Shown here piece by piece: positions 1 to 51,678 of a DNA stretch of 51,678 nucleotides. The position numbers and the translations under genes were made by a program. The stretch is taken from positions 1-51,678 of the forward strand of contig JAFUTW010000039.1 in NCBI GenBank assembly GCA_017484085.1, given 5' to 3'. Under the pieces are notes generated by a model, which saw nothing but the letters and a program-made list of their open reading frames with translations, did no database searches and was not told the DNA's origin. Source of the DNA: Clostridia bacterium (GTDB lineage: Bacteria > Bacillota > Clostridia > Christensenellales > Aristaeellaceae). Position 1 is the first letter of the stretch. Each line of letters begins with the position of its first letter.

Positions 1-22
1 GTTGCTCCTTGGTGTATTTCAT
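1..22 (-). CDS. Transposase N-terminus (partial, runs off the window)
   Basis: Seven codons are visible on the minus strand, reading M-K-Y-T-K-E-Q, before the window edge. A good ribosome binding site (GGGAGG) lies 6-8 bases upstream, at about 28-34. The peptide matches the usual opening of the OrfA helix-turn-helix protein of IS3-type insertion sequences in Clostridia, as I remember that family. Seven residues cannot prove it. The rest of the gene lies outside the window. Confidence 0.45.
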
Positions 23-141
23 TGGCACCTCCCTGGTTCCATCTTTTACAGGACTGGTTACTTCTGTGGTAGATGGTACTACTACAGAGAACCAATGTCT
101 ATAAAAAATAGGGTGGTGTCTACTTTTAGCTTACCACTTCA
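1..141 (-). mobile_element. Probable end of an IS3-type insertion sequence
   Basis: The stretch between the putative transposase start (22) and about 141 has no gene and ends in a TG...CA-type terminus read on the minus strand (TGAAGTGGTAAGC at 129-141). It differs from the GC-rich flank beyond. Only one end is in the window, so the inverted repeat partner and target duplication cannot be seen and the exact boundary is uncertain. Confidence 0.4.
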
Positions 142-174
142 GGGCCGTTATGACCACTTCGATACACCTCCGCG

Positions 175-206
175 AAAAGCGGGCTTTCCTGTCGGAAAGC
201 CCGCTT
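175..206 (-). terminator. Rho-independent terminator of htpG
   Basis: A perfect 13-bp stem (177-189 with 194-206) closes a 4-base loop. On the minus strand it is followed by TTTT. It lies 27 bases beyond the htpG stop codon. Confidence 0.85.
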
Positions 207-232
207 ATTATAAGGCAATTGAGGAAGCAGTG

Positions 233-2155
233 TCAAGCCTCGGTCTTCTCTGCCGGGGCGTCTTCGCCGGCGGCGAGGTTTACGATCTCCATGGAGCGGC
301 GCAGGAACTCGGTCATGCGCTCGGCCGTGAGCGGCTGGCGCGAGAGCTCGGCCAGGTCGCAAAGCTGGCGGGTGAGCAGCACGCTGCGCTCGTCCTTCTC
401 ACGCTCGGAGAGCTTGCGGACGGTAGCGTTGCGGCTGTTGAGCACCACGGAGTACTTCTCCGGCATGGAGAACTCGCTGCGGCCGTAGATGCGGCTCATG
501 TCGTTGAAGCGGCGGCTCTGCTCGTCCTCGATCAGCATCATGGGGATGGATTCGTTGGCCAGGGGCTTTACCTCGACGGTGAGGTCGTCCTTGCCGCTGG
601 CTTCCTTCACCAGGGCGGTCAGCTTTTCGTCATCCAGCAACGCGGTGTCCGTGGCGTCCTTGTCGGTGAGGCTGTCCAGCTCCGCATCCACACGGCAGTA
701 GTGGAACTTGTTTTCCGCATCCCCGCTGTACTCCATGTAGGAGATGAAGTTGACGTCGATCGCCTGATCCAGCACGGCGACGTCGATGCCGCGCTCCGTA
801 AACAGGCGGATCGCCGCATCCTGCCGCGCCGCGTCGGCGGTGTAGACCATCTTGTCGGGCAGCTTTTCGCCGTTGCGCTCCTTGTATTCAGCAAGGGTCA
901 GGAACTTGCCCTCCGTCGTCTTGAAGAGCAGGACGTCCTTCATGCGCTCGGCGAACTTCTCGTCGCGCATCACGCCGTACTTGATGAACGGATGGATATC
1001 CGGCCAGAAGCCTTCATAGGCGGCGCGGTCCGTCTTGAACATGCCGGTCAGCCGGTCGGCGACCTTCTTGGTGATGTGGTTGCTGATGCGGCGGACATAG
1101 CCGTCGTTCTGCAGGAAGGAACGGGAGACGTTGAGCGGGAAATCCGCGCAGTCGATGACACCCTTGAGGAGCATCAGGAACTCGGGGATGACTTCCTTGA
1201 TGTTGTCCGCCACGAAGACCTGGCCGGAGTACAGCTTGATCTGGCCTTCGATGCCGCCGAACTGGTCGCGGATCTTCGGGAAGTAGAGGATGCCCTTCAT
1301 CTTGAAGGGATAATCGACGTTCAGATGGATCCAGAACAGCGGATCCTCAAACTCATGGAAGGTCTTCTTGTAGAATTCCTTGTATTCCTCGTCTGTGCAG
1401 TCCTGCGGGGCTTTCGTGTACAGCGGATGCACGTCGTTGATGGGCTTGGGCTCTTCCTTCTTTTCCGCTTCGGCGTCCTTGGCCTCGGAAACGGTCTCGC
1501 CCTTCTCATCCTTTACAACGGCTTCCGGCTCCTTCTTCTCCTTGATCTCCTCCAGGTAGATCGGCACCGCCATGAAGGAGCAGTAGCGGTTCAGCACCTC
1601 GCGCACGCGCCAGATGTCCAGGAACTCCTCTTCCGCGTCGGAGATGTGCAGGGTGATGGTGGTGCCGCGGCTCTCCCGGTTGCCGGCGGTCATTTCGAAG
1701 GACATGCCGTCCGCGCTCTCCCAATGTACGGGTTCCGCGCCCTCGCGGAAGGAGAGGGTGTCGATCTCCACGGTGTCCGAGACCATGAAGACGGAGTAGA
1801 AGCCGAGGCCGAAGTGCCCGATGATGCCGTTGTCCTCGCCCTCCTTCGCGTATTCGGCGAGGAAGGACTTGGCACCGGAGAAGGCGACCTGGTTGATGTT
1901 GGTGGCGACCTCGTCCGCCGTCATGCCGACGCCGTCGTCGATGAAGCGCAGCTCCTTTTTCGCCTTGTCGACTTCCACGCGGATGGAGCACTGCGATGCT
2001 GCCGCGCTGTCCACCATGCGCAGCTTGGTGATGGCGTCGCTGGCATTGGAGACGACCTCACGGATGAAGATATCCTTGTCGCTGTACAGCCACTTTTTGA
2101 TGATGGGCATGATATTCTGCGCCTCAATGGAGACGCTGCCGCGAATCGGATCCAT
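233..2155 (-). CDS. htpG: Molecular chaperone HtpG (Hsp90 family)
   Basis: ATP-dependent Hsp90 chaperone, 640 residues, cytosolic dimer. The GHKL ATPase domain holds the N-box (NASDA, residues 37-41), DGVGM (74-78) and GHFGLGFYS (113-121); middle and dimerisation domains follow. The start is the ATG at 2155, which has AAGGAGG 6-7 bases upstream; an in-frame start 34 codons earlier lacks one and would read through the promoter. Residues about 202-237 form a highly charged Lys/Glu linker between the N and middle domains, longer than in typical bacterial HtpG such as that of E. coli and reminiscent of eukaryotic Hsp90. The gene is monocistronic, with its own sigma-A-like promoter, a CIRCE element and a terminator, so HrcA control is likely. 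Identity is certain; the role of the linker is not known. Confidence 0.97.
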   Translation of the reverse strand: MDPIRGSVSIEAQNIMPIIKKWLYSDKDIFIREVVSNASDAITKLRMVDSAAASQCSIRVEVDKAKKELRFIDDGVGMTADEVATNINQVAFSGAKSFLAEYAKEGEDNGIIGHFGLGFYSVFMVSDTVEIDTLSFREGAEPVHWESADGMSFEMTAGNRESRGTTITLHISDAEEEFLDIWRVREVLNRYCSFMAVPIYLEEIKEKKEPEAVVKDEKGETVSEAKDAEAEKKEEPKPINDVHPLYTKAPQDCTDEEYKEFYKKTFHEFEDPLFWIHLNVDYPFKMKGILYFPKIRDQFGGIEGQIKLYSGQVFVADNIKEVIPEFLMLLKGVIDCADFPLNVSRSFLQNDGYVRRISNHITKKVADRLTGMFKTDRAAYEGFWPDIHPFIKYGVMRDEKFAERMKDVLLFKTTEGKFLTLAEYKERNGEKLPDKMVYTADAARQDAAIRLFTERGIDVAVLDQAIDVNFISYMEYSGDAENKFHYCRVDAELDSLTDKDATDTALLDDEKLTALVKEASGKDDLTVEVKPLANESIPMMLIEDEQSRRFNDMSRIYGRSEFSMPEKYSVVLNSRNATVRKLSEREKDERSVLLTRQLCDLAELSRQPLTAERMTEFLRRSMEIVNLAAGEDAPAEKTEA

Positions 2156-2210
2156 AACAAAACCTCCTTGGATAAGCCGCGGAAACCCGCGGACGTTCTT
2201 TTCGACGCCT

Positions 2211-2239
2211 ATTGTATGCCCGCTGGAGGGTAAAGTCAA
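2211..2239 (-). promoter_or_regulatory. Sigma-A promoter of htpG
   Basis: On the minus strand, TTGACT (2234-2239) is followed after 17 bases by TACAAT (2211-2216). It lies 56 bases upstream of the htpG ATG and just downstream of the CIRCE element. Confidence 0.75.
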
Positions 2240-2246
2240 GCAAAAT

Positions 2247-2273
2247 TTAGCACTCAAAGAGATTGAGTGCTAA
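2247..2273. promoter_or_regulatory. CIRCE operator (HrcA binding site)
   Basis: A perfect consensus: TTAGCACTC (2247-2255), nine bases, GAGTGCTAA (2265-2273). It is the binding site of the heat-shock repressor HrcA. It sits 7 bp upstream of the -35 box of htpG rather than over or after the start of transcription. Read on the minus strand its stem is followed by ATTTTG, so it might also help end transcription from the upstream repeat-protein gene. Confidence 0.95.
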
Positions 2274-2293
2274 TAAAGAATATGTGACGTGTT

Positions 2294-4378
2294 TTATTGG
2301 ATTGGCGTTCCATCTGGATAAATAAACTTTGCAGGTGTATTTTCAAAAACAGATGGAGAGATATCCGTCATATCATTAGGAACCACAATTAGTCTTGCTT
2401 TAGTCAGATTTGTAAAAGCACCGTCTTCGATGGATTGCACACCATCAGGCAATACATAGATTTCGGCTTGTGTACCTTTGAAGGCATTTTCAGATACTGT
2501 TTTTAAAGCCGATGGCAGATGAATGATATTAGCTGGCTTTACTGTTACCGTTGCCACTGAAGCAAGTCCGCTTGCGGTTTGTACAATGATGCGGGTATTA
2601 CCCGGCGTGATAGCCTGAATTCGTCCATTTGCATTTACTGTTGCGACTGCTGGGTTTTCCGACTGATAAGTAACCGCCAAAGTAGAAATAGGGATACCTT
2701 GCGAAACAGAGTTTACAGATAACTGTGAAGCTTCATATGGTATAAGGCTGAGACTCTCAGGCGAAACTGTCAATGTAGATACGGGAGCTATAATACAGAT
2801 GGCAGCAGTTTGAGTAAGTCCGGTTAAAGTATCAGTTGCAGTTAATGTTGTTTCTCCAATTGCGTAACTCTCGATATATCCTGTCGAAGTTATACTGGCA
2901 TATACGGTATCTGCAATACTCCAGTCAAGATCAAGGAATGCGTTGGAAGGAGTGACCTCAGGAGCAGGAAGTGACGCAGTGCTTTTTGCTTCAACATATA
3001 GTTTTTCAGGTAGAGAAAACGATGAAGCGGGAATGACGACCGTCAGGCGCATTTGAGCAGAAAGAGAATTGACTTTCAATGTGATGGTTGTTTCCCCTGT
3101 ATGATTTGGGCTCACAATACCATTATTGTCGATGGTTGCAACCTCTGGATTTGAAGAGGACCATTCAATACTCAGGTCAGCAGTTTTAGGAAATATGTCA
3201 GGCACAAGTGCTGTGGCTTTACCTAACGGGATTGTTTTATCTGCGGGTAAAGAAACAGAGCCTATTTGTTCAAAAGGCTTTCCGTCCAGCAGAAAAACAT
3301 CAAATCCGTGTTGCCTTGCCCAAGATTCGGCATAGGAGTATTCATAACAGTAAACGGTTGGACTATAATATGATGTAAGAGCATTATCACCTATTCGTGT
3401 GACAGAGTTAGGGATGAATAGCTTTTTTAAATTCTTACAATGAGCAAATGCGTAAGTACCGATAGAGTTAACGGTATTAGGTATTGTTACTGAATGCAAT
3501 ACGGAGCAATTCATAAAAGAGTAATCATCTATAATCTTAACCGTATCTGGAATACTAATGGTTTCTACTGTTTTGTCTACACCAGTAACAGCTAATTCGT
3601 AAGTATCTGTACCTGTTAAGCGTTTCCATCGTAGGAAGATAGACGGATTATCCTTTTCAACGAAAGAATGAACTTGTTCGCTAATTGCTTTAGCTGCGGT
3701 TGAATTAGCATCACAAATAAGCTTTGCTTCGTCATTTTTAATTGCGAATAATTCGAGACCGACAACACTATTGGGTATAATTAGCTCAGACAATGTTTCA
3801 TCAGTTGAGATTAAGTATAGTTGATCACTCTTTCCCTCTTTATATTTAAGTACAAGACCCCGATAATTCTTATCAATGAAAGAGTACCAATGCCAACCGA
3901 GAGAAGTTGCTGTTTTGCTATTAATATGACTGTAAAGAATTGCGGGACACTCATTAAAAGTATTAGATCCAATATATGCTATATTATCGGGAAAGTTGAT
4001 TTCATTTAAGCTTTCACATTTATAGAAAACATTATCGCCAATGCTCTCAAGGGTTTCAGGTAGTATTACGTTTTCTAGATGGGTACACTTCCAAAAAGCT
4101 TGAGTGCCAAGCCTTTTAAATCCAGCAGGAAACTTGATAGTTCTAAGACTTGTGCAATCTTCAAAAGTTGAAAGACCTGTAGCAACAACAGGATAACCAT
4201 TTATCTGCTCTGGTAAGGTGAGGTATTCTTTGATTCCTTGATACTTGTCAATAATAGCTGTGCCATCTTCAATAGTATATAGATAGTCTCCGTATACTTC
4301 AGCATAGGCCAATAGACACCATATTGTAGAAACAGAAAGCATAATGCTTACAATGAATAACTGAATAAAGTGTTTCAT
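2294..4378 (-). CDS. Secreted leucine-rich-repeat (BspA-type) protein with Ig-like Big_2 domains
   Basis: 694 residues. A signal peptide (1-26, cleavage after Ala-Tyr-Ala) is followed by BspA-type leucine-rich repeats (about 55-150 and 270-335; recurring I-P/F-P-x-x-V, I-G-x-x-A-F and C-x-x-L units). Three bacterial Ig-like Big_2 domains follow (about 372-448, 450-532, 533-615), each with the E/D-N-P-x-V-A-T-V and G-x-T-T/R-I signature, then a last repeat (616-690). Such proteins are usually displayed or secreted adhesins. No LPxTG motif, SLH domain or transmembrane anchor is visible, so retention is unexplained. The gene is clearly more AT-rich than its neighbours, which with the nearby insertion sequence suggests recent acquisition. 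The ATG at 4378 has a GAGAGGG site 12 bases upstream. Confidence 0.85.
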   Translation of the reverse strand: MKHFIQLFIVSIMLSVSTIWCLLAYAEVYGDYLYTIEDGTAIIDKYQGIKEYLTLPEQINGYPVVATGLSTFEDCTSLRTIKFPAGFKRLGTQAFWKCTHLENVILPETLESIGDNVFYKCESLNEINFPDNIAYIGSNTFNECPAILYSHINSKTATSLGWHWYSFIDKNYRGLVLKYKEGKSDQLYLISTDETLSELIIPNSVVGLELFAIKNDEAKLICDANSTAAKAISEQVHSFVEKDNPSIFLRWKRLTGTDTYELAVTGVDKTVETISIPDTVKIIDDYSFMNCSVLHSVTIPNTVNSIGTYAFAHCKNLKKLFIPNSVTRIGDNALTSYYSPTVYCYEYSYAESWARQHGFDVFLLDGKPFEQIGSVSLPADKTIPLGKATALVPDIFPKTADLSIEWSSSNPEVATIDNNGIVSPNHTGETTITLKVNSLSAQMRLTVVIPASSFSLPEKLYVEAKSTASLPAPEVTPSNAFLDLDWSIADTVYASITSTGYIESYAIGETTLTATDTLTGLTQTAAICIIAPVSTLTVSPESLSLIPYEASQLSVNSVSQGIPISTLAVTYQSENPAVATVNANGRIQAITPGNTRIIVQTASGLASVATVTVKPANIIHLPSALKTVSENAFKGTQAEIYVLPDGVQSIEDGAFTNLTKARLIVVPNDMTDISPSVFENTPAKFIYPDGTPIQ

Positions 4379-4763
4379 TCAATCAGCCCTCTCTATTTAA
4401 ACTGGTATCATTATAACAGAATATTGAATATGCAGGAAGAAAATGGCGAGAAGTTCATGATAGGAAATATAGAAAAGCATGAAAGAATTGTATTTGGGTA
4501 TTTGTCTAGTGCTGGTGTTAATGTTATTGTTGCAGAAAAGATAGATTTCTAAAACTGAATAATAAGCTTATAAATGAATAGATATAATCCTTGTCCATCC
4601 GGACGGAACGCCGGCGGAACTTTGATAAAACCGGAACCCTTTTTGATGGATCTGTGCATACCTTGATTTGAAAGGGAATTGTTTGACGCGCTATCTGCAG
4701 TGCTGTATTATATAGCTTAGTTATACTTTACGTACTGCGGTACAGCACAAAGACAGATGCCCT
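4379..4763. other. AT-rich intergenic stretch, mostly featureless
   Basis: 385 bases between the repeat-protein start and the next gene. A 60-codon open frame at 4370-4552 overlaps the divergent gene start, lacks a ribosome binding site and matches nothing I know, so I do not call it. The only supported content is the promoter and inverted repeat at 4683-4748. Confidence 0.5.
4683..4748 (+). promoter_or_regulatory. Sigma-A promoter with flanking inverted repeat
   Basis: TTGACG (4683-4688), a 17-base spacer and TATTAT (4706-4711) form a good promoter for the membrane protein and nuclease genes. GTGCTGTA (4701-4708, overlapping the -10 box) is repeated inverted as TACAGCAC (4741-4748), which may be an operator. 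Confidence 0.7.
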
Positions 4764-5435
4764 ATGATCATGAGACTGAGAAGTGCCATTGAGAAGACCG
4801 ATACAGGGAAAAGACTTCTGAAGGATCGCCGGTTCAGGCTGATCCTTTTTGCCGTGATGAGCATGGGGTGGAATCTGGTTTATGCCGTCTTCAACGCGCT
4901 TCTCGGGCTGATCGGACAGTCCGCGTGGTTTGCGGTGATGTCCGTCTACTACGCCGTGCTGGGGCTGATGAAGCTCTTGGTTCTGTCGTCCCGCGGCAAG
5001 CTGCCCGGAAAAAGTACGGCAAAGCGCACGATGACGGTGACGGGAACGGGGATGTTCCTTTTGGCCGGGATCCTGTCGGTCATCGTCAAGCTGACAATTT
5101 CAAACGCCGTAGGCAGGAGCTATCCCATCGCCGTCATGATCGCCATCGCCGCTTTCACATTCGGTATCGTCATCAAAGCGATCGTGAATGCCGTGCAGGC
5201 GCACCGGCACGGAGACCTCTTCTGGGTCATGCTGCGCAATATCTCCCTGGCGTCCGCAGCGGGCTCCGTCCTTGCGCTGGAGCGCTCGATGATGAGTACC
5301 TTCGGCAGCAGTACGGATTCCTTTACCTATACGATGGAAGGCGTCTCCGGTCTGGTAAGCTTTCTCTTCGTCGTGCTGCTGGGCACTTCCATGATCGTCC
5401 GCGCCATTCGGATGGGGGAGGGCAAAGATGCGTAA
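4764..5435 (+). CDS. Integral membrane protein of unknown function, six predicted helices
   Basis: 223 residues. Hydrophobic segments lie at about 28-50, 55-73, 90-112, 118-142, 155-175 and 190-213, with basic loops. I do not recognise the family. The gene overlaps the following secreted-nuclease gene by 8 bases and shares its promoter, so the two are probably co-expressed. That suggests, without proving, a role in export, membrane association or envelope stress. An ATG at 4770 (third codon) is an alternative start; neither has a strong ribosome binding site. Confidence 0.6.
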   Translation: MIMRLRSAIEKTDTGKRLLKDRRFRLILFAVMSMGWNLVYAVFNALLGLIGQSAWFAVMSVYYAVLGLMKLLVLSSRGKLPGKSTAKRTMTVTGTGMFLLAGILSVIVKLTISNAVGRSYPIAVMIAIAAFTFGIVIKAIVNAVQAHRHGDLFWVMLRNISLASAAGSVLALERSMMSTFGSSTDSFTYTMEGVSGLVSFLFVVLLGTSMIVRAIRMGEGKDA

Positions 5436-6255
5436 GGGGTTTAGCACAGCCGCAGCGACGCTTTGTCTGTGCCTTCTGCTGCTTCTGCTTTCTCCGGCTT
5501 CCTTCGCCGAGTTTCCCGCGCCGCAGGAGACCGTGCTGGAGACTCTGCCGGACTTTTCGGGGCTGGACGGGAGCAGCGCATTCGTCCGCTACGGAGAGCC
5601 GGACGCGCTGGGGCGCTGCACGGCGGCCGTCGCGGTGCTGGGGCCGGAACTGCGGCAGGGCGAGGAGCGCGCGGACATCGCGAACTTCCGGCCGACGGGG
5701 CTGCACAACGCGGCTTACAGCTTCGTCCGGGACCGCTGGGTCTACAACCGCTGCCACCTGATCGGGCGGCAGCTGGGCGGCGCGGATGAGATGAACAACC
5801 TGTTTACGGGCACCCACGCGCTCAACCACGCTCTGATGCTTCCAAGAGAGAACGAGATCGCGGCTTACATCCGAAAGACGGGCAGGCATGTCTTCTACCG
5901 CGCGACCCCGCTGTATGAGAGGGATAATCTGCTGTGCTCCGCGGTGCTGCTGGAGGCGCAGTCCGTGGAGGACCGGGGAAGAGGCCTGCAGTTTTGCGTT
6001 CTGCTGCCAAACAGCGAGCCGGGCGTGGCGATCGATTACGCTTCGGGGTATACGACCCGCGCAGACGACTGGGAAAGCGGCGGGACGTCAGCCGGGGAGC
6101 GTGCATACATCGTCAACACCCGGACGGGGAAATTTCACCTGCCGGACTGCACGGATGCCAAGAGCATCTCCAAACGGAACCGGAAGGAGCGCCGGGGCTG
6201 CCGCGGGGAGCTGATCGCAGAGGGCTTTACACCCTGCGGAAAATGCAGGCCGTGA
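5428..6255 (+). CDS. Secreted DNA/RNA non-specific endonuclease
   Basis: 275 residues with a signal peptide (1-27, Ala-Ser-Phe-Ala then Glu). The core resembles EndA/NUC-type endonucleases: RWVYNRCHLIG around residues 103-113 stands in place of the DRGH motif with candidate catalytic His110, and Asn residues at 123-124 (MNNLFTGTHALNH) match the metal-binding region. The family cleaves DNA or RNA without sequence preference, outside the cell, for nutrition or DNA entry. The last 50 residues hold several cysteines (HLPDC..., RGCRG, PCGKC) in a layout like the zinc-binding segment of Ada, an added C-terminal module. Upstream overlap of 8 bases with the membrane protein gene; terminator downstream. 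Confidence 0.8.
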   Translation: MRKGFSTAAATLCLCLLLLLLSPASFAEFPAPQETVLETLPDFSGLDGSSAFVRYGEPDALGRCTAAVAVLGPELRQGEERADIANFRPTGLHNAAYSFVRDRWVYNRCHLIGRQLGGADEMNNLFTGTHALNHALMLPRENEIAAYIRKTGRHVFYRATPLYERDNLLCSAVLLEAQSVEDRGRGLQFCVLLPNSEPGVAIDYASGYTTRADDWESGGTSAGERAYIVNTRTGKFHLPDCTDAKSISKRNRKERRGCRGELIAEGFTPCGKCRP

Positions 6256-6285
6256 GCGCCGGGCAGATTTCAGCTTATAAAAAAT

Positions 6286-6356
6286 ATACAGACAGGCTTC
6301 CCTGCCGGTCGTCATTCATCCCGGAGGATGGATGAACCGCAGGGAAGCTTTTTGTC
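6286..6356 (+). terminator. Terminator after the nuclease gene
   Basis: GCTTCCCTGC (6296-6305) pairs with GCAGGGAAGC (6339-6348), extended by ACAGACA/TGTCTGT outside and a small inner hairpin, and followed by TTTTTG. Confidence 0.75.
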
Positions 6357-6402
6357 TGTCTGTTTTACTCGGAGCCTGCAGCGTGAAAACTGAGCAGGTG
6401 AT

Positions 6403-6416
6403 TGTAAACGTTTACA
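6403..6416. promoter_or_regulatory. cre / LacI-type operator, upstream copy
   Basis: TGTAAACGTTTACA is a perfect 14-bp palindrome matching the catabolite-response (CcpA) consensus and equally a LacI-family operator. It lies about 93 bases upstream of the -35 box of the allose operon. Confidence 0.75.
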
Positions 6417-6508
6417 TTTCCGGCGCGGTTTTTTGACAAATTTGACGAGGCGATTGGTCAGAATCGGATTACAGGAGAAATTTTATTGAAAAACTTTACA
6501 AAACAGGG

Positions 6509-6538
6509 TTGACAGTTCCAATCAAACCGCCTTATAAT
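6509..6538 (+). promoter_or_regulatory. Consensus sigma-A promoter of the allose operon
   Basis: TTGACA (6509-6514), an 18-base spacer and TATAAT (6533-6538). Both hexamers are perfect. It is flanked by two palindromic operators, giving a 5' leader of about 160 bases before alsA. Confidence 0.9.
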
Positions 6539-6641
6539 TCACATGAACGATAGGTCAATTGAACAATTTCAAAGTGCGTGAAATGGCAAACAAGGGTATG
6601 GCGAGCGTTGCGAATGAAACTGGTTGGCTGACGCGAAATAA

Positions 6642-6655
6642 TGAAAACGTTTACA
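6642..6655. promoter_or_regulatory. cre / LacI-type operator, downstream copy
   Basis: TGAAAACGTTTACA fits the cre consensus and is one base from the upstream copy. Lying about 100 bases into the leader, it would act as a roadblock or pair with the site at 6403 by DNA looping. Candidate binders are CcpA and the LacI-family protein encoded at 12007. Confidence 0.75.
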
Positions 6656-6703
6656 AATGAAGGCGGAACGAAGGACGGACACAAGACGGAAGAGAGGAAT
6701 GCT

Positions 6704-8224
6704 ATGGAACCCTTGATTCGGATGGTCGGCATCACCAAAACCTTTCCGGGCGTCAAGGCGCTGGACAACATCAGCTTTGACATCCTGCCGGGCGAGGTGC
6801 ACGTGCTGATCGGTGAAAACGGCGCAGGTAAGTCCACCCTGATGAAGATCCTTTCAGGCGTGTACCAGCCCACGTCCGGGCAGATCATCTGCAACGGACA
6901 CGAGTACAGCGCCCTCACGACGAAGATCTCCGCGGAGGAGGGCATCGCCGTCGTCTATCAGGAGCTGAGCGTCATCAACGAGCTCTCCATCCTGGAAAAC
7001 CTGTTTGTCGGCAAGCTGCCGACCACAAAGCGGCTCGGCATCCCCGTCGTGGACTACAAGACCATGATGGAGAAGGCGAAGGTCGTTCTGGAGCAGGTCG
7101 GCCTGCGGCATGATCCGAACACGCTCGTGGGCGAACTGGCCATTCCGGACAAGCAGCTTTGCGAAATCGCGAAGGCGCTGGTCAGCGGCGCGAAGGTCAT
7201 CGTCCTGGACGAGCCGACGACCAGCCTTACCACCTCCGAGGTGGAGCGCCTGCACGGCCTCATCCGCGAGCTGAAGGCGCAGGGCTGCGGCATCGTTTAC
7301 ATCTCCCACAAGATGAAGGAGCTCCACCAGATCGGCGACCGCATCACCGCCCTCAAGGACGGCGGCTACGTCGGCACCTATTCCGTAAACGAGGTCACGC
7401 TGGACGACCTCATCCGCCTCATGGTGGGCCGCGAGATCAAGGGCACCTACTTTGCCGACCAGAGCGCGGCGGAGCTGGAAAAGAACCCCGTGATATTTGA
7501 AGCAAAGGGCATTACCCGCGCGGACGGCGCGTGCCGCGACATCTCCTTCCAGCTGCATGAAGGCGAGATCCTGGGCTTTGCCGGGCTGGTCGGCGCGGGC
7601 CGCACCGAAACGATGGAAGCCATCTTCGGCGCTGTGCCAAAGAAGTCCGGACAGGTCTTCCTGCGCGGCAAGGAACTGAAGATCACGGAGCCTTACGCCG
7701 CGATCAAGCAGGGCATCGGCATGCTGACGGAGGACCGCCGCAAGCTGGGCTTCGCCAAGAACTTTACCTGCAAGCAGAACATCTCCCTGGAGCCCTACAT
7801 CAAGGAATCCACGGCCGGCGGCCTGGGCGGCATGCTGGACGAGGGCAAGGAACAGAAATGGGCTTCCGAGCAGATCAGCGCTCTCAGCGTCAAGTGCACG
7901 GGCCCCGAGCAGATGACGGTCAACCTCTCCGGCGGCAACCAGCAGAAGGTCATCCTCGGCAAGTGGATGGCCGCGGGCAGCGAGGTGCTCATCTTTGATG
8001 AGCCGACCAAGGGCATCGACGTGGGTTCCAAGAGCGAGATTTACGTGCTGATGCGCCGCCTGGCCAAGGCCGGCAAGGGCGTTCTCATGATCTCCTCGGA
8101 ACAGACGGAGCTGCTGAGCGTGTGCGACCGGATCGCGGTATTCCACAATGGAGAACTGAAGGCGGTACTGGAAGGGAAAAAGGCGACGGAAGAAGAGATC
8201 GTGAAGATCTCTACCGGCGAGTGA
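6704..8224 (+). CDS. alsA: D-allose ABC importer, ATP-binding subunit AlsA
   Basis: 506 residues with two ABC domains, as in RbsA/XylG/AlsA sugar importers. Walker A of domain 1 is GENGAGKST (37-45). Domain 2 has the degenerate GLVGAGRTE loop and the signature LSGGNQQKV, followed by DEPTKGIDVGSK. The start is the ATG at 6704 after GAGAGGA; an earlier in-frame ATG at 6641 overlaps the operator. First gene of the operon; sugar specificity is taken from alsE, alsK and alsB downstream. It energises sugar uptake at the inner face of the membrane. Confidence 0.88.
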   Translation: MEPLIRMVGITKTFPGVKALDNISFDILPGEVHVLIGENGAGKSTLMKILSGVYQPTSGQIICNGHEYSALTTKISAEEGIAVVYQELSVINELSILENLFVGKLPTTKRLGIPVVDYKTMMEKAKVVLEQVGLRHDPNTLVGELAIPDKQLCEIAKALVSGAKVIVLDEPTTSLTTSEVERLHGLIRELKAQGCGIVYISHKMKELHQIGDRITALKDGGYVGTYSVNEVTLDDLIRLMVGREIKGTYFADQSAAELEKNPVIFEAKGITRADGACRDISFQLHEGEILGFAGLVGAGRTETMEAIFGAVPKKSGQVFLRGKELKITEPYAAIKQGIGMLTEDRRKLGFAKNFTCKQNISLEPYIKESTAGGLGGMLDEGKEQKWASEQISALSVKCTGPEQMTVNLSGGNQQKVILGKWMAAGSEVLIFDEPTKGIDVGSKSEIYVLMRRLAKAGKGVLMISSEQTELLSVCDRIAVFHNGELKAVLEGKKATEEEIVKISTGE

Positions 8225-8240
8225 GAAGGAGGCAAAACTC

Positions 8241-9212
8241 ATGAGCGAGAAGAACAACCAGAAGAAATTTGACTTCGCCACCTACTGGCAGCGCTTCGGT
8301 ACGATCAGCATCCTGCTGCTGCTCCTCGTCGTGCTTGCGATCGCGAAGCCCACGAGCGTTTTCTCCGCGAACTCCATCCCGCAGATCCTGCGGCAGTCGG
8401 CGGTTAACATCCTGCTGGCGCTGGGCGAGTTCTTCGCCATCCTGCTGGGCTATATCGACCTGTCCATCTCCGCGGCCTGCGGCCTCACGGGCATGGTGGC
8501 CGCCCTGCTGATGCGCGCGGGTTCCCCCTGGGTGCTGGCCTGCATCCTGGGCGTGCTCTGCGGCACGCTGATCGGCGCGGTCAACGGCTTCCTCATCAAC
8601 CGCACCGGCCTGCATCCCTTCATCATCACCCTCGGCATGCAGACGATCTACTTCGGCCTCATGCTGGTCATCTCCAACTCCTCTTCCGTGTACGGCTTCC
8701 CGGCAGGGTTCTCCGGATTCATGAACGCTACGGTCGGCGGCATCCTGCCGGTCGGCGCCATCATCGCCCTGATCGCCGCCTGCATCCTGTGGTTCTTCAC
8801 CACCAAGACGAAGGCCGGCCGCAACCTGTACGCCCTGGGCGGCAACCGTGAGGCGGCCTGGTACTCCGGCATCAACGTCCACCGCCATCAGATGCTCGTC
8901 TACATGATCTCCGGCACCTGCGCCGGCCTCGCCGGCATCGTGCTGACCGGCCGCCTCAACGCGGCTGCGCCTACGGCGGGCACGGGCTATGAAACCTACG
9001 CCATCGCGGCGACCATCATCGGCGGCACGAGCTTCTTCGGCGGCGTGGGCAAGATCCCCGGCGTCGTGGCCGGCGGCCTCATCATCGGCATCATCAACTA
9101 CGGCATGACCGTCCTCATGATCGACGCTTCCATGCAGAAGGTCGTCATGGGCGCGCTGATCATCATCGCCGTCACGCTCGACCACTTCGTCTCCAAGTCC
9201 TCCAAGAAGTAA
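8241..9212 (+). CDS. alsC: D-allose ABC importer, permease AlsC
   Basis: 323 residues of the RbsC/XylH/AlsC permease family, with about ten hydrophobic helices and the family motifs GYIDLS near residue 72 and NREAAWYSGIN near 207. It forms the membrane channel with AlsA. The gene starts 16 bases after alsA with GAAGGAGG upstream. Specificity for allose is inferred from the operon. Confidence 0.88.
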   Translation: MSEKNNQKKFDFATYWQRFGTISILLLLLVVLAIAKPTSVFSANSIPQILRQSAVNILLALGEFFAILLGYIDLSISAACGLTGMVAALLMRAGSPWVLACILGVLCGTLIGAVNGFLINRTGLHPFIITLGMQTIYFGLMLVISNSSSVYGFPAGFSGFMNATVGGILPVGAIIALIAACILWFFTTKTKAGRNLYALGGNREAAWYSGINVHRHQMLVYMISGTCAGLAGIVLTGRLNAAAPTAGTGYETYAIAATIIGGTSFFGGVGKIPGVVAGGLIIGIINYGMTVLMIDASMQKVVMGALIIIAVTLDHFVSKSSKK

Positions 9213-9234
9213 GAGACAGAGGCGCGAAGGCAAA

Positions 9235-9250
9235 GCGGCGCATGCGCCGC
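9235..9250. other. Intercistronic hairpin between alsC and alsE
   Basis: GCGGCGCATGCGCCGC is a perfect 16-base palindrome with no U-run. It may set relative expression through RNA processing or stability. Confidence 0.5.
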
Positions 9251-9272
9251 AAAGAACAAGGGGGCAATGCTT

Positions 9273-9980
9273 ATGAAACGGTATTTCAACCCTTCGCTGA
9301 TGTGCATGGATTTCCTGGATATCCGCCATCAGATCGAAGTGCTCAACAGCCGTGTGGATTTCTACCACTTTGACATGATGGACGGGCACTATGTGCCCAA
9401 CATCACCCTCTCGCCGGATCTGGCGAAGGCGGTGGCCAGGGTCTCCGACCTGCCGCTGGACTTCCACCTGATGGTGACCGATCCGCAGATGTTCATCGAG
9501 CCCTGCCGCAAGGCGGTGGAGCCCCTGACGCAGCGCGGTATCCGGAGCTTCTACAGCCCCCATGCCGAGGTCATCAACGGCAAGGCTTTCCGCATCATCG
9601 ATGAAATCGTGAAGGCGGGCTTCCGGCCCGGCGTTGCCATCAACCCGGAAACGCCGCTCATGGCGATCGAGGCGTATCTGCACCGTCTGGACAAGGTCAC
9701 CTTTATGAGCGTGGACCCCGGCTTTGCGGGGCAGCCCTTCATCCCGGAGATGCTGGACAAGGTGCGCCAGGCGAAGGCGCTGAAGGAAAGCGACCCGGAG
9801 AAGTATCACTTCATCATCGAGATCGACGGCTCCTGCAACAAGAAGACCTACGGCCTGCTGGCCGAGGCGGGGATCGAGTCCTTTATCGTGGGCACCTCCG
9901 GGCTGTTCAACAACGACCCGGACCTGGAGAAGGCCTACGACATCATGATGAGTGACTTTAACCGGGCGGTGAGTGCATGA
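9273..9980 (+). CDS. alsE: D-allulose-6-phosphate 3-epimerase AlsE
   Basis: 235 residues, TIM barrel of the ribulose-phosphate 3-epimerase family. It resembles E. coli AlsE more than Rpe: N-P-S-L-M-C-M-D near the start, then PETPL.A, SVDPGFAGQPFIPEMLDK, EIDGSCN and FIVGTSGLFN. Metal and catalytic residues are visible as HFDMMDGH (residues 32-39) and the Asp of EIDGSCN. It interconverts D-allulose 6-phosphate and fructose 6-phosphate. I choose the ATG at 9273, because AAGGGGGC is correctly spaced from it and too close to the ATG at 9267. Its stop overlaps the alsK start (ATGA). Confidence 0.9.
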   Translation: MKRYFNPSLMCMDFLDIRHQIEVLNSRVDFYHFDMMDGHYVPNITLSPDLAKAVARVSDLPLDFHLMVTDPQMFIEPCRKAVEPLTQRGIRSFYSPHAEVINGKAFRIIDEIVKAGFRPGVAINPETPLMAIEAYLHRLDKVTFMSVDPGFAGQPFIPEMLDKVRQAKALKESDPEKYHFIIEIDGSCNKKTYGLLAEAGIESFIVGTSGLFNNDPDLEKAYDIMMSDFNRAVSA

Positions 9981-10912
9981 GCGCCGAACGCGTGATCCTG
10001 GGCATCGACATCGGCGGGACGAACCTGCGCATGGGTTTCGTCGATGAGGCATACAACCTGAACTGCTTTGAGCGTTTCCCGACGGCTGCGACGCTGGGCG
10101 GGGACGATCCGCTCGACTGCCTGGCTGCAGAGATCCGCGGCTACTGTGCGCGCTGCGGGTATGCGGGCGCCATTTCGGCGATCGCGCTGGGCGTTCCCTC
10201 CGTGGTGCACAAAAACCACAGCTACGTGTACTCCACGCCGAACATCCCGGGGCTGGACGCCGTGGATCTCGGGCGGGAGCTGGAGCGCCGGCTGGACATT
10301 CCCGTCTACGTGGACAGGGACGTCAACTTCATCCTGGCGCATGACATCCGCAAGTATGACCTTGATCCGGATGGCTCCCGCACCATCCTGGGCTGCTATC
10401 TGGGCACGGGCTTCGGCAACTCCCTCTACATCAATGGCCGCATCCACGTAGGCAGTCACGGCGTGGCCGGAGAGCTGGGACACATCCCGCTGCGGGGCGT
10501 GAGCGACCGCTGCACCTGCGGGCAGGAGGGCTGCGTGGAGACGCGCGTCAGCGGACGCTATCTGCGCCAGCTGACGGAGAAGGCCTTCCCGGGCTGCTTC
10601 ATCGGCGACGTGTTCCGCGAGCACGGGGATTCCGAAGAGATCGCGCAGTTCATCCGCGATACGGCGATCCCGATCGCCACGGAGGTCACGCTGCTCGATC
10701 CGGACTGCATCATCCTCGGCAGCGGCGTCTTTGCCATGAACGGCTTTCCGATGGAGAGGCTGATGGATGAGGTGCGCAGACGCGCCCGGCATCCGCTCCC
10801 CGCGGAGGACCTGCACTTTATCATCGCGGAGGACAGCCAGACAGCCGGCGTGCTGGGCGGCGCCGTCACCGTGATGCCCTATGTCCGCATGGGCATTCCC
10901 TTCCGTTCCTGA
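9977..10912 (+). CDS. alsK: D-allose kinase AlsK (ROK family)
   Basis: 311 residues. The phosphate-binding motif GIDIGGTN is near the N-terminus, GVAGELGHIPL holds the catalytic region, and the ROK zinc motif C-T-C-G-Q-E-G-C follows. HGVAGELGHIPL and RPLP/HPLP near the C-terminus match E. coli AlsK closely. It phosphorylates D-allose to D-allose 6-phosphate. It overlaps alsE by 4 bases, which suggests coupled translation. The isomerase giving allulose 6-phosphate (RpiB/AlsI) is absent from the window. Confidence 0.88.
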   Translation: MSAERVILGIDIGGTNLRMGFVDEAYNLNCFERFPTAATLGGDDPLDCLAAEIRGYCARCGYAGAISAIALGVPSVVHKNHSYVYSTPNIPGLDAVDLGRELERRLDIPVYVDRDVNFILAHDIRKYDLDPDGSRTILGCYLGTGFGNSLYINGRIHVGSHGVAGELGHIPLRGVSDRCTCGQEGCVETRVSGRYLRQLTEKAFPGCFIGDVFREHGDSEEIAQFIRDTAIPIATEVTLLDPDCIILGSGVFAMNGFPMERLMDEVRRRARHPLPAEDLHFIIAEDSQTAGVLGGAVTVMPYVRMGIPFRS

Positions 10913-10957
10913 CCGCGAAAGCGGCTCGAAAATAAAAAACAAATGGAGGAAACCACA

Positions 10958-11908
10958 ATGAAAAAGCTGCTTACCCTGGCTCTGGCCCTGTGCCTGCTGC
11001 TGAGCGTCGCTTCCTTCGGCATGGCGGAAAAGTACGCTGTCATCCTGAAGACGACCAACTCCGACTTCTGGCGCACCATGTATGACGGCACTGCCGCCTA
11101 TGCCAAGGAGAACAACATCGAAGTCGACATGTTCGCTGCTCAGAGCGACATCGACTATGAAGGCCAGCTGGCCATCCTGGAGAACTGCATCAACTCCGGC
11201 GAGTATGCGGGCATCGCGATCGCGCCCTGCAACGGCGTCAACCTGATCGCCGGCGTCAAGAAGGCCAACGAAGCGGGCATCACCATCTGGAACATCGACG
11301 AGAAGTTCGACGCTGCCGAGATGGCCAACCAGGGCGCCGTGTGCGTCGGCTTCGACTCCTCTGATAACGTGCAGATCGGCCACATGGGCGGCGAATACCT
11401 CGCGAGCCTGCTCGAGAGCGGCGCGCAGGTCGGCGTCATCGAGGGCCTGGCGGGCAACCAGTCCTCTGAAGACCGCGCCAGCGGCGCGAAGGCTGCCTTC
11501 AACGAGGCGGGCATGAACATCGTCGCCGCGAAGTCCTGCGACTGGGACCGCCAGACCGCTATGGACACCGCGATGACCTGGATCCAGCAGTTCCCGGAGC
11601 TCAAGGCCATCTATTGCTGCAACGACGGCATGGCCATGGGCGCCATCCAGGCTGTTATCGTCGCCGGCAAGGTTGGGCAGATCTACGTCTGCGGCACCGA
11701 CGGTGACGGCGACGCCATCCAGTCTGTTGCCAACGGCGAGCTGACCGGCACTGTCGCTCAGGACTCCGCCAACATCGGCATCACCGGCCTCAAGGGCGTG
11801 ATGGCTGCCGTTGCTGATCCGGCTTCCTATCCGGCGAGCGCCGAGCCCGAGAAGACCCCTGTTGCGGCTATCCTGGTTACCGCCGAGAACGCGGCTTCCA
11901 TGCTGTAA
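10958..11908 (+). CDS. alsB: D-allose-binding protein AlsB
   Basis: 316 residues, type I periplasmic-binding fold. YAVILKT..DFW near the mature N-terminus, GVIEG.AGN, SCDWDR, AIYCCNDGMAMG and GTDGDGDA follow E. coli AlsB closely. It captures the sugar for AlsA/AlsC. A Sec signal peptide ends at about residue 23 (Phe-Gly-Met-Ala), but no lipobox cysteine is present, unusual for a binding protein in a single-membrane bacterium. The start at 10958 follows GGAGGA; a small GAAA-loop hairpin (10913-10924) precedes it. Being last in the operon differs from the E. coli order. Confidence 0.9.
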   Translation: MKKLLTLALALCLLLSVASFGMAEKYAVILKTTNSDFWRTMYDGTAAYAKENNIEVDMFAAQSDIDYEGQLAILENCINSGEYAGIAIAPCNGVNLIAGVKKANEAGITIWNIDEKFDAAEMANQGAVCVGFDSSDNVQIGHMGGEYLASLLESGAQVGVIEGLAGNQSSEDRASGAKAAFNEAGMNIVAAKSCDWDRQTAMDTAMTWIQQFPELKAIYCCNDGMAMGAIQAVIVAGKVGQIYVCGTDGDGDAIQSVANGELTGTVAQDSANIGITGLKGVMAAVADPASYPASAEPEKTPVAAILVTAENAASML

Positions 11909-11915
11909 GAACGGG

Positions 11916-11951
11916 TTGACACAAAGTGATTCATTCGGTATTCTGAATGAA
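11916..11951 (+). promoter_or_regulatory. Promoter of the allose regulator gene with inverted repeat
   Basis: TTGACA (11916-11921), 17 bases, TATTCT (11939-11944). TTCATTC (11930-11936) and GAATGAA (11945-11951) form an inverted repeat across the -10 box, a likely operator. Confidence 0.7.
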
Positions 11952-11955
11952 GCGA

Positions 11956-11990
11956 GGGGAGCCGCATCCTTTGCGGCTCCCCGATTTTAT
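11956..11990 (+). terminator. Terminator after alsB, or leader attenuator of the regulator
   Basis: An 11-bp perfect stem (11956-11966 with 11972-11982) with a TCCTT loop, followed by GATTTTATTT. It ends the als operon. It also falls at the very start of any transcript from the promoter at 11916, so that RNA would have to read through it. Confidence 0.8.
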
Positions 11991-12006
11991 TTCGGAGGGA
12001 AAGACG

Positions 12007-13008
12007 ATGAAAGACCGGCAGAGCGTCTCCATCAAGACGGTTTCGGAAAAACTGGGGGTTTCCACCGCTACGGTGTCGCGCGTCATCAACGGGACCGCCT
12101 CTGTCTCGCCGGAAATGCGGGAGCGCGTGCTGGAAGCGGTGCGGGAGCTTGGCTATGTGCCCAACGCCATGGCCAGAGGGCTGCGCACCAACTCGCTGCC
12201 GCTCGTCGGCATCATCGTTCCGGACATCATCAACGAGTTTTTCTCCCGCATCGTTCTGCACGTGCAGCTGGCCCTGGCGCAGCGCGGGTATTCGGTGTTC
12301 ATCTGCAACACGGATGAGAGCCACGACCTGGAGCAGATGTACCTCTCCTCGCTGCAGACCCTGCAGATCCGCGGGCTCATCTGCATCTCCGGATATGATA
12401 TGGAGAATGAAAGCTGGCCGAACGTGCCCACCGTGTACATCGACAGGAACCCGGCCCTGCGCGTTTCCGATTCCACGAGCATCGAATCCGACAATGAAAG
12501 CGGCGGTTACCAGGCGGCGCAGGAGGTGCTGCGGCGCGGGTGCAGGCGCGTCGCCCTGCTGACAGACGACCGGCGGCTTTCAACGGCCGTCTCCCGTGAG
12601 ACGGGATACCGCAAGGCGCTGCAAAACGCAGGCATTGCGGTGGACGAGTCCCTCATCCTCACGGTGAGCCGGGTAGATGAGAAGAACGCCTACGACGCGG
12701 TCTCCTACGCGCTGCAGTCCGGAAAGCAGTTCGACGCGCTGGTCTGCTGCACGGACTGGCTGGCGCTGGGCGCTCTTCGGGCACTGAAAAATGCCCACCT
12801 CAGCGTGCCGGACGACGTCAAGGTGGTCGGCTATGACGACATCAGCATCGCGGCTTACTCGGCGCTGCCCATCACGACGATCCGGCAGGACGTGGATGAG
12901 ATGGGCCGGCTGGCGGTGGACGAGCTGGTACGGATGATGGAAGGGCTACCCTGCCGGCGCAAGAACTGGATCGTTCCCGTGAGCCTCGTGCGCAGGGAAA
13001 CGACGTAA
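12007..13008 (+). CDS. LacI-family transcriptional regulator, probably of the allose operon
   Basis: 333 residues. The N-terminal helix-turn-helix (VSEKLGVSTATVSRVINGT, residues 12-30) is followed by the hinge and a sugar-binding domain with GYDD in the C-terminal part. The start at 12007 has GGAGGGAAAG upstream. It lies directly after alsB. The palindromes at 6403 and 6642 are plausible targets. E. coli uses the RpiR-type AlsR, so control here would differ. It might instead regulate a gene elsewhere. Confidence 0.85.
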   Translation: MKDRQSVSIKTVSEKLGVSTATVSRVINGTASVSPEMRERVLEAVRELGYVPNAMARGLRTNSLPLVGIIVPDIINEFFSRIVLHVQLALAQRGYSVFICNTDESHDLEQMYLSSLQTLQIRGLICISGYDMENESWPNVPTVYIDRNPALRVSDSTSIESDNESGGYQAAQEVLRRGCRRVALLTDDRRLSTAVSRETGYRKALQNAGIAVDESLILTVSRVDEKNAYDAVSYALQSGKQFDALVCCTDWLALGALRALKNAHLSVPDDVKVVGYDDISIAAYSALPITTIRQDVDEMGRLAVDELVRMMEGLPCRRKNWIVPVSLVRRETT

Positions 13009-13052
13009 AAACGGAACAGCAAACAAAGCTTCAAACTGCGGAGGCGTTTCAG

Positions 13053-13691
13053 ATGGCAAAGATCGATCCCGGCCGGTGGGAGCGGAAAGAGGCTTACGCG
13101 TTCTTTTCCGGGATCTCGAATCCGTTCTATATGGTCACATTCCAGACGGACGTCACGCCGCTTTGGCGGTATACCAGGTCGCACGGCCTCTCCTTCTACA
13201 AGGGGATGATCTGGGCATGCACGCAGGCCATCAACGCCGTGGAAGCCTTCCGCATCGCCATTAGGGATGGGGAGCCGGTGCTGCTCTGCCGCCGCGACCC
13301 CAGCTTTACGGATTTAAAACCCGGGCATGAGCAGTTCCAGATCGTGACCCTGCAGCACTCGGAGGAGATCGGGCACTTTTGCGAGGAAGCCGACCGGGCA
13401 AGCAGGGCACAGGAGACGTTCATCGACCCTGCCAAGGAATCCGACGCGCTCATCTACTATTCCTGCCTGCCGTGGATCGAGCTGACGGCGCTGACCAACG
13501 AGCGCGATCTGTCCGCTCCGGGGGCGCGGGACGACAGCATCCCGCGCATCGCGTGGGGGAAGGCTATGGAAGAAAACGGCCGCATGAAACTCGGCCTTTC
13601 CATGGAGGTCAACCACCGGCTGATCGACGGCATCCACATCGGGCGGTTTGTGGAGCAGCTGGAAAAGCAAATGAAGGATCTTGAAATCTGA
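13053..13691 (+). CDS. Chloramphenicol-acetyltransferase-like acyltransferase
   Basis: 212 residues matching the trimeric CAT family in length and in its parts: the W-x-R-x-x-x-Y/F-x-F start, FSGISNPFYMVTFQTDVT, and the C-terminal active-site motif, here NHRLIDGIH. Catalytic His is kept, while the usual preceding His is Asn. The family acetylates chloramphenicol, but many chromosomal members have unknown substrates and give no resistance. It precedes a TetR gene (17-base gap), so the two may form a regulated pair. Confidence 0.75.
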   Translation: MAKIDPGRWERKEAYAFFSGISNPFYMVTFQTDVTPLWRYTRSHGLSFYKGMIWACTQAINAVEAFRIAIRDGEPVLLCRRDPSFTDLKPGHEQFQIVTLQHSEEIGHFCEEADRASRAQETFIDPAKESDALIYYSCLPWIELTALTNERDLSAPGARDDSIPRIAWGKAMEENGRMKLGLSMEVNHRLIDGIHIGRFVEQLEKQMKDLEI

Positions 13692-13708
13692 ACCGGTGAG
13701 TGAACATC

Positions 13709-14245
13709 ATGGATGCAAAGGACGCAATCAAAGCGCAATTCCTGTCGGAATACATGAAGCGGGATTTTTCCCAGATCAGCGTAAAAGGGCTGTGTGCCGC
13801 TGCGCCGGTGGCGAGAACGACTTTTTATGCCTATTTCAGCAACACCGATGACGTCCGTGCCCTGATCGAAGACGAAATCATCAGCGGTCTGGAAGCGGTT
13901 ACGGCCTCTGCCTCCAACGGAAGCCTGCCGGATATGCGGTTCGACCTTTTTATGGATGCGGTTGAGGCTTACATAAAGGAAAACTGGACAGCCATTCATG
14001 CCTTCCTGGTCGTCCAGCCGAACCTGCGCTTTATCCGAAAATGGAAGGACAACATCATCCTGCACTTTGGTGAGCGGTATCCCGATAAAAAGCGGACGCC
14101 CCACTTTGAGGCAGTCGCCGAAGTGATGGCTTCCAGCATGATCAGCGCCTATACCTTCTGGATGGAGCATCCGGAGCAGGTGAGCACACGGGAGATCAAA
14201 CCCATGATTCATCAGGTGCTGGATACACTGGTCAAAGTCCTGTAA
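13709..14245 (+). CDS. TetR-like transcriptional regulator
   Basis: 178 residues. An N-terminal helix-turn-helix with ISVKGLCAAAPVARTTFYAYFSNTDDV (about residues 22-48) has the TetR TTFYxYF signature. The C-terminal ligand domain is not recognisable further. I take the ATG at 13709 because GGTGAG (13695-13700) is well placed for it; the GTG at 13700 has no such site. It may control the CAT-like gene before it or the lactonase gene after it. Confidence 0.78.
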   Translation: MDAKDAIKAQFLSEYMKRDFSQISVKGLCAAAPVARTTFYAYFSNTDDVRALIEDEIISGLEAVTASASNGSLPDMRFDLFMDAVEAYIKENWTAIHAFLVVQPNLRFIRKWKDNIILHFGERYPDKKRTPHFEAVAEVMASSMISAYTFWMEHPEQVSTREIKPMIHQVLDTLVKVL

Positions 14246-14296
14246 GACCGGACACTTTTCGCGTTTTTGTAGTGTTCAGCTTCATTTTTACCCTCC

Positions 14297-14302
14297 TATA
14301 AT
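14297..14302 (+). promoter_or_regulatory. Probable -10 box of the lactonase-like gene
   Basis: A perfect TATAAT 47 bases upstream of the start codon. The -35 (TGTTCA, 14273-14278, 18-base spacer) is weak, which fits an activated or regulated promoter. Confidence 0.5.
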
Positions 14303-14348
14303 GGAAGCAACGGCGGAAGGCCGCATGCTGACAACAGGAGGTTTTTTC

Positions 14349-15197
14349 ATGTCTGATATCAGGATCCATGTATTTCACACGGGTGAGGTTTGCGTTGCAC
14401 CGGATCTGCCATTCGGCGGCGATCACAGCAATGCGATCAAGGCGTCCGGCGTATTCGGAAAGAAGGAAGACCGGCTCTGGCTGCCCGTATCCGCTTACCT
14501 GATCGAATGTCCCCGGGGCAAATTTCTGGTGGATACCGGCTGGGCGCGGGATATGAGCCCCGAAGGCGAATTTGACAAGAAGGCCCAGATCAAATCCCTG
14601 GGCTCCGTGATGCTGTATGAAGTGAATCAGGGCCGCATCGGTCTTGGCCAGTGCATCGATGAGCAGCTGCTGAAGATGGGCATCCGTGATTCCGACATCG
14701 ATGCCGTTCTGCTGACCCATCTGGATTGCGACCACGCCAACGGACTCAAGCAGGTAAAGAACGCCAAGAAATTCCTGGTTGCTGCCGATGAAGTGAAGTT
14801 TGCAGGCAGGATCACCAACAGGGTGCGCTATTATAAAAACTGGTGGAAGGATATCCCCCTGACGGAGTTTGACTGGAACGACAGCCAGGGCCCCGCGGGC
14901 AAGAGCTATGATCTGCTGGGCGACGGCTCCATCGAGCTCATCAATATCCCCGGGCATGCCGACGGTCTGTTTGCCGTGAAGGTGAAAAACGAGGAGGGCA
15001 AGTTCGTGCTGCTTTTCTCCGATGGCGGCTATGCGCGCAAGAGCTGGGAGGAGATGATCACCTCCGGTATCGCGGCAGACAAGGAGCAGCAGAAAAAGTC
15101 CCTGGCCTGGATCCATGAGCAGAGCCTGGACGAAAACTGCGTGGAATCCCTGGCAAACCACGATCCGGACATTCAGCCCCATGTGATCGAACTGTAA
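14349..15197 (+). CDS. Metallo-beta-lactamase-fold hydrolase, N-acyl-homoserine lactonase-like
   Basis: 282 residues. The metal motif is THLDCDHANG (residues 123-132; His124, Asp126, Asp128, His129), in which the second His of the usual H-x-H-x-D-H is Asp. Further ligand candidates are IPGHADG and FSDGGYA. Overall layout is that of AiiA/AttM-type lactonases, but the substrate cannot be told from sequence. Start at 14349 after AGGAGG. The SDR gene starts 2 bases after its stop, so the two act together. Confidence 0.75.
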   Translation: MSDIRIHVFHTGEVCVAPDLPFGGDHSNAIKASGVFGKKEDRLWLPVSAYLIECPRGKFLVDTGWARDMSPEGEFDKKAQIKSLGSVMLYEVNQGRIGLGQCIDEQLLKMGIRDSDIDAVLLTHLDCDHANGLKQVKNAKKFLVAADEVKFAGRITNRVRYYKNWWKDIPLTEFDWNDSQGPAGKSYDLLGDGSIELINIPGHADGLFAVKVKNEEGKFVLLFSDGGYARKSWEEMITSGIAADKEQQKKSLAWIHEQSLDENCVESLANHDPDIQPHVIEL

Positions 15198-15199
15198 GT

Positions 15200-15979
15200 A
15201 TGAGGAGAAAAAGAAAAGCTGCCCTGATTACCGGCGCATCCGGCGGCCTGGGATTGGAATTCGCCAGGCTGCTGGCCCGGAAGAAATATGATCTGGTGGT
15301 TGTTGCGCGGAATGAGGGCAAGCTGCTTCAGCTGAAAAATGAACTGGAGCCGAAGGGGATCACCGTTCACGTTTGCGCATGCGATCTCTCTCGGCCGGAT
15401 GCTGCGCTGGATGTGTTCAACTTTACGCTGGAACACGGCCTTGAAATCGACGTGCTGATCAACAATGCCGGCTTCGGAGACAGCGGCGCATTTGCCGATT
15501 CGGACTGGAAAAAGCAGTATGAGATGGTACAGGTCAACATAACAGCCCTGATGCAGCTGACGCACTGCTTTCTGCCGCAGATGATAAGCCGCGGCAGCGG
15601 AAAGATCCTGAATCTCTCTTCTGTTGCCGCTTTCTGTGCAGGGCCCGGCATGTCGGTATACTATGCTTCCAAGGCTTTTGTCCGCAGCTTTTCCGAGGCT
15701 GTCGCAGAAGAGGTCAAAGGCACGGGGGTCAGCGTTACAGCCCTGTGTCCCGGCCCGACGGCCACCGGTTTCGAGGCAGCGGCGGCTATGGGGAAGGATT
15801 CCAGAATGTTCCGAAAGGCAGCCCTGGCGGAAGACGTGGCAAAAGCAGGCCTCAGGGCCATGCAGAAGAATCAGGCGCTTTGCTATCAGGGAGCTTTCAC
15901 CAAAGCGATGGGTTTCCTGTGCAGGCTTGCCCCGAGAGCGCTCACGCGCAAATACGCCAAAAAGATGAATGCCGTCTGA
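15200..15979 (+). CDS. Short-chain dehydrogenase/reductase
   Basis: 259 residues of the classical SDR family: TGASGGLG cofactor motif near residue 11, N-N-A-G at about 90, and catalytic Ser (LNLSS) and YYASK. The family reduces or oxidises alcohols and ketones with NAD(P)H. It resembles the DltE/YqjQ-like subgroup often called 'SDR family oxidoreductase'. Substrate unknown; co-transcribed with the lactonase-like gene. Confidence 0.85.
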   Translation: MRRKRKAALITGASGGLGLEFARLLARKKYDLVVVARNEGKLLQLKNELEPKGITVHVCACDLSRPDAALDVFNFTLEHGLEIDVLINNAGFGDSGAFADSDWKKQYEMVQVNITALMQLTHCFLPQMISRGSGKILNLSSVAAFCAGPGMSVYYASKAFVRSFSEAVAEEVKGTGVSVTALCPGPTATGFEAAAAMGKDSRMFRKAALAEDVAKAGLRAMQKNQALCYQGAFTKAMGFLCRLAPRALTRKYAKKMNAV

Positions 15980-15995
15980 ATACCGGCAGCATGTC

Positions 15996-16022
15996 GCCGC
16001 CCAATCGGGCGGCACTTTTATT
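15996..16022 (+). terminator. Terminator between convergent SDR and MATE genes
   Basis: GCCGCCC (15996-16002) pairs with GGGCGGC (16007-16013), loop AATC, then ACTTTTATT. Confidence 0.75.
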
Positions 16023-17778
16023 GCCTTTTGACCGCAACCCGGATGCAGACGTTGTTCAGATCCAGGAAGTGGGAATACCGCACCTCGTCGGCGCTGGCAT
16101 AGACGAGACGCAGACCGATGTGGGAGGTCGGTTCCTTCGGGTTCAGCATCGCGTAGCGTTCCGTCAGATCATAAGGCCGGCCATTGTTGCGCATGCGGAG
16201 GATCAGCCACTTTTCGCCGATGATGAAACGCGCGGAAAGGCGCAGAGGATGCCGTAGCTTTGTGTTGTGCTCGATGCTGTTGGTGCCCAGTTCCTCCAGG
16301 CACAGGGCGATGTGGACAGCCTGCCGCTCATGGATCCCGGCTTTCCTGCAGCAGCGGAGAACCTCTTTTGAGGCCGCCGTCACATCTGCAAAAGTGTGCA
16401 TCTGTCTCTCCAGGGCAAAAAGGGTACGGTCCCAGTCGCCGCCGCCGGTCAGGCGGCTTCGCGCCTGCCGGCCTGCGCACAGCCAAAGAAGGCCACAGAT
16501 CAGCGCCAGAAAGATCTCGTGAACGGCGAAGGCCGCATAGATGCCCGTCATGCCGAACCGCCCGGCCAGCACCCGGGTCACCAGGCAGGGAAGTACCAGC
16601 GTGTGCAGCACCGTCAGTACCAGGGCGGTCCGCTGACGGCCCATGCCCTGGCAGTAAGAGATCAGGCCCAGATTGAGCGCTACGAAGGGGACGCCGAGCA
16701 GATACCACCGGAAGGCGGAGAGGCCGAGCGCCCGCAGCGCTTCATCCGGGGTAAAGAGCCGCAGCAGCTGCGGCGCGGCCAGCGCGAGAAGCGCCGCAAG
16801 AGCGGAGCCGGCCGTCAGACCGTAATACAGGAAGAAGCGGCGCTCCTCACCCAGGTCTTCCCGGCTCTGTTCGGCGGCGTAAATGCCTGTCAGCAGCAGT
16901 ATCGCGGCAGAGATGCCCTCGCAGAAGGATTTCGGCAGATAATGCAGGGCATCCTGGATGGAAAGGGCCGCCAGCCCCGGGATCGTGCCGTAACGGATCA
17001 TCAGCCGGTTGATGACAAGCGGGCACAGGAGCAGGCACAGATAGCGGACACCCATGGGGGAGCCGTCCAGCAGGATGCCCCGCAGTGTCTGCGGATGCAG
17101 ATTCGGCCGCGCAAGACGAAAGAAGGAACTGCCGCCCTTAAGGTGGCCGGCGAGGACCAGCGTGGCGCAGGCATAGGCGAAGACGCTGGCGGCGGCGATG
17201 CCGGTTATGCCGGCGTTCAGCTGCACGGCGGCCAGGTCCCCAGCAATATCGGCTGCAAGGATGACCAGTGAGGAAACCCAGATCCGGATCCCGCCGCCTT
17301 CCATCAGGACGACGGTGCCCAGTATGCCGAAGAAGATAATAAATACGCTGCCGCTGAGGACCGGGCGCAGGTACGCGGCCACCTCCCGCAGGAGGGCGGC
17401 GTCCCGCAAGCCGCCCGAGAGCAGCAGGGCCAGCGGACCGGAAGAAAAGATGCCCGCGAGCGTAAGGACGAGGGAAAAGAGAAGACCGGAACCGAAGCTG
17501 CACAGGAAGGTTTGGGCGGCAGCCTCCTTCTGTCCGCTCTCCAGCTCCCGGGCCGCGCGGACGGAAAAGCCGGAGCTGATGACGGTGCTGCAAAGGCTCA
17601 GCACGGAATAAACGGGCATAGCCAGCTTCATGGCTGCCAGCCCCGACTCGCCGCAGCAGTGGCCCGCTATTGCGCTGTCGATCATGCCGGTCACGGACAG
17701 GGTAAGGTACTGCACCGTGTTGATCATCGTCAGCCGACGGAAAAACCCGCGCTGGTAGCTGATCTTATCCAGGATCAC
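16018..17778 (-). CDS. MATE-family transporter fused to a C-terminal HATPase (anti-sigma-kinase-like) domain
   Basis: 586 residues. The first 440 or so have about twelve hydrophobic helices of the MATE multidrug/flippase superfamily. The last 140 are soluble: LCLEELGTNSIEHN matches the N-box of GHKL ATPases of the RsbW/SpoIIAB kind, followed by MRNNGRPYDL as a G1-like motif and HIGLRLVYA as G2. Such domains phosphorylate anti-sigma antagonists or bind ATP to sense state; joining one to a transporter suggests sensing coupled to transport or signalling. I start at GTG 17778 (GAGGCGG upstream). The next Met lacks a ribosome binding site. Confidence 0.8.
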   Translation of the reverse strand: MILDKISYQRGFFRRLTMINTVQYLTLSVTGMIDSAIAGHCCGESGLAAMKLAMPVYSVLSLCSTVISSGFSVRAARELESGQKEAAAQTFLCSFGSGLLFSLVLTLAGIFSSGPLALLLSGGLRDAALLREVAAYLRPVLSGSVFIIFFGILGTVVLMEGGGIRIWVSSLVILAADIAGDLAAVQLNAGITGIAAASVFAYACATLVLAGHLKGGSSFFRLARPNLHPQTLRGILLDGSPMGVRYLCLLLCPLVINRLMIRYGTIPGLAALSIQDALHYLPKSFCEGISAAILLLTGIYAAEQSREDLGEERRFFLYYGLTAGSALAALLALAAPQLLRLFTPDEALRALGLSAFRWYLLGVPFVALNLGLISYCQGMGRQRTALVLTVLHTLVLPCLVTRVLAGRFGMTGIYAAFAVHEIFLALICGLLWLCAGRQARSRLTGGGDWDRTLFALERQMHTFADVTAASKEVLRCCRKAGIHERQAVHIALCLEELGTNSIEHNTKLRHPLRLSARFIIGEKWLILRMRNNGRPYDLTERYAMLNPKEPTSHIGLRLVYASADEVRYSHFLDLNNVCIRVAVKRQ

Positions 17779-17811
17779 ACAAACCGCCTCATATCCAATA
17801 AGAATAGCGCC

Positions 17812-17840
17812 ATTATATATTAAACATTCTATAATATCAA
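17812..17840 (-). promoter_or_regulatory. Sigma-A promoter of the MATE-fusion gene
   Basis: Minus strand: TTGATA (17835-17840), 17 bases, TATAAT (17812-17817), about 34 bases before the GTG start. Confidence 0.75.
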
Positions 17841-17877
17841 ATCAGAAAGAAGAAGCCCCGCGCCACGGCGCGGGGCT
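17840..17877 (-). terminator. Terminator of the second sugar ABC operon
   Basis: An 11-bp GC stem (17854-17864 with 17867-17877) followed on the minus strand by CTTCTTCTTTCTG. It lies 54 bases after the permease stop. Confidence 0.75.
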
Positions 17878-17930
17878 CCGATGGAACCGGGAGTAACTTA
17901 CGGCAGCGCTGACTGCTCAGGGCCTGAGGA

Positions 17931-18938
17931 TTACTGCTCCTTCTTGGTCGCGTAAGCCGCGATCAGCGCCAGCGCCAGAACGGCGCCCTTGACGGCGGGC
18001 AGGACGTAGAAGGGAACGGCGCAGATGGTGAGGCCGTTCTCCAGCGTGGAGACCAGCATGGCACCGATCAGCGTGCCCAGCGCATTCGGCTTTTCCGCGC
18101 CGCCGACAGAACGGCCGACGAACACGGCGGCCAGGGCCTGCATGAGGTAGTTGTCGCAGCACATGACCTGTGCGGAGCTGCCGCGGGAGGCGACCAGGAT
18201 GCCGCCGATGGCGATAAACACAGCCGTGATCATGCCGGCGAGGTAGCGGTAGGCCTTGACGTTGATGCCGGAGAGCTTGGCTGCCTGCTTGTTGCCGCCC
18301 ATGGCGTAGATGAAGCGGCCGTGCTTGGTGTACTCCAGGAAGATATGGGCGACCAGCACGCACAGCAGCATGATGACGATGAGCCAGGGCTCGCGGCCGA
18401 TGGCGCTGAAGGAAGGCTCCAGCTTGACGCGGATGGGCTGCGCGCCGTAAGGCGTCCTCATGCCGGTGGATACGGCGCCGCCGCCGATGTACCACTGGCC
18501 GAGGCCCTGGTGCACGAACATCAGCGCGCAGGTGGCCAGCATATCGGGGATCTTGCAGACGAGGATGAGGAACATCGTCAGCTGATACATGATCAGCGTA
18601 ATGGCGATGGTGATCAGCACGCAGAGGATCAGCGGCAGGCCGTACCACAGGTACATGCTCATAAAGACGTAGGCGGAGCAGCTGGCCAGCGTGCAGGCGG
18701 ACATATCAAATCCATCCGGGGCCATGGTGACGGTCGCCGCGATGGCGAAGACCGTCGTGATGCTCATGGCGCGCAGGATGTTGATCATGTTGTTGACGGA
18801 TAAGAAGCGGTTTCCTTTGATCAGATAAAATACCACAAAGCAAAGCACCAGCGCGATGACGGCTGCCCAGTCCAGCAGCCTGCGAAGGGTGCTCTTGCCG
18901 CCTTTATCGGCGATAGGATTTTTCAGCTTGGCTTGCAT
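17931..18938 (-). CDS. Sugar-type ABC importer, permease
   Basis: 335 residues, RbsC-like family with about ten helices and MAPDGFDMS near residue 68 in place of the usual G-x-I-D-L-S motif; GGNKQAAKLSGINV (about 213-226) is the cytoplasmic coupling loop. Last gene of the operon binding protein-ATPase-permease. Start after AGGAGGAAA. Because the operon is divergent from the microcompartment operon and shares its control region, I infer that it imports that pathway's sugar. Confidence 0.88.
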   Translation of the reverse strand: MQAKLKNPIADKGGKSTLRRLLDWAAVIALVLCFVVFYLIKGNRFLSVNNMINILRAMSITTVFAIAATVTMAPDGFDMSACTLASCSAYVFMSMYLWYGLPLILCVLITIAITLIMYQLTMFLILVCKIPDMLATCALMFVHQGLGQWYIGGGAVSTGMRTPYGAQPIRVKLEPSFSAIGREPWLIVIMLLCVLVAHIFLEYTKHGRFIYAMGGNKQAAKLSGINVKAYRYLAGMITAVFIAIGGILVASRGSSAQVMCCDNYLMQALAAVFVGRSVGGAEKPNALGTLIGAMLVSTLENGLTICAVPFYVLPAVKGAVLALALIAAYATKKEQ

Positions 18939-18963
18939 ATCATTTCCTCCTGTATTTGCCGCG

Positions 18964-20487
18964 TCAGGCGTATTTTGCGGTACTGCCGACCGAGTAGTGC
19001 ATGATTTCGTCCTCGCCGGTCTTGGCGGTTTCCAGTTCCGCCATTACATGACCGTCGAAGAGGACGTAGATCCTGTCCGTGATGGACAGAAGCTCCGAGT
19101 TTTCGCAGGAAGCGTAAATGACGCTGTTGCCCTGCCGCGTGATGTCGTTGATGAGACGGAAAATATCCTGCTTGGCGCCGACGTCGACGCCCTTGGTGGG
19201 TTCGTCGAAGATGTAGACGTCGCAGTCCGCGGCCATCCATTTGCCGACAGCCACCTTCTGCTGGTTTCCGCCGGAGAGGTTGGCGACCTTCTGGTTGATG
19301 GACGGGGTCTTGATGCCCAGGCTGTCCACGTACTTGCGCGCATTCTCCTCCGTCTTGGATTTGATGACGAACGCGCCGGCGCAGAACTTGTCTAGGGCTG
19401 CCGCGGAAAGGTTGAAGGTGACGGTCTCGCCGACCAGTACGCCTTCCTTGCGGCGCTCTTCCGGCACCAGGGCGATGCCCTGCCGGAGCGCATCGGTTGG
19501 GATCTTGATCTTCAGTTCTTTGCCGTTCAGCGTGATGGTGCCGCCCGTCTTTTCATAGGCGCCGAAGATGGTCTTGCACAGTTCCGACTTGCCCGCGCCG
19601 ACCAGGCCGGCGATGCCGACGATCTCGCCCCTGCGGACGTAGAAGGAGACGTCGTTCACCTTGCCGTCCGCGCCGGAGAGGTGGGAGACTTCAAAGACCT
19701 TCTCGCCGATCGGTACGACTTCCTTGGGGAAGTTTTCCTCGAAGGAGCGGCCCAGCATCTTTTCGATGATCTCGCGCGTGGTGGTCTTATCCGTCACGTC
19801 GCTGGTATCCACGATCTCGCCGTTGCGCATGACGGTATACTTCTGGCAGATCTGCAGGATCTCATGGATGCGGTGGGAGATGAAGATGATGGCGATATTC
19901 TCCGTCTCCTGCAGATGGCGGACGAGCCGGAAGAGCTCCGCGGTCTCGGAATCGGACAGCGGCGCGGTCGGCTCATCCAGAATGAGGAAGTTGCACTCGT
20001 TGACGATAGCCCTGGCGATCAGCACCATCTGCTTCTGCGCCAGGGAGAGATCCTGAACGAGGGTGCGGACGTTCACATTGATGTGCAGCCGGTCCAGCAC
20101 TTCTTTGGCGCGGCGGCGCATCTCGGGCCACGAGACCAGGGGCTTCTTGTCGGCGGTCAGGATCATATCGCCCAGCATCACGTTTTCGGCGACGGAAAGC
20201 GTCGGGACGAGCGCCATGTCCACTTCCTGGTAAACGATCTGGATTCCCAGCTTTTTGGCGGCCATCGTGGTGCGCAGCTCCACGGTTTCGCCGTTTAGAT
20301 AAACTTCCCCGGTATAATCGGGGTTCGCGCCGGCCAGCACCTTCATCAGGGTGGACTTGCCTGCCCCGTTGGCGCCGACGAGCGCGCGGATTTCACCGGT
20401 GCTGACTTCAAAATTGACGTCGCTCAGCGCTTTGACACCGGGAAACTCGATGGATACGTTTCGCGTACCAAGCGTCATCCTGGCCAT
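18964..20487 (-). CDS. Sugar-type ABC importer, ATP-binding subunit
   Basis: 507 residues with two ABC domains. Domain 1: Walker A GANGAGKST (38-46), DEPTAPLSDSE Walker B. Domain 2: GLVGAGKSE, LSGGNQQKV and DEPTKGVDVGAK. Domain 1 has a diverged signature (DLSLAQKQMV in place of LSGGQ), as is common in this family. GAGGAG precedes the start. The following permease starts 25 bases after its stop. Confidence 0.9.
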   Translation of the reverse strand: MARMTLGTRNVSIEFPGVKALSDVNFEVSTGEIRALVGANGAGKSTLMKVLAGANPDYTGEVYLNGETVELRTTMAAKKLGIQIVYQEVDMALVPTLSVAENVMLGDMILTADKKPLVSWPEMRRRAKEVLDRLHINVNVRTLVQDLSLAQKQMVLIARAIVNECNFLILDEPTAPLSDSETAELFRLVRHLQETENIAIIFISHRIHEILQICQKYTVMRNGEIVDTSDVTDKTTTREIIEKMLGRSFEENFPKEVVPIGEKVFEVSHLSGADGKVNDVSFYVRRGEIVGIAGLVGAGKSELCKTIFGAYEKTGGTITLNGKELKIKIPTDALRQGIALVPEERRKEGVLVGETVTFNLSAAALDKFCAGAFVIKSKTEENARKYVDSLGIKTPSINQKVANLSGGNQQKVAVGKWMAADCDVYIFDEPTKGVDVGAKQDIFRLINDITRQGNSVIYASCENSELLSITDRIYVLFDGHVMAELETAKTGEDEIMHYSVGSTAKYA

Positions 20488-20518
20488 CGGTACTCCTCAA
20501 CTTTCATGTGGATTTAAG

Positions 20519-20552
20519 AAGGAGCGCCGGAGCAAAGGCTCCGACGCTCCTT
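20519..20552. other. Intercistronic hairpin between binding-protein and ATPase genes
   Basis: AAGGAGCG (20519-20526) pairs with CGCTCCTT (20545-20552) and CGGAGC with GCTCCG inside, loop AAAG. There is no strong U-run. Such hairpins after binding-protein genes often keep that message more abundant than the rest. Confidence 0.6.
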
Positions 20553-20592
20553 GTCAAGAAACAATGCTCAACAGTTACTGTTCAGGCTTCAA

Positions 20593-21705
20593 TTATTTGT
20601 GGATGAGGTCGGCGGGCATCCAGTCGGCCACGGAGAGGTAGCCGAGGTTGCCGTAGGTCTCGCCGGCGATTTCGCCGAGGTTTTCTACAGTGCTGTCATC
20701 CTTGATGTTAGAGGCCAAGATAGCGGTGCCGGGGACTTCGACGACGTCCACGCCGTACTCGCCGGAAGCCGGATCATAGATCTTGTCATACTCGCCGGCC
20801 ATCTCCAGCATCAGCAGGCGCATCGCGATCTCGCCGTTGAGGGTCCAGTCGGTCGTGCCGGCCGCGGTCCAGATGGCGGGATCATCGTGCATGTGGGTGA
20901 CGTCCACGTTGTCGATGTCAACGGAAGCCATGGGCAGCGCGTCGCCCTCGGTGCCGTTCATCAGCGCGTTTTCCTTGATGGCGTTGAAGACGCCCTGGCC
21001 GTACAGGTCATAGTAAGCGATGACGCCGTCCACGTCCTTGCGGTCGATGGACTGGAGGTAAGCGGCGGTCACGGCGTTGGCGGAGTCCATGCTGTCCTGC
21101 AGGGGCTGGATCTCGCCGACGGTCTTGATCTTGCCGGCAGCCTCATACTCCTGCCAGCCGACTTCGCGGCGATCGAACGGGCTGTTGTAGTTGGGGCCGC
21201 GCCAGACCTTGATCAGGCGGACGCCCTCGCCGAACTTCTCGATCATGGAGTCGAGCAGAACGGTGACCAGGCTCTTATCCTGCTGGAAGAGCTGGGTGAT
21301 GCCCGGCAGCTTCTGATATTCGCCGTCGGTATAGAACTGGGTGTCGAAGCAGACGATCTTCATTTCCGGATACTTCTCCGCGACTTCCTTCAGGAAGACA
21401 TAGGAGCCGTCCTGGTTGCCGTGGCTGACGAGGATTCCGTCATAACCTGAAGAGGCACACGTATTGATGGTATCCATCCAGTTGTTGAAGTCGCCGCCGC
21501 AGAAGAAGAAGTCAAAGTCCACATCCAGCGCCTTGCACAGATCGGCGCAGGAGTCTTTCCACATCTGGAAGATGGTGGCGCTGGGCAGAAGCATGATGTA
21601 AGCGACCTTCTTGCCCGCAACGGGGTTCGTGGTCTCGGCGGAGGCAACGGCCATCATGGAGAGGGCCAGGACCAGCGCCAATACGATAGCGAGAATCTTT
21701 TTCAT
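20593..21705 (-). CDS. Sugar-type ABC importer, substrate-binding protein
   Basis: 370 residues of the type I periplasmic-binding fold (RbsB-like superfamily). A Sec signal peptide ends Val-Ala-Ser-Ala at residue 23, again with no lipobox cysteine. It is longer than ordinary ribose-binding proteins and only distantly like them; ligand residues cannot be assigned. First gene of the operon, with AAGGAGGAAA before the ATG. The ligand is unknown; 5-methylthioribose, 5-deoxyribose or another pentose fits the divergent metabolic operon. Confidence 0.85.
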   Translation of the reverse strand: MKKILAIVLALVLALSMMAVASAETTNPVAGKKVAYIMLLPSATIFQMWKDSCADLCKALDVDFDFFFCGGDFNNWMDTINTCASSGYDGILVSHGNQDGSYVFLKEVAEKYPEMKIVCFDTQFYTDGEYQKLPGITQLFQQDKSLVTVLLDSMIEKFGEGVRLIKVWRGPNYNSPFDRREVGWQEYEAAGKIKTVGEIQPLQDSMDSANAVTAAYLQSIDRKDVDGVIAYYDLYGQGVFNAIKENALMNGTEGDALPMASVDIDNVDVTHMHDDPAIWTAAGTTDWTLNGEIAMRLLMLEMAGEYDKIYDPASGEYGVDVVEVPGTAILASNIKDDSTVENLGEIAGETYGNLGYLSVADWMPADLIHK

Positions 21706-21755
21706 AGGTTTTCCTCCTTTGTGCTGATCGGGAAGATCCGTCTTCCCGTGCTGAT

Positions 21756-21787
21756 AACAGTATAGTGCTGTTTAGAAAGACTGTCAA
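21756..21787 (-). promoter_or_regulatory. Sigma-A promoter of the importer operon with overlapping inverted repeat
   Basis: Minus strand: TTGACA (21782-21787), 17 bases, TATACT (21759-21764). AACAG (21756-21760) and CTGTT (21768-21772) form an inverted repeat over the -10 box, and GTTTAG (21770-21775) is a half-site of the palindrome at 21973. Confidence 0.8.
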
Positions 21788-21928
21788 GTTATTATCGAAA
21801 AGAATTTAAGGAAAATGCCTGTTGAAAGGGCTGCTTATTCTGATAATAAGGACAGAGTAACGCTCGAAAAGTAGATTAAACAGACAAAATCGAGCTGAAA
21901 GTTTTAGAATCTTTTTTGTGCAGCAAGG

Positions 21929-21957
21929 TTGACATTACTTAACGATTCTACTATATT
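21929..21957 (+). promoter_or_regulatory. Sigma-A promoter of the microcompartment operon
   Basis: TTGACA (21929-21934), 17 bases, TATATT (21952-21957), about 75 bases before the aldolase ATG. Confidence 0.8.
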
Positions 21958-21972
21958 ATAGATGAATAGAAC

Positions 21973-21997
21973 CGTTTAGTTTACTAAACACTAAACG
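21973..21997. promoter_or_regulatory. Palindromic operator in the leader of the microcompartment operon
   Basis: CGTTTAG (21973-21979) is inverted as CTAAACG (21991-21997), with an inner GTTTAG-TTTA-CTAAAC palindrome nested within. It lies just after the predicted transcription start, so a bound repressor would block the operon. The LacI-family protein at 33827 is the obvious candidate. Confidence 0.7.
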
Positions 21998-22032
21998 ATC
22001 AAATGAAAGATACGGACAGGAGCAGATGAACC

Positions 22033-22926
22033 ATGCATGAAATGAAGCGCTATCCGACGGATGACGAAGCGAAAAAGCTGATCTGTGAGATCGGCCGCCG
22101 GATGTATCAGAAGAACTTCGTCGCCGCTAATGACGGAAACATCAGCTGCAAGGTGGATGACGACATCATCTGGGCGACACCCACGGGTGTCTCCAAGGGC
22201 TTTATGAGCGAGGACATCCTGGTCAAGCTCAGGCTGGACGGGACCGTGCTCTCCCAGGGGCCGCTCAAGCCCTCCAGTGAGATCAAGATGCATCTGCGCG
22301 TTTACAACGAAAACCCTGAGGTCGGCGGCGTTTGCCACGCGCATCCGCCGGTATCCACTTCTTTCGCCATCGCGGGTATGAGCCTGGACAAGGCGATCTA
22401 TCCCGAGGCGCTGGTCAACCTGGGCACAGTGCCCTGCGTGCACTATGAGACGCCGGGTTCCCAGGGCATCCCGGACAGCATCGCGCCCTACTGCCGCGAC
22501 TATAACGCGCTGCTGCTGGCCAACCACGGCGCGCTCTCCTGGGGCAGGGACGCTATGGAAGCGTGGTACCGCCTGGAATCGGTGGAGCACTACGCGATGG
22601 TCATCATGTACACGGGCAACATCATCGGCAAGGCGAACGTGCTCAGCTGCGACCAGGTGGGCGAGCTGATGGAGATCCGCAAGCGGATGGGCTACACGAG
22701 CGGCGGCGGAATGCCGGCCTGCACGGCGAGGCCGACCAACACGATGGACGTGGTGGCGACCAACCAGCCTGTGAACCCCGCGCCGGAGGCGCCGCGCGTA
22801 CTCAGGACCTACGGACAAAGCGAAGCGCCGGCATCTTCCTGCGGCTGCACCGGAAGCGCGGGCGCGAGCGAAGCGGAGCTGCGGGCTATCACCCAGGCGG
22901 TGCTGGAGCGGCTGAAGAACCTGTAA
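22033..22926 (+). CDS. Class II aldolase with C-terminal microcompartment-targeting peptide
   Basis: 297 residues, fuculose-phosphate/ribulose-phosphate aldolase family. Visible are the catalytic Glu83 (SSEIKMH) and zinc ligands His102 and His104 (CHAHPP) and His165 (ANHGAL). Family members cleave ketose 1-phosphates to dihydroxyacetone phosphate and an aldehyde. With MtnK and MtnA in the same operon, the likely substrate is 5-methylthioribulose 1-phosphate or 5-deoxyribulose 1-phosphate. After the catalytic domain comes a 40-residue Pro/Ala/Gly linker and a terminal amphipathic helix (about 279-297, EAELRAITQAVLERL), typical of cargo sent into BMC shells. A fuculose or rhamnulose phosphate role is possible but no matching isomerase or kinase is present. 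Confidence 0.85.
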   Translation: MHEMKRYPTDDEAKKLICEIGRRMYQKNFVAANDGNISCKVDDDIIWATPTGVSKGFMSEDILVKLRLDGTVLSQGPLKPSSEIKMHLRVYNENPEVGGVCHAHPPVSTSFAIAGMSLDKAIYPEALVNLGTVPCVHYETPGSQGIPDSIAPYCRDYNALLLANHGALSWGRDAMEAWYRLESVEHYAMVIMYTGNIIGKANVLSCDQVGELMEIRKRMGYTSGGGMPACTARPTNTMDVVATNQPVNPAPEAPRVLRTYGQSEAPASSCGCTGSAGASEAELRAITQAVLERLKNL

Positions 22927-22935
22927 AAGGATAAA

Positions 22936-22980
22936 CCCTTCAGTCAGCCGTCGGCTGACAGCTCCCCTTTCAGGGGAGCC
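22936..22980. repeat. Palindromic intergenic repeat, copy A
   Basis: Two head-on hairpins: CAGTCAGCCG/CGGCTGACAG-like, then GCTCCCCTTTCAGGGGAGC. The same layout recurs at 25974, 28639 and 28690. Related repeats are abundant between genes in gut Clostridia. Confidence 0.75.
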
Positions 22981-23020
22981 AAGAACGGATTTAAGAAATA
23001 AATAGGAAAGGAGGCTGCAT

Positions 23021-24352
23021 ATGAAGGCGATCGTCATCGGCGGCGTGGCCGCCGGCATGTCCGCGGCCTCCAAGCTGCGGCGCGTTCTGCCGGACGCCGA
23101 GATCCGCGTCTATGAGCGGGGTTCCTTCCTCTCCTACGGTGCGTGCGGCCTTCCTTATTATATAGGCGGGGCGAACGACAACCCGGCGCTGCTGATCGCC
23201 AGGACGAGAGAGCAGTATCAAAAGATGAACATCGACACCCGCCTGCGCTGCGAGGTGACACGGGTGGAGCCCGCCGCAAAGCGGATCACCGTGCGCTCGC
23301 TGGACACGGGCGAGGTTTTTGAGGATACCTATGACCGGCTGATGATCGCAACCGGCGCAAACAGCGTGATGCCGAAGATCCCCGGCGCGGATTCCGCAGG
23401 CGTCTTCTATCTGCGGAGCATGGAGGACGGGCTTTTCCTGCATGAATTCGTGCGCCTGCCCGAGGTGCGGCACGTCGCCGTGATCGGCGGAGGCGCGATC
23501 GGCGTGGAGATGGCGGAGGCGCTGGTGAAGCTGGGCAGGCAGGTCACGCTGCTGGAAGGCGGCAAGCGCATCCTGGCGCCCTATGAGCCGGAACTGTCCG
23601 AGCTGGCGGCGCAGGAGCTGGAGCGAAACGGCGTGCGCGTGCGCGTCGGCACGAAGGTGAGCGCAATTGAAGAGGGTTCGCAGGGTCGCATCGTCCGCAC
23701 GGAAAGCGGGGACGTGGCCTGCGATATGGTGCTGATGGCGGTGGGCGTCGTGCCCGCGACGGACTTCCTGCGCGACACGGGCATCCGCATGGCGCGCAAC
23801 GGCGCCATCCTCGTGGACAGGGAGCTGCGCACCAGCATTGAGGATATCTGGGCGGCGGGCGACTGCGCTACGGTCTACCACCGTGAAGCGCAGGAGGATT
23901 ACTTCATCCCGCTGGGGACGGTGGCCAACAAGTGCGGGCGCATCGCCGGCGGCAACATGGCCGGCGGACACGAGAAGTTCATCGGCGCGCTGGGCACCTC
24001 TGCCATCAAGGTCTTCTCTCTGGAGATGGGCAGGACGGGGCTCGGAGAGGCCGATGCCGCCCGGCTGGGTATCCGTTTTAAGACGAAGCTGGTCACCGCG
24101 ATGGATCACCCGGCCTATTATCCGAACCCGACGAAGCTTGTCATCAAACTGATCTACGAAGAGGGGACGAGGCGCCTGCTGGGGGCGTGCGTCTGCGGCG
24201 AGAAAAACGCGGTGCTGCGCTGCGACCTCTTCGCGCTGGCCATCCATAACAACATGACGACGGATGAACTGGGCATGGTGGATCTGGCGTACGCGCCGCC
24301 CTTCGCGGGCGTGTGGGACGCCGTGCACATCGCCGCCAACGCGGCAAAGTGA
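23021..24352 (+). CDS. CoA-disulfide reductase / NADH oxidase-like flavoprotein
   Basis: 443 residues, pyridine nucleotide-disulfide oxidoreductase fold. FAD motif GGVAAGMSAASKLRR at the N-terminus, the single redox Cys42 in SYGACGLPYYIGG as in CoA-disulfide reductases and Nox enzymes, NAD motif VIGGGAIGVEMAEAL and the second FAD motif WAAGDCA. It would reduce CoA disulfide or related persulfides with NAD(P)H, or reduce oxygen. Within a BMC operon it could keep CoA thiols reduced or act on a sulfur compound. AAAGGAGG lies upstream. The CoA-transferase-like gene begins 8 bases after its stop. Confidence 0.8.
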   Translation: MKAIVIGGVAAGMSAASKLRRVLPDAEIRVYERGSFLSYGACGLPYYIGGANDNPALLIARTREQYQKMNIDTRLRCEVTRVEPAAKRITVRSLDTGEVFEDTYDRLMIATGANSVMPKIPGADSAGVFYLRSMEDGLFLHEFVRLPEVRHVAVIGGGAIGVEMAEALVKLGRQVTLLEGGKRILAPYEPELSELAAQELERNGVRVRVGTKVSAIEEGSQGRIVRTESGDVACDMVLMAVGVVPATDFLRDTGIRMARNGAILVDRELRTSIEDIWAAGDCATVYHREAQEDYFIPLGTVANKCGRIAGGNMAGGHEKFIGALGTSAIKVFSLEMGRTGLGEADAARLGIRFKTKLVTAMDHPAYYPNPTKLVIKLIYEEGTRRLLGACVCGEKNAVLRCDLFALAIHNNMTTDELGMVDLAYAPPFAGVWDAVHIAANAAK

Positions 24353-24359
24353 GGTGCGC

Positions 24360-25163
24360 ATGAGCAAGCTGTGTACGATGAGCGAAGCGGTCTCACGCAT
24401 ACCGGACGGGGCCGTCGTGGGCCTCGGCGGCAACACGCTGAACCGGGCGCCGATGGCGGCTGTCTTCGAAATCATACGCCAGGGGAAGAAGAATCTGCAC
24501 CTGGTGAAGACGGCGGGGGCGATGGATATCGACGCCCTGTGCCTGGCCGGATGCGTTTCCTCGGTGGACGCGGGTTTTATCAGCTACGAGACGGAATTCG
24601 GGCTGGCCCAGCGCTACCGCCGCAGCGTGCAGCAGGGGCTGGTGCGCGCCAACGAGCATGCGTGCTACACCGTCATTTCCGCGCTGCGCGCCGCCTCCTA
24701 CGGCATCCCGTTCATGCCGGTGCGGGGACTCAAGACAAGCGATCTCAGAGCGGTCAATGACTATTTCGCGGATGTGACGGATCCCTTTACGGGAGAGAAG
24801 CTGGCCGCGGTGCGGGCGATCCGCCCGGATGTGTCCGTCGTGCACGCGCAGGCGGCGGATGCCAGGGGCAATGCCCGGTTCGAAGGCCCGAAGTTTGAGG
24901 ATGCGCTGCTTGCCCGGGCGGCGAAGACCGTGATCGTGACGGCGGAGCGCATCGTGGGCGACAGCTTTTTCGCGGCTGAGCGGGAGAAAGCGGACGTACC
25001 GCACTTCCTCGTGTCCGCGGTGGTGCACGCGCCGCACGGCGCCTCACCCGGGGCGTGTCCCGGCTGCTACGAGCCGGACGGGGACGCGATCCGCGCCTTC
25101 CTGAACCTTGCGGACGGGGACGCGCTGCTCTCCTGGCTGGAAGGGAGGCGGACGACATGGTAA
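24360..25163 (+). CDS. CoA-transferase-like protein, subunit A
   Basis: 267 residues, family I CoA-transferase alpha-subunit fold (glutaconate/3-oxoacid CoA-transferase type): GLGGNTLNRAP near residues 20-30, KTAGAMDIDALCLAGCV (about 56-72) and VVHAQAADARGNA near 160. The family moves CoA between acyl-CoA and a carboxylate. It overlaps subunit B by 7 bases, as usual for such pairs. In this operon it could move CoA from the pathway's acyl-CoA to acetate or another acid. GAGGTG precedes the start at 24360. Confidence 0.75.
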   Translation: MSKLCTMSEAVSRIPDGAVVGLGGNTLNRAPMAAVFEIIRQGKKNLHLVKTAGAMDIDALCLAGCVSSVDAGFISYETEFGLAQRYRRSVQQGLVRANEHACYTVISALRAASYGIPFMPVRGLKTSDLRAVNDYFADVTDPFTGEKLAAVRAIRPDVSVVHAQAADARGNARFEGPKFEDALLARAAKTVIVTAERIVGDSFFAAEREKADVPHFLVSAVVHAPHGASPGACPGCYEPDGDAIRAFLNLADGDALLSWLEGRRTTW

Positions 25164-25873
25164 GGACCTGCGACATCATGACGGTGGCCCTGTCCCGCCT
25201 CATCCATGACGGGGATACGGTGTTCCACGGGGTTTCCTCCCACATGCCGATGGTCGCCGTGATGCTGGCAAAGGCGACCCACGCGCCGAACGCGGCCTAT
25301 GTCAACATCCCGGGCGGTGTGGACCCGGAGCGGCCTGTGCTGCAGCGCTTTACCAGCGCGGGGACGGGCCTTTGGGACAGCGCCTGCGCCGCCTTCCCGC
25401 TGATGGACGTCTTCGATCTGTCGATGCGCGGCGGGCTGGATGTGGCGTTCCTCTCCGGCGTGCAGTTCGACAACCGGGGGAACGTCAACGCCTCCGTGAT
25501 TGGGGATTACCGAAAGCCGAAGGTCCGCCTGCCCGGCGGCGCGGGAAGCGCGGTGCTGATCCCGACGGCGAAGCGGGCGATCATCTGGAGGACCAAGCAC
25601 GACCGCCGCACCTTCACGGACAAGGTAGACTTCGTGACGGCAAAGGGGAACGTCAGCGACATCGTGACGCCGCTGTGCTGCTTTACGATGTATGAAGGTG
25701 AGCTGATTCTGAAAAGCGTCCATCCCGGCGTTTCCATTGACAGAGTGGCGGAGAATACGGCTTTCCCGCTGCGCTACTTCGAAATCACCGAAACGCCGCC
25801 GCCGACCGCGGAGGAGGAGGCTGCGCTGCGCAGGATCGACCCGCTGGATCTCAGAAATCTGGAGTTTCTGTAA
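25157..25873 (+). CDS. CoA-transferase-like protein, subunit B, without the usual catalytic Glu
   Basis: 238 residues, beta-subunit fold. THAPNAAYVNIPGGVD (41-56) corresponds to the region where related beta subunits carry the catalytic Glu (THAPN...Y-E-S-G). Here it reads N-I-P-G, so by eye the nucleophile is missing. FSGVQFDNRGNVNAS and the LPGGAG motif are conserved. The pair may therefore be a CoA-ester hydrolase or lyase, as some members of this fold are, rather than a transferase. My alignment is manual, so this needs a proper one. Confidence 0.7.
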   Translation: MVRTCDIMTVALSRLIHDGDTVFHGVSSHMPMVAVMLAKATHAPNAAYVNIPGGVDPERPVLQRFTSAGTGLWDSACAAFPLMDVFDLSMRGGLDVAFLSGVQFDNRGNVNASVIGDYRKPKVRLPGGAGSAVLIPTAKRAIIWRTKHDRRTFTDKVDFVTAKGNVSDIVTPLCCFTMYEGELILKSVHPGVSIDRVAENTAFPLRYFEITETPPPTAEEEAALRRIDPLDLRNLEFL

Positions 25874-25887
25874 GCGGCTGACGGTAA

Positions 25888-25964
25888 CCTCATCAGTCAC
25901 GGCTGGCGCCGCGACAGCTTCCCCTGAAGGGGAAGGTGGCAGCCCGTAGGGCTGCCGGATGAGG
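25888..25964. repeat. Palindromic intergenic repeat, copy B1
   Basis: Bounded by CCTCATC (25888-25894) and its inverse GATGAGG (25958-25964). Inside are two hairpins, CTTCCCCTGAAGGGGAAG and GGCAGCCCGTAGGGCTGCC. It looks like a small non-autonomous mobile repeat. Confidence 0.75.
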
Positions 25965-25973
25965 TCGTGAAGG

Positions 25974-26018
25974 CCCTCTCAGTCGGCTTCGCTGCCAGCT
26001 CCCCTACAGTGGAAGCCA
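25974..26018. repeat. Palindromic intergenic repeat, copy B2
   Basis: Same type as copy A: CCCTCTCAGTCGGC, an inner loop, GCTGCCAGCTCCCC, then a degenerate closing arm. Confidence 0.65.
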
Positions 26019-26058
26019 AGGGCGGAATCAAGAAAGATAGCACAAGAATGCAACCAAT

Positions 26059-26162
26059 ACCTTCCCCTATGGGGAAGGGGGACCGCGCCAACGGCGCGGT
26101 GGATGAGGTCCCTTGCCTCTCCCTGCGGGAGAGGGGGCACGCCGAAGGCGTGACGAAGAGGG
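26059..26162. repeat. Palindromic intergenic repeat, copy B3 (double unit)
   Basis: CCTTCCCCTATGGGGAAGG, then CCGCGCCAACGGCGCGG, GATGAGGTC, CCTCTCCCTGCGGGAGAGG and CACGCCGAAGGCGTG. Four consecutive hairpins related to copy B1. Confidence 0.65.
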
Positions 26163-26238
26163 TTCTGTCTCCCCGCTGCCCCAGCGGAAGAATTCATTTC
26201 GTAACCAAAACCTTAACATAGAAAGGAAGTTGACCAGT

Positions 26239-27453
26239 ATGTCCCGTTATGACACCTATTTTCTCATGAAGTGTGAAGACGTCGGCGATTATGTGCAGAC
26301 CAAGTATCCCGGCCACTTTGCCCCGGATGCGAAGCTGACCGCCAAGGAGATCGGCGACGGCAACCTCAACTACGTCTTCCGCGTGGTGGAAGAAGCGACG
26401 GGCAAGTCCGTCATCGTGAAGCAGGCCGGCGAGGCGCTGCGCATCTCCGCTGACATGCATGTCTCCACCGACCGTAACCGCATCGAAAGCGAGATCCTGC
26501 AGCTGCAGGACAAGTACGCACCCGGCCTGGTGCCTAAGATCTACGGCTATGACACCGTGATGTGCGCCTGCTGCATGGAAGACCTCTCCGACCACGAGCT
26601 CATGCGCTACGCGCTGATGCGCCACGAGATCTTCCCGCAGTTTGCCGAGGACATCACGACCTACATGGTCAATACCCTGCTTAAGACCACGGATGTGGCG
26701 ATGGAGCACAAGGAGAAGAAGGCGCTGGTCAAGAGCTTCATCAATCCGGAACTCTGCGAGATCACCGAGGATCTCGTGCTGACCGAGCCGTATAACGACA
26801 ACCAGGGCCGCAATAACGTCTTCCCGCCGATGGCTGACTTCGTGAAGAAGGAGCTCTACGGCGACGAAGAGCTGGCGCTCGCCGTGGCGAAGCTGAAATT
26901 CGAGTTTATGAACAACGCGCAGGCGCTGCTCCACGGCGACCTGCACACCGGCTCCATCTTCGTCAAGAAGGATTCCACCCGCGTGTTCGACCCCGAGTTC
27001 GCCTTCTACGGCCCCATGGGCTATGACATCGGCAACGTGATCGCCAACCTGATCTTCGCGTGGGACAACGGCAAGGCTTACGGCGCCGAGGCGTTCTGCG
27101 AGTGGATCCTCAAAACCATCGAGGAGACGGTCGACCTCTTCTGCAAGAAGTTCGTCGCCTGCTTCGACGAGTGCGTGACGGACCGCATGGCGAAGACGCC
27201 GGGCTTCCGCGAGGCGTATCTCGATTCCATCCTGAGCGACACTGCCGCGTACACCGGCACCGAGCTGCACCGCCGCACGGTGGGTATGGCCAACGTCAAG
27301 GACGTGACCACCATCAAGGATGAGGCAGCGCGTATCCATGCGGAAAAGGTCAACATCCTGGCGGGCAAGGATTACATCCTGCACCGCGACAGCTTCAAGA
27401 CCGGCGCTGATTTCGTGGCCGCCGTGCTGCGCGCGGACGAAGCCGCAAAGTAA
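26239..27453 (+). CDS. mtnK: S-methyl-5-thioribose kinase (MtnK-type)
   Basis: 404 residues, the usual MtnK length. The kinase motif HGDLHTGSI (from His232; catalytic Asp234) and [15 protein letters not shown] (from Asp251) are diagnostic of MtnK and its DrdK-like relatives. It phosphorylates the anomeric hydroxyl of 5-methylthioribose (or 5-deoxyribose) with ATP, in the cytosol. The start at 26239 follows GAAAGGAAG; longer in-frame starts lie within repeats. No shell-targeting helix is visible at either end. Paired with mtnA, 80 bases on. Substrate choice between methylthioribose and 5-deoxyribose cannot be read from sequence. Confidence 0.93.
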
Positions 27454-27470
27454 ACAGATTTATTCCGGCA

Positions 27471-27500
27471 GCCCGGTCCGCTCCCGAGGAGCGGCCGGGC
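27471..27500. other. Stable hairpin between mtnK and mtnA
   Basis: GCCCGG and CCGCTCC pair with GGAGCGG and CCGGGC around a CGA loop: 13 bp with one bulged T (27477). There is no U-run, so it looks like an RNA processing or stability element rather than a terminator. Confidence 0.6.
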
Positions 27501-27533
27501 GAAGCTTCAGAGCAGAACAAAGGAGTGTTTATC

Positions 27534-28634
27534 ATGGCTGAGGAAAGACGCAACATCATGACCTATGAGACGATCTCCCTGGACGAGCAGGAGAGAGCGA
27601 TCGTCTTCCCCGATCAGACCCTGCTTCCGGGCGAGGTGAAGATCCTGCACCTCACAAAGCAGAAGGACATCTGGAACGCCATCTACCTGCTTCAGGTCCG
27701 CGGCGCGCCGGCCATCGGCGTCGCGGCCGGCTTCGGCGTGTATCTGGCGGCGCTGGAGATCGAGACGGACGGCTATGACGAATTCAAGGCGAAGTTCCAC
27801 GAGGCCAAGGAGTACTTGAACTCCGCAAGGCCTACGGCGGTCAACCTCTCCTGGGCGCTGAACCGCATGGAGAAGGTCGTCCTGGACAACCCGGACAAGA
27901 GCGTTGCGGAACTGAAGGAACTGCTGCACCGCGAGTGCGTCGCCATCAAGGATGAGGACGTGTGGATGTGCCGCCAGATCGGCGAGTACGGTCTTACGCT
28001 CATCAAGGACGGCGACGGCATCCTCACCCACTGCAATGCCGGACAGCTGGCCACCTCCAAATACGGCACGGCGCTGGCACCCATCCACCTGGGCCGCGAG
28101 CGCGGGATGAACTTCCGCGTCTTCACCGATGAGACCCGTCCGCTGCTGCAGGGCGCGCGCCTGTCGGCGTTCGAGCTGCAGGAGGACGGCGTGGATACCA
28201 CGGTCATCTGCGACAACATGGCCTCCCAGGTGATGAAGAACGGCTGGGTCAACGCCGTGTTCGTCGGCTGCGACCGCGTGGCCGCCAACGGCGACGCCTG
28301 CAACAAGATCGGCACCTCCGGCGTGGCGATCCTGGCCAAGTATTACGGCATCCCCTTCTACGTTCTGGGGCCGACTTCCACGATCGACATGTCGATCGAA
28401 AAGGGCGAGGACATCACCATCGAGCAGCGGCCGGCCGAAGAGGTCACCGAAATGTGGTACAAGCAGCGCATGGCGCCCGAAGGCGTAAAGGTCTACAATC
28501 CGGCCTTCGACTTCGCGGACCACGAGCTGATCGCCGGCATCGTGACGGAATACGGCATCGCCAGACCGCCCTTTAACGAGAGCCTGAAGGAGATCTTCCG
28601 CAAGAAAGCCGAAGCGGAAGCCGCAAAGAAATGA
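27534..28634 (+). CDS. mtnA: S-methyl-5-thioribose-1-phosphate isomerase (MtnA-type)
   Basis: 366 residues. RGAPAIG (56-62), [10 protein letters not shown] with catalytic Cys167, and [10 protein letters not shown] with catalytic Asp247 match MtnA. It converts the aldose 1-phosphate to the ketose 1-phosphate (methylthioribulose or 5-deoxyribulose 1-phosphate), the substrate of the aldolase. AAAGGAG sits 8 bases before the ATG at 27534. The later methionine-salvage genes (mtnB, mtnC, mtnD) are absent, which points to the aldolase route (DHAP shunt) instead. No targeting peptide seen. Confidence 0.93.
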
Positions 28635-28638
28635 CAGA

Positions 28639-28682
28639 CCCTCTCAGTCAGCTGCGCTGACAGCTCCCCCGGAGAGGGAGCC
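28639..28682. repeat. Palindromic intergenic repeat, copy C1
   Basis: CCCTCTCAGTCAGCTGCGCTGACAG-type hairpin followed by GCTCCCCCGGAGAGGGAGC. Same family as copies A and B2. Confidence 0.7.
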
Positions 28683-28689
28683 GGGAAAA

Positions 28690-28733
28690 CCCTTCAGTCA
28701 GCTGCGGTGACAGCTCCCCTTTCAGGGGCGCGG
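28690..28733. repeat. Palindromic intergenic repeat, copy C2
   Basis: CCCTTCAGTCAGCTGCGGTGACAG-type hairpin, then GCTCCCCTTTCAGGGGCGC. It is very close to copy A and lies 8 bases from C1. Confidence 0.7.
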
Positions 28734-28750
28734 AGGAGAGAGCGCACAGA

Positions 28751-28806
28751 CCTGCCTCTCCCTTTGGGAGAGGCGGCTCAGGCGTGAGGCGGAGACGGAG
28801 AGGGCT
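28751..28806. repeat. Palindromic intergenic repeat, copy C3
   Basis: GCCTCTCCCTTTGGGAGAGGC followed by CAGGCGTGAGGCG and a purine-rich tail. It resembles the last unit of copy B3 and ends just before the pduL ribosome binding site. Confidence 0.6.
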
Positions 28807-28820
28807 TCAGAGGAAAGAGC

Positions 28821-29726
28821 ATGAACGAGAAAGAGTTGCAGTCCACCGTGGAGCGGATCATCCTGACGGAGCTCGCCCGCCTGGGCGAGGCCTTCGTCCC
28901 GGTGGTCACCTCCAACCGGCACTGCCACCTGTCCCAGAAGGACGTGGAAGCGCTCTTCGGGGAGGGATACCGGCTGACGAAGCTGCGCGACCTCAACCAG
29001 CCCGGTCAGTTTGCCTGCAACGAGCAGGTGACGATCGAGACGGAGAAGGGGAAGATGAAGCTTCGCGTCGTCGGCCCGGCTCGCGGCAGGACGCAGGTGG
29101 AGCTGGCGCAGACCGATGCCGTGAAGCTCGGCCTGCGGCCGCCGCTGCGCATGTCCGGCGATCTGGAAGGATCCCCGGGCTGCGTGCTTGCAAACGGTGA
29201 ACGGCGGATCACGATTTCAAGCGGCGTCATCATCGCGGCGCGGCACCTGCACCTTTCGCCTGAGGAGGCGGAGGCGTACGGGCTTGCGGACGGCGATGTC
29301 GTCAGCCTGAAGGTCGAAGGCCCGCGGCCCTGTGTGCTGGAAAACGTCGTGGTGCGCAGCGGGAGCGCTCACCGTCTGGAGGTCCATGTGGACACGGACG
29401 AGGCCAACGCGTGCCTGCTGAAGAGCGGGCAGCTCTGCAAGGTGATCCGCAAGGGCAGCGCTGCATCAGGCAGCGGTCTGACATCTGTGCTCGCAGTGGC
29501 CGGCGCGGCGGCGTCACAGCCCCCTCCGGCCGTCCGGGCTGAGCCGAAGCGGGATACGATGCTGGATGTTACAAGGGAACCCCGGCGGCTCATCACAGAG
29601 GACGACGTACGGCGGGCGGCGGCGGACGGCTATAAGATCATCCGCTACGGGAAGGACGCCATCCTGACCCCGCTGGCCAGGGATACGGCTTCCGAAAAGG
29701 GCATCGATCTGGTTCCGGAAGTATAG
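28821..29726 (+). CDS. pduL: Phosphate acyltransferase PduL with targeting peptide and extra C-terminal segment
   Basis: 301 residues; PduL is usually near 210. An N-terminal amphipathic helix (about 2-21) is a BMC-targeting peptide. Two PduL barrel domains follow with zinc ligands in SNRHCHLS (His34, His36) and AARHLHLS. It converts acyl-CoA and phosphate to acyl phosphate and CoA, recycling CoA inside the shell. The last 50 residues (LITEDDVRRAA ... ILTPLARDTASEKGI) follow a Pro/Ala linker and resemble the conserved N-terminal segment of EutQ, an unusual addition. GAGGAAAGA precedes the start. Eight hairpins of the repeat family separate it from mtnA. Confidence 0.88.
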   Translation: MNEKELQSTVERIILTELARLGEAFVPVVTSNRHCHLSQKDVEALFGEGYRLTKLRDLNQPGQFACNEQVTIETEKGKMKLRVVGPARGRTQVELAQTDAVKLGLRPPLRMSGDLEGSPGCVLANGERRITISSGVIIAARHLHLSPEEAEAYGLADGDVVSLKVEGPRPCVLENVVVRSGSAHRLEVHVDTDEANACLLKSGQLCKVIRKGSAASGSGLTSVLAVAGAAASQPPPAVRAEPKRDTMLDVTREPRRLITEDDVRRAAADGYKIIRYGKDAILTPLARDTASEKGIDLVPEV

Positions 29727-29767
29727 GATGACCAAAGCGGTCAATCATCAACAATGAGGATAAAGAC

Positions 29768-31201
29768 ATGGCATTGACAGAACAACAAATCCGGCAAATC
29801 ACGGAAGAGATCGTCCGCAGCCTGAGCAGTCAGGCGGGAGCGGCGCAGGCTGCCCCGGCTTCTGTTCCGTCCTCCGGCTCTACAGGCCGCTGGCTGTGTG
29901 ATACCGCGGAGGAGGCGATTGCCAACGCCAAGGCCGCGCAGGCGCAGCTGGCGGAGATGACGCTGGAGAAGCGCGGAGAGCTGATCGCCGCCATGCGCAG
30001 GGCAGGCATCGAAAACGCGGAGCCGCTGGCGCGCCTGGCGCACGAGGAGACGGGCTACGGACACGTGGCGGACAAGATCCAGAAAAACCTTCTGGTCAGC
30101 CGCCGCACGCCGGGCATCGAGGACCTGGTGACGCGCTGTGAGACAGGCGACAAGGGCATGATGCTGATCGAGCAGGCCCCCTTCGGGGTCATCGGCTCCA
30201 TCACGCCCTCGACCAACCCGACCTCCACGGTCATCAACAACTCCATCAGCATGATTGCCGCGGGCAATGCGGTGGTCTTCAATCCGCATCCTGCCGCCAA
30301 GCGCGCCTCGCAGGAGGCCATGCGCGTCATGTCGGAGGCGATCGTAGGCGCAGGCGGCCCCATTGGCCTCATCACGACGGTGAAGGAACCGACGCTGGAG
30401 ACCGGTCAGGCGATCATGACGCACAAGGACATCCCGCTGCTGTCCATCACCGGCGGCGAAGCCGTGGTGAAGGTGGCAATGAAAACGGGCAAGAAGGTCA
30501 TCGCGGCCGGTCCGGGCAATCCGCCGGTCATCGTGGACGATACGGCCGACATCCCGGACGCCGCCAGGCGCATCGTGGACGGCGCTTCCTTTGACAACAA
30601 TGTGCTGTGTATCGCGGAAAAGGAAGTCTTCGCCTTCTCGAATATTACCGACCGGCTGATGAGCGAGATGGAGCGCTGCGGCGCCTTCCGCATCAGCGGC
30701 GCGGACATCGACAAGGTGCTGAAGACTACGCTGATCCCGAAGGACGGGAGGCACGTGATCAACCGCAAGTTTGTGGGACACGATGCCGCTGTCATCCTTC
30801 GCGAAGCCGGCGTGCCGTTTTCAGGGGATCCCCGCCTCATCATCTGCGAGGTGGACCGCAACCATCCCTTTGTCATGACCGAGATGCTGATGCCCGTGCT
30901 GGCCATCGTGCGCGTGCGGAACATCGACGAGGCCATCGAGGAGGCGTACCGCGCGGAGCAGGGCTGCAAGCACTCCGCCATGATCCACTCCACCAACGTA
31001 CACAATATGAGCCGCGCAGCCAGACGGCTGAACACGACGATCTTCGTCAAGAACTCGTCTTCATTCTCCGGCCTGGGCTTTGACGGCGAGGGATATACGA
31101 CCATGACCATCGCCACGCCCACGGGCGAGGGCGTCACCAGCGCAAGGTCTTTTACCAGGCTGCGCCGCTGCGTGCTCTACGGGGATTTCAGGATCTGCTG
31201 A
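29768..31201 (+). CDS. pduP: CoA-acylating aldehyde dehydrogenase, PduP/EutE-like
   Basis: 477 residues. An N-terminal amphipathic helix (3-20, EQQIRQITEEIVRSL) and a Ser/Ala/Pro linker form a BMC-targeting peptide. The catalytic domain shows ITPSTNPTST (145-154), the glycine-rich SITGGEAVVK and the nucleophile Cys281 (NNVLCIAEKEV). It oxidises an aldehyde with NAD+ and CoA to acyl-CoA. Here the aldehyde would be acetaldehyde or methylthioacetaldehyde from the aldolase. It is the signature enzyme of aldehyde-oxidising shells. Confidence 0.92.
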   Translation: MALTEQQIRQITEEIVRSLSSQAGAAQAAPASVPSSGSTGRWLCDTAEEAIANAKAAQAQLAEMTLEKRGELIAAMRRAGIENAEPLARLAHEETGYGHVADKIQKNLLVSRRTPGIEDLVTRCETGDKGMMLIEQAPFGVIGSITPSTNPTSTVINNSISMIAAGNAVVFNPHPAAKRASQEAMRVMSEAIVGAGGPIGLITTVKEPTLETGQAIMTHKDIPLLSITGGEAVVKVAMKTGKKVIAAGPGNPPVIVDDTADIPDAARRIVDGASFDNNVLCIAEKEVFAFSNITDRLMSEMERCGAFRISGADIDKVLKTTLIPKDGRHVINRKFVGHDAAVILREAGVPFSGDPRLIICEVDRNHPFVMTEMLMPVLAIVRVRNIDEAIEEAYRAEQGCKHSAMIHSTNVHNMSRAARRLNTTIFVKNSSSFSGLGFDGEGYTTMTIATPTGEGVTSARSFTRLRRCVLYGDFRIC

Positions 31202-31226
31202 GAACGCCTGAAAGGACTGAACCAGC

Positions 31227-32558
31227 ATGAACATCGTGGACAAGGTGCGCGCTGCGGGTGTCGTCGGCGCGGGCGGCGCGGGCTTTCCGGCCCACGTAAA
31301 GCTCTCCGGCCACGCAGAGGTCGTGATCGCCAACGGCGCCGAGTGCGAACCGCTGCTGCGCTGCGACCAGCTGCTCATGGAGCGGGAGGCGCAGCGCGTC
31401 GCGGCAGGCCTTCGCCTGGCGATGGAGGCGACGGGCGCCGAGCGCGGCGTGATCGCCACAAAGGCGCATTACGAGGGGGCGGTGCAGGCCCTGCAGAGGG
31501 CGCTGGCCGGCGAGAGCCGGATTACACTGCACCTCATGGACAGCTACTACCCTTCCGGCGACGAAAAATCCATCATCTACGAGGTGACGGGCAAAACGGT
31601 ACCGACGGGCAAGCTGCCGCTGGACGCGGGCTGTGTCGTTTCCAACGTCATGAGCCTTGCGCAGATCGCGGATGCGTGTGAAGGCAGGCCGGTCATCCAC
31701 AGGGACGTCACCGTCGGAGGAGAGGTGCCGCACCCTGTGACCCTCAGCGTTGCGATCGGCACGCCGATGTCGGAGGTGATCGCGCGCAGCGGCTTTGACG
31801 GGAACAGAGAAGAGTACGCGCTCATCGTCGGAGGCCCCTGCATGGGACGGCTGGAGGATGACTGGAACGCCCCGGTGACCAAGACGACGGGCGGTCTGCT
31901 GATCTTCCCGAAGAGCCATCTGCTGATCCGGAGGCGGACGCAGAAACCGGAGCGTATGCTGCGCCTCATGCGGGCGGTGTGCTGCCAGTGCAGCCAGTGC
32001 ACGCAGCTGTGTCCGCGCAACGCCATGGGGCTGCGCGTAACGCCGCACAAGGCCATGCGGGCCATGGTGACGGGCAACGGGCTGATGCTCGGCGATCCGC
32101 AGTGGGTGCTGGCGTGTTCCTCCTGCGGGGTGTGCACCAACTACGCCTGCCCGATGGGCCTCCGGCCTTCGGACGTCATGGCTCTGTACAAGCAGGAGCT
32201 CGCACGCATGGGCGTAAAGCCACAGCCGGAGGCAGAGATCCGCCCTGATCCGTTCCTTGCGCAGAAGCGGGTGCCGGTCTCAAGGCTGATCGCGCGCATG
32301 GGACTGACCCGGTATGATGTACCGGCGCCGTACGCAGCGGAGCCTGTCAGACCGAAAAAGGTGCTGATCCCGCTGCGCCAGCATGTGGGAAAGGCCGCGG
32401 AGGCGACCGTGCACGTGGGGGACACCGTGCGCGCGGGGGACCTGATCGGAAGGCTGCCCGCGAAGGCGCTGAGCGCCAGGGTGCACGCTTCCATCGACGG
32501 ACGGGTGACGCGGGCGGATGAGACCGCGATCGAAATCACGGGAGGTGATGCGGTATGA
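31227..32558 (+). CDS. pduS: PduS-like NADH dehydrogenase with iron-sulfur clusters (RnfC-type)
   Basis: 443 residues. An N-terminal glycine-rich NADH/flavin site (GAGGAGFPAHVKL, 14-26) and NGAECEP are as in RnfC/PduS. Two [4Fe-4S] motifs follow: C-x-x-C-x-x-C-x-x-x-C-P from about 252 and C-x-x-C-x-x-C-x-x-x-C-P from about 297. The tail has a barrel-sandwich (biotinyl-like) segment. PduS regenerates NAD+ or reduces cobalamin in Pdu shells. No B12 enzyme is in this operon, so electron removal from NADH is the likely role. It overlaps pduT by 4 bases. Confidence 0.9.
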   Translation: MNIVDKVRAAGVVGAGGAGFPAHVKLSGHAEVVIANGAECEPLLRCDQLLMEREAQRVAAGLRLAMEATGAERGVIATKAHYEGAVQALQRALAGESRITLHLMDSYYPSGDEKSIIYEVTGKTVPTGKLPLDAGCVVSNVMSLAQIADACEGRPVIHRDVTVGGEVPHPVTLSVAIGTPMSEVIARSGFDGNREEYALIVGGPCMGRLEDDWNAPVTKTTGGLLIFPKSHLLIRRRTQKPERMLRLMRAVCCQCSQCTQLCPRNAMGLRVTPHKAMRAMVTGNGLMLGDPQWVLACSSCGVCTNYACPMGLRPSDVMALYKQELARMGVKPQPEAEIRPDPFLAQKRVPVSRLIARMGLTRYDVPAPYAAEPVRPKKVLIPLRQHVGKAAEATVHVGDTVRAGDLIGRLPAKALSARVHASIDGRVTRADETAIEITGGDAV

Positions 32559-33100
32559 TTGCCATCGGAGCCGTGGAGACGCACAGCATCCCTCTGGGCG
32601 TGCTGTCCGGCGACCAAATGCTGAAGACCGCGCAGGTGGATTTGATCGAGGCGCAGACGACGTGCCCGGGCAAATACATCGTCATCATCTGCGGCGAGGT
32701 GGCCGCGGTCAGGAGTTCGGTCCAGGCGGGCATTGAGGCGGCGGGCGAGACCCTCGTCGACAGCCTGGTCATCCCGAACATCGACGAGCGTGTGGTGGCC
32801 GCCATGGCCGGTGCCTGTCCGGCGGACGGCGTACAGGCGGTGGGCGTGCTGGAAACCTTTTCGCTGGCCAGCTGCATCAACGGGGCGGACGCGGCGGTGA
32901 AGGCTGCGGACGTGGAGCTGATCGAGGTGCGCCTGGGGCGCGGCATGGGCGGCAAGTCCTTCTTCGTGGTCACCGGAGAGGTGGCTGCCGTGGAAGCGTC
33001 CATCCGCGCGGCTGAAGCGCTTTCGGGCATGGAAGGGCTGATCGCTTCCCGCGTCGTCATCCCGTCGCCCCATCCGGATCTGATTACCGCGCTGATGTAA
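32555..33100 (+). CDS. pduT: PduT-like trimeric shell protein (BMC-T) with iron-sulfur cysteine
   Basis: 181 residues with two tandem BMC domains (about 3-85 and 93-181). TCPGKYIVI carries Cys37, equivalent to the pore cysteine of PduT that holds a [4Fe-4S] cluster. It would form a pseudohexameric tile that passes electrons through the shell, with PduS as partner; the translational overlap supports this. Confidence 0.92.
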   Translation: MIAIGAVETHSIPLGVLSGDQMLKTAQVDLIEAQTTCPGKYIVIICGEVAAVRSSVQAGIEAAGETLVDSLVIPNIDERVVAAMAGACPADGVQAVGVLETFSLASCINGADAAVKAADVELIEVRLGRGMGGKSFFVVTGEVAAVEASIRAAEALSGMEGLIASRVVIPSPHPDLITALM

Positions 33101-33145
33101 GGCAGCGGATCAAAGAGAAAAACCAAGCAAAGGAGTTACCCTACC

Positions 33146-33436
33146 ATGAAAGAAGCATTGGGCATGATCGAAACGCGGGGCCTGGTCGGCTCCATTGAAG
33201 CGGCGGATGCGATGGTGAAAGCGGCGAACGTCCATCTCATCGGCAAAGAGCACGTGGGCGGCGGTCTCGTGACCGTGATGGTGCGCGGCGACGTCGGTGC
33301 CGTCAAGGCGGCGGTGGAAGCCGGCGGCGCTGCAGCAAAGCGCGTGGGCGAACTCATCTCCGTGCATGTGATCCCGCGCCCGCACGGCGACGTCGAAGCG
33401 ATCCTCCCCAACCTGCCGGAGCTGCATGAAGCCTGA
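33146..33436 (+). CDS. Hexameric shell protein (BMC-H), copy 1, PduA-like
   Basis: 96 residues, a single BMC domain: [21 protein letters not shown] start, pore loop GKEHVGGG (about 34-42) and the VIPRPH edge motif. It makes the flat hexamers of the shell; the pore admits small polar substrates. A strong AAAGGAG precedes it. It is nearly identical to the next gene apart from the first residues, a Glu/Val change in the pore loop and the C-terminal tail. Confidence 0.95.
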
Positions 33437-33490
33437 GCGGGTCGGATGATACAAATCACAACAAACAGCGACAGCTGAAAGGAGCACACT

Positions 33491-33766
33491 ATGGAAAAGC
33501 AGGCATTGGGCATGGTAGAAACCAAGGGTTTGGTCGGTTCCATCGAAGCGGCGGATGCGATGGTGAAGGCGGCAAACGTCCATCTCATCGGCAAGGTGCA
33601 CGTGGGCGGCGGCCTCGTGACCGTGATGGTGCGCGGCGACGTCGGCGCGGTGAAGGCCTCCGTTGAGGCGGGCGGCGCTGCAGCAAAGCGCGTGGGCGAA
33701 CTCATTTCCGTGCACGTGATCCCGCGCCCGCATGATGATGTGGAGGCTATCCTGCCCCATCTGTAA
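33491..33766 (+). CDS. Hexameric shell protein (BMC-H), copy 2, PduA-like
   Basis: 91 residues, a single BMC domain with pore loop [11 protein letters not shown] and protein identity with copy 1 is very high, so this is a recent tandem duplication. The Glu to Val change beside the pore could alter permeability. GAAAGGAG precedes the ATG. Confidence 0.95.
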
Positions 33767-33826
33767 GCGGCGGGACAAAAGCGGGGGATTCGGGCTACTG
33801 AATAACAGACGGGTGAGTGATGCGCT

Positions 33827-34846
33827 ATGACCATTCGGGAAATTGCTGCGCTGGCGGGCGTTTCGCCTGCCGCGGTATCCCTTGTCATCAACCATAAAAA
33901 AGGCGTTGGCGAAGAGACGCGCCGGCGCATACAGGGGGTTATGGATGAGTACGGCTACAGCCCTGCCGCACCGCGGCGGCAGGCTGCCCGTTTCCGTCTC
34001 ATGGTCATCAAATTTCGCGCACACGGCATTGCGCTGGAGGAAAACCAGGGCTTCATCGCTTCCATCATCGACAGGATCGACAGCGAGTGCCGCAGGCTCT
34101 CCTTCGATCTCATGACGTGCAACTGCGAGGCAAAAACGGCGGCGGAGACCATCCGCACGCTGATGGAGAACCGGCCGGACGGCGTCATCGTCATCGGCAC
34201 GGAGCTGCGGCAGGAGGCTTACGGCCTTCTGCGCCTCATCACGGTCCCGACGGTCGTCCTGGACAACAACATCCTGATGGAAAACGTGGATACGGTGGTC
34301 ATGGCAAACCGGGAACTGATGGCCAGGCAGGTGCGCTACCTGTACGGCCTGGGCTACCGTGAGATCGGGTACTTCAAGTTCAAGCAGCCCGTCAACAACT
34401 GCGATGAGCGCTACGAGGGCTATCTTTCGGAGCTTGCGCGCCTGGGGCTCGCGGCCCCGGAGCCCATCCTGCTGGAGCCGACGGTGGACGGCGCCTTTGA
34501 GGATATGAAGAACCTCATCCGCAGCGGCGCGTACATTCCCCACGGCGCGGCGCTTGCGGACAACGATACCGTCGCGATCGGCGCCATCAAAGCGATCCGC
34601 GAGGCGGGATACCGGATCCCCGAGGATTTCTCCATCGTGGGCTTCGACGACATCCCGTTTTCCGCGGTGACGATGCCGGCGCTGACGACCATGCGCATCT
34701 CCCGCTCCCAGATGGGGACGCTCGCGGTGGATCTCATCCGCAAGCGCGTCAAGCATCCGGAGTGGCCGGGCATGCACATGCAGATCGGCGGAAAGCTCAT
34801 CGAGCGCGCGAGCGTGCGGCCGATTGAGGCGGGAGGAAAAGGCTGA
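33827..34846 (+). CDS. LacI-family regulator inside the microcompartment operon
   Basis: 339 residues. The helix-turn-helix IREIAALAGVSPAAVSLVINHKKGV (3-27) and a sugar-binding domain ending in VGFDDIPFS are clear. It lies between the BMC-H and BMC-P genes, on the same strand, 1 base before the next gene, so it is co-transcribed. It is the best candidate to bind the palindrome at 21973 and control both the operon and the divergent importer in response to a pathway sugar. Confidence 0.88.
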   Translation: MTIREIAALAGVSPAAVSLVINHKKGVGEETRRRIQGVMDEYGYSPAAPRRQAARFRLMVIKFRAHGIALEENQGFIASIIDRIDSECRRLSFDLMTCNCEAKTAAETIRTLMENRPDGVIVIGTELRQEAYGLLRLITVPTVVLDNNILMENVDTVVMANRELMARQVRYLYGLGYREIGYFKFKQPVNNCDERYEGYLSELARLGLAAPEPILLEPTVDGAFEDMKNLIRSGAYIPHGAALADNDTVAIGAIKAIREAGYRIPEDFSIVGFDDIPFSAVTMPALTTMRISRSQMGTLAVDLIRKRVKHPEWPGMHMQIGGKLIERASVRPIEAGGKG

Positions 34847-34847
34847 T

Positions 34848-35171
34848 ATGCTGGTCGGTCGGGTGACGGGTGCGGTCATCAGCACCAACAAGGTGGAGAG
34901 CCTGCGCGGCACGAAGATGCTGATCGTGCAGCCGGTCGCGCTGGATACGCTCGTGATGTCGGAGGATTACGTCATCTGCGTGGACGACGTGGGCGCGGGG
35001 CTGGGGGATCTTGTCTTCTGCGCTTACGGCAGCTCCGCCAGGCAGTCGGACACCTCCAAGAAGGTGGCGTCCGACTACAGCATCTACGGCATCATCGACT
35101 CCATCGACATGCGCGGACAGAGGACCTACGACAAGGCAAAGGAGACGGCGGCATGCAGTTGGCAAGAGTGA
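34848..35171 (+). CDS. Pentameric shell vertex protein (BMC-P), copy 1
   Basis: 107 residues of the EutN/CcmL/PduN family: G-R-V-T-G-x-V-x-S-T-x-K start, LIVQP, VDDVGAGLGDLVFC and GIIDSID. Such pentamers cap the shell vertices. Start at 34848 after GGGAGG. It overlaps the next gene by 19 bases. Confidence 0.92.
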   Translation: MLVGRVTGAVISTNKVESLRGTKMLIVQPVALDTLVMSEDYVICVDDVGAGLGDLVFCAYGSSARQSDTSKKVASDYSIYGIIDSIDMRGQRTYDKAKETAACSWQE

Positions 35172-35455
35172 TCGGCAGCATGGTGAGCACGAGAAAGTGC
35201 GACAGGCTGGAAGGGCTGAAGCTGCTCGTGGCTGTCCCCATCGACATGGATACCTTCCGGGAGAAGGGCTCCCCGTTCATCACGGTGGATACGGTGGGCG
35301 CCGGGGAAGGTGAGATCGTCATGTGGGCGGGCGGAAGCTCCTCCCGGCAGACGGACCTGACGACGAACAAGCCCGTGGACAGCTCCATCGTGGGCATCGT
35401 GGATTTTGTGGATATCGAAGGGAAACGGGTCTACAGCAAGGGGCAGGAGACATGA
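35153..35455 (+). CDS. Pentameric shell vertex protein (BMC-P), copy 2
   Basis: 100 residues, same fold: ARVIGSMVSTRKCDRLEGLKLL, then VDTVGAGEGEIVMWAGG and GIVDFVDI. Only about as similar to copy 1 as to other family members, so an old paralogue. It overlaps copy 3 by ATGA. Confidence 0.92.
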   Translation: MQLARVIGSMVSTRKCDRLEGLKLLVAVPIDMDTFREKGSPFITVDTVGAGEGEIVMWAGGSSSRQTDLTTNKPVDSSIVGIVDFVDIEGKRVYSKGQET

Positions 35456-35742
35456 AGATCGCGAAGGTGACGGGCACGGTGGTCTCCACCATCAAATATG
35501 AGAAGTACCGCGGCATGAAGCTGCTGCGCGTGCGCCACCTCACGCTGGAAGGGGAACTGACGGGTGAGGAGCTCGTGGCGCTGGATGCTGCGGACGCGGG
35601 CGTGGGCGACATCGTCCTGGTCAACAACGACGGCGGCGCGGCGCAGATGGTCATGGGGGACAAGACGCTGATCGCCAGCGTGACCATCTGCGGGGTCATC
35701 GATTCGTACACCTGGCAGGGGCGTACGGTGCACTGCCATTGA
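35452..35742 (+). CDS. Pentameric shell vertex protein (BMC-P), copy 3
   Basis: 96 residues: AKVTGTVVSTIKYEKYRGMKLL, then DAADAGVGDIVLVNNDGGAA and VIDSYTW. The ATG at 35452 overlaps the stop of copy 2. Confidence 0.9.
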   Translation: MKIAKVTGTVVSTIKYEKYRGMKLLRVRHLTLEGELTGEELVALDAADAGVGDIVLVNNDGGAAQMVMGDKTLIASVTICGVIDSYTWQGRTVHCH

Positions 35743-35761
35743 GCGGAAGGGAGGGTTGGCG

Positions 35762-36025
35762 TTGAATCTGGGCAAGGTCGTGGGCAGCGTGGTCTGCACG
35801 GTGAAGACGCCGACGCTGGAAGGCATCAAGCTGCTGGTCGTCCGGCAGATCGTGAACGGACAGGAAAAGGGCCTCATCATCGCCTGCGACGGGACGCGTC
35901 AGGCGGGGATCGGGGATGTCGTTTACATGATCGGGCGCAAGGAGGCGGCGCTGATGCTGGACCTCAAGGATCCGCCGCCCAGCGACACCACCATCGCGGG
36001 CATCATCGACCCGGAAACGCTGTGA
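35762..36025 (+). CDS. Pentameric shell vertex protein (BMC-P), copy 4, with TTG start
   Basis: 87 residues: N-L-G-K-V-V-G-S-V-V-C-T-V-K, then DGTRQAGIGDVVYMIGRKEAA and AGIIDPE. The start is TTG 35762, 6 bases after GGGAGGG; the TTG at 35756 is too close to that site. Last gene of the operon, followed by a terminator. Confidence 0.88.
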   Translation: MNLGKVVGSVVCTVKTPTLEGIKLLVVRQIVNGQEKGLIIACDGTRQAGIGDVVYMIGRKEAALMLDLKDPPPSDTTIAGIIDPETL

Positions 36026-36060
36026 GGACCGGCTGCCGGAATCAATCAGAAATATGGAAA

Positions 36061-36110
36061 GCTCCCAGTCACCGGACCAGAGCCGGTGAAAGGGAGCCGT
36101 TTTATGTTTT
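36061..36110 (+). terminator. Terminator of the microcompartment operon
   Basis: GCTCCC and CACCGG (36061-36075) pair with CCGGTG and GGGAGC (ending 36097), followed by CGTTTTATGTTTT. Confidence 0.8.
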
Positions 36111-36120
36111 CGGATGCCTG

Positions 36121-36471
36121 TTACGCTTTCATCTGCTCCTCTGCCCATTTGTAAACTGATTCCAGCGCAGGGATCAGGGTCCTGCCTCTCTCTGCAAGGG
36201 AGTATTCCACCGTAGGCGGGATCGTGTTGTACTGCGTCCTGGTGATGAAGTGATCCTGCTCCAGTTCCCGAAGGCATTTGGTCAGCATCGTGGCTGTGAT
36301 GCCGACGACCTTGCGCTCCAATTCCCGGTAGCGCAGTGTCTGGTTTTCGGCATCGGCAATGTACCACAGGATGGGCAGCTTCCACTTCTGGCCGATCAGC
36401 CCCATCGCGTAGAGGATGGGGCACTGTGTTTCATAGATATTCTCTTCCTTCGGGAGGGGTTTTTTGTTCAT
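36121..36471 (-). CDS. HxlR-family transcriptional regulator
   Basis: 116 residues, winged helix of the HxlR type: CPILYAMGLIGQKWKLPILWYI (about 17-38) and RYRELERKVVGITATMLTKCLRELE are the family signatures. I start at ATG 36471, with GGAGG 5 bases upstream; two earlier in-frame ATGs lie in the operator. Divergent from the ene-reductase gene, which it probably controls, perhaps in response to electrophiles. Confidence 0.88.
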   Translation of the reverse strand: MNKKPLPKEENIYETQCPILYAMGLIGQKWKLPILWYIADAENQTLRYRELERKVVGITATMLTKCLRELEQDHFITRTQYNTIPPTVEYSLAERGRTLIPALESVYKWAEEQMKA

Positions 36472-36484
36472 GACGGCCTCCATA

Positions 36485-36501
36485 ACTATACTTTCCATAG
36501 T
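36485..36501. promoter_or_regulatory. Probable HxlR operator
   Basis: ACTAT and ATAGT, inverted around ACTTTCC, between the HxlR start and the divergent promoter. Short dyads of this kind are usual for HxlR proteins. Confidence 0.5.
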
Positions 36502-36522
36502 GACAAAGAATATTCTGCCTTC

Positions 36523-36550
36523 TTGTTTTTACTTTGCTGCTTATTATAAT
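36523..36550 (+). promoter_or_regulatory. Promoter of the ene-reductase operon
   Basis: TTGTTT (36523-36528), 16 bases, TATAAT (36545-36550), 42 bases before the start codon. Confidence 0.6.
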
Positions 36551-36591
36551 AGAGGCATTGGCATAAGTAAAGCATGAAGGAGCAATTCATC

Positions 36592-37623
36592 ATGAAGAAA
36601 ACATTTGAACAGATCAGACTGAAAAACCTGACGGCCGCAAACCGCCTGGTCCGTTCCGCTACCTGGGAGGGCATCGCCGGTCCGGACGGCGGCATTCCCG
36701 GGGAAGCCTATGAAATCTACAAAGAACTGGCCGGGGGCGGCGTTGGCGTGATCATCACCGGCTTTACCAGCGTGGCGCTCCACGATGACTACTTCGGCGG
36801 GATGATGCGCCTCAGTGACGATGCTTTGATCCCGCAGTATCAAAAGCTCGCACAGACCGTTCATGAAGGGGGATGTCCGGTTATTGCGCAGCTGGCGCTC
36901 GGCGCGTATTACCGCAATGCGGACGGACGGTATTTGCAGGTTGAGCCGGATGGTATGACCGAGGAGGAAATCCATCGGGTCGTCGGGCAGTTTACCGATG
37001 CGGCCATCCGGGCGGAGAAAGCAGGCTTTGACGGCGTACAGATCCACGCGGCGCATTTCTTCTTTCTGAGCCGCTTTATTTCGCCTGCGGTCAATCACCG
37101 GAGGGACGCGTACGGCGGAACGACGGAAAACCGCAGCAGGATCCTCCTGGAGATCCTGAAGGGGATCCGGGAGGCAGCCCCCTCTCTGCATATCACGATC
37201 AAGATCAACTGCAGCGATTTCACCTTCGGAGGGCTGGACGAGGAGGAGTGTCTTGCCATCTGCAGGCTGCTGGATGAAGCGGGGATCGATTCCATTGAGG
37301 TCAGCGGCAACGGCACTTCTGTCGCCGGGATCAGGGCGCATGCAAGCGAGGGATACTTTGCGTCTTCCGCCGCAAAGATTGCGGATGCCGTCTCCTGTCC
37401 CGTGATCGTCGTCGGCGGTTTCCGCAGTTTGGACACGATGGAGGCCGTGCTGAATCGGTCCAGGATCGAGATGATATCCCTGTCCCGGCCGCTGCTCAGG
37501 GAACCTGACCTTCCGGCAAAGATGCAGGCCGACCCGGGTACTGTATCGAAGTGCATCTCCTGCAACCGCTGCTATTCCTCTCCGGCCCACAGGTGCATCT
37601 TCCGGGGGAGGGACCTCAAATGA
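36592..37623 (+). CDS. Old-yellow-enzyme-family NADH:flavin oxidoreductase
   Basis: 343 residues, FMN TIM barrel of the OYE/2,4-dienoyl-CoA reductase family: LKNLTAANRLVRSAT start, HAAHFFFLSRFISP, NRSRILLEI and VVGGFRS. The C-terminus has C-I-S-C-N-R-C-Y and a further Cys, a remnant of or a real [4Fe-4S] site; the usual second NADH domain is missing. Reduces activated C=C bonds. AAGGAG precedes ATG 36592. It overlaps the next gene by ATGA and follows an HxlR regulator. Confidence 0.85.
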   Translation: MKKTFEQIRLKNLTAANRLVRSATWEGIAGPDGGIPGEAYEIYKELAGGGVGVIITGFTSVALHDDYFGGMMRLSDDALIPQYQKLAQTVHEGGCPVIAQLALGAYYRNADGRYLQVEPDGMTEEEIHRVVGQFTDAAIRAEKAGFDGVQIHAAHFFFLSRFISPAVNHRRDAYGGTTENRSRILLEILKGIREAAPSLHITIKINCSDFTFGGLDEEECLAICRLLDEAGIDSIEVSGNGTSVAGIRAHASEGYFASSAAKIADAVSCPVIVVGGFRSLDTMEAVLNRSRIEMISLSRPLLREPDLPAKMQADPGTVSKCISCNRCYSSPAHRCIFRGRDLK

Positions 37624-38507
37624 TGTTCCGGCTCAACGTTCCGACCCGGCGCGGTGTCGTGCTGAACGGCGTGCTCTTCCGTCAGGAGAAAAAGAAAACG
37701 GCAGATACGGTGATGATTGCCGTTACCGGGATCCACGGAAACTTCTACTCCAATCCCTTTTATTACAATATCGGCAATACGCTGAATGCCGGGGAGATCG
37801 ACTTCATCTATGCACAGACCAACGACGCCTTCGGAAGGATCGAGACGGTCAATGTGAACACCGGGAAAAAGGAAATCATCGGGTCGTGGAACGAACGGTT
37901 TTCCTATACGGACGAGGATATCGATGCTTACATGACATTTGCCGAACGGGAAGGCTATGCCCACGTCATTCTCGCCGGGCACTCTCTCGGCGCGAACAAG
38001 GTGATCTATTATCTCTCGCGGCATCACGATGAGCGGGCGGAGCATTTCTTCCTGCTCTCTCCGGCCAATTTGACCTATATGATGTCCGGCGTGACAGAGA
38101 GAGAAAAGCAGATCATTAAAGACCAGGTGGAACGCGGTGACGGCGGTAAGATGCTGCCGTTTCCCTTCATGGGCTGGGTGGAGTGCATCGCCGACACAGC
38201 CTATGATTGGCAGTTCTCGGGGTTGCTCAATAATGTGCATACAGCGGGAGACGGCGACTTTTCGCAGGCGGAAAGGATCACCCATACCGGTGCCCTGCTG
38301 GTGGGGACCTATGACAACTTTACGGACGGCGATCCGTCGGAGTTCCTGCGGAACCTGAATGCGCATATGCCAACGGCTTTGGAGAACCGGCTGATCTTCA
38401 TTGAAAAGACAGGCCACACCTATCAGATGAAGCACCAGGAGTTGGCGGATGACATCCTGCGTCAGCTTCAGGAATGGAGGAAAGAACAATGCCGTTCATT
38501 AAAGTGA
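37620..38507 (+). CDS. Alpha/beta-hydrolase (DUF1749-like)
   Basis: 295 residues. GHSLGANK holds the nucleophile Ser; GIHGNFYSNPF forms the oxyanion-hole region and a late TGHTYQ the catalytic His. Substrate unknown. Co-transcribed with the ene-reductase and MIF-like genes, which suggests a shared detoxification or small-molecule pathway. ATG 37623 is a possible alternative start. Confidence 0.75.
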   Translation: MMFRLNVPTRRGVVLNGVLFRQEKKKTADTVMIAVTGIHGNFYSNPFYYNIGNTLNAGEIDFIYAQTNDAFGRIETVNVNTGKKEIIGSWNERFSYTDEDIDAYMTFAEREGYAHVILAGHSLGANKVIYYLSRHHDERAEHFFLLSPANLTYMMSGVTEREKQIIKDQVERGDGGKMLPFPFMGWVECIADTAYDWQFSGLLNNVHTAGDGDFSQAERITHTGALLVGTYDNFTDGDPSEFLRNLNAHMPTALENRLIFIEKTGHTYQMKHQELADDILRQLQEWRKEQCRSLK

Positions 38508-38851
38508 AAGTGAGCTGTCCGGTTTCCGGCGAACAGGAAAGGGAACTGAAGAGCAGGCTGGGCAAAGCAATAGAATTGGTTCCGGGCAAAAGTGAGGAAT
38601 ACCTTCTGCTCGAATTTGAAGATCAGTGCCGCCTGTGGCTGCGCGGAGAGAATTCGGCGCCCATATCCTATATCGAGGCAGCTGTTTTCGGAAACGAGAG
38701 CCATGCCGGCTATCCGGCTTTTACCGCAGCTGCGGCAGAAATCTTTCAGGACGTTCTTGCTATTCCGCCGGAGAACCTGTATGTCAAATACGAGGACATC
38801 CTGGCGTGGGGCGCCGGCGGTCAGTATATCGACAGAAAAATGTTCGGGTGA
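38489..38851 (+). CDS. MIF-like tautomerase family protein
   Basis: 120 residues resembling macrophage migration inhibitory factor: Met-Pro start (the family's catalytic Pro1 after Met removal), a LLLEFEDQCRLWLRG strand and the ENLYVKYEDI region near the C-terminus. Enzymes of this fold tautomerise phenylpyruvate or similar enols. The start at 38489 follows AGGAAAGA; the gene lies inside the run begun by the ene-reductase. Confidence 0.75.
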   Translation: MPFIKVKVSCPVSGEQERELKSRLGKAIELVPGKSEEYLLLEFEDQCRLWLRGENSAPISYIEAAVFGNESHAGYPAFTAAAAEIFQDVLAIPPENLYVKYEDILAWGAGGQYIDRKMFG

Positions 38852-38856
38852 AGAGA

Positions 38857-39330
38857 ATGGGCGGGAAGATTACGGTAACGGTGTTCACCGACCCCATGAT
38901 GGGCCTCAGCTATGAAAGTGAGCCCATTATGGAACGACTGCAGAAGGAATATGCCGGCAGAATTGAATTCCGTTATGTGATGAGCCTGCTGGTGAAGGAC
39001 GTATCGGACTTCATGACCCCGGAGGAACGGGCAATGGGGCCGGAGGCGGGCATTCAGCGCTACTGCATGCGGCTTGCGGGCATCTATAAGAGCGAAGAAG
39101 CCATCGGCGGCCTGCCCATCAACATGGAAGGATTTCGCCTTTTTGATGCTGCTCACCGCAGTTCCCGTCCCCTCTGTCTGGCGTATAAAGCCGCGCAATT
39201 GACGGATCCGGGAAAGGCCGGCGGCAGCAGATTGACGGCAAGGCAGAACAGCGTCTTTTTCCGTCCGTCGTTATATTCCGAGAGAAGCCGGTCAAGTATC
39301 CGGCGTTTCTCCGCCTGCTCCGCATTATAG
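38857..39330 (+). pseudogene. Truncated DsbA-family (FrnE-like) protein gene
   Basis: The first 121 codons read as a DsbA-fold protein (VTVFTDPMMGLSYESEP start without a CxxC motif, LPINMEGFRLFD, CLAYKAAQLTDPGKA). Homologues continue for about 80-180 residues, but here at about 39219 the frame runs into the antisense of the next gene. The remaining 36 codons of open frame are therefore chimeric. This looks like a deletion or rearrangement junction, so I call it a pseudogene; a short product may still be made. Confidence 0.65.
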
Positions 39331-39611
39331 GCTTCCTCGCCGATTCTCTGGATTTTCTCCAGATCGGTCTTTTGGTTCATGTGTGTGATGAAAGAGTCGG
39401 CCTCATCAATATGCGCATATCGCTCGCACGGGTATTCCGGGCACCGGAAGCAATATTCCGGATTCCCGTGTTCCAGACTGCATCTGGCAATCGGACAGGA
39501 CTGATTTCCGAATCCGCAGCCTTCGCAATGCCCGGAGATATTCATCGAACACAATTTGCAGTTCAGTCCGCAGAGGAAAAGATACGGATTGTTTCTTATA
39601 AAATCTTTCAT
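39153..39611 (-). pseudogene. DUF3795-type cysteine-rich protein gene with replaced 3' end
   Basis: About 129 codons from 39611 read as a DUF3795-like protein rich in cysteines (CGLNCKLCSM, CEGCGFGNQSCPIARC, YCFRCPEYPC), probably metal-binding. After LFCLAVNLL (to about 39225) the frame enters the antisense of the truncated DsbA-like gene, so its own C-terminus is lost. It may still be functional because the Cys-rich part is intact. GAAGGAA precedes the ATG. Confidence 0.65.
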
Positions 39612-39676
39612 TCCGCGATTCCTTCATGATTCAGTCGTTCGGGGATGGTGAAAAGATATAGAAACGGTAAAGCAAT

Positions 39677-40087
39677 TCAGCCCGTATAGGCATCCTCGGC
39701 TGTATTGCTGAAATTCTGCTTTGCCAGCCATTCCCGCTCCTCGTCATTCTCCGGGATGTCGATGCGTTCGATTTTGAAGATGACAGGCCTCGTACCGTCG
39801 TTGCAGCAGGCGATCATCATGCGGTCATCGTTGATCCAGCCCTTCATGATGGAGCCGCCCTGCAGCGCCGTGTAGACATACCGGCTGACCGCATCCCACG
39901 CCTCGCCGCAGAATTTGCCGTTCATCAGGTGGTAGAAATCGTCCTGCTGCGGCGTGCGCTTGAGCAGGAAGGTGTCGCCCGGTTTGAAGAACGGGCATGG
40001 ACCGGACTTGGGGTCTGCCAGATACTGGGCCTGAAGGTCCGGAAAACATTTCGTTTCCAGTACGGTTATTCTGCATTCGTGCTGCAT
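39677..40087 (-). CDS. TIGR04076-family protein
   Basis: 136 residues: CRITVLETKCFPDLQAQYL start, GPCPFFKPGDTF, FCGEAWDAVSRYVYTALQGG and ACCNDGTRPVIFKIERID are characteristic of this small family of unknown function. It follows the radical SAM gene by 1 base and is co-transcribed. A decayed copy of its 3' end lies at 42117. Confidence 0.8.
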   Translation of the reverse strand: MQHECRITVLETKCFPDLQAQYLADPKSGPCPFFKPGDTFLLKRTPQQDDFYHLMNGKFCGEAWDAVSRYVYTALQGGSIMKGWINDDRMMIACCNDGTRPVIFKIERIDIPENDEEREWLAKQNFSNTAEDAYTG

Positions 40088-40088
40088 G

Positions 40089-40967
40089 TTATTTTCCTTT
40101 CTTCGCAGATTTTGTTATTTCCTCATGATAGAAGTAGTTGCAGACCACGGGCGGTTCACCGAAGGGGGCGCGATGCTGGTCGTCATCCCGGATATACAGC
40201 ATTCCTTCCTTCTCTGTGTACGCTCTGATCTTCTGATCCAGCTCCGTCCAATAGGCGCGGCTTTTCTTCGTATAGATATCATGGTACAGTTCGTCCAGTT
40301 CCGGATGATGTTCATGGATCCAGCTGAGAATCCGTTTCTTGTAATCCCCACGGAGATTCAGGTTCTCCAGCCATACGAGGTTGCACTGGTGCTTGGCCCG
40401 CTCGATGATCTCTGTCACATCCGTGATGCCGGGGAAGATCGGCGAAATGAAGCATGTTGACTGGATGCCGGCCTCATAGAACTGCCGCATGGCTGCAAGC
40501 CTCCGCTCAATGCTGACAGCCCGGTCCATCTCCTTGCGGAAGTCTTCATCCAGCGTATTGATCGACCAGGACACATGTGCGCCGGGGAACTGCTTGATCA
40601 GATCCAGATCCCGCAGGATCAGATCGGATTTGGTAGAGATGCTGATGCTGATCCCGGTGGGGAGGAGCTGCTCCAGCAGCGCGCGGGTGCGTTCGTATTT
40701 CTTCTCCAACGGCTGGTATGGGTCCGTCACCGAGCAGAAGAAGGCTTCCTTCCCGGCATACTTTCCGGGCTTGCTGATCTCCGGCCAACGCTTGACATCA
40801 ACAAACTCGCCCCAAGGTTCCGGATGATTGGTAAACCGCTTCATGAAGGAAGCATAGCAATACTTGCAGGCATGTGTACAGCCCACATAAGGATTGACGG
40901 CGAAATCTGACACCGGCAGATTTGTCTTTGTCATGATATCCTTAACTTCAATTTCCCTGATCACCAT
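40089..40967 (-). CDS. Radical SAM protein, SPL-like family
   Basis: 292 residues. The cluster motif C-T-H-A-C-K-Y-C-Y is at about residues 30-38, then FCSVTDPYQPLEKKYERTRALLE and ISTKSDLILRDLDL, as in the 'Rv2578c/SPL-like' radical SAM proteins. The function of these is not established. I start at ATG 40967, with GGAGG 8 bases upstream; an in-frame TTG overlaps that site. Confidence 0.85.
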   Translation of the reverse strand: MVIREIEVKDIMTKTNLPVSDFAVNPYVGCTHACKYCYASFMKRFTNHPEPWGEFVDVKRWPEISKPGKYAGKEAFFCSVTDPYQPLEKKYERTRALLEQLLPTGISISISTKSDLILRDLDLIKQFPGAHVSWSINTLDEDFRKEMDRAVSIERRLAAMRQFYEAGIQSTCFISPIFPGITDVTEIIERAKHQCNLVWLENLNLRGDYKKRILSWIHEHHPELDELYHDIYTKKSRAYWTELDQKIRAYTEKEGMLYIRDDDQHRAPFGEPPVVCNYFYHEEITKSAKKGK

Positions 40968-41052
40968 CTGTGGTGCCTCCAAAAAGCTCTAATTTACGGC
41001 CGTTGTGACCGTGGTAACAGTGCCCCTTTCTGAATGGGTGAGCGGGGAGCAT

Positions 41053-41418
41053 TTAAACTACCGTATATCCTTCGGAAGCCAACACTTCAAGAGCGCGTCC
41101 AAAGTTTTCTTCTTTAACGAGAATGTAATCCGTATTGTACGTAGATACGGCAAAGATCCCGATTTGATTCTCTGCAAGGATACCGGATAGTTTTGACAGG
41201 ATTCCGATCAAAGAAAAATCAAGAACTCCCTGAATGTGGAATCCTCTCCAGCCATCATCGCGTTCTGTCGTTTTGGAAGGAGTGTCTTCGGTTTTACATA
41301 CCAGTGAGATCTCTTCGTCTGTCTTTCCGATAAAGTAAAAATCCGCCGTCGTATCTATTGCTGATACATCAGAAACTTTGCAAACCGTCAGTTTATACGC
41401 AATACGCTTCAGTTCCAT
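41053..41418 (-). CDS. ACT-domain protein
   Basis: 121 residues with the two-half ACT layout of small CASTOR-like bacterial proteins (F-I-G-K-T-D-E-E-I-S-L-V-C; GVLDFSLIGILSKLSGILAENQIGIFAVSTYNTDYILVKEE). It probably binds an amino acid as a sensor. GGAGGG precedes it, and it lies 21 bases after the Vat-like gene. Both are less GC-rich than the region. Confidence 0.8.
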   Translation of the reverse strand: MELKRIAYKLTVCKVSDVSAIDTTADFYFIGKTDEEISLVCKTEDTPSKTTERDDGWRGFHIQGVLDFSLIGILSKLSGILAENQIGIFAVSTYNTDYILVKEENFGRALEVLASEGYTVV

Positions 41419-41439
41419 ATTCCCTCCACAAACTGGAAT

Positions 41440-42087
41440 TTAGCGATCCAGCCGTTTCTTTAATTCAACCTTGACTTTTTGGATATCGCTACAGGTTAAG
41501 ATCGGAATCAGACTATTTATCTCTTCAATGCTCTTATCCCACCACTTGAAGTAAAGAAGCAGATTGATTAGTTCTTCATCATCAAACCGTTTCCGCAGGA
41601 CTTTCGCTGGATTTCCGATCACGATGGTATAGGGTGCAACATCGCTGCCAACAACACTGTTTGCACCGATAATCGCACCGTCACCGACGTGAACACCAGG
41701 CAGAATAACGGCATTCTGGCCAATCCACACGTCATTGCCGATCACGGTATTCCCTTTGAACGGCATATCCGATGCAGCAGGAGGCTCCATCTCCCAGCCC
41801 TCCAGCGTGTAAAACGGGAAGGTAGATACGGCGTTCATCTGGTGATTCGCATCGTTCATCACGAATTCAACACCTGACGCGATTTGGCAAAACTTGCCGA
41901 TGATGAGCTTATCCCGACTCCACGGATAAAAGTGTGTGACATGGCTTTCAAATTGGGAGTCTGCCATGTAGGTAAAATCTCCGACAATGATATTCGGATT
42001 TGTAATTGTTGGTTTCACATATATCTCTTTGTCATACCCTGCGATCGGATGGATCACATTTGGATCTGGTTTTTTCCCGTTTTTCAT
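41440..42087 (-). CDS. Vat-like xenobiotic O-acetyltransferase (left-handed beta-helix)
   Basis: 215 residues. It follows the Vat streptogramin A acetyltransferases along its length: PDPNVIHPIAGYD, KPTITNPNIIVGDFTYM, DKLIIGKFCQIASGVEFVMNDANHQMN with the catalytic His of ANH, KGNTVIGNDVWIGQNAVILPGV, and VIGNPAKVLRKRF. Hexapeptide repeats fill residues 100-160. Close chromosomal relatives can inactivate streptogramin A, but many are of unknown activity. It is more AT-rich than its surroundings, which suggests transfer. Confidence 0.85.
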   Translation of the reverse strand: MKNGKKPDPNVIHPIAGYDKEIYVKPTITNPNIIVGDFTYMADSQFESHVTHFYPWSRDKLIIGKFCQIASGVEFVMNDANHQMNAVSTFPFYTLEGWEMEPPAASDMPFKGNTVIGNDVWIGQNAVILPGVHVGDGAIIGANSVVGSDVAPYTIVIGNPAKVLRKRFDDEELINLLLYFKWWDKSIEEINSLIPILTCSDIQKVKVELKKRLDR

Positions 42088-42116
42088 TGTTGGTCACCTC
42101 TGCAAATCCCGATTTG

Positions 42117-42205
42117 TTTCAGCCCATAAGACATCCCCGGCTGTATTGTTGAAGCCCTTCTGCGGCAACTGCGTCCGTCCCTGTCATTTTCCGGGAGGCC
42201 TGCAC
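42117..42205 (-). pseudogene. Decayed 3' remnant of a TIGR04076-family gene
   Basis: The stretch aligns base for base with the end of the gene at 39677: both contain the CGGCTGTATTG block, and CCCGGA followed by AATGAC on the minus strand. The translation R-T-Q-L-P-Q-K-G-F-N-N-T-A-G-D mirrors the intact C-terminus but is interrupted by a stop and frame loss. Only this fragment remains. Confidence 0.7.
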
Positions 42206-42212
42206 GCCCGAT

Positions 42213-42228
42213 GTGTCAGCTAATACAA
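42213..42228 (+). repeat. Left copy of a flanking inverted repeat
   Basis: GTGTCAGCTAATACAA. Its inverse, with 14 of 16 matching, is at 45028-45043, so the pair brackets the four-gene minus-strand operon. Confidence 0.5.
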
Positions 42229-42364
42229 CCACTCTACGCGCAATGCAGACGGATGTCAACAGCCGGCGGGCGGCACGGGAGACAGAAAGAAAGCAGGGGA
42301 TCCCTCCGCCGCCTCGCGGGACCTGGCGGAAAGAACCCTTGCTGTTTATTCGGTTGCCGCCGTT

Positions 42365-42841
42365 TTAAAGAAGCACGACGATCCCTGCGATGACGGCGGC
42401 TCCTGCGATCCATATCACGCTCAGGATGATCCGCTTTTTCAAAACCTGGGGCCAGGTCTGCACAAACGGGATCGCCTCTGTTCCGGGTATGATCCAGAAC
42501 CGGCTGTGCCCGACCCACAGCCGGTCGATCACGATGCCGTCGTACCAGTTCATCACCTCAAGAAAGAGGAGCGCCTGCAGGTAAGCCTGCCGGAAGGCGT
42601 GGACGCCGTTCCATACGCGGATGATCAGGATCAGGGCAGCAGCCATGACCGCGAAGAAAGCGATCATAAAGCGCTTCCGCTTCCTTGCGACCGTTTCCCG
42701 GTCCGTCAGCCCGAGCGCATAGACCTTCTCCCGGACGGGCTTCGGGTAGAAGTACAAACCGTTAAGTGTGTTGTTTCCCACGCCGATCTTTACCATCAGC
42801 GTAAACAAACCGCAGAAAAGGATCAGCTGTAAAAGGATCAT
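42365..42841 (-). CDS. Small membrane protein of unknown function (paralogue of the gene at 44353)
   Basis: 158 residues with hydrophobic segments at about 3-22, 57-78, 83-105 and 138-157. A-x-x-x-W-Y-D-G-x-x-I-D followed by an aromatic-rich W-x-x-x-F-W-I-I-P segment is echoed in the product of 44353, so both seem to be one family, which I cannot name. Last gene of the operon; AGAGGGAGA precedes the ATG. Confidence 0.7.
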   Translation of the reverse strand: MILLQLILFCGLFTLMVKIGVGNNTLNGLYFYPKPVREKVYALGLTDRETVARKRKRFMIAFFAVMAAALILIIRVWNGVHAFRQAYLQALLFLEVMNWYDGIVIDRLWVGHSRFWIIPGTEAIPFVQTWPQVLKKRIILSVIWIAGAAVIAGIVVLL

Positions 42842-42854
42842 TCCGTCTCCCTCT

Positions 42855-43565
42855 TTATGCGTCTTTGGGCGCTCTGCATTCCTGCGGCTCGCCCGCGTAT
42901 TTTCTCCAGCCGAGCAGCAGCGCCGCAAACAGGACAATCGCGCTGAGGCTCATATTGGACGTCGCGATCCCGTTGATCAGCGCCGTGTTGCCGAGCCGGC
43001 GGACCGAGTTGAAAACGGCTTTTCCAATCAGCAGGTTGAACACGCAGTACCCTTTCGGGAACGGCGTGTGCCCTTTGATGAAGGCGATGAACTGCACGGC
43101 GCTTGCGCCGATGAAAAACACCGTAAAAACGGCCGTGACCGGCAGCAGGAAGTACAGGAGGTATTTGAGCGCAATATCATATCCGACAGCCTGTCCCGCC
43201 GCCTCCGTGACAGCTTTATAGATCCACAGAAACACGCCGCAGGGCAGATGCACCGCTCCGCCTCCGGCAGCAAGATAGACATACATGGCAATCTCGTAGA
43301 ATCTGCCGCCGCGCGGCATCTTTTCCCGAATGAAGGGGCAGATCGTCATAAGACCGGGGAATTCCAGACAGATCCCGATAAAACCGATCAGGCCGCCCAG
43401 GATCGGCCGCCATGCGGGCATGGCCAGCGCGCCGGCAAAATAGCCATCCAACAGGTTTGCCCCGTCAGGGAACTTCGCCGCGCCGATCAGAAGATCGCCG
43501 ATCAGCGTCAGCACCGCTCCGAACAGGCCGATCTTTAAGGCCGTCTCCGCCTTTCCTCTGCGCAT
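42855..43565 (-). CDS. Polytopic membrane protein, DUF6796-like
   Basis: 236 residues with about seven helices. GAVLTLIGDLLIGA near the start and HLPCGVFLWIYKA in the middle (with conserved His and Cys in the membrane) recall the DUF6796 family; I am not certain of the number. AGAGGTGG precedes the ATG. The gene following it starts 13 bases on. Confidence 0.7.
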   Translation of the reverse strand: MRRGKAETALKIGLFGAVLTLIGDLLIGAAKFPDGANLLDGYFAGALAMPAWRPILGGLIGFIGICLEFPGLMTICPFIREKMPRGGRFYEIAMYVYLAAGGGAVHLPCGVFLWIYKAVTEAAGQAVGYDIALKYLLYFLLPVTAVFTVFFIGASAVQFIAFIKGHTPFPKGYCVFNLLIGKAVFNSVRRLGNTALINGIATSNMSLSAIVLFAALLLGWRKYAGEPQECRAPKDA

Positions 43566-43578
43566 GTTTCCACCTCTT

Positions 43579-44328
43579 TTACAGCTTGAGAAGCTCCCCG
43601 GCCATCCGTTCCGGATAGAACAGCGCCATATCCCCGTGATCCATCCCCTTAAAGCATTTGAAAACCGTTTCGGGAATGAACTTTTTCATGTATTTCAGAT
43701 CCCAGTCTCTGGCCTTGCGCTCTTTTTCCGCGTACCAGTAATGGATCTTTCCGGAAAACCGCAGGGTCTCCTTCGGCATTTTGTAGTTGTTGCAGGAATC
43801 AAAGGTACGAAAAAGCGTCTTATAGGTGCAGTGACGGAAAATACGCGCCACATACCGGAGATCCTCCTCGCTGAACTGGGTAGAGCTGAAGGCCTTTACG
43901 ATGACTTTTTCCCCTCCGAGTTTTCCGAGCGCCATCATTGCAAAATCGCGCAGCGCGATAAAGCGGGTCAGGATCCACGGCAGCTGGTAGGGCGTGATCC
44001 CGCCGTCCAGGATGTAATTCCGCGCCTTCAGCTTTCCGTCAGCCGCCATCTTAAGGGCGATGCTACCGCCCATGGAGCAGCCGTAGACCGCCTTCACTTC
44101 CCGGACCCCTTTTTGCAGGATGTCATCGGCCAGCCGGGACGCGATCTCCTCGACCGAGGTGAACTCGGAATCATCCTCCAGGTCGTATCCGGGGAGGGCG
44201 GGGACCAGCAAATGATAATGCTTTTGAAGAAGCGGGACGACATTTTCAAAATAATCCCACGTCACCAGCGACGGGTGGATGAGCAGGATGCACTCCGGGT
44301 TTTCCTGGCCGTATTCAACGATCCTCAT
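43579..44328 (-). CDS. Alpha/beta-hydrolase
   Basis: 249 residues. ILLIHPSLVTWDYF starts the fold with the oxyanion region, GCSMGGSIALKMA carries the nucleophile Ser, and MDHGDMALFYPE the catalytic His. It resembles esterase/lipase-like and haloperoxidase-type hydrolases; substrate unknown. It sits 13 bases before the DUF6796-like gene in the membrane-protein operon. Confidence 0.8.
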   Translation of the reverse strand: MRIVEYGQENPECILLIHPSLVTWDYFENVVPLLQKHYHLLVPALPGYDLEDDSEFTSVEEIASRLADDILQKGVREVKAVYGCSMGGSIALKMAADGKLKARNYILDGGITPYQLPWILTRFIALRDFAMMALGKLGGEKVIVKAFSSTQFSEEDLRYVARIFRHCTYKTLFRTFDSCNNYKMPKETLRFSGKIHYWYAEKERKARDWDLKYMKKFIPETVFKCFKGMDHGDMALFYPERMAGELLKL

Positions 44329-44352
44329 ACACTGTGAGCTCCCTTTGGCTTT

Positions 44353-44850
44353 TCAGAACAGGGAACAGATCCACGCTGCGAGAGCAGATACCGCCGGAAA
44401 GATGACCAGCAGCTTCAGCAGCTGGCTCCTGATGTTGAAGCCGTACTTTCTCCCCGTCATCACATTTTCCGCCTCCGGATAATAATACTGAAAAAAGTGA
44501 AATTTCAAAAGCAGGAAATTGTCGATGAGCGTCATGTCGCAAATCTTATAAATGGTGAGGATCAGCACGAATCTCAAAAAGAACTGTCCAAAGGTGAATC
44601 CGCTTCTGAAACCGTCCCAGACGGCGATCACGACCACGCCGAGGATCATCAGAACAGCGATGAGGAAGAGCGCCCATCCGATTGCCCTTGCCCCATAGAA
44701 GAGCTCTTTATCTCTCTGTATCAGCACGTCTCTCGCTTCCTTTGGGGCAGAGGCGAAGAATTTATTGTCCTGAATAAATGCCACGGCAGACAGCAGCATC
44801 AAAGCCATAGCTGCGCAAAATACGATCGCCAGAAAAACCGTCAAAAGCAT
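44353..44850 (-). CDS. Small membrane protein of unknown function, first gene of its operon
   Basis: 165 residues; segments at about 2-25, 53-78, 86-108 and 142-163. Y-K-I-C-D-M-T-L-I-D and H-F-F-Q-Y-Y-Y-P align with the product of the gene at 42365. GGAGGAGAA precedes the ATG, and a promoter with operators is at 44945-45076. Confidence 0.7.
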   Translation of the reverse strand: MLLTVFLAIVFCAAMALMLLSAVAFIQDNKFFASAPKEARDVLIQRDKELFYGARAIGWALFLIAVLMILGVVVIAVWDGFRSGFTFGQFFLRFVLILTIYKICDMTLIDNFLLLKFHFFQYYYPEAENVMTGRKYGFNIRSQLLKLLVIFPAVSALAAWICSLF

Positions 44851-45184
44851 GATGTTCTCCTCCTCATTATCAATGGATCAAGGGTTGTTTTTTGTAATGT
44901 TCCTTGCCGGCATGTGTTTACCGGGATCAGCCTGTCAAACCGATGTTAGACAACACTAACCTCATTTCAAAGCAAAAGCCTGACACACAGCCGTCCGTCT
45001 CCGGCTCCGCTGTACGGCAGGCGAAACTTGTGTTAGCTGACCCTTACCATTATACTCCGCAAACCTGTTTTTGCAAGGAGAAAACCAAGGAACCTGTGCA
45101 GGCTTTGGATTTTCAAAGATGCGGCACAGCAGCCCGGATTGGAGAAGCCCACGCTCCTCTCCTGCTGTCGGAAAGGCCGGGGTT
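44851..45184. promoter_or_regulatory. Promoter and operator region of the membrane/hydrolase operon
   Basis: 334 bases with no gene. On the minus strand TTGCAA (45071-45076), 16 bases, TATAAT (45049-45054) form a promoter. GTTAG-ACAACA-CTAAC (44945-44960) is an inverted repeat in the leader, and TTGTGTTAGCTGACCC (45028-45043) overlaps the start of transcription. The repeats suggest control by a TetR-like repressor. The stretch 45080-45184 shows nothing specific. Confidence 0.65.
45028..45043 (-). repeat. Right copy of a flanking inverted repeat
   Basis: TTGTGTTAGCTGACCC, the inverse of 42213-42228 at 14 of 16 positions. It may be an operator or a trace of mobility. Confidence 0.5.
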
Positions 45185-45676
45185 TTACAACGCGACGGTA
45201 CGAACTTCGTTGCCGTGTTCCCGGATGATGGAAAGAAGGTCTTCCGTCTTCAGCCACACGGTTGCGGTGTTGTCGTTCGGATGAACGCCCACAAGGCCGC
45301 TCCCTTCCAGAAATGAGCGGTCGATGTAAAAGGCAGTTTTCCTCTCTTCGTCGTTCAGCAGGCCGAAGGGTGAGACCGCACCGGGGATCAGCCCCAGGAT
45401 CTGGGAGAGCTCATCCGGTTTTACAAAGGTCAGCGGCTTTGTGCCGTATGCCCTGCGGAACGCCTTCAGATCGACGCGCTGATCGCCTCTTGCGGTGATG
45501 AGATAGTAGTCTTTCCGCTTGTCATCCCGTACGAACAGGTTCTTGGCATCGGCATCCGGATAGGGGAGATCGACGGCAGAAAGCTCCTCCATGTTGAAGA
45601 CGGCCGGGTGCTCCGTGATCTCATACCAAATGCCGTGCGCTTTCAGATAATCATAGATTTCCTGCTTGTAAAACAT
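45185..45676 (-). CDS. Prolyl-tRNA editing protein (ProX/PrdX-like, YbaK fold)
   Basis: 163 residues. EITEHPAVFNMEEL, KNLFVRDDKRKDYYLITARGDQRVDLKAF and GAVSPFGLLND are the hallmarks of the trans-editing domain that removes Ala or Cys from mischarged tRNA-Pro. Catalytic Lys candidates lie in KNLF. The start at 45676 follows AAGGAG; earlier in-frame starts lie in the upstream hairpin. Transcribed alone. Confidence 0.88.
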   Translation of the reverse strand: MFYKQEIYDYLKAHGIWYEITEHPAVFNMEELSAVDLPYPDADAKNLFVRDDKRKDYYLITARGDQRVDLKAFRRAYGTKPLTFVKPDELSQILGLIPGAVSPFGLLNDEERKTAFYIDRSFLEGSGLVGVHPNDNTATVWLKTEDLLSIIREHGNEVRTVAL

Positions 45677-45805
45677 GCAAGGTCTCCTTCTGTTGCTGTG
45701 CCCGTGAAAGGGGCTGAGTAGAGGCTTCTTTTTGGCAGCTATTATATCGCCTGTTCGCAGAAAGATAAAGCTTTGAGGACAGGTGGCGCCCCGTGCGGGG
45801 ATATA

Positions 45806-45845
45806 AAAGAAACGGCACAGCCGGTGTTTCGGCTGTACCGTTTTG
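45806..45845 (-). terminator. Terminator of kdgK
   Basis: ACGGCACAGCCG (45812-45823) pairs with CGGCTGTACCGT (45830-45841) with one mismatch; the minus strand then reads TTTCTTTTATAT. Confidence 0.75.
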
Positions 45846-45888
45846 CTTTGTGCCAAACCGGATCCCGCTACGGGATCCGGACGCAGGA

Positions 45889-46917
45889 TCAGCGCTCCAC
45901 GCGGCCGGAGCCGGAGCCCTTCATCAGGCTTTCGACTTCCTTCACCGTGACGCGGTTGAAGTCGCCGGAGATGGTGTGCTTGAGGCAGGAAGCCGCCACT
46001 GCGAACTCCAGAGCGTCCTTCTGGTTGTCATAGGTGTTGAGTCCGTAGATGAGGCCGGCGCCGAAGGAGTCGCCGCCGCCGACGCGGTCCACGATGTCGG
46101 TGATGGCATAGCGGCGGGAGACGTAGAACTCCTTGCCGTCATAGATGCAGGCTGCCCAGTAGTTGGTATCCGCGCTCTTGGACTCGCGCAGGGTGATGGC
46201 CACGCGCGAGAGATTGGGATAGAGCTCCATCGCGGTCTGGGCGATCTTCTTGTAGACGTCGCGGTCCAGCTCGCCGCTCTCCACGTCGCTCTTGGCGCTG
46301 ATGCCCAGGGACTTCTGGAAGTCTTCCTCGTTGGCGATGGCGACATCGACGAACTTCGTGATCTCGCTCATGACCTCGCGGGCTTCCTTGCCGTACTTCC
46401 ACAGGTTCTTGCGGTAGTTGAGGTCGCAGGAGACGGTGAGGCCCATCTCATGGGCAGCCTTCACGGCAGCCAGGGACAGATCCGCCGCGCTCTGGGAGAT
46501 GGCGGGGGTGATGCCGGTGACGTGGAACCAGGTCGCGCCTTCGAAGATCTTCTTCCAGTCGAAGAGGTCGGCGCTCGCCTTGGCGATGCAGGAATCGGCG
46601 CGGTCATACACGACCTTGGAGGGGCGCTGGTTGGAGCCGGTCTCCAGGAAGTAGATGCCCATGCGGCCATCCACCATCTTGATATTGGAAACGTCCACGC
46701 CGAAGCTGCGGACATCGCGCAGGCAGGCCTCGCCGATGGCGTTGTTGGGCAGCGCGGTGACAAAAGCCGCGTCCATGCCGAAGTTGGCCAGGGAGACAGC
46801 CACGTTCGCCTCGCCGCCGCCGAAGGTGGCTTCGAGGGTCGGGCTCTGGAAGAAGCGCTCCAGCGCGGGGCTCTTCAGGCGGAGCATGATTTCGCCGAGG
46901 GTAATGATGCGAGCCAT
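45889..46917 (-). CDS. kdgK: 2-dehydro-3-deoxygluconokinase, PfkB family
   Basis: 342 residues. RIITLGEIMLRL start, GGGEANVAVSLANFG (about 33-47) and the C-terminal anion-hole motif DRVGGGDSFGAG with the catalytic Asp are the PfkB signatures, and the overall sequence matches KdgK proteins of Clostridia. It phosphorylates 2-keto-3-deoxygluconate. Other sugar-acid genes are not present, so the assignment rests on sequence. AGGAGT precedes ATG 46917; a tightly spaced promoter and terminator show it is monocistronic. Confidence 0.85.
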   Translation of the reverse strand: MARIITLGEIMLRLKSPALERFFQSPTLEATFGGGEANVAVSLANFGMDAAFVTALPNNAIGEACLRDVRSFGVDVSNIKMVDGRMGIYFLETGSNQRPSKVVYDRADSCIAKASADLFDWKKIFEGATWFHVTGITPAISQSAADLSLAAVKAAHEMGLTVSCDLNYRKNLWKYGKEAREVMSEITKFVDVAIANEEDFQKSLGISAKSDVESGELDRDVYKKIAQTAMELYPNLSRVAITLRESKSADTNYWAACIYDGKEFYVSRRYAITDIVDRVGGGDSFGAGLIYGLNTYDNQKDALEFAVAASCLKHTISGDFNRVTVKEVESLMKGSGSGRVER

Positions 46918-46952
46918 GTTAATCACTCCTGTTTTTCACGTTGTTTTGAAGG

Positions 46953-46974
46953 CCGCAAACCGGCTAGTTTACGG
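46953..46974. promoter_or_regulatory. Operator-like inverted repeat before kdgK
   Basis: CCGCAAAC (46953-46960) is inverted as GTTTACGG (46967-46974) with one mismatch. It covers the predicted transcription start. Confidence 0.5.
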
Positions 46975-46978
46975 CTGT

Positions 46979-47007
46979 ATTATACCGGGTTGAACCTTAC
47001 AAATCAA
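46979..47007 (-). promoter_or_regulatory. Sigma-A promoter of kdgK
   Basis: Minus strand: TTGATT (47002-47007), 17 bases, TATAAT (46979-46984). Confidence 0.8.
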
Positions 47008-47119
47008 GCCATATCTTTCACGGATGCAGCGGCGCGGTGCTTTTTTCATAAAGGCATGCTTGCGCGGCGGCTGCGGATGTGGTAGGGTAACCGAAAACGC
47101 GAAAGAAGGCGAAGACAGC

Positions 47120-47893
47120 ATGGCGATCAGGATGGCCTTTTTTGATATCGACGGAACGATCCTGCCCTTTGGCGCGGACGAGCTGAGCCACGGCGTGCGC
47201 AGCGCGCTGCAGGCACTGCAGAAAAAAGGGATCGCTGTTTTTGCCGCGACGGGGCGGCCGCCCTACCTGGTCCCCCATTTCAGCGGCCTGCAGTGGGACG
47301 GGCTCATCTGCTTCAACGGGGGTTACTGCCGGGACGGCGGCAGGGTCGTCTTTCAAAAGCCCATAGAGAAGGAGGATGTGCGGCGTGTCACGGACAACGC
47401 GAGGGCGATGGGCCTGCCTGTCAACCTCGCAGCGGGAGACCGCATGGGATGCAATTTCCATCAGCCGGAGCTGGATGAATTCATCGGGTTTGCCAGGCGC
47501 GCGGCCGAGGTGCCCGCGGACTTCGACAGTCTGATGCAAGAGGATATCTTCCAGATCATGGTCGCCGTGCGTCCGGACCAGGAGGAGGCACTCTTCCGGG
47601 GGACGACGGGCGTCAAGGCGGAGCGCTGGTGGCCGAAAGCGATCGACGTGGGGCCTGTCGGCTGCACGAAAGCGGAAGGCGTGCGGCGCATCCTGGAGGG
47701 CCGCGGCCTGGGGCCGGAAAACTGCATCGCCTTCGGAGACGGGGGCAACGACAGGCCCATGATCCGGTATGCCGGTATCGGCGTGGCAATGGGCAACGCG
47801 GCTGATGAGGTAAAGGCGGACGCGGACTATGTGACGGGCGATGCGGCGCAGGACGGCGTGGCGCAGGCGCTTGCCCATTTCGGGATTGTTTGA
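47120..47893 (+). CDS. HAD-superfamily (Cof-type) phosphatase
   Basis: 257 residues. FFDIDGTI (motif I, catalytic Asp pair), AATGRPP (motif II) and GDGGNDRPMI (motif IV) with a C2B cap define the Cof subfamily, which dephosphorylates sugar phosphates or cofactors. Start at 47120; the upstream site GAAGGCGAAG is weak. Confidence 0.88.
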   Translation: MAIRMAFFDIDGTILPFGADELSHGVRSALQALQKKGIAVFAATGRPPYLVPHFSGLQWDGLICFNGGYCRDGGRVVFQKPIEKEDVRRVTDNARAMGLPVNLAAGDRMGCNFHQPELDEFIGFARRAAEVPADFDSLMQEDIFQIMVAVRPDQEEALFRGTTGVKAERWWPKAIDVGPVGCTKAEGVRRILEGRGLGPENCIAFGDGGNDRPMIRYAGIGVAMGNAADEVKADADYVTGDAAQDGVAQALAHFGIV

Positions 47894-47918
47894 AGGAAAT
47901 TCTTCCGCTGTTTAACCC

Positions 47919-47947
47919 TTTACTTTTCCACTTTGAATGCCTATACT
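47919..47947 (+). promoter_or_regulatory. Promoter of the mrnC-sigH cluster
   Basis: TTTACT (47919-47924), 17 bases, TATACT (47942-47947), 48 bases before the mrnC GTG. Confidence 0.65.
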
Positions 47948-47994
47948 GTGGATAAACTGGGGTGGGATGCCCCAAAGCTAACGGAGGAAAAAAC

Positions 47995-48426
47995 GTGCCC
48001 CTGGATGAATTACTGCCGCCGGCGGCCTTTCCGGATGTGAGGGAGCTGAGCCCCCTGCAGCTGGCTTACCTGGGCGATACGCTGCACGATTTTTACGTGC
48101 GCAGCCGCCTGATCGCACACCGCGCGCCGGTCGGACAGATGCACAGGCGCGCCGTGCGCTTTGTCAGCTGTGAAGCGCAGGCGGCGATGCTGGAGACGCT
48201 GGAGCCGGAGCTGACGCCGGAGGAGGCGGACGTGGTCCGCAGGGGGCGGAACGCACAGGCGAGGCACGCGGCGCCGAAGCACGCGCTGGCAGCCGTTTAC
48301 GCGAAAGCGACGGGGCTGGAGGCGCTGTGGGGCTGGCTGTACGTGACAGGACAGGGAGAGAGGCTGGATGCGCTGATGACGGCGGCGCTTTCGGGAATGG
48401 AGGAACAATGGGCAAAGCAAAACTGA
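47995..48426 (+). CDS. mrnC: Mini-ribonuclease 3 (MrnC)
   Basis: 143 residues, as in B. subtilis Mini-III. L-Q-L-A-Y-L-G-D-T-L-H-D-F-Y-V-R holds the catalytic Asp of the RNase III fold; there is no dsRNA-binding domain. It matures 23S rRNA. Start is GTG 47995 with ACGGAGGA upstream. First gene of the conserved mrnC-thyX-rlmB-rae1-sigH run; cysS, often before it, is absent. Confidence 0.92.
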   Translation: MPLDELLPPAAFPDVRELSPLQLAYLGDTLHDFYVRSRLIAHRAPVGQMHRRAVRFVSCEAQAAMLETLEPELTPEEADVVRRGRNAQARHAAPKHALAAVYAKATGLEALWGWLYVTGQGERLDALMTAALSGMEEQWAKQN

Positions 48427-49145
48427 AGGTCGTGCTGCTGCGCGCGACGCCGGATGCGGACGAGCTGACGGCCATGGCAGCCAGGCTGTGCTACAGCCGT
48501 ATGAATATCGATGCGCTGAAAGAACGCGTTGAAACGCAGGACCAGGAGGATTTCCTGCGCCGCGTGATGGGACGCGGACACCTTTCGGTTTCGGAGCACG
48601 GCAGCTTCACCTTCGGGGTGGAAGGTGTCAGCCGCTCGCTGCTGGCGCAGCTGACGCGGCACCGCATCGCCTCATTTTCGGTGCAGAGCCAGCGGTACGT
48701 CTCCATGGCGGATGGATTCGACTATGTGATACCGCCTTCCATCAGCGCGCTGGGCGAGGCGGAGGAAGCGGAGTACATGCGGCAGATGGAGCAGATGCAC
48801 GCCTGGTACTGCGCCTGGCAGGAAAAGCTGGGCGGCGCGGGCGAGACAGCCAACCAGGATGCGCGCTTCGTGCTGCCGAACGCCGCGTCGACCCGCCTGG
48901 TGATGACGATGAACGCGAGGGAGCTGCGCCACTTTTTCGCCCTGCGCTGCTGCGGCCGCGCCCAGTGGGAGATCCGCGAGATGGCGTGGCAGATGCTGGA
49001 AGAATGCCGCAAGGCAGCCCCCGTGCTCTTTGAGGACGCAGGGCCTGCCTGTCTCTTCGGCCCGTGCCCGGAGGGAAAAAACAGCTGCGGCAGGATGCAG
49101 GAGATGCGGGAACGCTCCCGTGCAATGACGGCAGAAGGCAAATAA
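48408..49145 (+). CDS. thyX: Flavin-dependent thymidylate synthase ThyX
   Basis: 245 residues. The ThyX motif R-H-R-x-x-S-x-x-x-x-S-x-R is at 84-96 (RHRIASFSVQSQR). LRCCGRAQWEIREMAWQML is the C-terminal helix with the catalytic region. Methylates dUMP with methylenetetrahydrofolate and FAD. Starts inside mrnC by 19 bases. Confidence 0.95.
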   Translation: MGKAKLKVVLLRATPDADELTAMAARLCYSRMNIDALKERVETQDQEDFLRRVMGRGHLSVSEHGSFTFGVEGVSRSLLAQLTRHRIASFSVQSQRYVSMADGFDYVIPPSISALGEAEEAEYMRQMEQMHAWYCAWQEKLGGAGETANQDARFVLPNAASTRLVMTMNARELRHFFALRCCGRAQWEIREMAWQMLEECRKAAPVLFEDAGPACLFGPCPEGKNSCGRMQEMRERSRAMTAEGK

Positions 49146-49193
49146 AGCAAAACCGGCTTTTACCGATAACGACCGAAATGAGGAGAAAAAACG

Positions 49194-50291
49194 ATGGCTT
49201 ATTATGACCGCTTTACAAAGAAGCCCGCGAACAAGCGGGAGGACCTGAGGGACGATACCAAGACTCAGAGGCCCATGCGCGACGGCCGCCCGCCGCTGCC
49301 GGAGCAGGGACAGAGCCGCTTTGGCCAGAACCGTACGCAGGGCGCCGGAACGGGCCGCTTTGCCGGCCCGAAGGAAGGCAGCACAGGCGCGGGCCGTTTC
49401 GCGGCCCCGAAGGGGGAACGCACGGGCATGGGCCGCTTCGGCGCGCCGAAAGCGGAGCGCACCGGGGTGCGCACGGGTATGGGGCGCTTTGCCGGCCCCA
49501 AGACGGAACGCGTAATAAACCGGCCGGCTTACGGCCCCGCAAAGCCGGAGGCTGAGGTGGAAGAGGCGCAGGAGAACCTGCTGGTCGGCCGCAATCCCAT
49601 CCGCGAGGCGCTGAAGTCCGGGCGGGATCTGGAGAAGCTGCTCGTCGCCAAGGGAGAACTGATCGGCTCCGGCCGGGAGATCGTCGCCATGGCCAGAGAG
49701 CAGAAGGTCATCGTGCAGGAGGTGGACCGCGCCAAGCTGGATGCGATGGCCCCCGGCCATCAGGGCATGATCGCCGTCGCCTCTGCTTATAAGTACAGCA
49801 CCATCGACGACATGCTCGCCCTCGCGGCATCCCGAGGCGAGGCGCCCTTCCTCGTGATCCTGGACGGCATCACGGATCCGCACAACCTGGGCGCGATCAT
49901 CCGCAGCGCGGAGTGCGCCGGGGCGCACGGCGTCATCGTGCCGGAGCGCAGGACCGTCGGCCTTACCCCTGCGGCGGTGAAGGCCAGCGCAGGCGCGGTG
50001 GAGTACATCCCGGTCAGCCGTGAGACCAACCTGACCCGGACGCTGGAGCGCCTGAAAAAGGAAGGCATCTGGATCTTCGGCGCGGATATGAGCGGCGCGG
50101 ATTACCGCAGGGCGGACTTCTCCTGCCCCGCGGCACTGGTGATCGGCTCTGAAGGCGAGGGACTTTCCAGGCTGGTGCGGGAGAACTGCGACATGATCGT
50201 CAGCCTTCCCATCAAAGGAAAGATCGATTCGCTCAACGCTTCCGTGGCCGCAGGCATCCTGCTGTACGCCATGGCTGCTTCGAGAGGCTGA
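49194..50291 (+). CDS. rlmB: 23S rRNA 2'-O-ribose methyltransferase RlmB-like, with repetitive N-terminus
   Basis: 365 residues. A SpoU/TrmH knot enzyme: LVGRNPIREAL at about 126, LVILDGITDPHNLGAIIRSAECAG motif 1, GSEGEGLSRLV motif 2 and PIKGKIDSLNASVAAGILLY motif 3. The first 115 residues are disordered and repeat a G-R-F-A/G-A/G-P-K unit five times, rich in Arg and Gly, an unusual addition. RlmB methylates G2251 of 23S rRNA. It begins 48 bases after thyX. Confidence 0.9.
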   Translation: MAYYDRFTKKPANKREDLRDDTKTQRPMRDGRPPLPEQGQSRFGQNRTQGAGTGRFAGPKEGSTGAGRFAAPKGERTGMGRFGAPKAERTGVRTGMGRFAGPKTERVINRPAYGPAKPEAEVEEAQENLLVGRNPIREALKSGRDLEKLLVAKGELIGSGREIVAMAREQKVIVQEVDRAKLDAMAPGHQGMIAVASAYKYSTIDDMLALAASRGEAPFLVILDGITDPHNLGAIIRSAECAGAHGVIVPERRTVGLTPAAVKASAGAVEYIPVSRETNLTRTLERLKKEGIWIFGADMSGADYRRADFSCPAALVIGSEGEGLSRLVRENCDMIVSLPIKGKIDSLNASVAAGILLYAMAASRG

Positions 50292-50292
50292 G

Positions 50293-50802
50293 ATGAAACC
50301 GCTTTTGCTGGTGGATGGGTATAACGTGCTGGGCGCCTGGGATGTGCCCAGACGGGAGAACCTGTCCATCGAGGAGGCGCGGGAGCGGCTCGTCCACCTG
50401 GCGGCGGACTATGCGGGCTACTCCGGCCAGGAGGTCGTGGTGGTCTTTGACGGGCACTATACGGACAGGCCGGTGCGCTCCCTTTCCACGGTGCACGGCG
50501 TCACCGTCGTCTTTACCAAGCACGGCGAGAGCGCGGACAACTATATCGAAGCGGTCTGCGACGCGGCGCCCAAGTGGCGGCAGATCCGCGTGGCGACCAG
50601 CGATGCGCTGGAGCAGACGGTGACCCTGGGGCGCGGGGCGGTGCGCCTCAGCTCCCGGGAGTTTCTGATCGAGCTGTCCCACGTGCGGGAGGGCGGAAGG
50701 ATTCAGATGCAGCCGGAACGCCCGCCCAGGAACGACCTGTTTTCGCGCCTGCCCAAAGAGCAGCGCGCGCTGTTTGACAAGCTGCGCAAGGGCGAGGAGT
50801 AA
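50293..50802 (+). CDS. rae1: Ribosome-dependent mRNA endonuclease Rae1 (YacP, NYN domain)
   Basis: 169 residues with the NYN fold: LLLVDGYNVLGAW, VVVVFDGHYTD and ESADNYIE carry the acidic PIN-type catalytic residues. Homologous to B. subtilis YacP/Rae1, which cuts mRNA in the ribosomal A site. It starts 1 base after rlmB ends. Confidence 0.9.
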   Translation: MKPLLLVDGYNVLGAWDVPRRENLSIEEARERLVHLAADYAGYSGQEVVVVFDGHYTDRPVRSLSTVHGVTVVFTKHGESADNYIEAVCDAAPKWRQIRVATSDALEQTVTLGRGAVRLSSREFLIELSHVREGGRIQMQPERPPRNDLFSRLPKEQRALFDKLRKGEE

Positions 50803-50831
50803 GTGGCATTTCAGCGGAAAGGAGGGCGGAA

Positions 50832-51449
50832 ATGAAACGGGATTTCGAGCGGATGGAAGACGAAGAGATTGCCCTTCTGGCTCAGCAGGGCGATGAGGAA
50901 GCCTCTGCTTATCTGCTGAACAAGTACAAGAACTTCGTGCGCTCCAAGGCGCACTCCTACTTCCTGGTCGGCGCGGATCACGAGGATATCGTGCAGGAGG
51001 GGATGATCGGCCTGTTCAAGGCGATCCGGGATTTCCGCCCGGACAAGCTGGCGTCCTTCCACGCCTTCGCGGAAATCTGCATCACACGGCAGATTATCAC
51101 GGCCATCAAGACCGCGACGCGGCAGAAGCACATCCCGCTCAACTCGTACATCTCCCTCAACAAGCCGATTTACGAGGATGAGAGCGAACGCACGCTGATG
51201 GACGTCATCACCGGCAGCCGGGCGCTGGATCCGGAGGAGCTGCTCATCGGCCAGGAGAGCATGAGCCGCATCGAAAGCCGCATCGACGAGGTGCTTTCGC
51301 CTTTGGAGCGGCGCGTGCTGGACGCCTATCTGGACGGCAAGAGCTACCAGGAGATCGCCGAGGCCGAGGGCCGGCATGTCAAGAGCATCGACAATGCCCT
51401 GCAGCGGGTCAAGCGCAAGCTGGAACGCCTGATTGAAGAGCGGGACTGA
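50832..51449 (+). CDS. sigH: RNA polymerase sigma factor SigH
   Basis: 205 residues. Region 2 is DEEASAYLLNKYKNFVRSKA through DIVQEGMIGLFKAIRDF (about 50-85); region 4 is LERRVLDAYLDGKSYQEIAEAEGRHVKSIDNALQRVKRKL (about 158-197). It matches Clostridia sigma-H, which starts sporulation and stationary-phase programmes, and sits in its usual place after rae1. AAGGAGG precedes the start. Confidence 0.93.
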   Translation: MKRDFERMEDEEIALLAQQGDEEASAYLLNKYKNFVRSKAHSYFLVGADHEDIVQEGMIGLFKAIRDFRPDKLASFHAFAEICITRQIITAIKTATRQKHIPLNSYISLNKPIYEDESERTLMDVITGSRALDPEELLIGQESMSRIESRIDEVLSPLERRVLDAYLDGKSYQEIAEAEGRHVKSIDNALQRVKRKLERLIEERD

Positions 51450-51493
51450 GGCTTTTTGCGGCCCCAAGATTATCTTAAAAAAACCGACTGGAT

Positions 51494-51522
51494 ATTGACA
51501 ATTAAAAAAGATTTAGCTAGAA
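51494..51522 (+). promoter_or_regulatory. Sigma-A promoter of the tRNA gene
   Basis: TTGACA (51494-51499), 17 bases, TAGAAT (51517-51522), 30 bases before the tRNA. Confidence 0.8.
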
Positions 51523-51552
51523 TGTGGGATGAATAAACGGTTGACAGCACCT

Positions 51553-51626
51553 GCAGGTGTAGTTTAATGGCAGAACTTCAGCTTCCCAAGCTGACCGCGT
51601 GGGTTCGATTCCCATCACCTGCTCCA
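51553..51626 (+). tRNA. tRNA-Gly, anticodon CCC, CCA encoded
   Basis: 74 bases fold as a cloverleaf: acceptor GCAGGTG with CACCTGC, anticodon stem TCAGC/GCTGA with loop TTCCCAA (anticodon CCC, 51585-51587), T-loop GGTTCGATTCC, and encoded CCA at 51624-51626. Confidence 0.95.
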
Positions 51627-51678
51627 CGGCGACCACCGATAATTCGGCGGGCGCACAAGAACCTGTCAGCCGAAATTA

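Follow-up and report, generated by a model that had tools for sequence, protein, structure and literature searches.

Within the window, i.e., the whole 51,678-nucleotide stretch of DNA from a Clostridia bacterium that was analysed, a single plus-strand run of genes (22033..36025) probably encodes a metabolosome for the dihydroxyacetone phosphate (DHAP) shunt. That is, its sequence points to a bacterial microcompartment (BMC) by which 5-deoxyribose and/or 5-methylthioribose would be used. An initial annotation had already proposed a shunt that ends in a shell. This reading is supported by the linkage of mtnK, mtnA and BMC genes in 24/80 related loci, by an aldolase tail that is present when the aldolase is BMC-linked, by GRM5-like BMC loci that are free of mtn genes and by the separate tree clade of the latter's aldolases.

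Gene content and control region

Profile searches of the window's open reading frames provide the following gene order (all plus strand). The run starts with a class II aldolase that ends in a linker and a C-terminal encapsulation-peptide-like helix (22033..22926). It is followed by an FAD/NAD(P)H CoA-disulfide-reductase-like protein (23021..24352; PRK09564 with 525.9 bits, cut-off 458, but TIGR03385 with 430.3 bits, below its cut-off of 578.8) and two CoA-transferase-fold proteins, subunit A (24360..25163; PF01144, 92 bits) and subunit B (25157..25873; PF01144, 74 bits). MtnK (26239..27453; TIGR01767, 419.6 bits, cut-off 275) and MtnA of the aldose-1-phosphate isomerase family (27534..28634; TIGR00512, 399.6 bits, cut-off 279) represent the kinase and isomerase of the DHAP shunt. 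Both the PduL phosphotransacylase (28821..29726; PRK15070, 239.7 bits, cut-off 209) and the CoA-acylating aldehyde dehydrogenase (AldDH; 29768..31201; PRK15398, 640.5 bits, cut-off 403) typical of metabolosomes are present, next to a PduS/RnfC-like protein (31227..32558; RnfC model TIGR01945, 260.1 bits, cut-off 245.95). The shell genes comprise one PduT-like BMC-T protein with two PF00936 domains (32555..33100; TIGR02526, 121 bits, below its cut-off of 250.3), two BMC-H proteins (33146..33436 and 33491..33766; PF00936, 104 and 98 bits, cut-off 24.5) and four BMC-P vertex proteins (34848..35171, 35153..35455, 35452..35742 and 35756..36025; PF03319, 86, 95, 75 and 62 bits, cut-off 25), i.e., BMC-H and BMC-P genes are found within one locus. 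In between, an RbsR-like LacI-family regulator is encoded (33827..34846; PF13377 and PF00356; RbsR model 158 bits, below its cut-off of 382). No core alcohol dehydrogenase was found among the genes of 22033..36025 by these searches.

A divergent ribose-type ABC importer on the minus strand belongs to the locus. It consists of a ribose-family permease (17931..18938; NCBIfam PRK09512, 132 bits, below the cut-off of 398), a monosaccharide-family ATPase (18964..20487; profile matches) and a sugar-binding protein (Peripla_BP_4; 20593..21705; PF13407, 45 bits). Every gene named in the initial annotation is thus present on the plus strand within one run, and the proposed end at 36025 stands. The proposed start at 21706 does not; the first gene begins at 22033 and 21706..22032 is the divergent promoter region. 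The CoA-disulfide-reductase-like gene, the two CoA-transferase-fold genes, the LacI gene and the importer (17931..21705, minus strand) had been omitted.

Upstream of the aldolase, a promoter-like arrangement of TTGACA, 17 bases and TATATT can be read from the sequence (21929..21957, plus strand). Directly after the -10 element follows a near-perfect 16-base palindrome, GTTTAGTTTACTAAAC (21974..21989, plus strand; 7/8 pairs), whose pattern has no other match in the window at up to 3 mismatches (0.05 expected). A scan of 12 loci identified the exact pattern in L036 of the near relative G011, candidate 3-mismatch sites in L053, L054 and L039, and none in L035, L037, L038, L052, L055, L056, L059 and L133. 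The palindrome is a possible LacI operator, such that the LacI protein would probably repress next to the promoter. A DeoR match is found in 14 of the 24 related loci with mtnK, mtnA and BMC genes; the window has LacI instead.

With regard to the rest of the genome (81% complete), every shell gene found sits in this locus. AckA is encoded elsewhere, and an MtnN-type nucleosidase, i.e., an MTA/5'-deoxyadenosine nucleosidase, is found at C36 of the window's genome (G000), unlinked to the locus (155.7 bits, cut-off 73.8). The enzymes listed as absent in the initial annotation have to be separated: EutB (PF06751), FucI and RhaA indeed have no match in the 81% complete genome, while the missing match for the diol dehydratase (PF02286) is no proof of absence, as the respective search was also silent in every control genome. 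The initial annotation's exclusion of the classical BMC types is valid as far as signature enzymes of the locus are concerned; it had not taken the PVM-like type into account.

Conserved linkage and aldolase tail

Related loci (in total 80) were fetched by similarity with an aldolase alignment. Among these, 73 contain mtnA (median gap to the aldolase 168 bases), 31 contain BMC genes and 26 both. MtnK and mtnA genes together with one or more BMC-domain genes recur in 24/80 loci; the initial annotation had suggested searching for mtnK and mtnA near BMC-H and BMC-P genes. Chance is therefore a poor explanation of the neighbourhood and was rejected. All 24 loci carry AldDH and PduL, 21 a ribose-type ABC importer and 6 an Fe-ADH match. 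Several related loci also encode DhaK/DhaL kinases, which counts against the shunt reading, since these would be unneeded if the aldolase releases DHAP.

Carriers of linked loci are Clostridia, Bacilli and one Treponema (L059), a metagenome bin for which mis-binning is possible. In Clostridium bovifaecis and Calidifontibacillus, PF00936 genes occur solely at the mtn-aldolase-BMC locus, and in the near relative G011 both mtnA and pduL were read by eye. As a further point against the reading, L078 shows BMC genes and the aldolase, with mtnK/mtnA absent from the stretches read. L057 was counted as lacking BMC genes because its flank ends early; its genome (G042) has them. Also counting against it, the linkage is rare across 341 Clostridia: mtnA lies within 15 kb of BMC-P in 3/95 BMC-P genomes (two tables compared by eye), namely the window itself and two genomes with a partial BMC-P domain.

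MtnK retains the HGDLHTGS and DPEFAFYGP motifs of 2olc, and MtnA the Cys of CNAG and the Asp of the VGxDR motif of 2yrf. In the aldolase, Glu83, His102, His104 and His165 are invariant among 21 aligned sequences. The aldolase stays below the cut-off of each of the best 25 of 27 NCBIfam models matched. A role as the MtnB dehydratase of methionine salvage was rejected (78 bits vs. a TIGR03328 cut-off of 137). The profile of the 21 rows scores DrdA (111.9 bits), pneumococcal FucA (111.7) and 6voq (110.3) alike, and for the single window aldolase (phmmer) 6vop and 6voq, which we take to be YgbL-type proteins, rank above DrdA. Given these ties, the substrate assignment rests on the neighbouring genes.

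An alternative is a plain pentose as substrate, where ribose 1-phosphate would be converted via ribulose 1-phosphate to DHAP and glycolaldehyde, the latter being oxidised by the BMC. The importer and LacI resemble ribose systems, and the aldolase scores 80 bits against a model for ribulose-1-phosphate aldolase of haloarchaea, whose cut-off is 300. Against this, MtnK lies 145 bits above the cut-off of its methylthioribose kinase model and MtnA 121 bits above that of its own model, and ordinary ribokinase routes make such a path unnecessary. We consider it very unlikely.

Next to the gene linkage, the metabolosome reading is supported by the aldolase's tail, defined as at least 43 residues. An encapsulation-peptide-like tail is found in 36/36 BMC-linked rows vs. 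13/57 other rows. Based on independent tree pairs, 4-6 agree with the association, 0 oppose it and 5-7 are equal (sign test, p between 0.03 and 0.125, median 0.06). The underlying tree of 93 rows is from a quick search, shows long branches and omits L035, L036, L040, L057, L058, L132, L133 and L134, i.e., copies of kept rows or pieces. Concerning the 13 tailed rows lacking local BMC genes, L055, L056, L079 and L131 are cut-off stretches; the genomes of L071, L085 and L086 have their only PF00936 genes in a locus of different make-up; for L077, L081 and L082, one out of several BMC clusters per genome was read; L106 has no PF00936 gene; and L063 and L090 are the remaining ones. The distant BMC loci fetched from genomes with such aldolases (L135-L138; other clusters in G436, G437 and G438 left out) are of another make-up.

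In the structure model of the aldolase (mean pLDDT 63), a low-confidence stretch (232-277) is followed by a helix (280-296), with core residues 114-164 also below 50. The modelled helix appears encapsulation-peptide-like and may direct encapsulation. Judged by eye, PduL has an encapsulation-like N-terminus, besides a C-terminal extension, and so does AldDH, while neither MtnK nor MtnA shows an encapsulation-like tail.

Comparison with known systems

The DHAP shunts of E. coli (MtnK-MtnA-Ald2) and B. thuringiensis (DrdK-DrdI-DrdA) use the same kinase and isomerase families and a class II aldolase, and some known clusters contain sugar transporter genes, as is the case here. In contrast, a shell is not mentioned in the available parts of the respective reports (PMC6079011, PMC10986504), whereas here a tailed aldolase is joined by AldDH, PduL and shell genes. 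The initial annotation named no experimentally described example; among the matches listed by a literature search, no paper joins microcompartments to methylthioribose or 5-deoxyribose, i.e., to a 5-deoxypentose pathway. The SPU metabolosome also splits a sugar phosphate to acetaldehyde beside a shell, but relies on RpiB and an aldolase of the DeoC type. The locus contains neither of the two, as its genes were assigned to other families.

Metabolosomes for fucose/rhamnose are also similar. GRM5 loci share a tailed class II aldolase, AldDH, PduL and BMC-H/P in similar order, and PVM metabolosomes (Planctomycetes, Verrucomicrobia) the class II aldolase signature and several BMC-P. With a class II aldolase in a BMC locus of Firmicutes, the window agrees with the PVM-like description in PMC4207490, and the locus may coincide with this catalogued, functionally unproven type. 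The main-text descriptions used for comparison (Axen 2014, Sutter 2021) name neither mtn nor CoA genes. PVM metabolosomes act on fuculose/rhamnulose phosphates, with mtn genes not mentioned in the source excerpts, and a human microbiome survey predicts fucose/rhamnose-like substrates for PVM-like BMCs (PMC8156839).

As a rival reading, the locus could encode a PVM-like or GRM5-type metabolosome that uses fucose/rhamnose, with mtnK/mtnA being bystanders or serving another sugar. Besides the survey's prediction, this agrees with the homology of shell, AldDH, PduL and aldolase to GRM5-like loci (L042, L043, L164-L168, L170-L172), and the aldolases of L164-L168 and L170-L172 are 46-52% identical to the Lacrimispora aldolase. 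These eight GRM5-like loci, however, are all without mtnA and mtnK (0/8), compared to mtnA in 26/31 BMC-linked loci. GRM5 furthermore has a glycyl radical enzyme and its activase (confirmed in the GRM5-like control L164), and neither was found among the profile-searched genes of our locus. The four GRM5-like rows of the aldolase tree form a separate clade, although this also holds the mtnA-linked L047, which groups on a long branch with FucA-like and GRM5-like rows. Together with the lack of FucI and RhaA matches in the genome, this led us to reject the fucose/rhamnose reading as very improbable.

The CoA-transferase-fold pair belongs to the same fold family as AibAB, glutaconate CoA-transferase and IpdAB and shares their two-gene pairing. 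Subunit A (closest solved structure 5mzw) has an invariant Cys within an EHACYT motif; IpdA carries a Glu at this site, which is the residue by which 6co6 and 6coj differ. Subunit B (nearest 5mzw/1poi) shows NIxGG in 26/26 rows, although some rows are nearly redundant, with L035 closely matching the window and L057 closely matching L037. That is, in contrast to AibAB, an invariant Ile resides at the usual nucleophile position, the one of the AibB Cys. The catalytic Glu of Gct is presumably at the same position, and subunit B has Ile in place of this Family I CoA-transferase residue.

Such proteins would have a role if 5-methylthioribose was the main substrate and the CoA-reductase-like and CoA-transferase-fold proteins processed the sulfur-bearing product, e.g., methylthioacetyl-CoA. 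Respective genes are found in 19/24 loci with mtnK, mtnA and BMC genes, subunit A carries the invariant Cys, and 2/24 loci encode a RuBisCO-like protein nearest to methylthio-enolase models, yet below their cut-offs. Conversely, the genes are not shown in 5/24 loci, no enzyme with known sulfur role is present, and the computed data do not separate the two 5-deoxypentoses. We regard methylthioribose as main substrate to be unlikely.

Finally, the locus might serve low-flux detoxification or salvage rather than growth. In B. thuringiensis, the DHAP shunt is reported to relieve 5-deoxyribose inhibition (PMC10986504 and PMC6079011). The importer in 21/24 loci and the AldDH/PduL module, by which energy can be conserved, favour the use of external sugar instead, which renders such a low-flux device unlikely.

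Proposed pathway and its meaning

For the DHAP-shunt metabolosome, we propose that the importer takes up the 5-deoxypentose, i.e., 5-deoxyribose and/or 5-methylthioribose. Alternatively, it might be supplied by the cell's own nucleosidase through export-free salvage from 5'-deoxyadenosine or methylthioadenosine. MtnK would phosphorylate C1, and MtnA would isomerise the product to give the ketose 1-phosphate; as no tail is seen by eye on either enzyme, both steps probably take place in the cytosol. The ketose 1-phosphate would enter the shell and there be split into DHAP plus acetaldehyde (or methylthioacetaldehyde) by the aldolase, for which the C-terminal helix would serve as targeting signal. 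Acylating AldDH and PduL, likewise encapsulated, would convert the toxic aldehyde via acyl-CoA to acyl phosphate while recycling CoA, and the acetate kinase encoded elsewhere could make ATP. PduS and PduT probably carry NADH electrons out of the lumen.

On a broader scale, and more tentatively, this may be a widespread distinct metabolosome class by which anaerobes and bacilli use 5-deoxypentoses from radical-SAM/polyamine chemistry, saving energy that the shell-less, aerobic E. coli shunt loses as ethanol. It might include part or all of the 'PVM-like' BMCs, whose substrate would then be misassigned, as well as an undescribed two-subunit CoA-transferase-fold enzyme (invariant Cys replacing known catalytic residues) with a CoA-disulfide-reductase-like partner, perhaps acting on methylthioribose-derived sulfur-bearing acyl-CoA. 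Cultured carriers exist, which makes this directly testable; they include Lacrimispora celerecrescens, Lacrimispora xylanisolvens, Anaerocolumna aminovalerica and Proteocatella sphenisci. According to PMC10986504, E. coli MtnK-MtnA-Ald2 enables growth on 5-deoxyribose with oxygen or TMAO, without fermentation of 5-deoxyribose. If true, our reading would suggest how 5-deoxyribose, which E. coli could not ferment, could support fermenting bacteria. It would also revise the function predicted for a group of aldolase-type BMCs that has been reported from gut bacteria. It would furthermore add a new substrate class for bacterial organelles, i.e., SAM by-products would be food rather than waste.

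Gene content and conserved residues of the window locus

Sequence reading and HMM scans identify one plus-strand run at 22033-36025. It starts with a class II aldolase, a CoA-disulfide-reductase-like protein and the CoA-transferase-fold subunits A and B, continues with MtnK, MtnA, PduL and an acylating aldehyde dehydrogenase (AldDH), and ends with a PduS/RnfC-like protein, a PduT-like BMC-T, two BMC-H, a LacI regulator and four BMC-P proteins. That is, the enzyme and shell genes named in the initial annotation are all present in a single run. Divergent from the aldolase, a ribose-family ABC importer is encoded on the minus strand (17931-21705). Between them lies a promoter-like TTGACA-17-TATATT and, just downstream, the near-perfect palindrome GTTTAGTTTACTAAAC (7/8 pairs), whose pattern has a single match in the window vs. 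0.05 expected. Repeats of about 45 bases with G+C-rich inverted arms occupy three intergenic operon gaps (22954-22998, 25971-26035, 28636-28750). Downstream of the locus, the minus strand encodes a radical SAM protein (40089-40982); such enzymes can release 5'-deoxyadenosine. The window genome (2.43 Mb, 49 contigs, 81% complete) has one copy of MtnA, and no PF00936/PF03319 genes were found elsewhere in it.

Compared with its Bacillus counterpart 2olc, MtnK retains HGDLHTGS and DPEFAFYGP, and MtnA retains the Cys and Asp of 2yrf, which we take to be catalytic. In the aldolase, Glu83, His102, His104 and His165 are invariant in 21/21 aligned sequences, with Glu83 aligned to the PSSE Glu of DrdA. 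Since the aldolase profile scores nearly equally against DrdA (111.9 bits), S. pneumoniae FucA (111.7) and 6voq (110.3) in the PDB, its substrate is assigned from the neighbouring genes and not from its sequence.

The CoA-transferase-fold pair (24360-25873) is nearest to 5mzw, which we take to be AibAB of Myxococcus, and to glutaconate CoA-transferase. In 26/26 rows (some being near copies), the NIxGG Ile of subunit B is aligned with a Cys position that is variable between entries of the 5mzw series, and the EHACYT Cys of subunit A (also 26/26) takes the place of the 6co6 Glu (Ala in 6coj); these Cys and Glu positions of the solved structures are presumably catalytic. Given both invariant residues, the alignment makes an ordinary CoA-transferase unlikely, and the pair is possibly a candidate for an undescribed activity.

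Recurrence of mtn genes beside shell genes

An aldolase search of 100 related genomes gave the closest homologues (68-98% identity) in four genomes, all of which show the aldolase adjoining mtnK, mtnA, AldDH, BMC genes and the same type of importer as in the window. Gene order in genome G011 (mtnA and pduL identified by eye) equals that of the window; G042 and G055 are rearranged. For a wider scan, a five-row aldolase alignment was compared with one genome per species. Among the best 80 loci of the matches listed, 73 hold mtnA, 31 BMC-domain genes, 26 both, and 24 the triple of mtnK, mtnA and BMC genes. The linkage pointed out in the initial annotation hence recurs, and the observation of mtn genes joined to a shell locus is real. 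Five of the BMC loci show no mtnA; three of them (L074, L083, L092) end at a contig or flank edge, and in L078 and L130 it was not found within the retrieved stretch. L078 is a variant BMC locus (8880-13400) with a nucleoside hydrolase adjoining a tailed aldolase (i.e., one extended C-terminally to its core); neither mtnK nor mtnA was seen in the stretches examined.

All 24 triple loci hold AldDH and PduL, 21 the importer and 6 PduS. The CoA-reductase-like flavoprotein is a steady companion of the CoA-transferase-fold pair; these genes are found in 19 triple loci and were not seen in 5/24. Further recurrent genes, counted by phmmer (at least 60 bits), are DeoR (14/24), a solute-binding-like protein (10/24), Fe-ADH and DhaK (6/24 each) and, more rarely, an RbsD/FucU mutarotase (3/24), DhaL and a RuBisCO-like protein (2/24 each). 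In some related BMC loci, the latter lies between mtnA and aldolase (L103:8775-9917, L158:7843-8979; a match also in L107), and methylthio-enolase models are nearest to the L103 protein, with scores below their cut-offs. An SBP_bac_1 solute-binding family member is encoded within the BMC operon at L064:14737-15867 and L156:13707-14807, with no signal peptide obvious by eye at its start.

Carriers among the best 80 matches listed include Candidatus Limiplasma, Proteocatella, Anaerocolumna, Lacrimispora, Clostridium, Bacillus, Paenibacillus, Salipaludibacillus, Calidifontibacillus, Gracilibacillus and one Treponema bin. For C. bovifaecis and Calidifontibacillus, every PF00936 gene sits at the mtn-linked locus. 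In an evenly drawn sample of 341 Clostridia, BMC-P genes occur in 95 genomes and MtnA in 110; only three genomes (window, G089, G245; tables compared by eye) combine the two within 15 kb, the BMC-P domain being only partial in G089 and G245. The locus type is thus wide but thin in distribution. In G089 (Christensenella), which has no PF00936 match, a 229-residue protein with the partial domain (L098:8213-8899) adjoins mtnA and a tailed aldolase.

The aldolase as putative shell cargo

At least 43 residues follow the conserved aldolase core in 36/36 BMC-linked rows vs. 13/57 others. For tree-independent row pairs, 4-6 agree with this tail-BMC association, none opposes it and 5-7 tie (p 0.03-0.125, median 0.06); without six cut-off or ambiguous rows, 5-6 agree, none opposes and 2-3 tie (p 0.03-0.06). 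The aldolase structure model, which is of modest quality (mean pLDDT 63, one core stretch also <50), predicts a low-confidence stretch (residues 232-277) followed by a helix (280-296), as expected for an encapsulation peptide. Judged by eye, the N-termini of AldDH and PduL appear similar to encapsulation-type tails, and no such tail was seen on MtnK or MtnA.

Counting against a strict tail-shell rule are the 13 rows that have a tail but no BMC genes in the locus. Four are cut-off stretches; for L071, L085 and L086, the genome's only PF00936 genes are in a locus of different composition; one BMC cluster out of several was examined in each of the genomes of L077, L081 and L082; no PF00936 gene was found in the genome of L106; L063 and L090 complete the set. 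The Bacilli of L135-L138 have another BMC locus of different make-up (three BMC-domain proteins, one BMC-P, a weak PduL match), in which the models used found no AldDH.

Fucose/rhamnose or DHAP-shunt substrates

A human microbiome survey (PMC8156839) predicts a fucose/rhamnose-like substrate for PVM-like BMCs, a type enlarged in Sutter 2021. The description of this type fits the Bacilli/Lachnospiraceae branch of mtn-linked loci, which may therefore be catalogued already, without the shunt function assigned. Outside the mtn group, the closest BMC-linked aldolases (46-52% identity to the Lacrimispora aldolase) belong to loci resembling GRM5, the fucose/rhamnose metabolosome with a glycyl radical enzyme. 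Within the family of L078's genome (250 genomes, 73 with a match), 18 loci from 18 genomes were fetched, 11 of them with BMC genes. Three of these hold mtnK and mtnA (L155, seemingly identical to L066; L156; L158), and neither gene was found in the other eight (L164-L168, L170-L172). In the GRM5-like L164, glycyl radical enzyme, activase and Zn-ADH were confirmed; five more of the eight GRM5-like loci have an ORF of similar size to this enzyme (843-877 residues). Zn-ADH also occurs in L130 and, together with an HbpS-like protein and DeoR, in L042. In the aldolase tree, L042, L043, L130 and L131 group with six rows including the FucI neighbour L049 (support 99); the mtnA-linked L047 is placed in the same clade on a long branch, and long branches tend to attract one another. 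FucI is found in 2/9 and RhaA in 3/7 genomes with mtn-linked aldolase. The window genome (81% complete) matches neither, in line with the initially stated absence of fucose/rhamnose enzymes.

The published DHAP shunt (MtnK-MtnA-aldolase) yields, according to PMC10986504, DHAP and acetaldehyde or methylthioacetaldehyde from 5-deoxyribose or 5-methylthioribose. By the same account, it lets E. coli grow on 5-deoxyribose aerobically or by TMAO respiration but not by fermentation, the acetaldehyde ending as ethanol with oxygen and as a mixture including acetate without it. The window genome encodes AckA (contig C17), and an AldDH-PduL-acetate kinase branch would convert the shunt aldehyde to ATP. 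Based on the recurrent linkage, the neighbouring genes and the retained MtnK, MtnA and aldolase residues, the DHAP-shunt metabolosome put forward initially is the best available interpretation of the locus. We consider it likely, with our confidence slightly lowered by the tailed exceptions and the mtnA-linked aldolase outside the main group.

The initial annotation cited no experimentally described example, and the searchable literature (most subscription papers being outside its scope) provided no description of an organelle for methylthioribose, 5-deoxyribose or methylthioadenosine. Full-text matches joining 'microcompartment' and 'thioribose' include neither BMC catalogue, and no paper among the matches listed of a wider search combines microcompartment and DHAP-shunt terms. 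The one near mention concerns Acetobacterium woodii, where a neighbouring methylthioribose kinase is called unrelated to BMC function. What is new is the evidence for DHAP shunt and shell as one recurrent unit.
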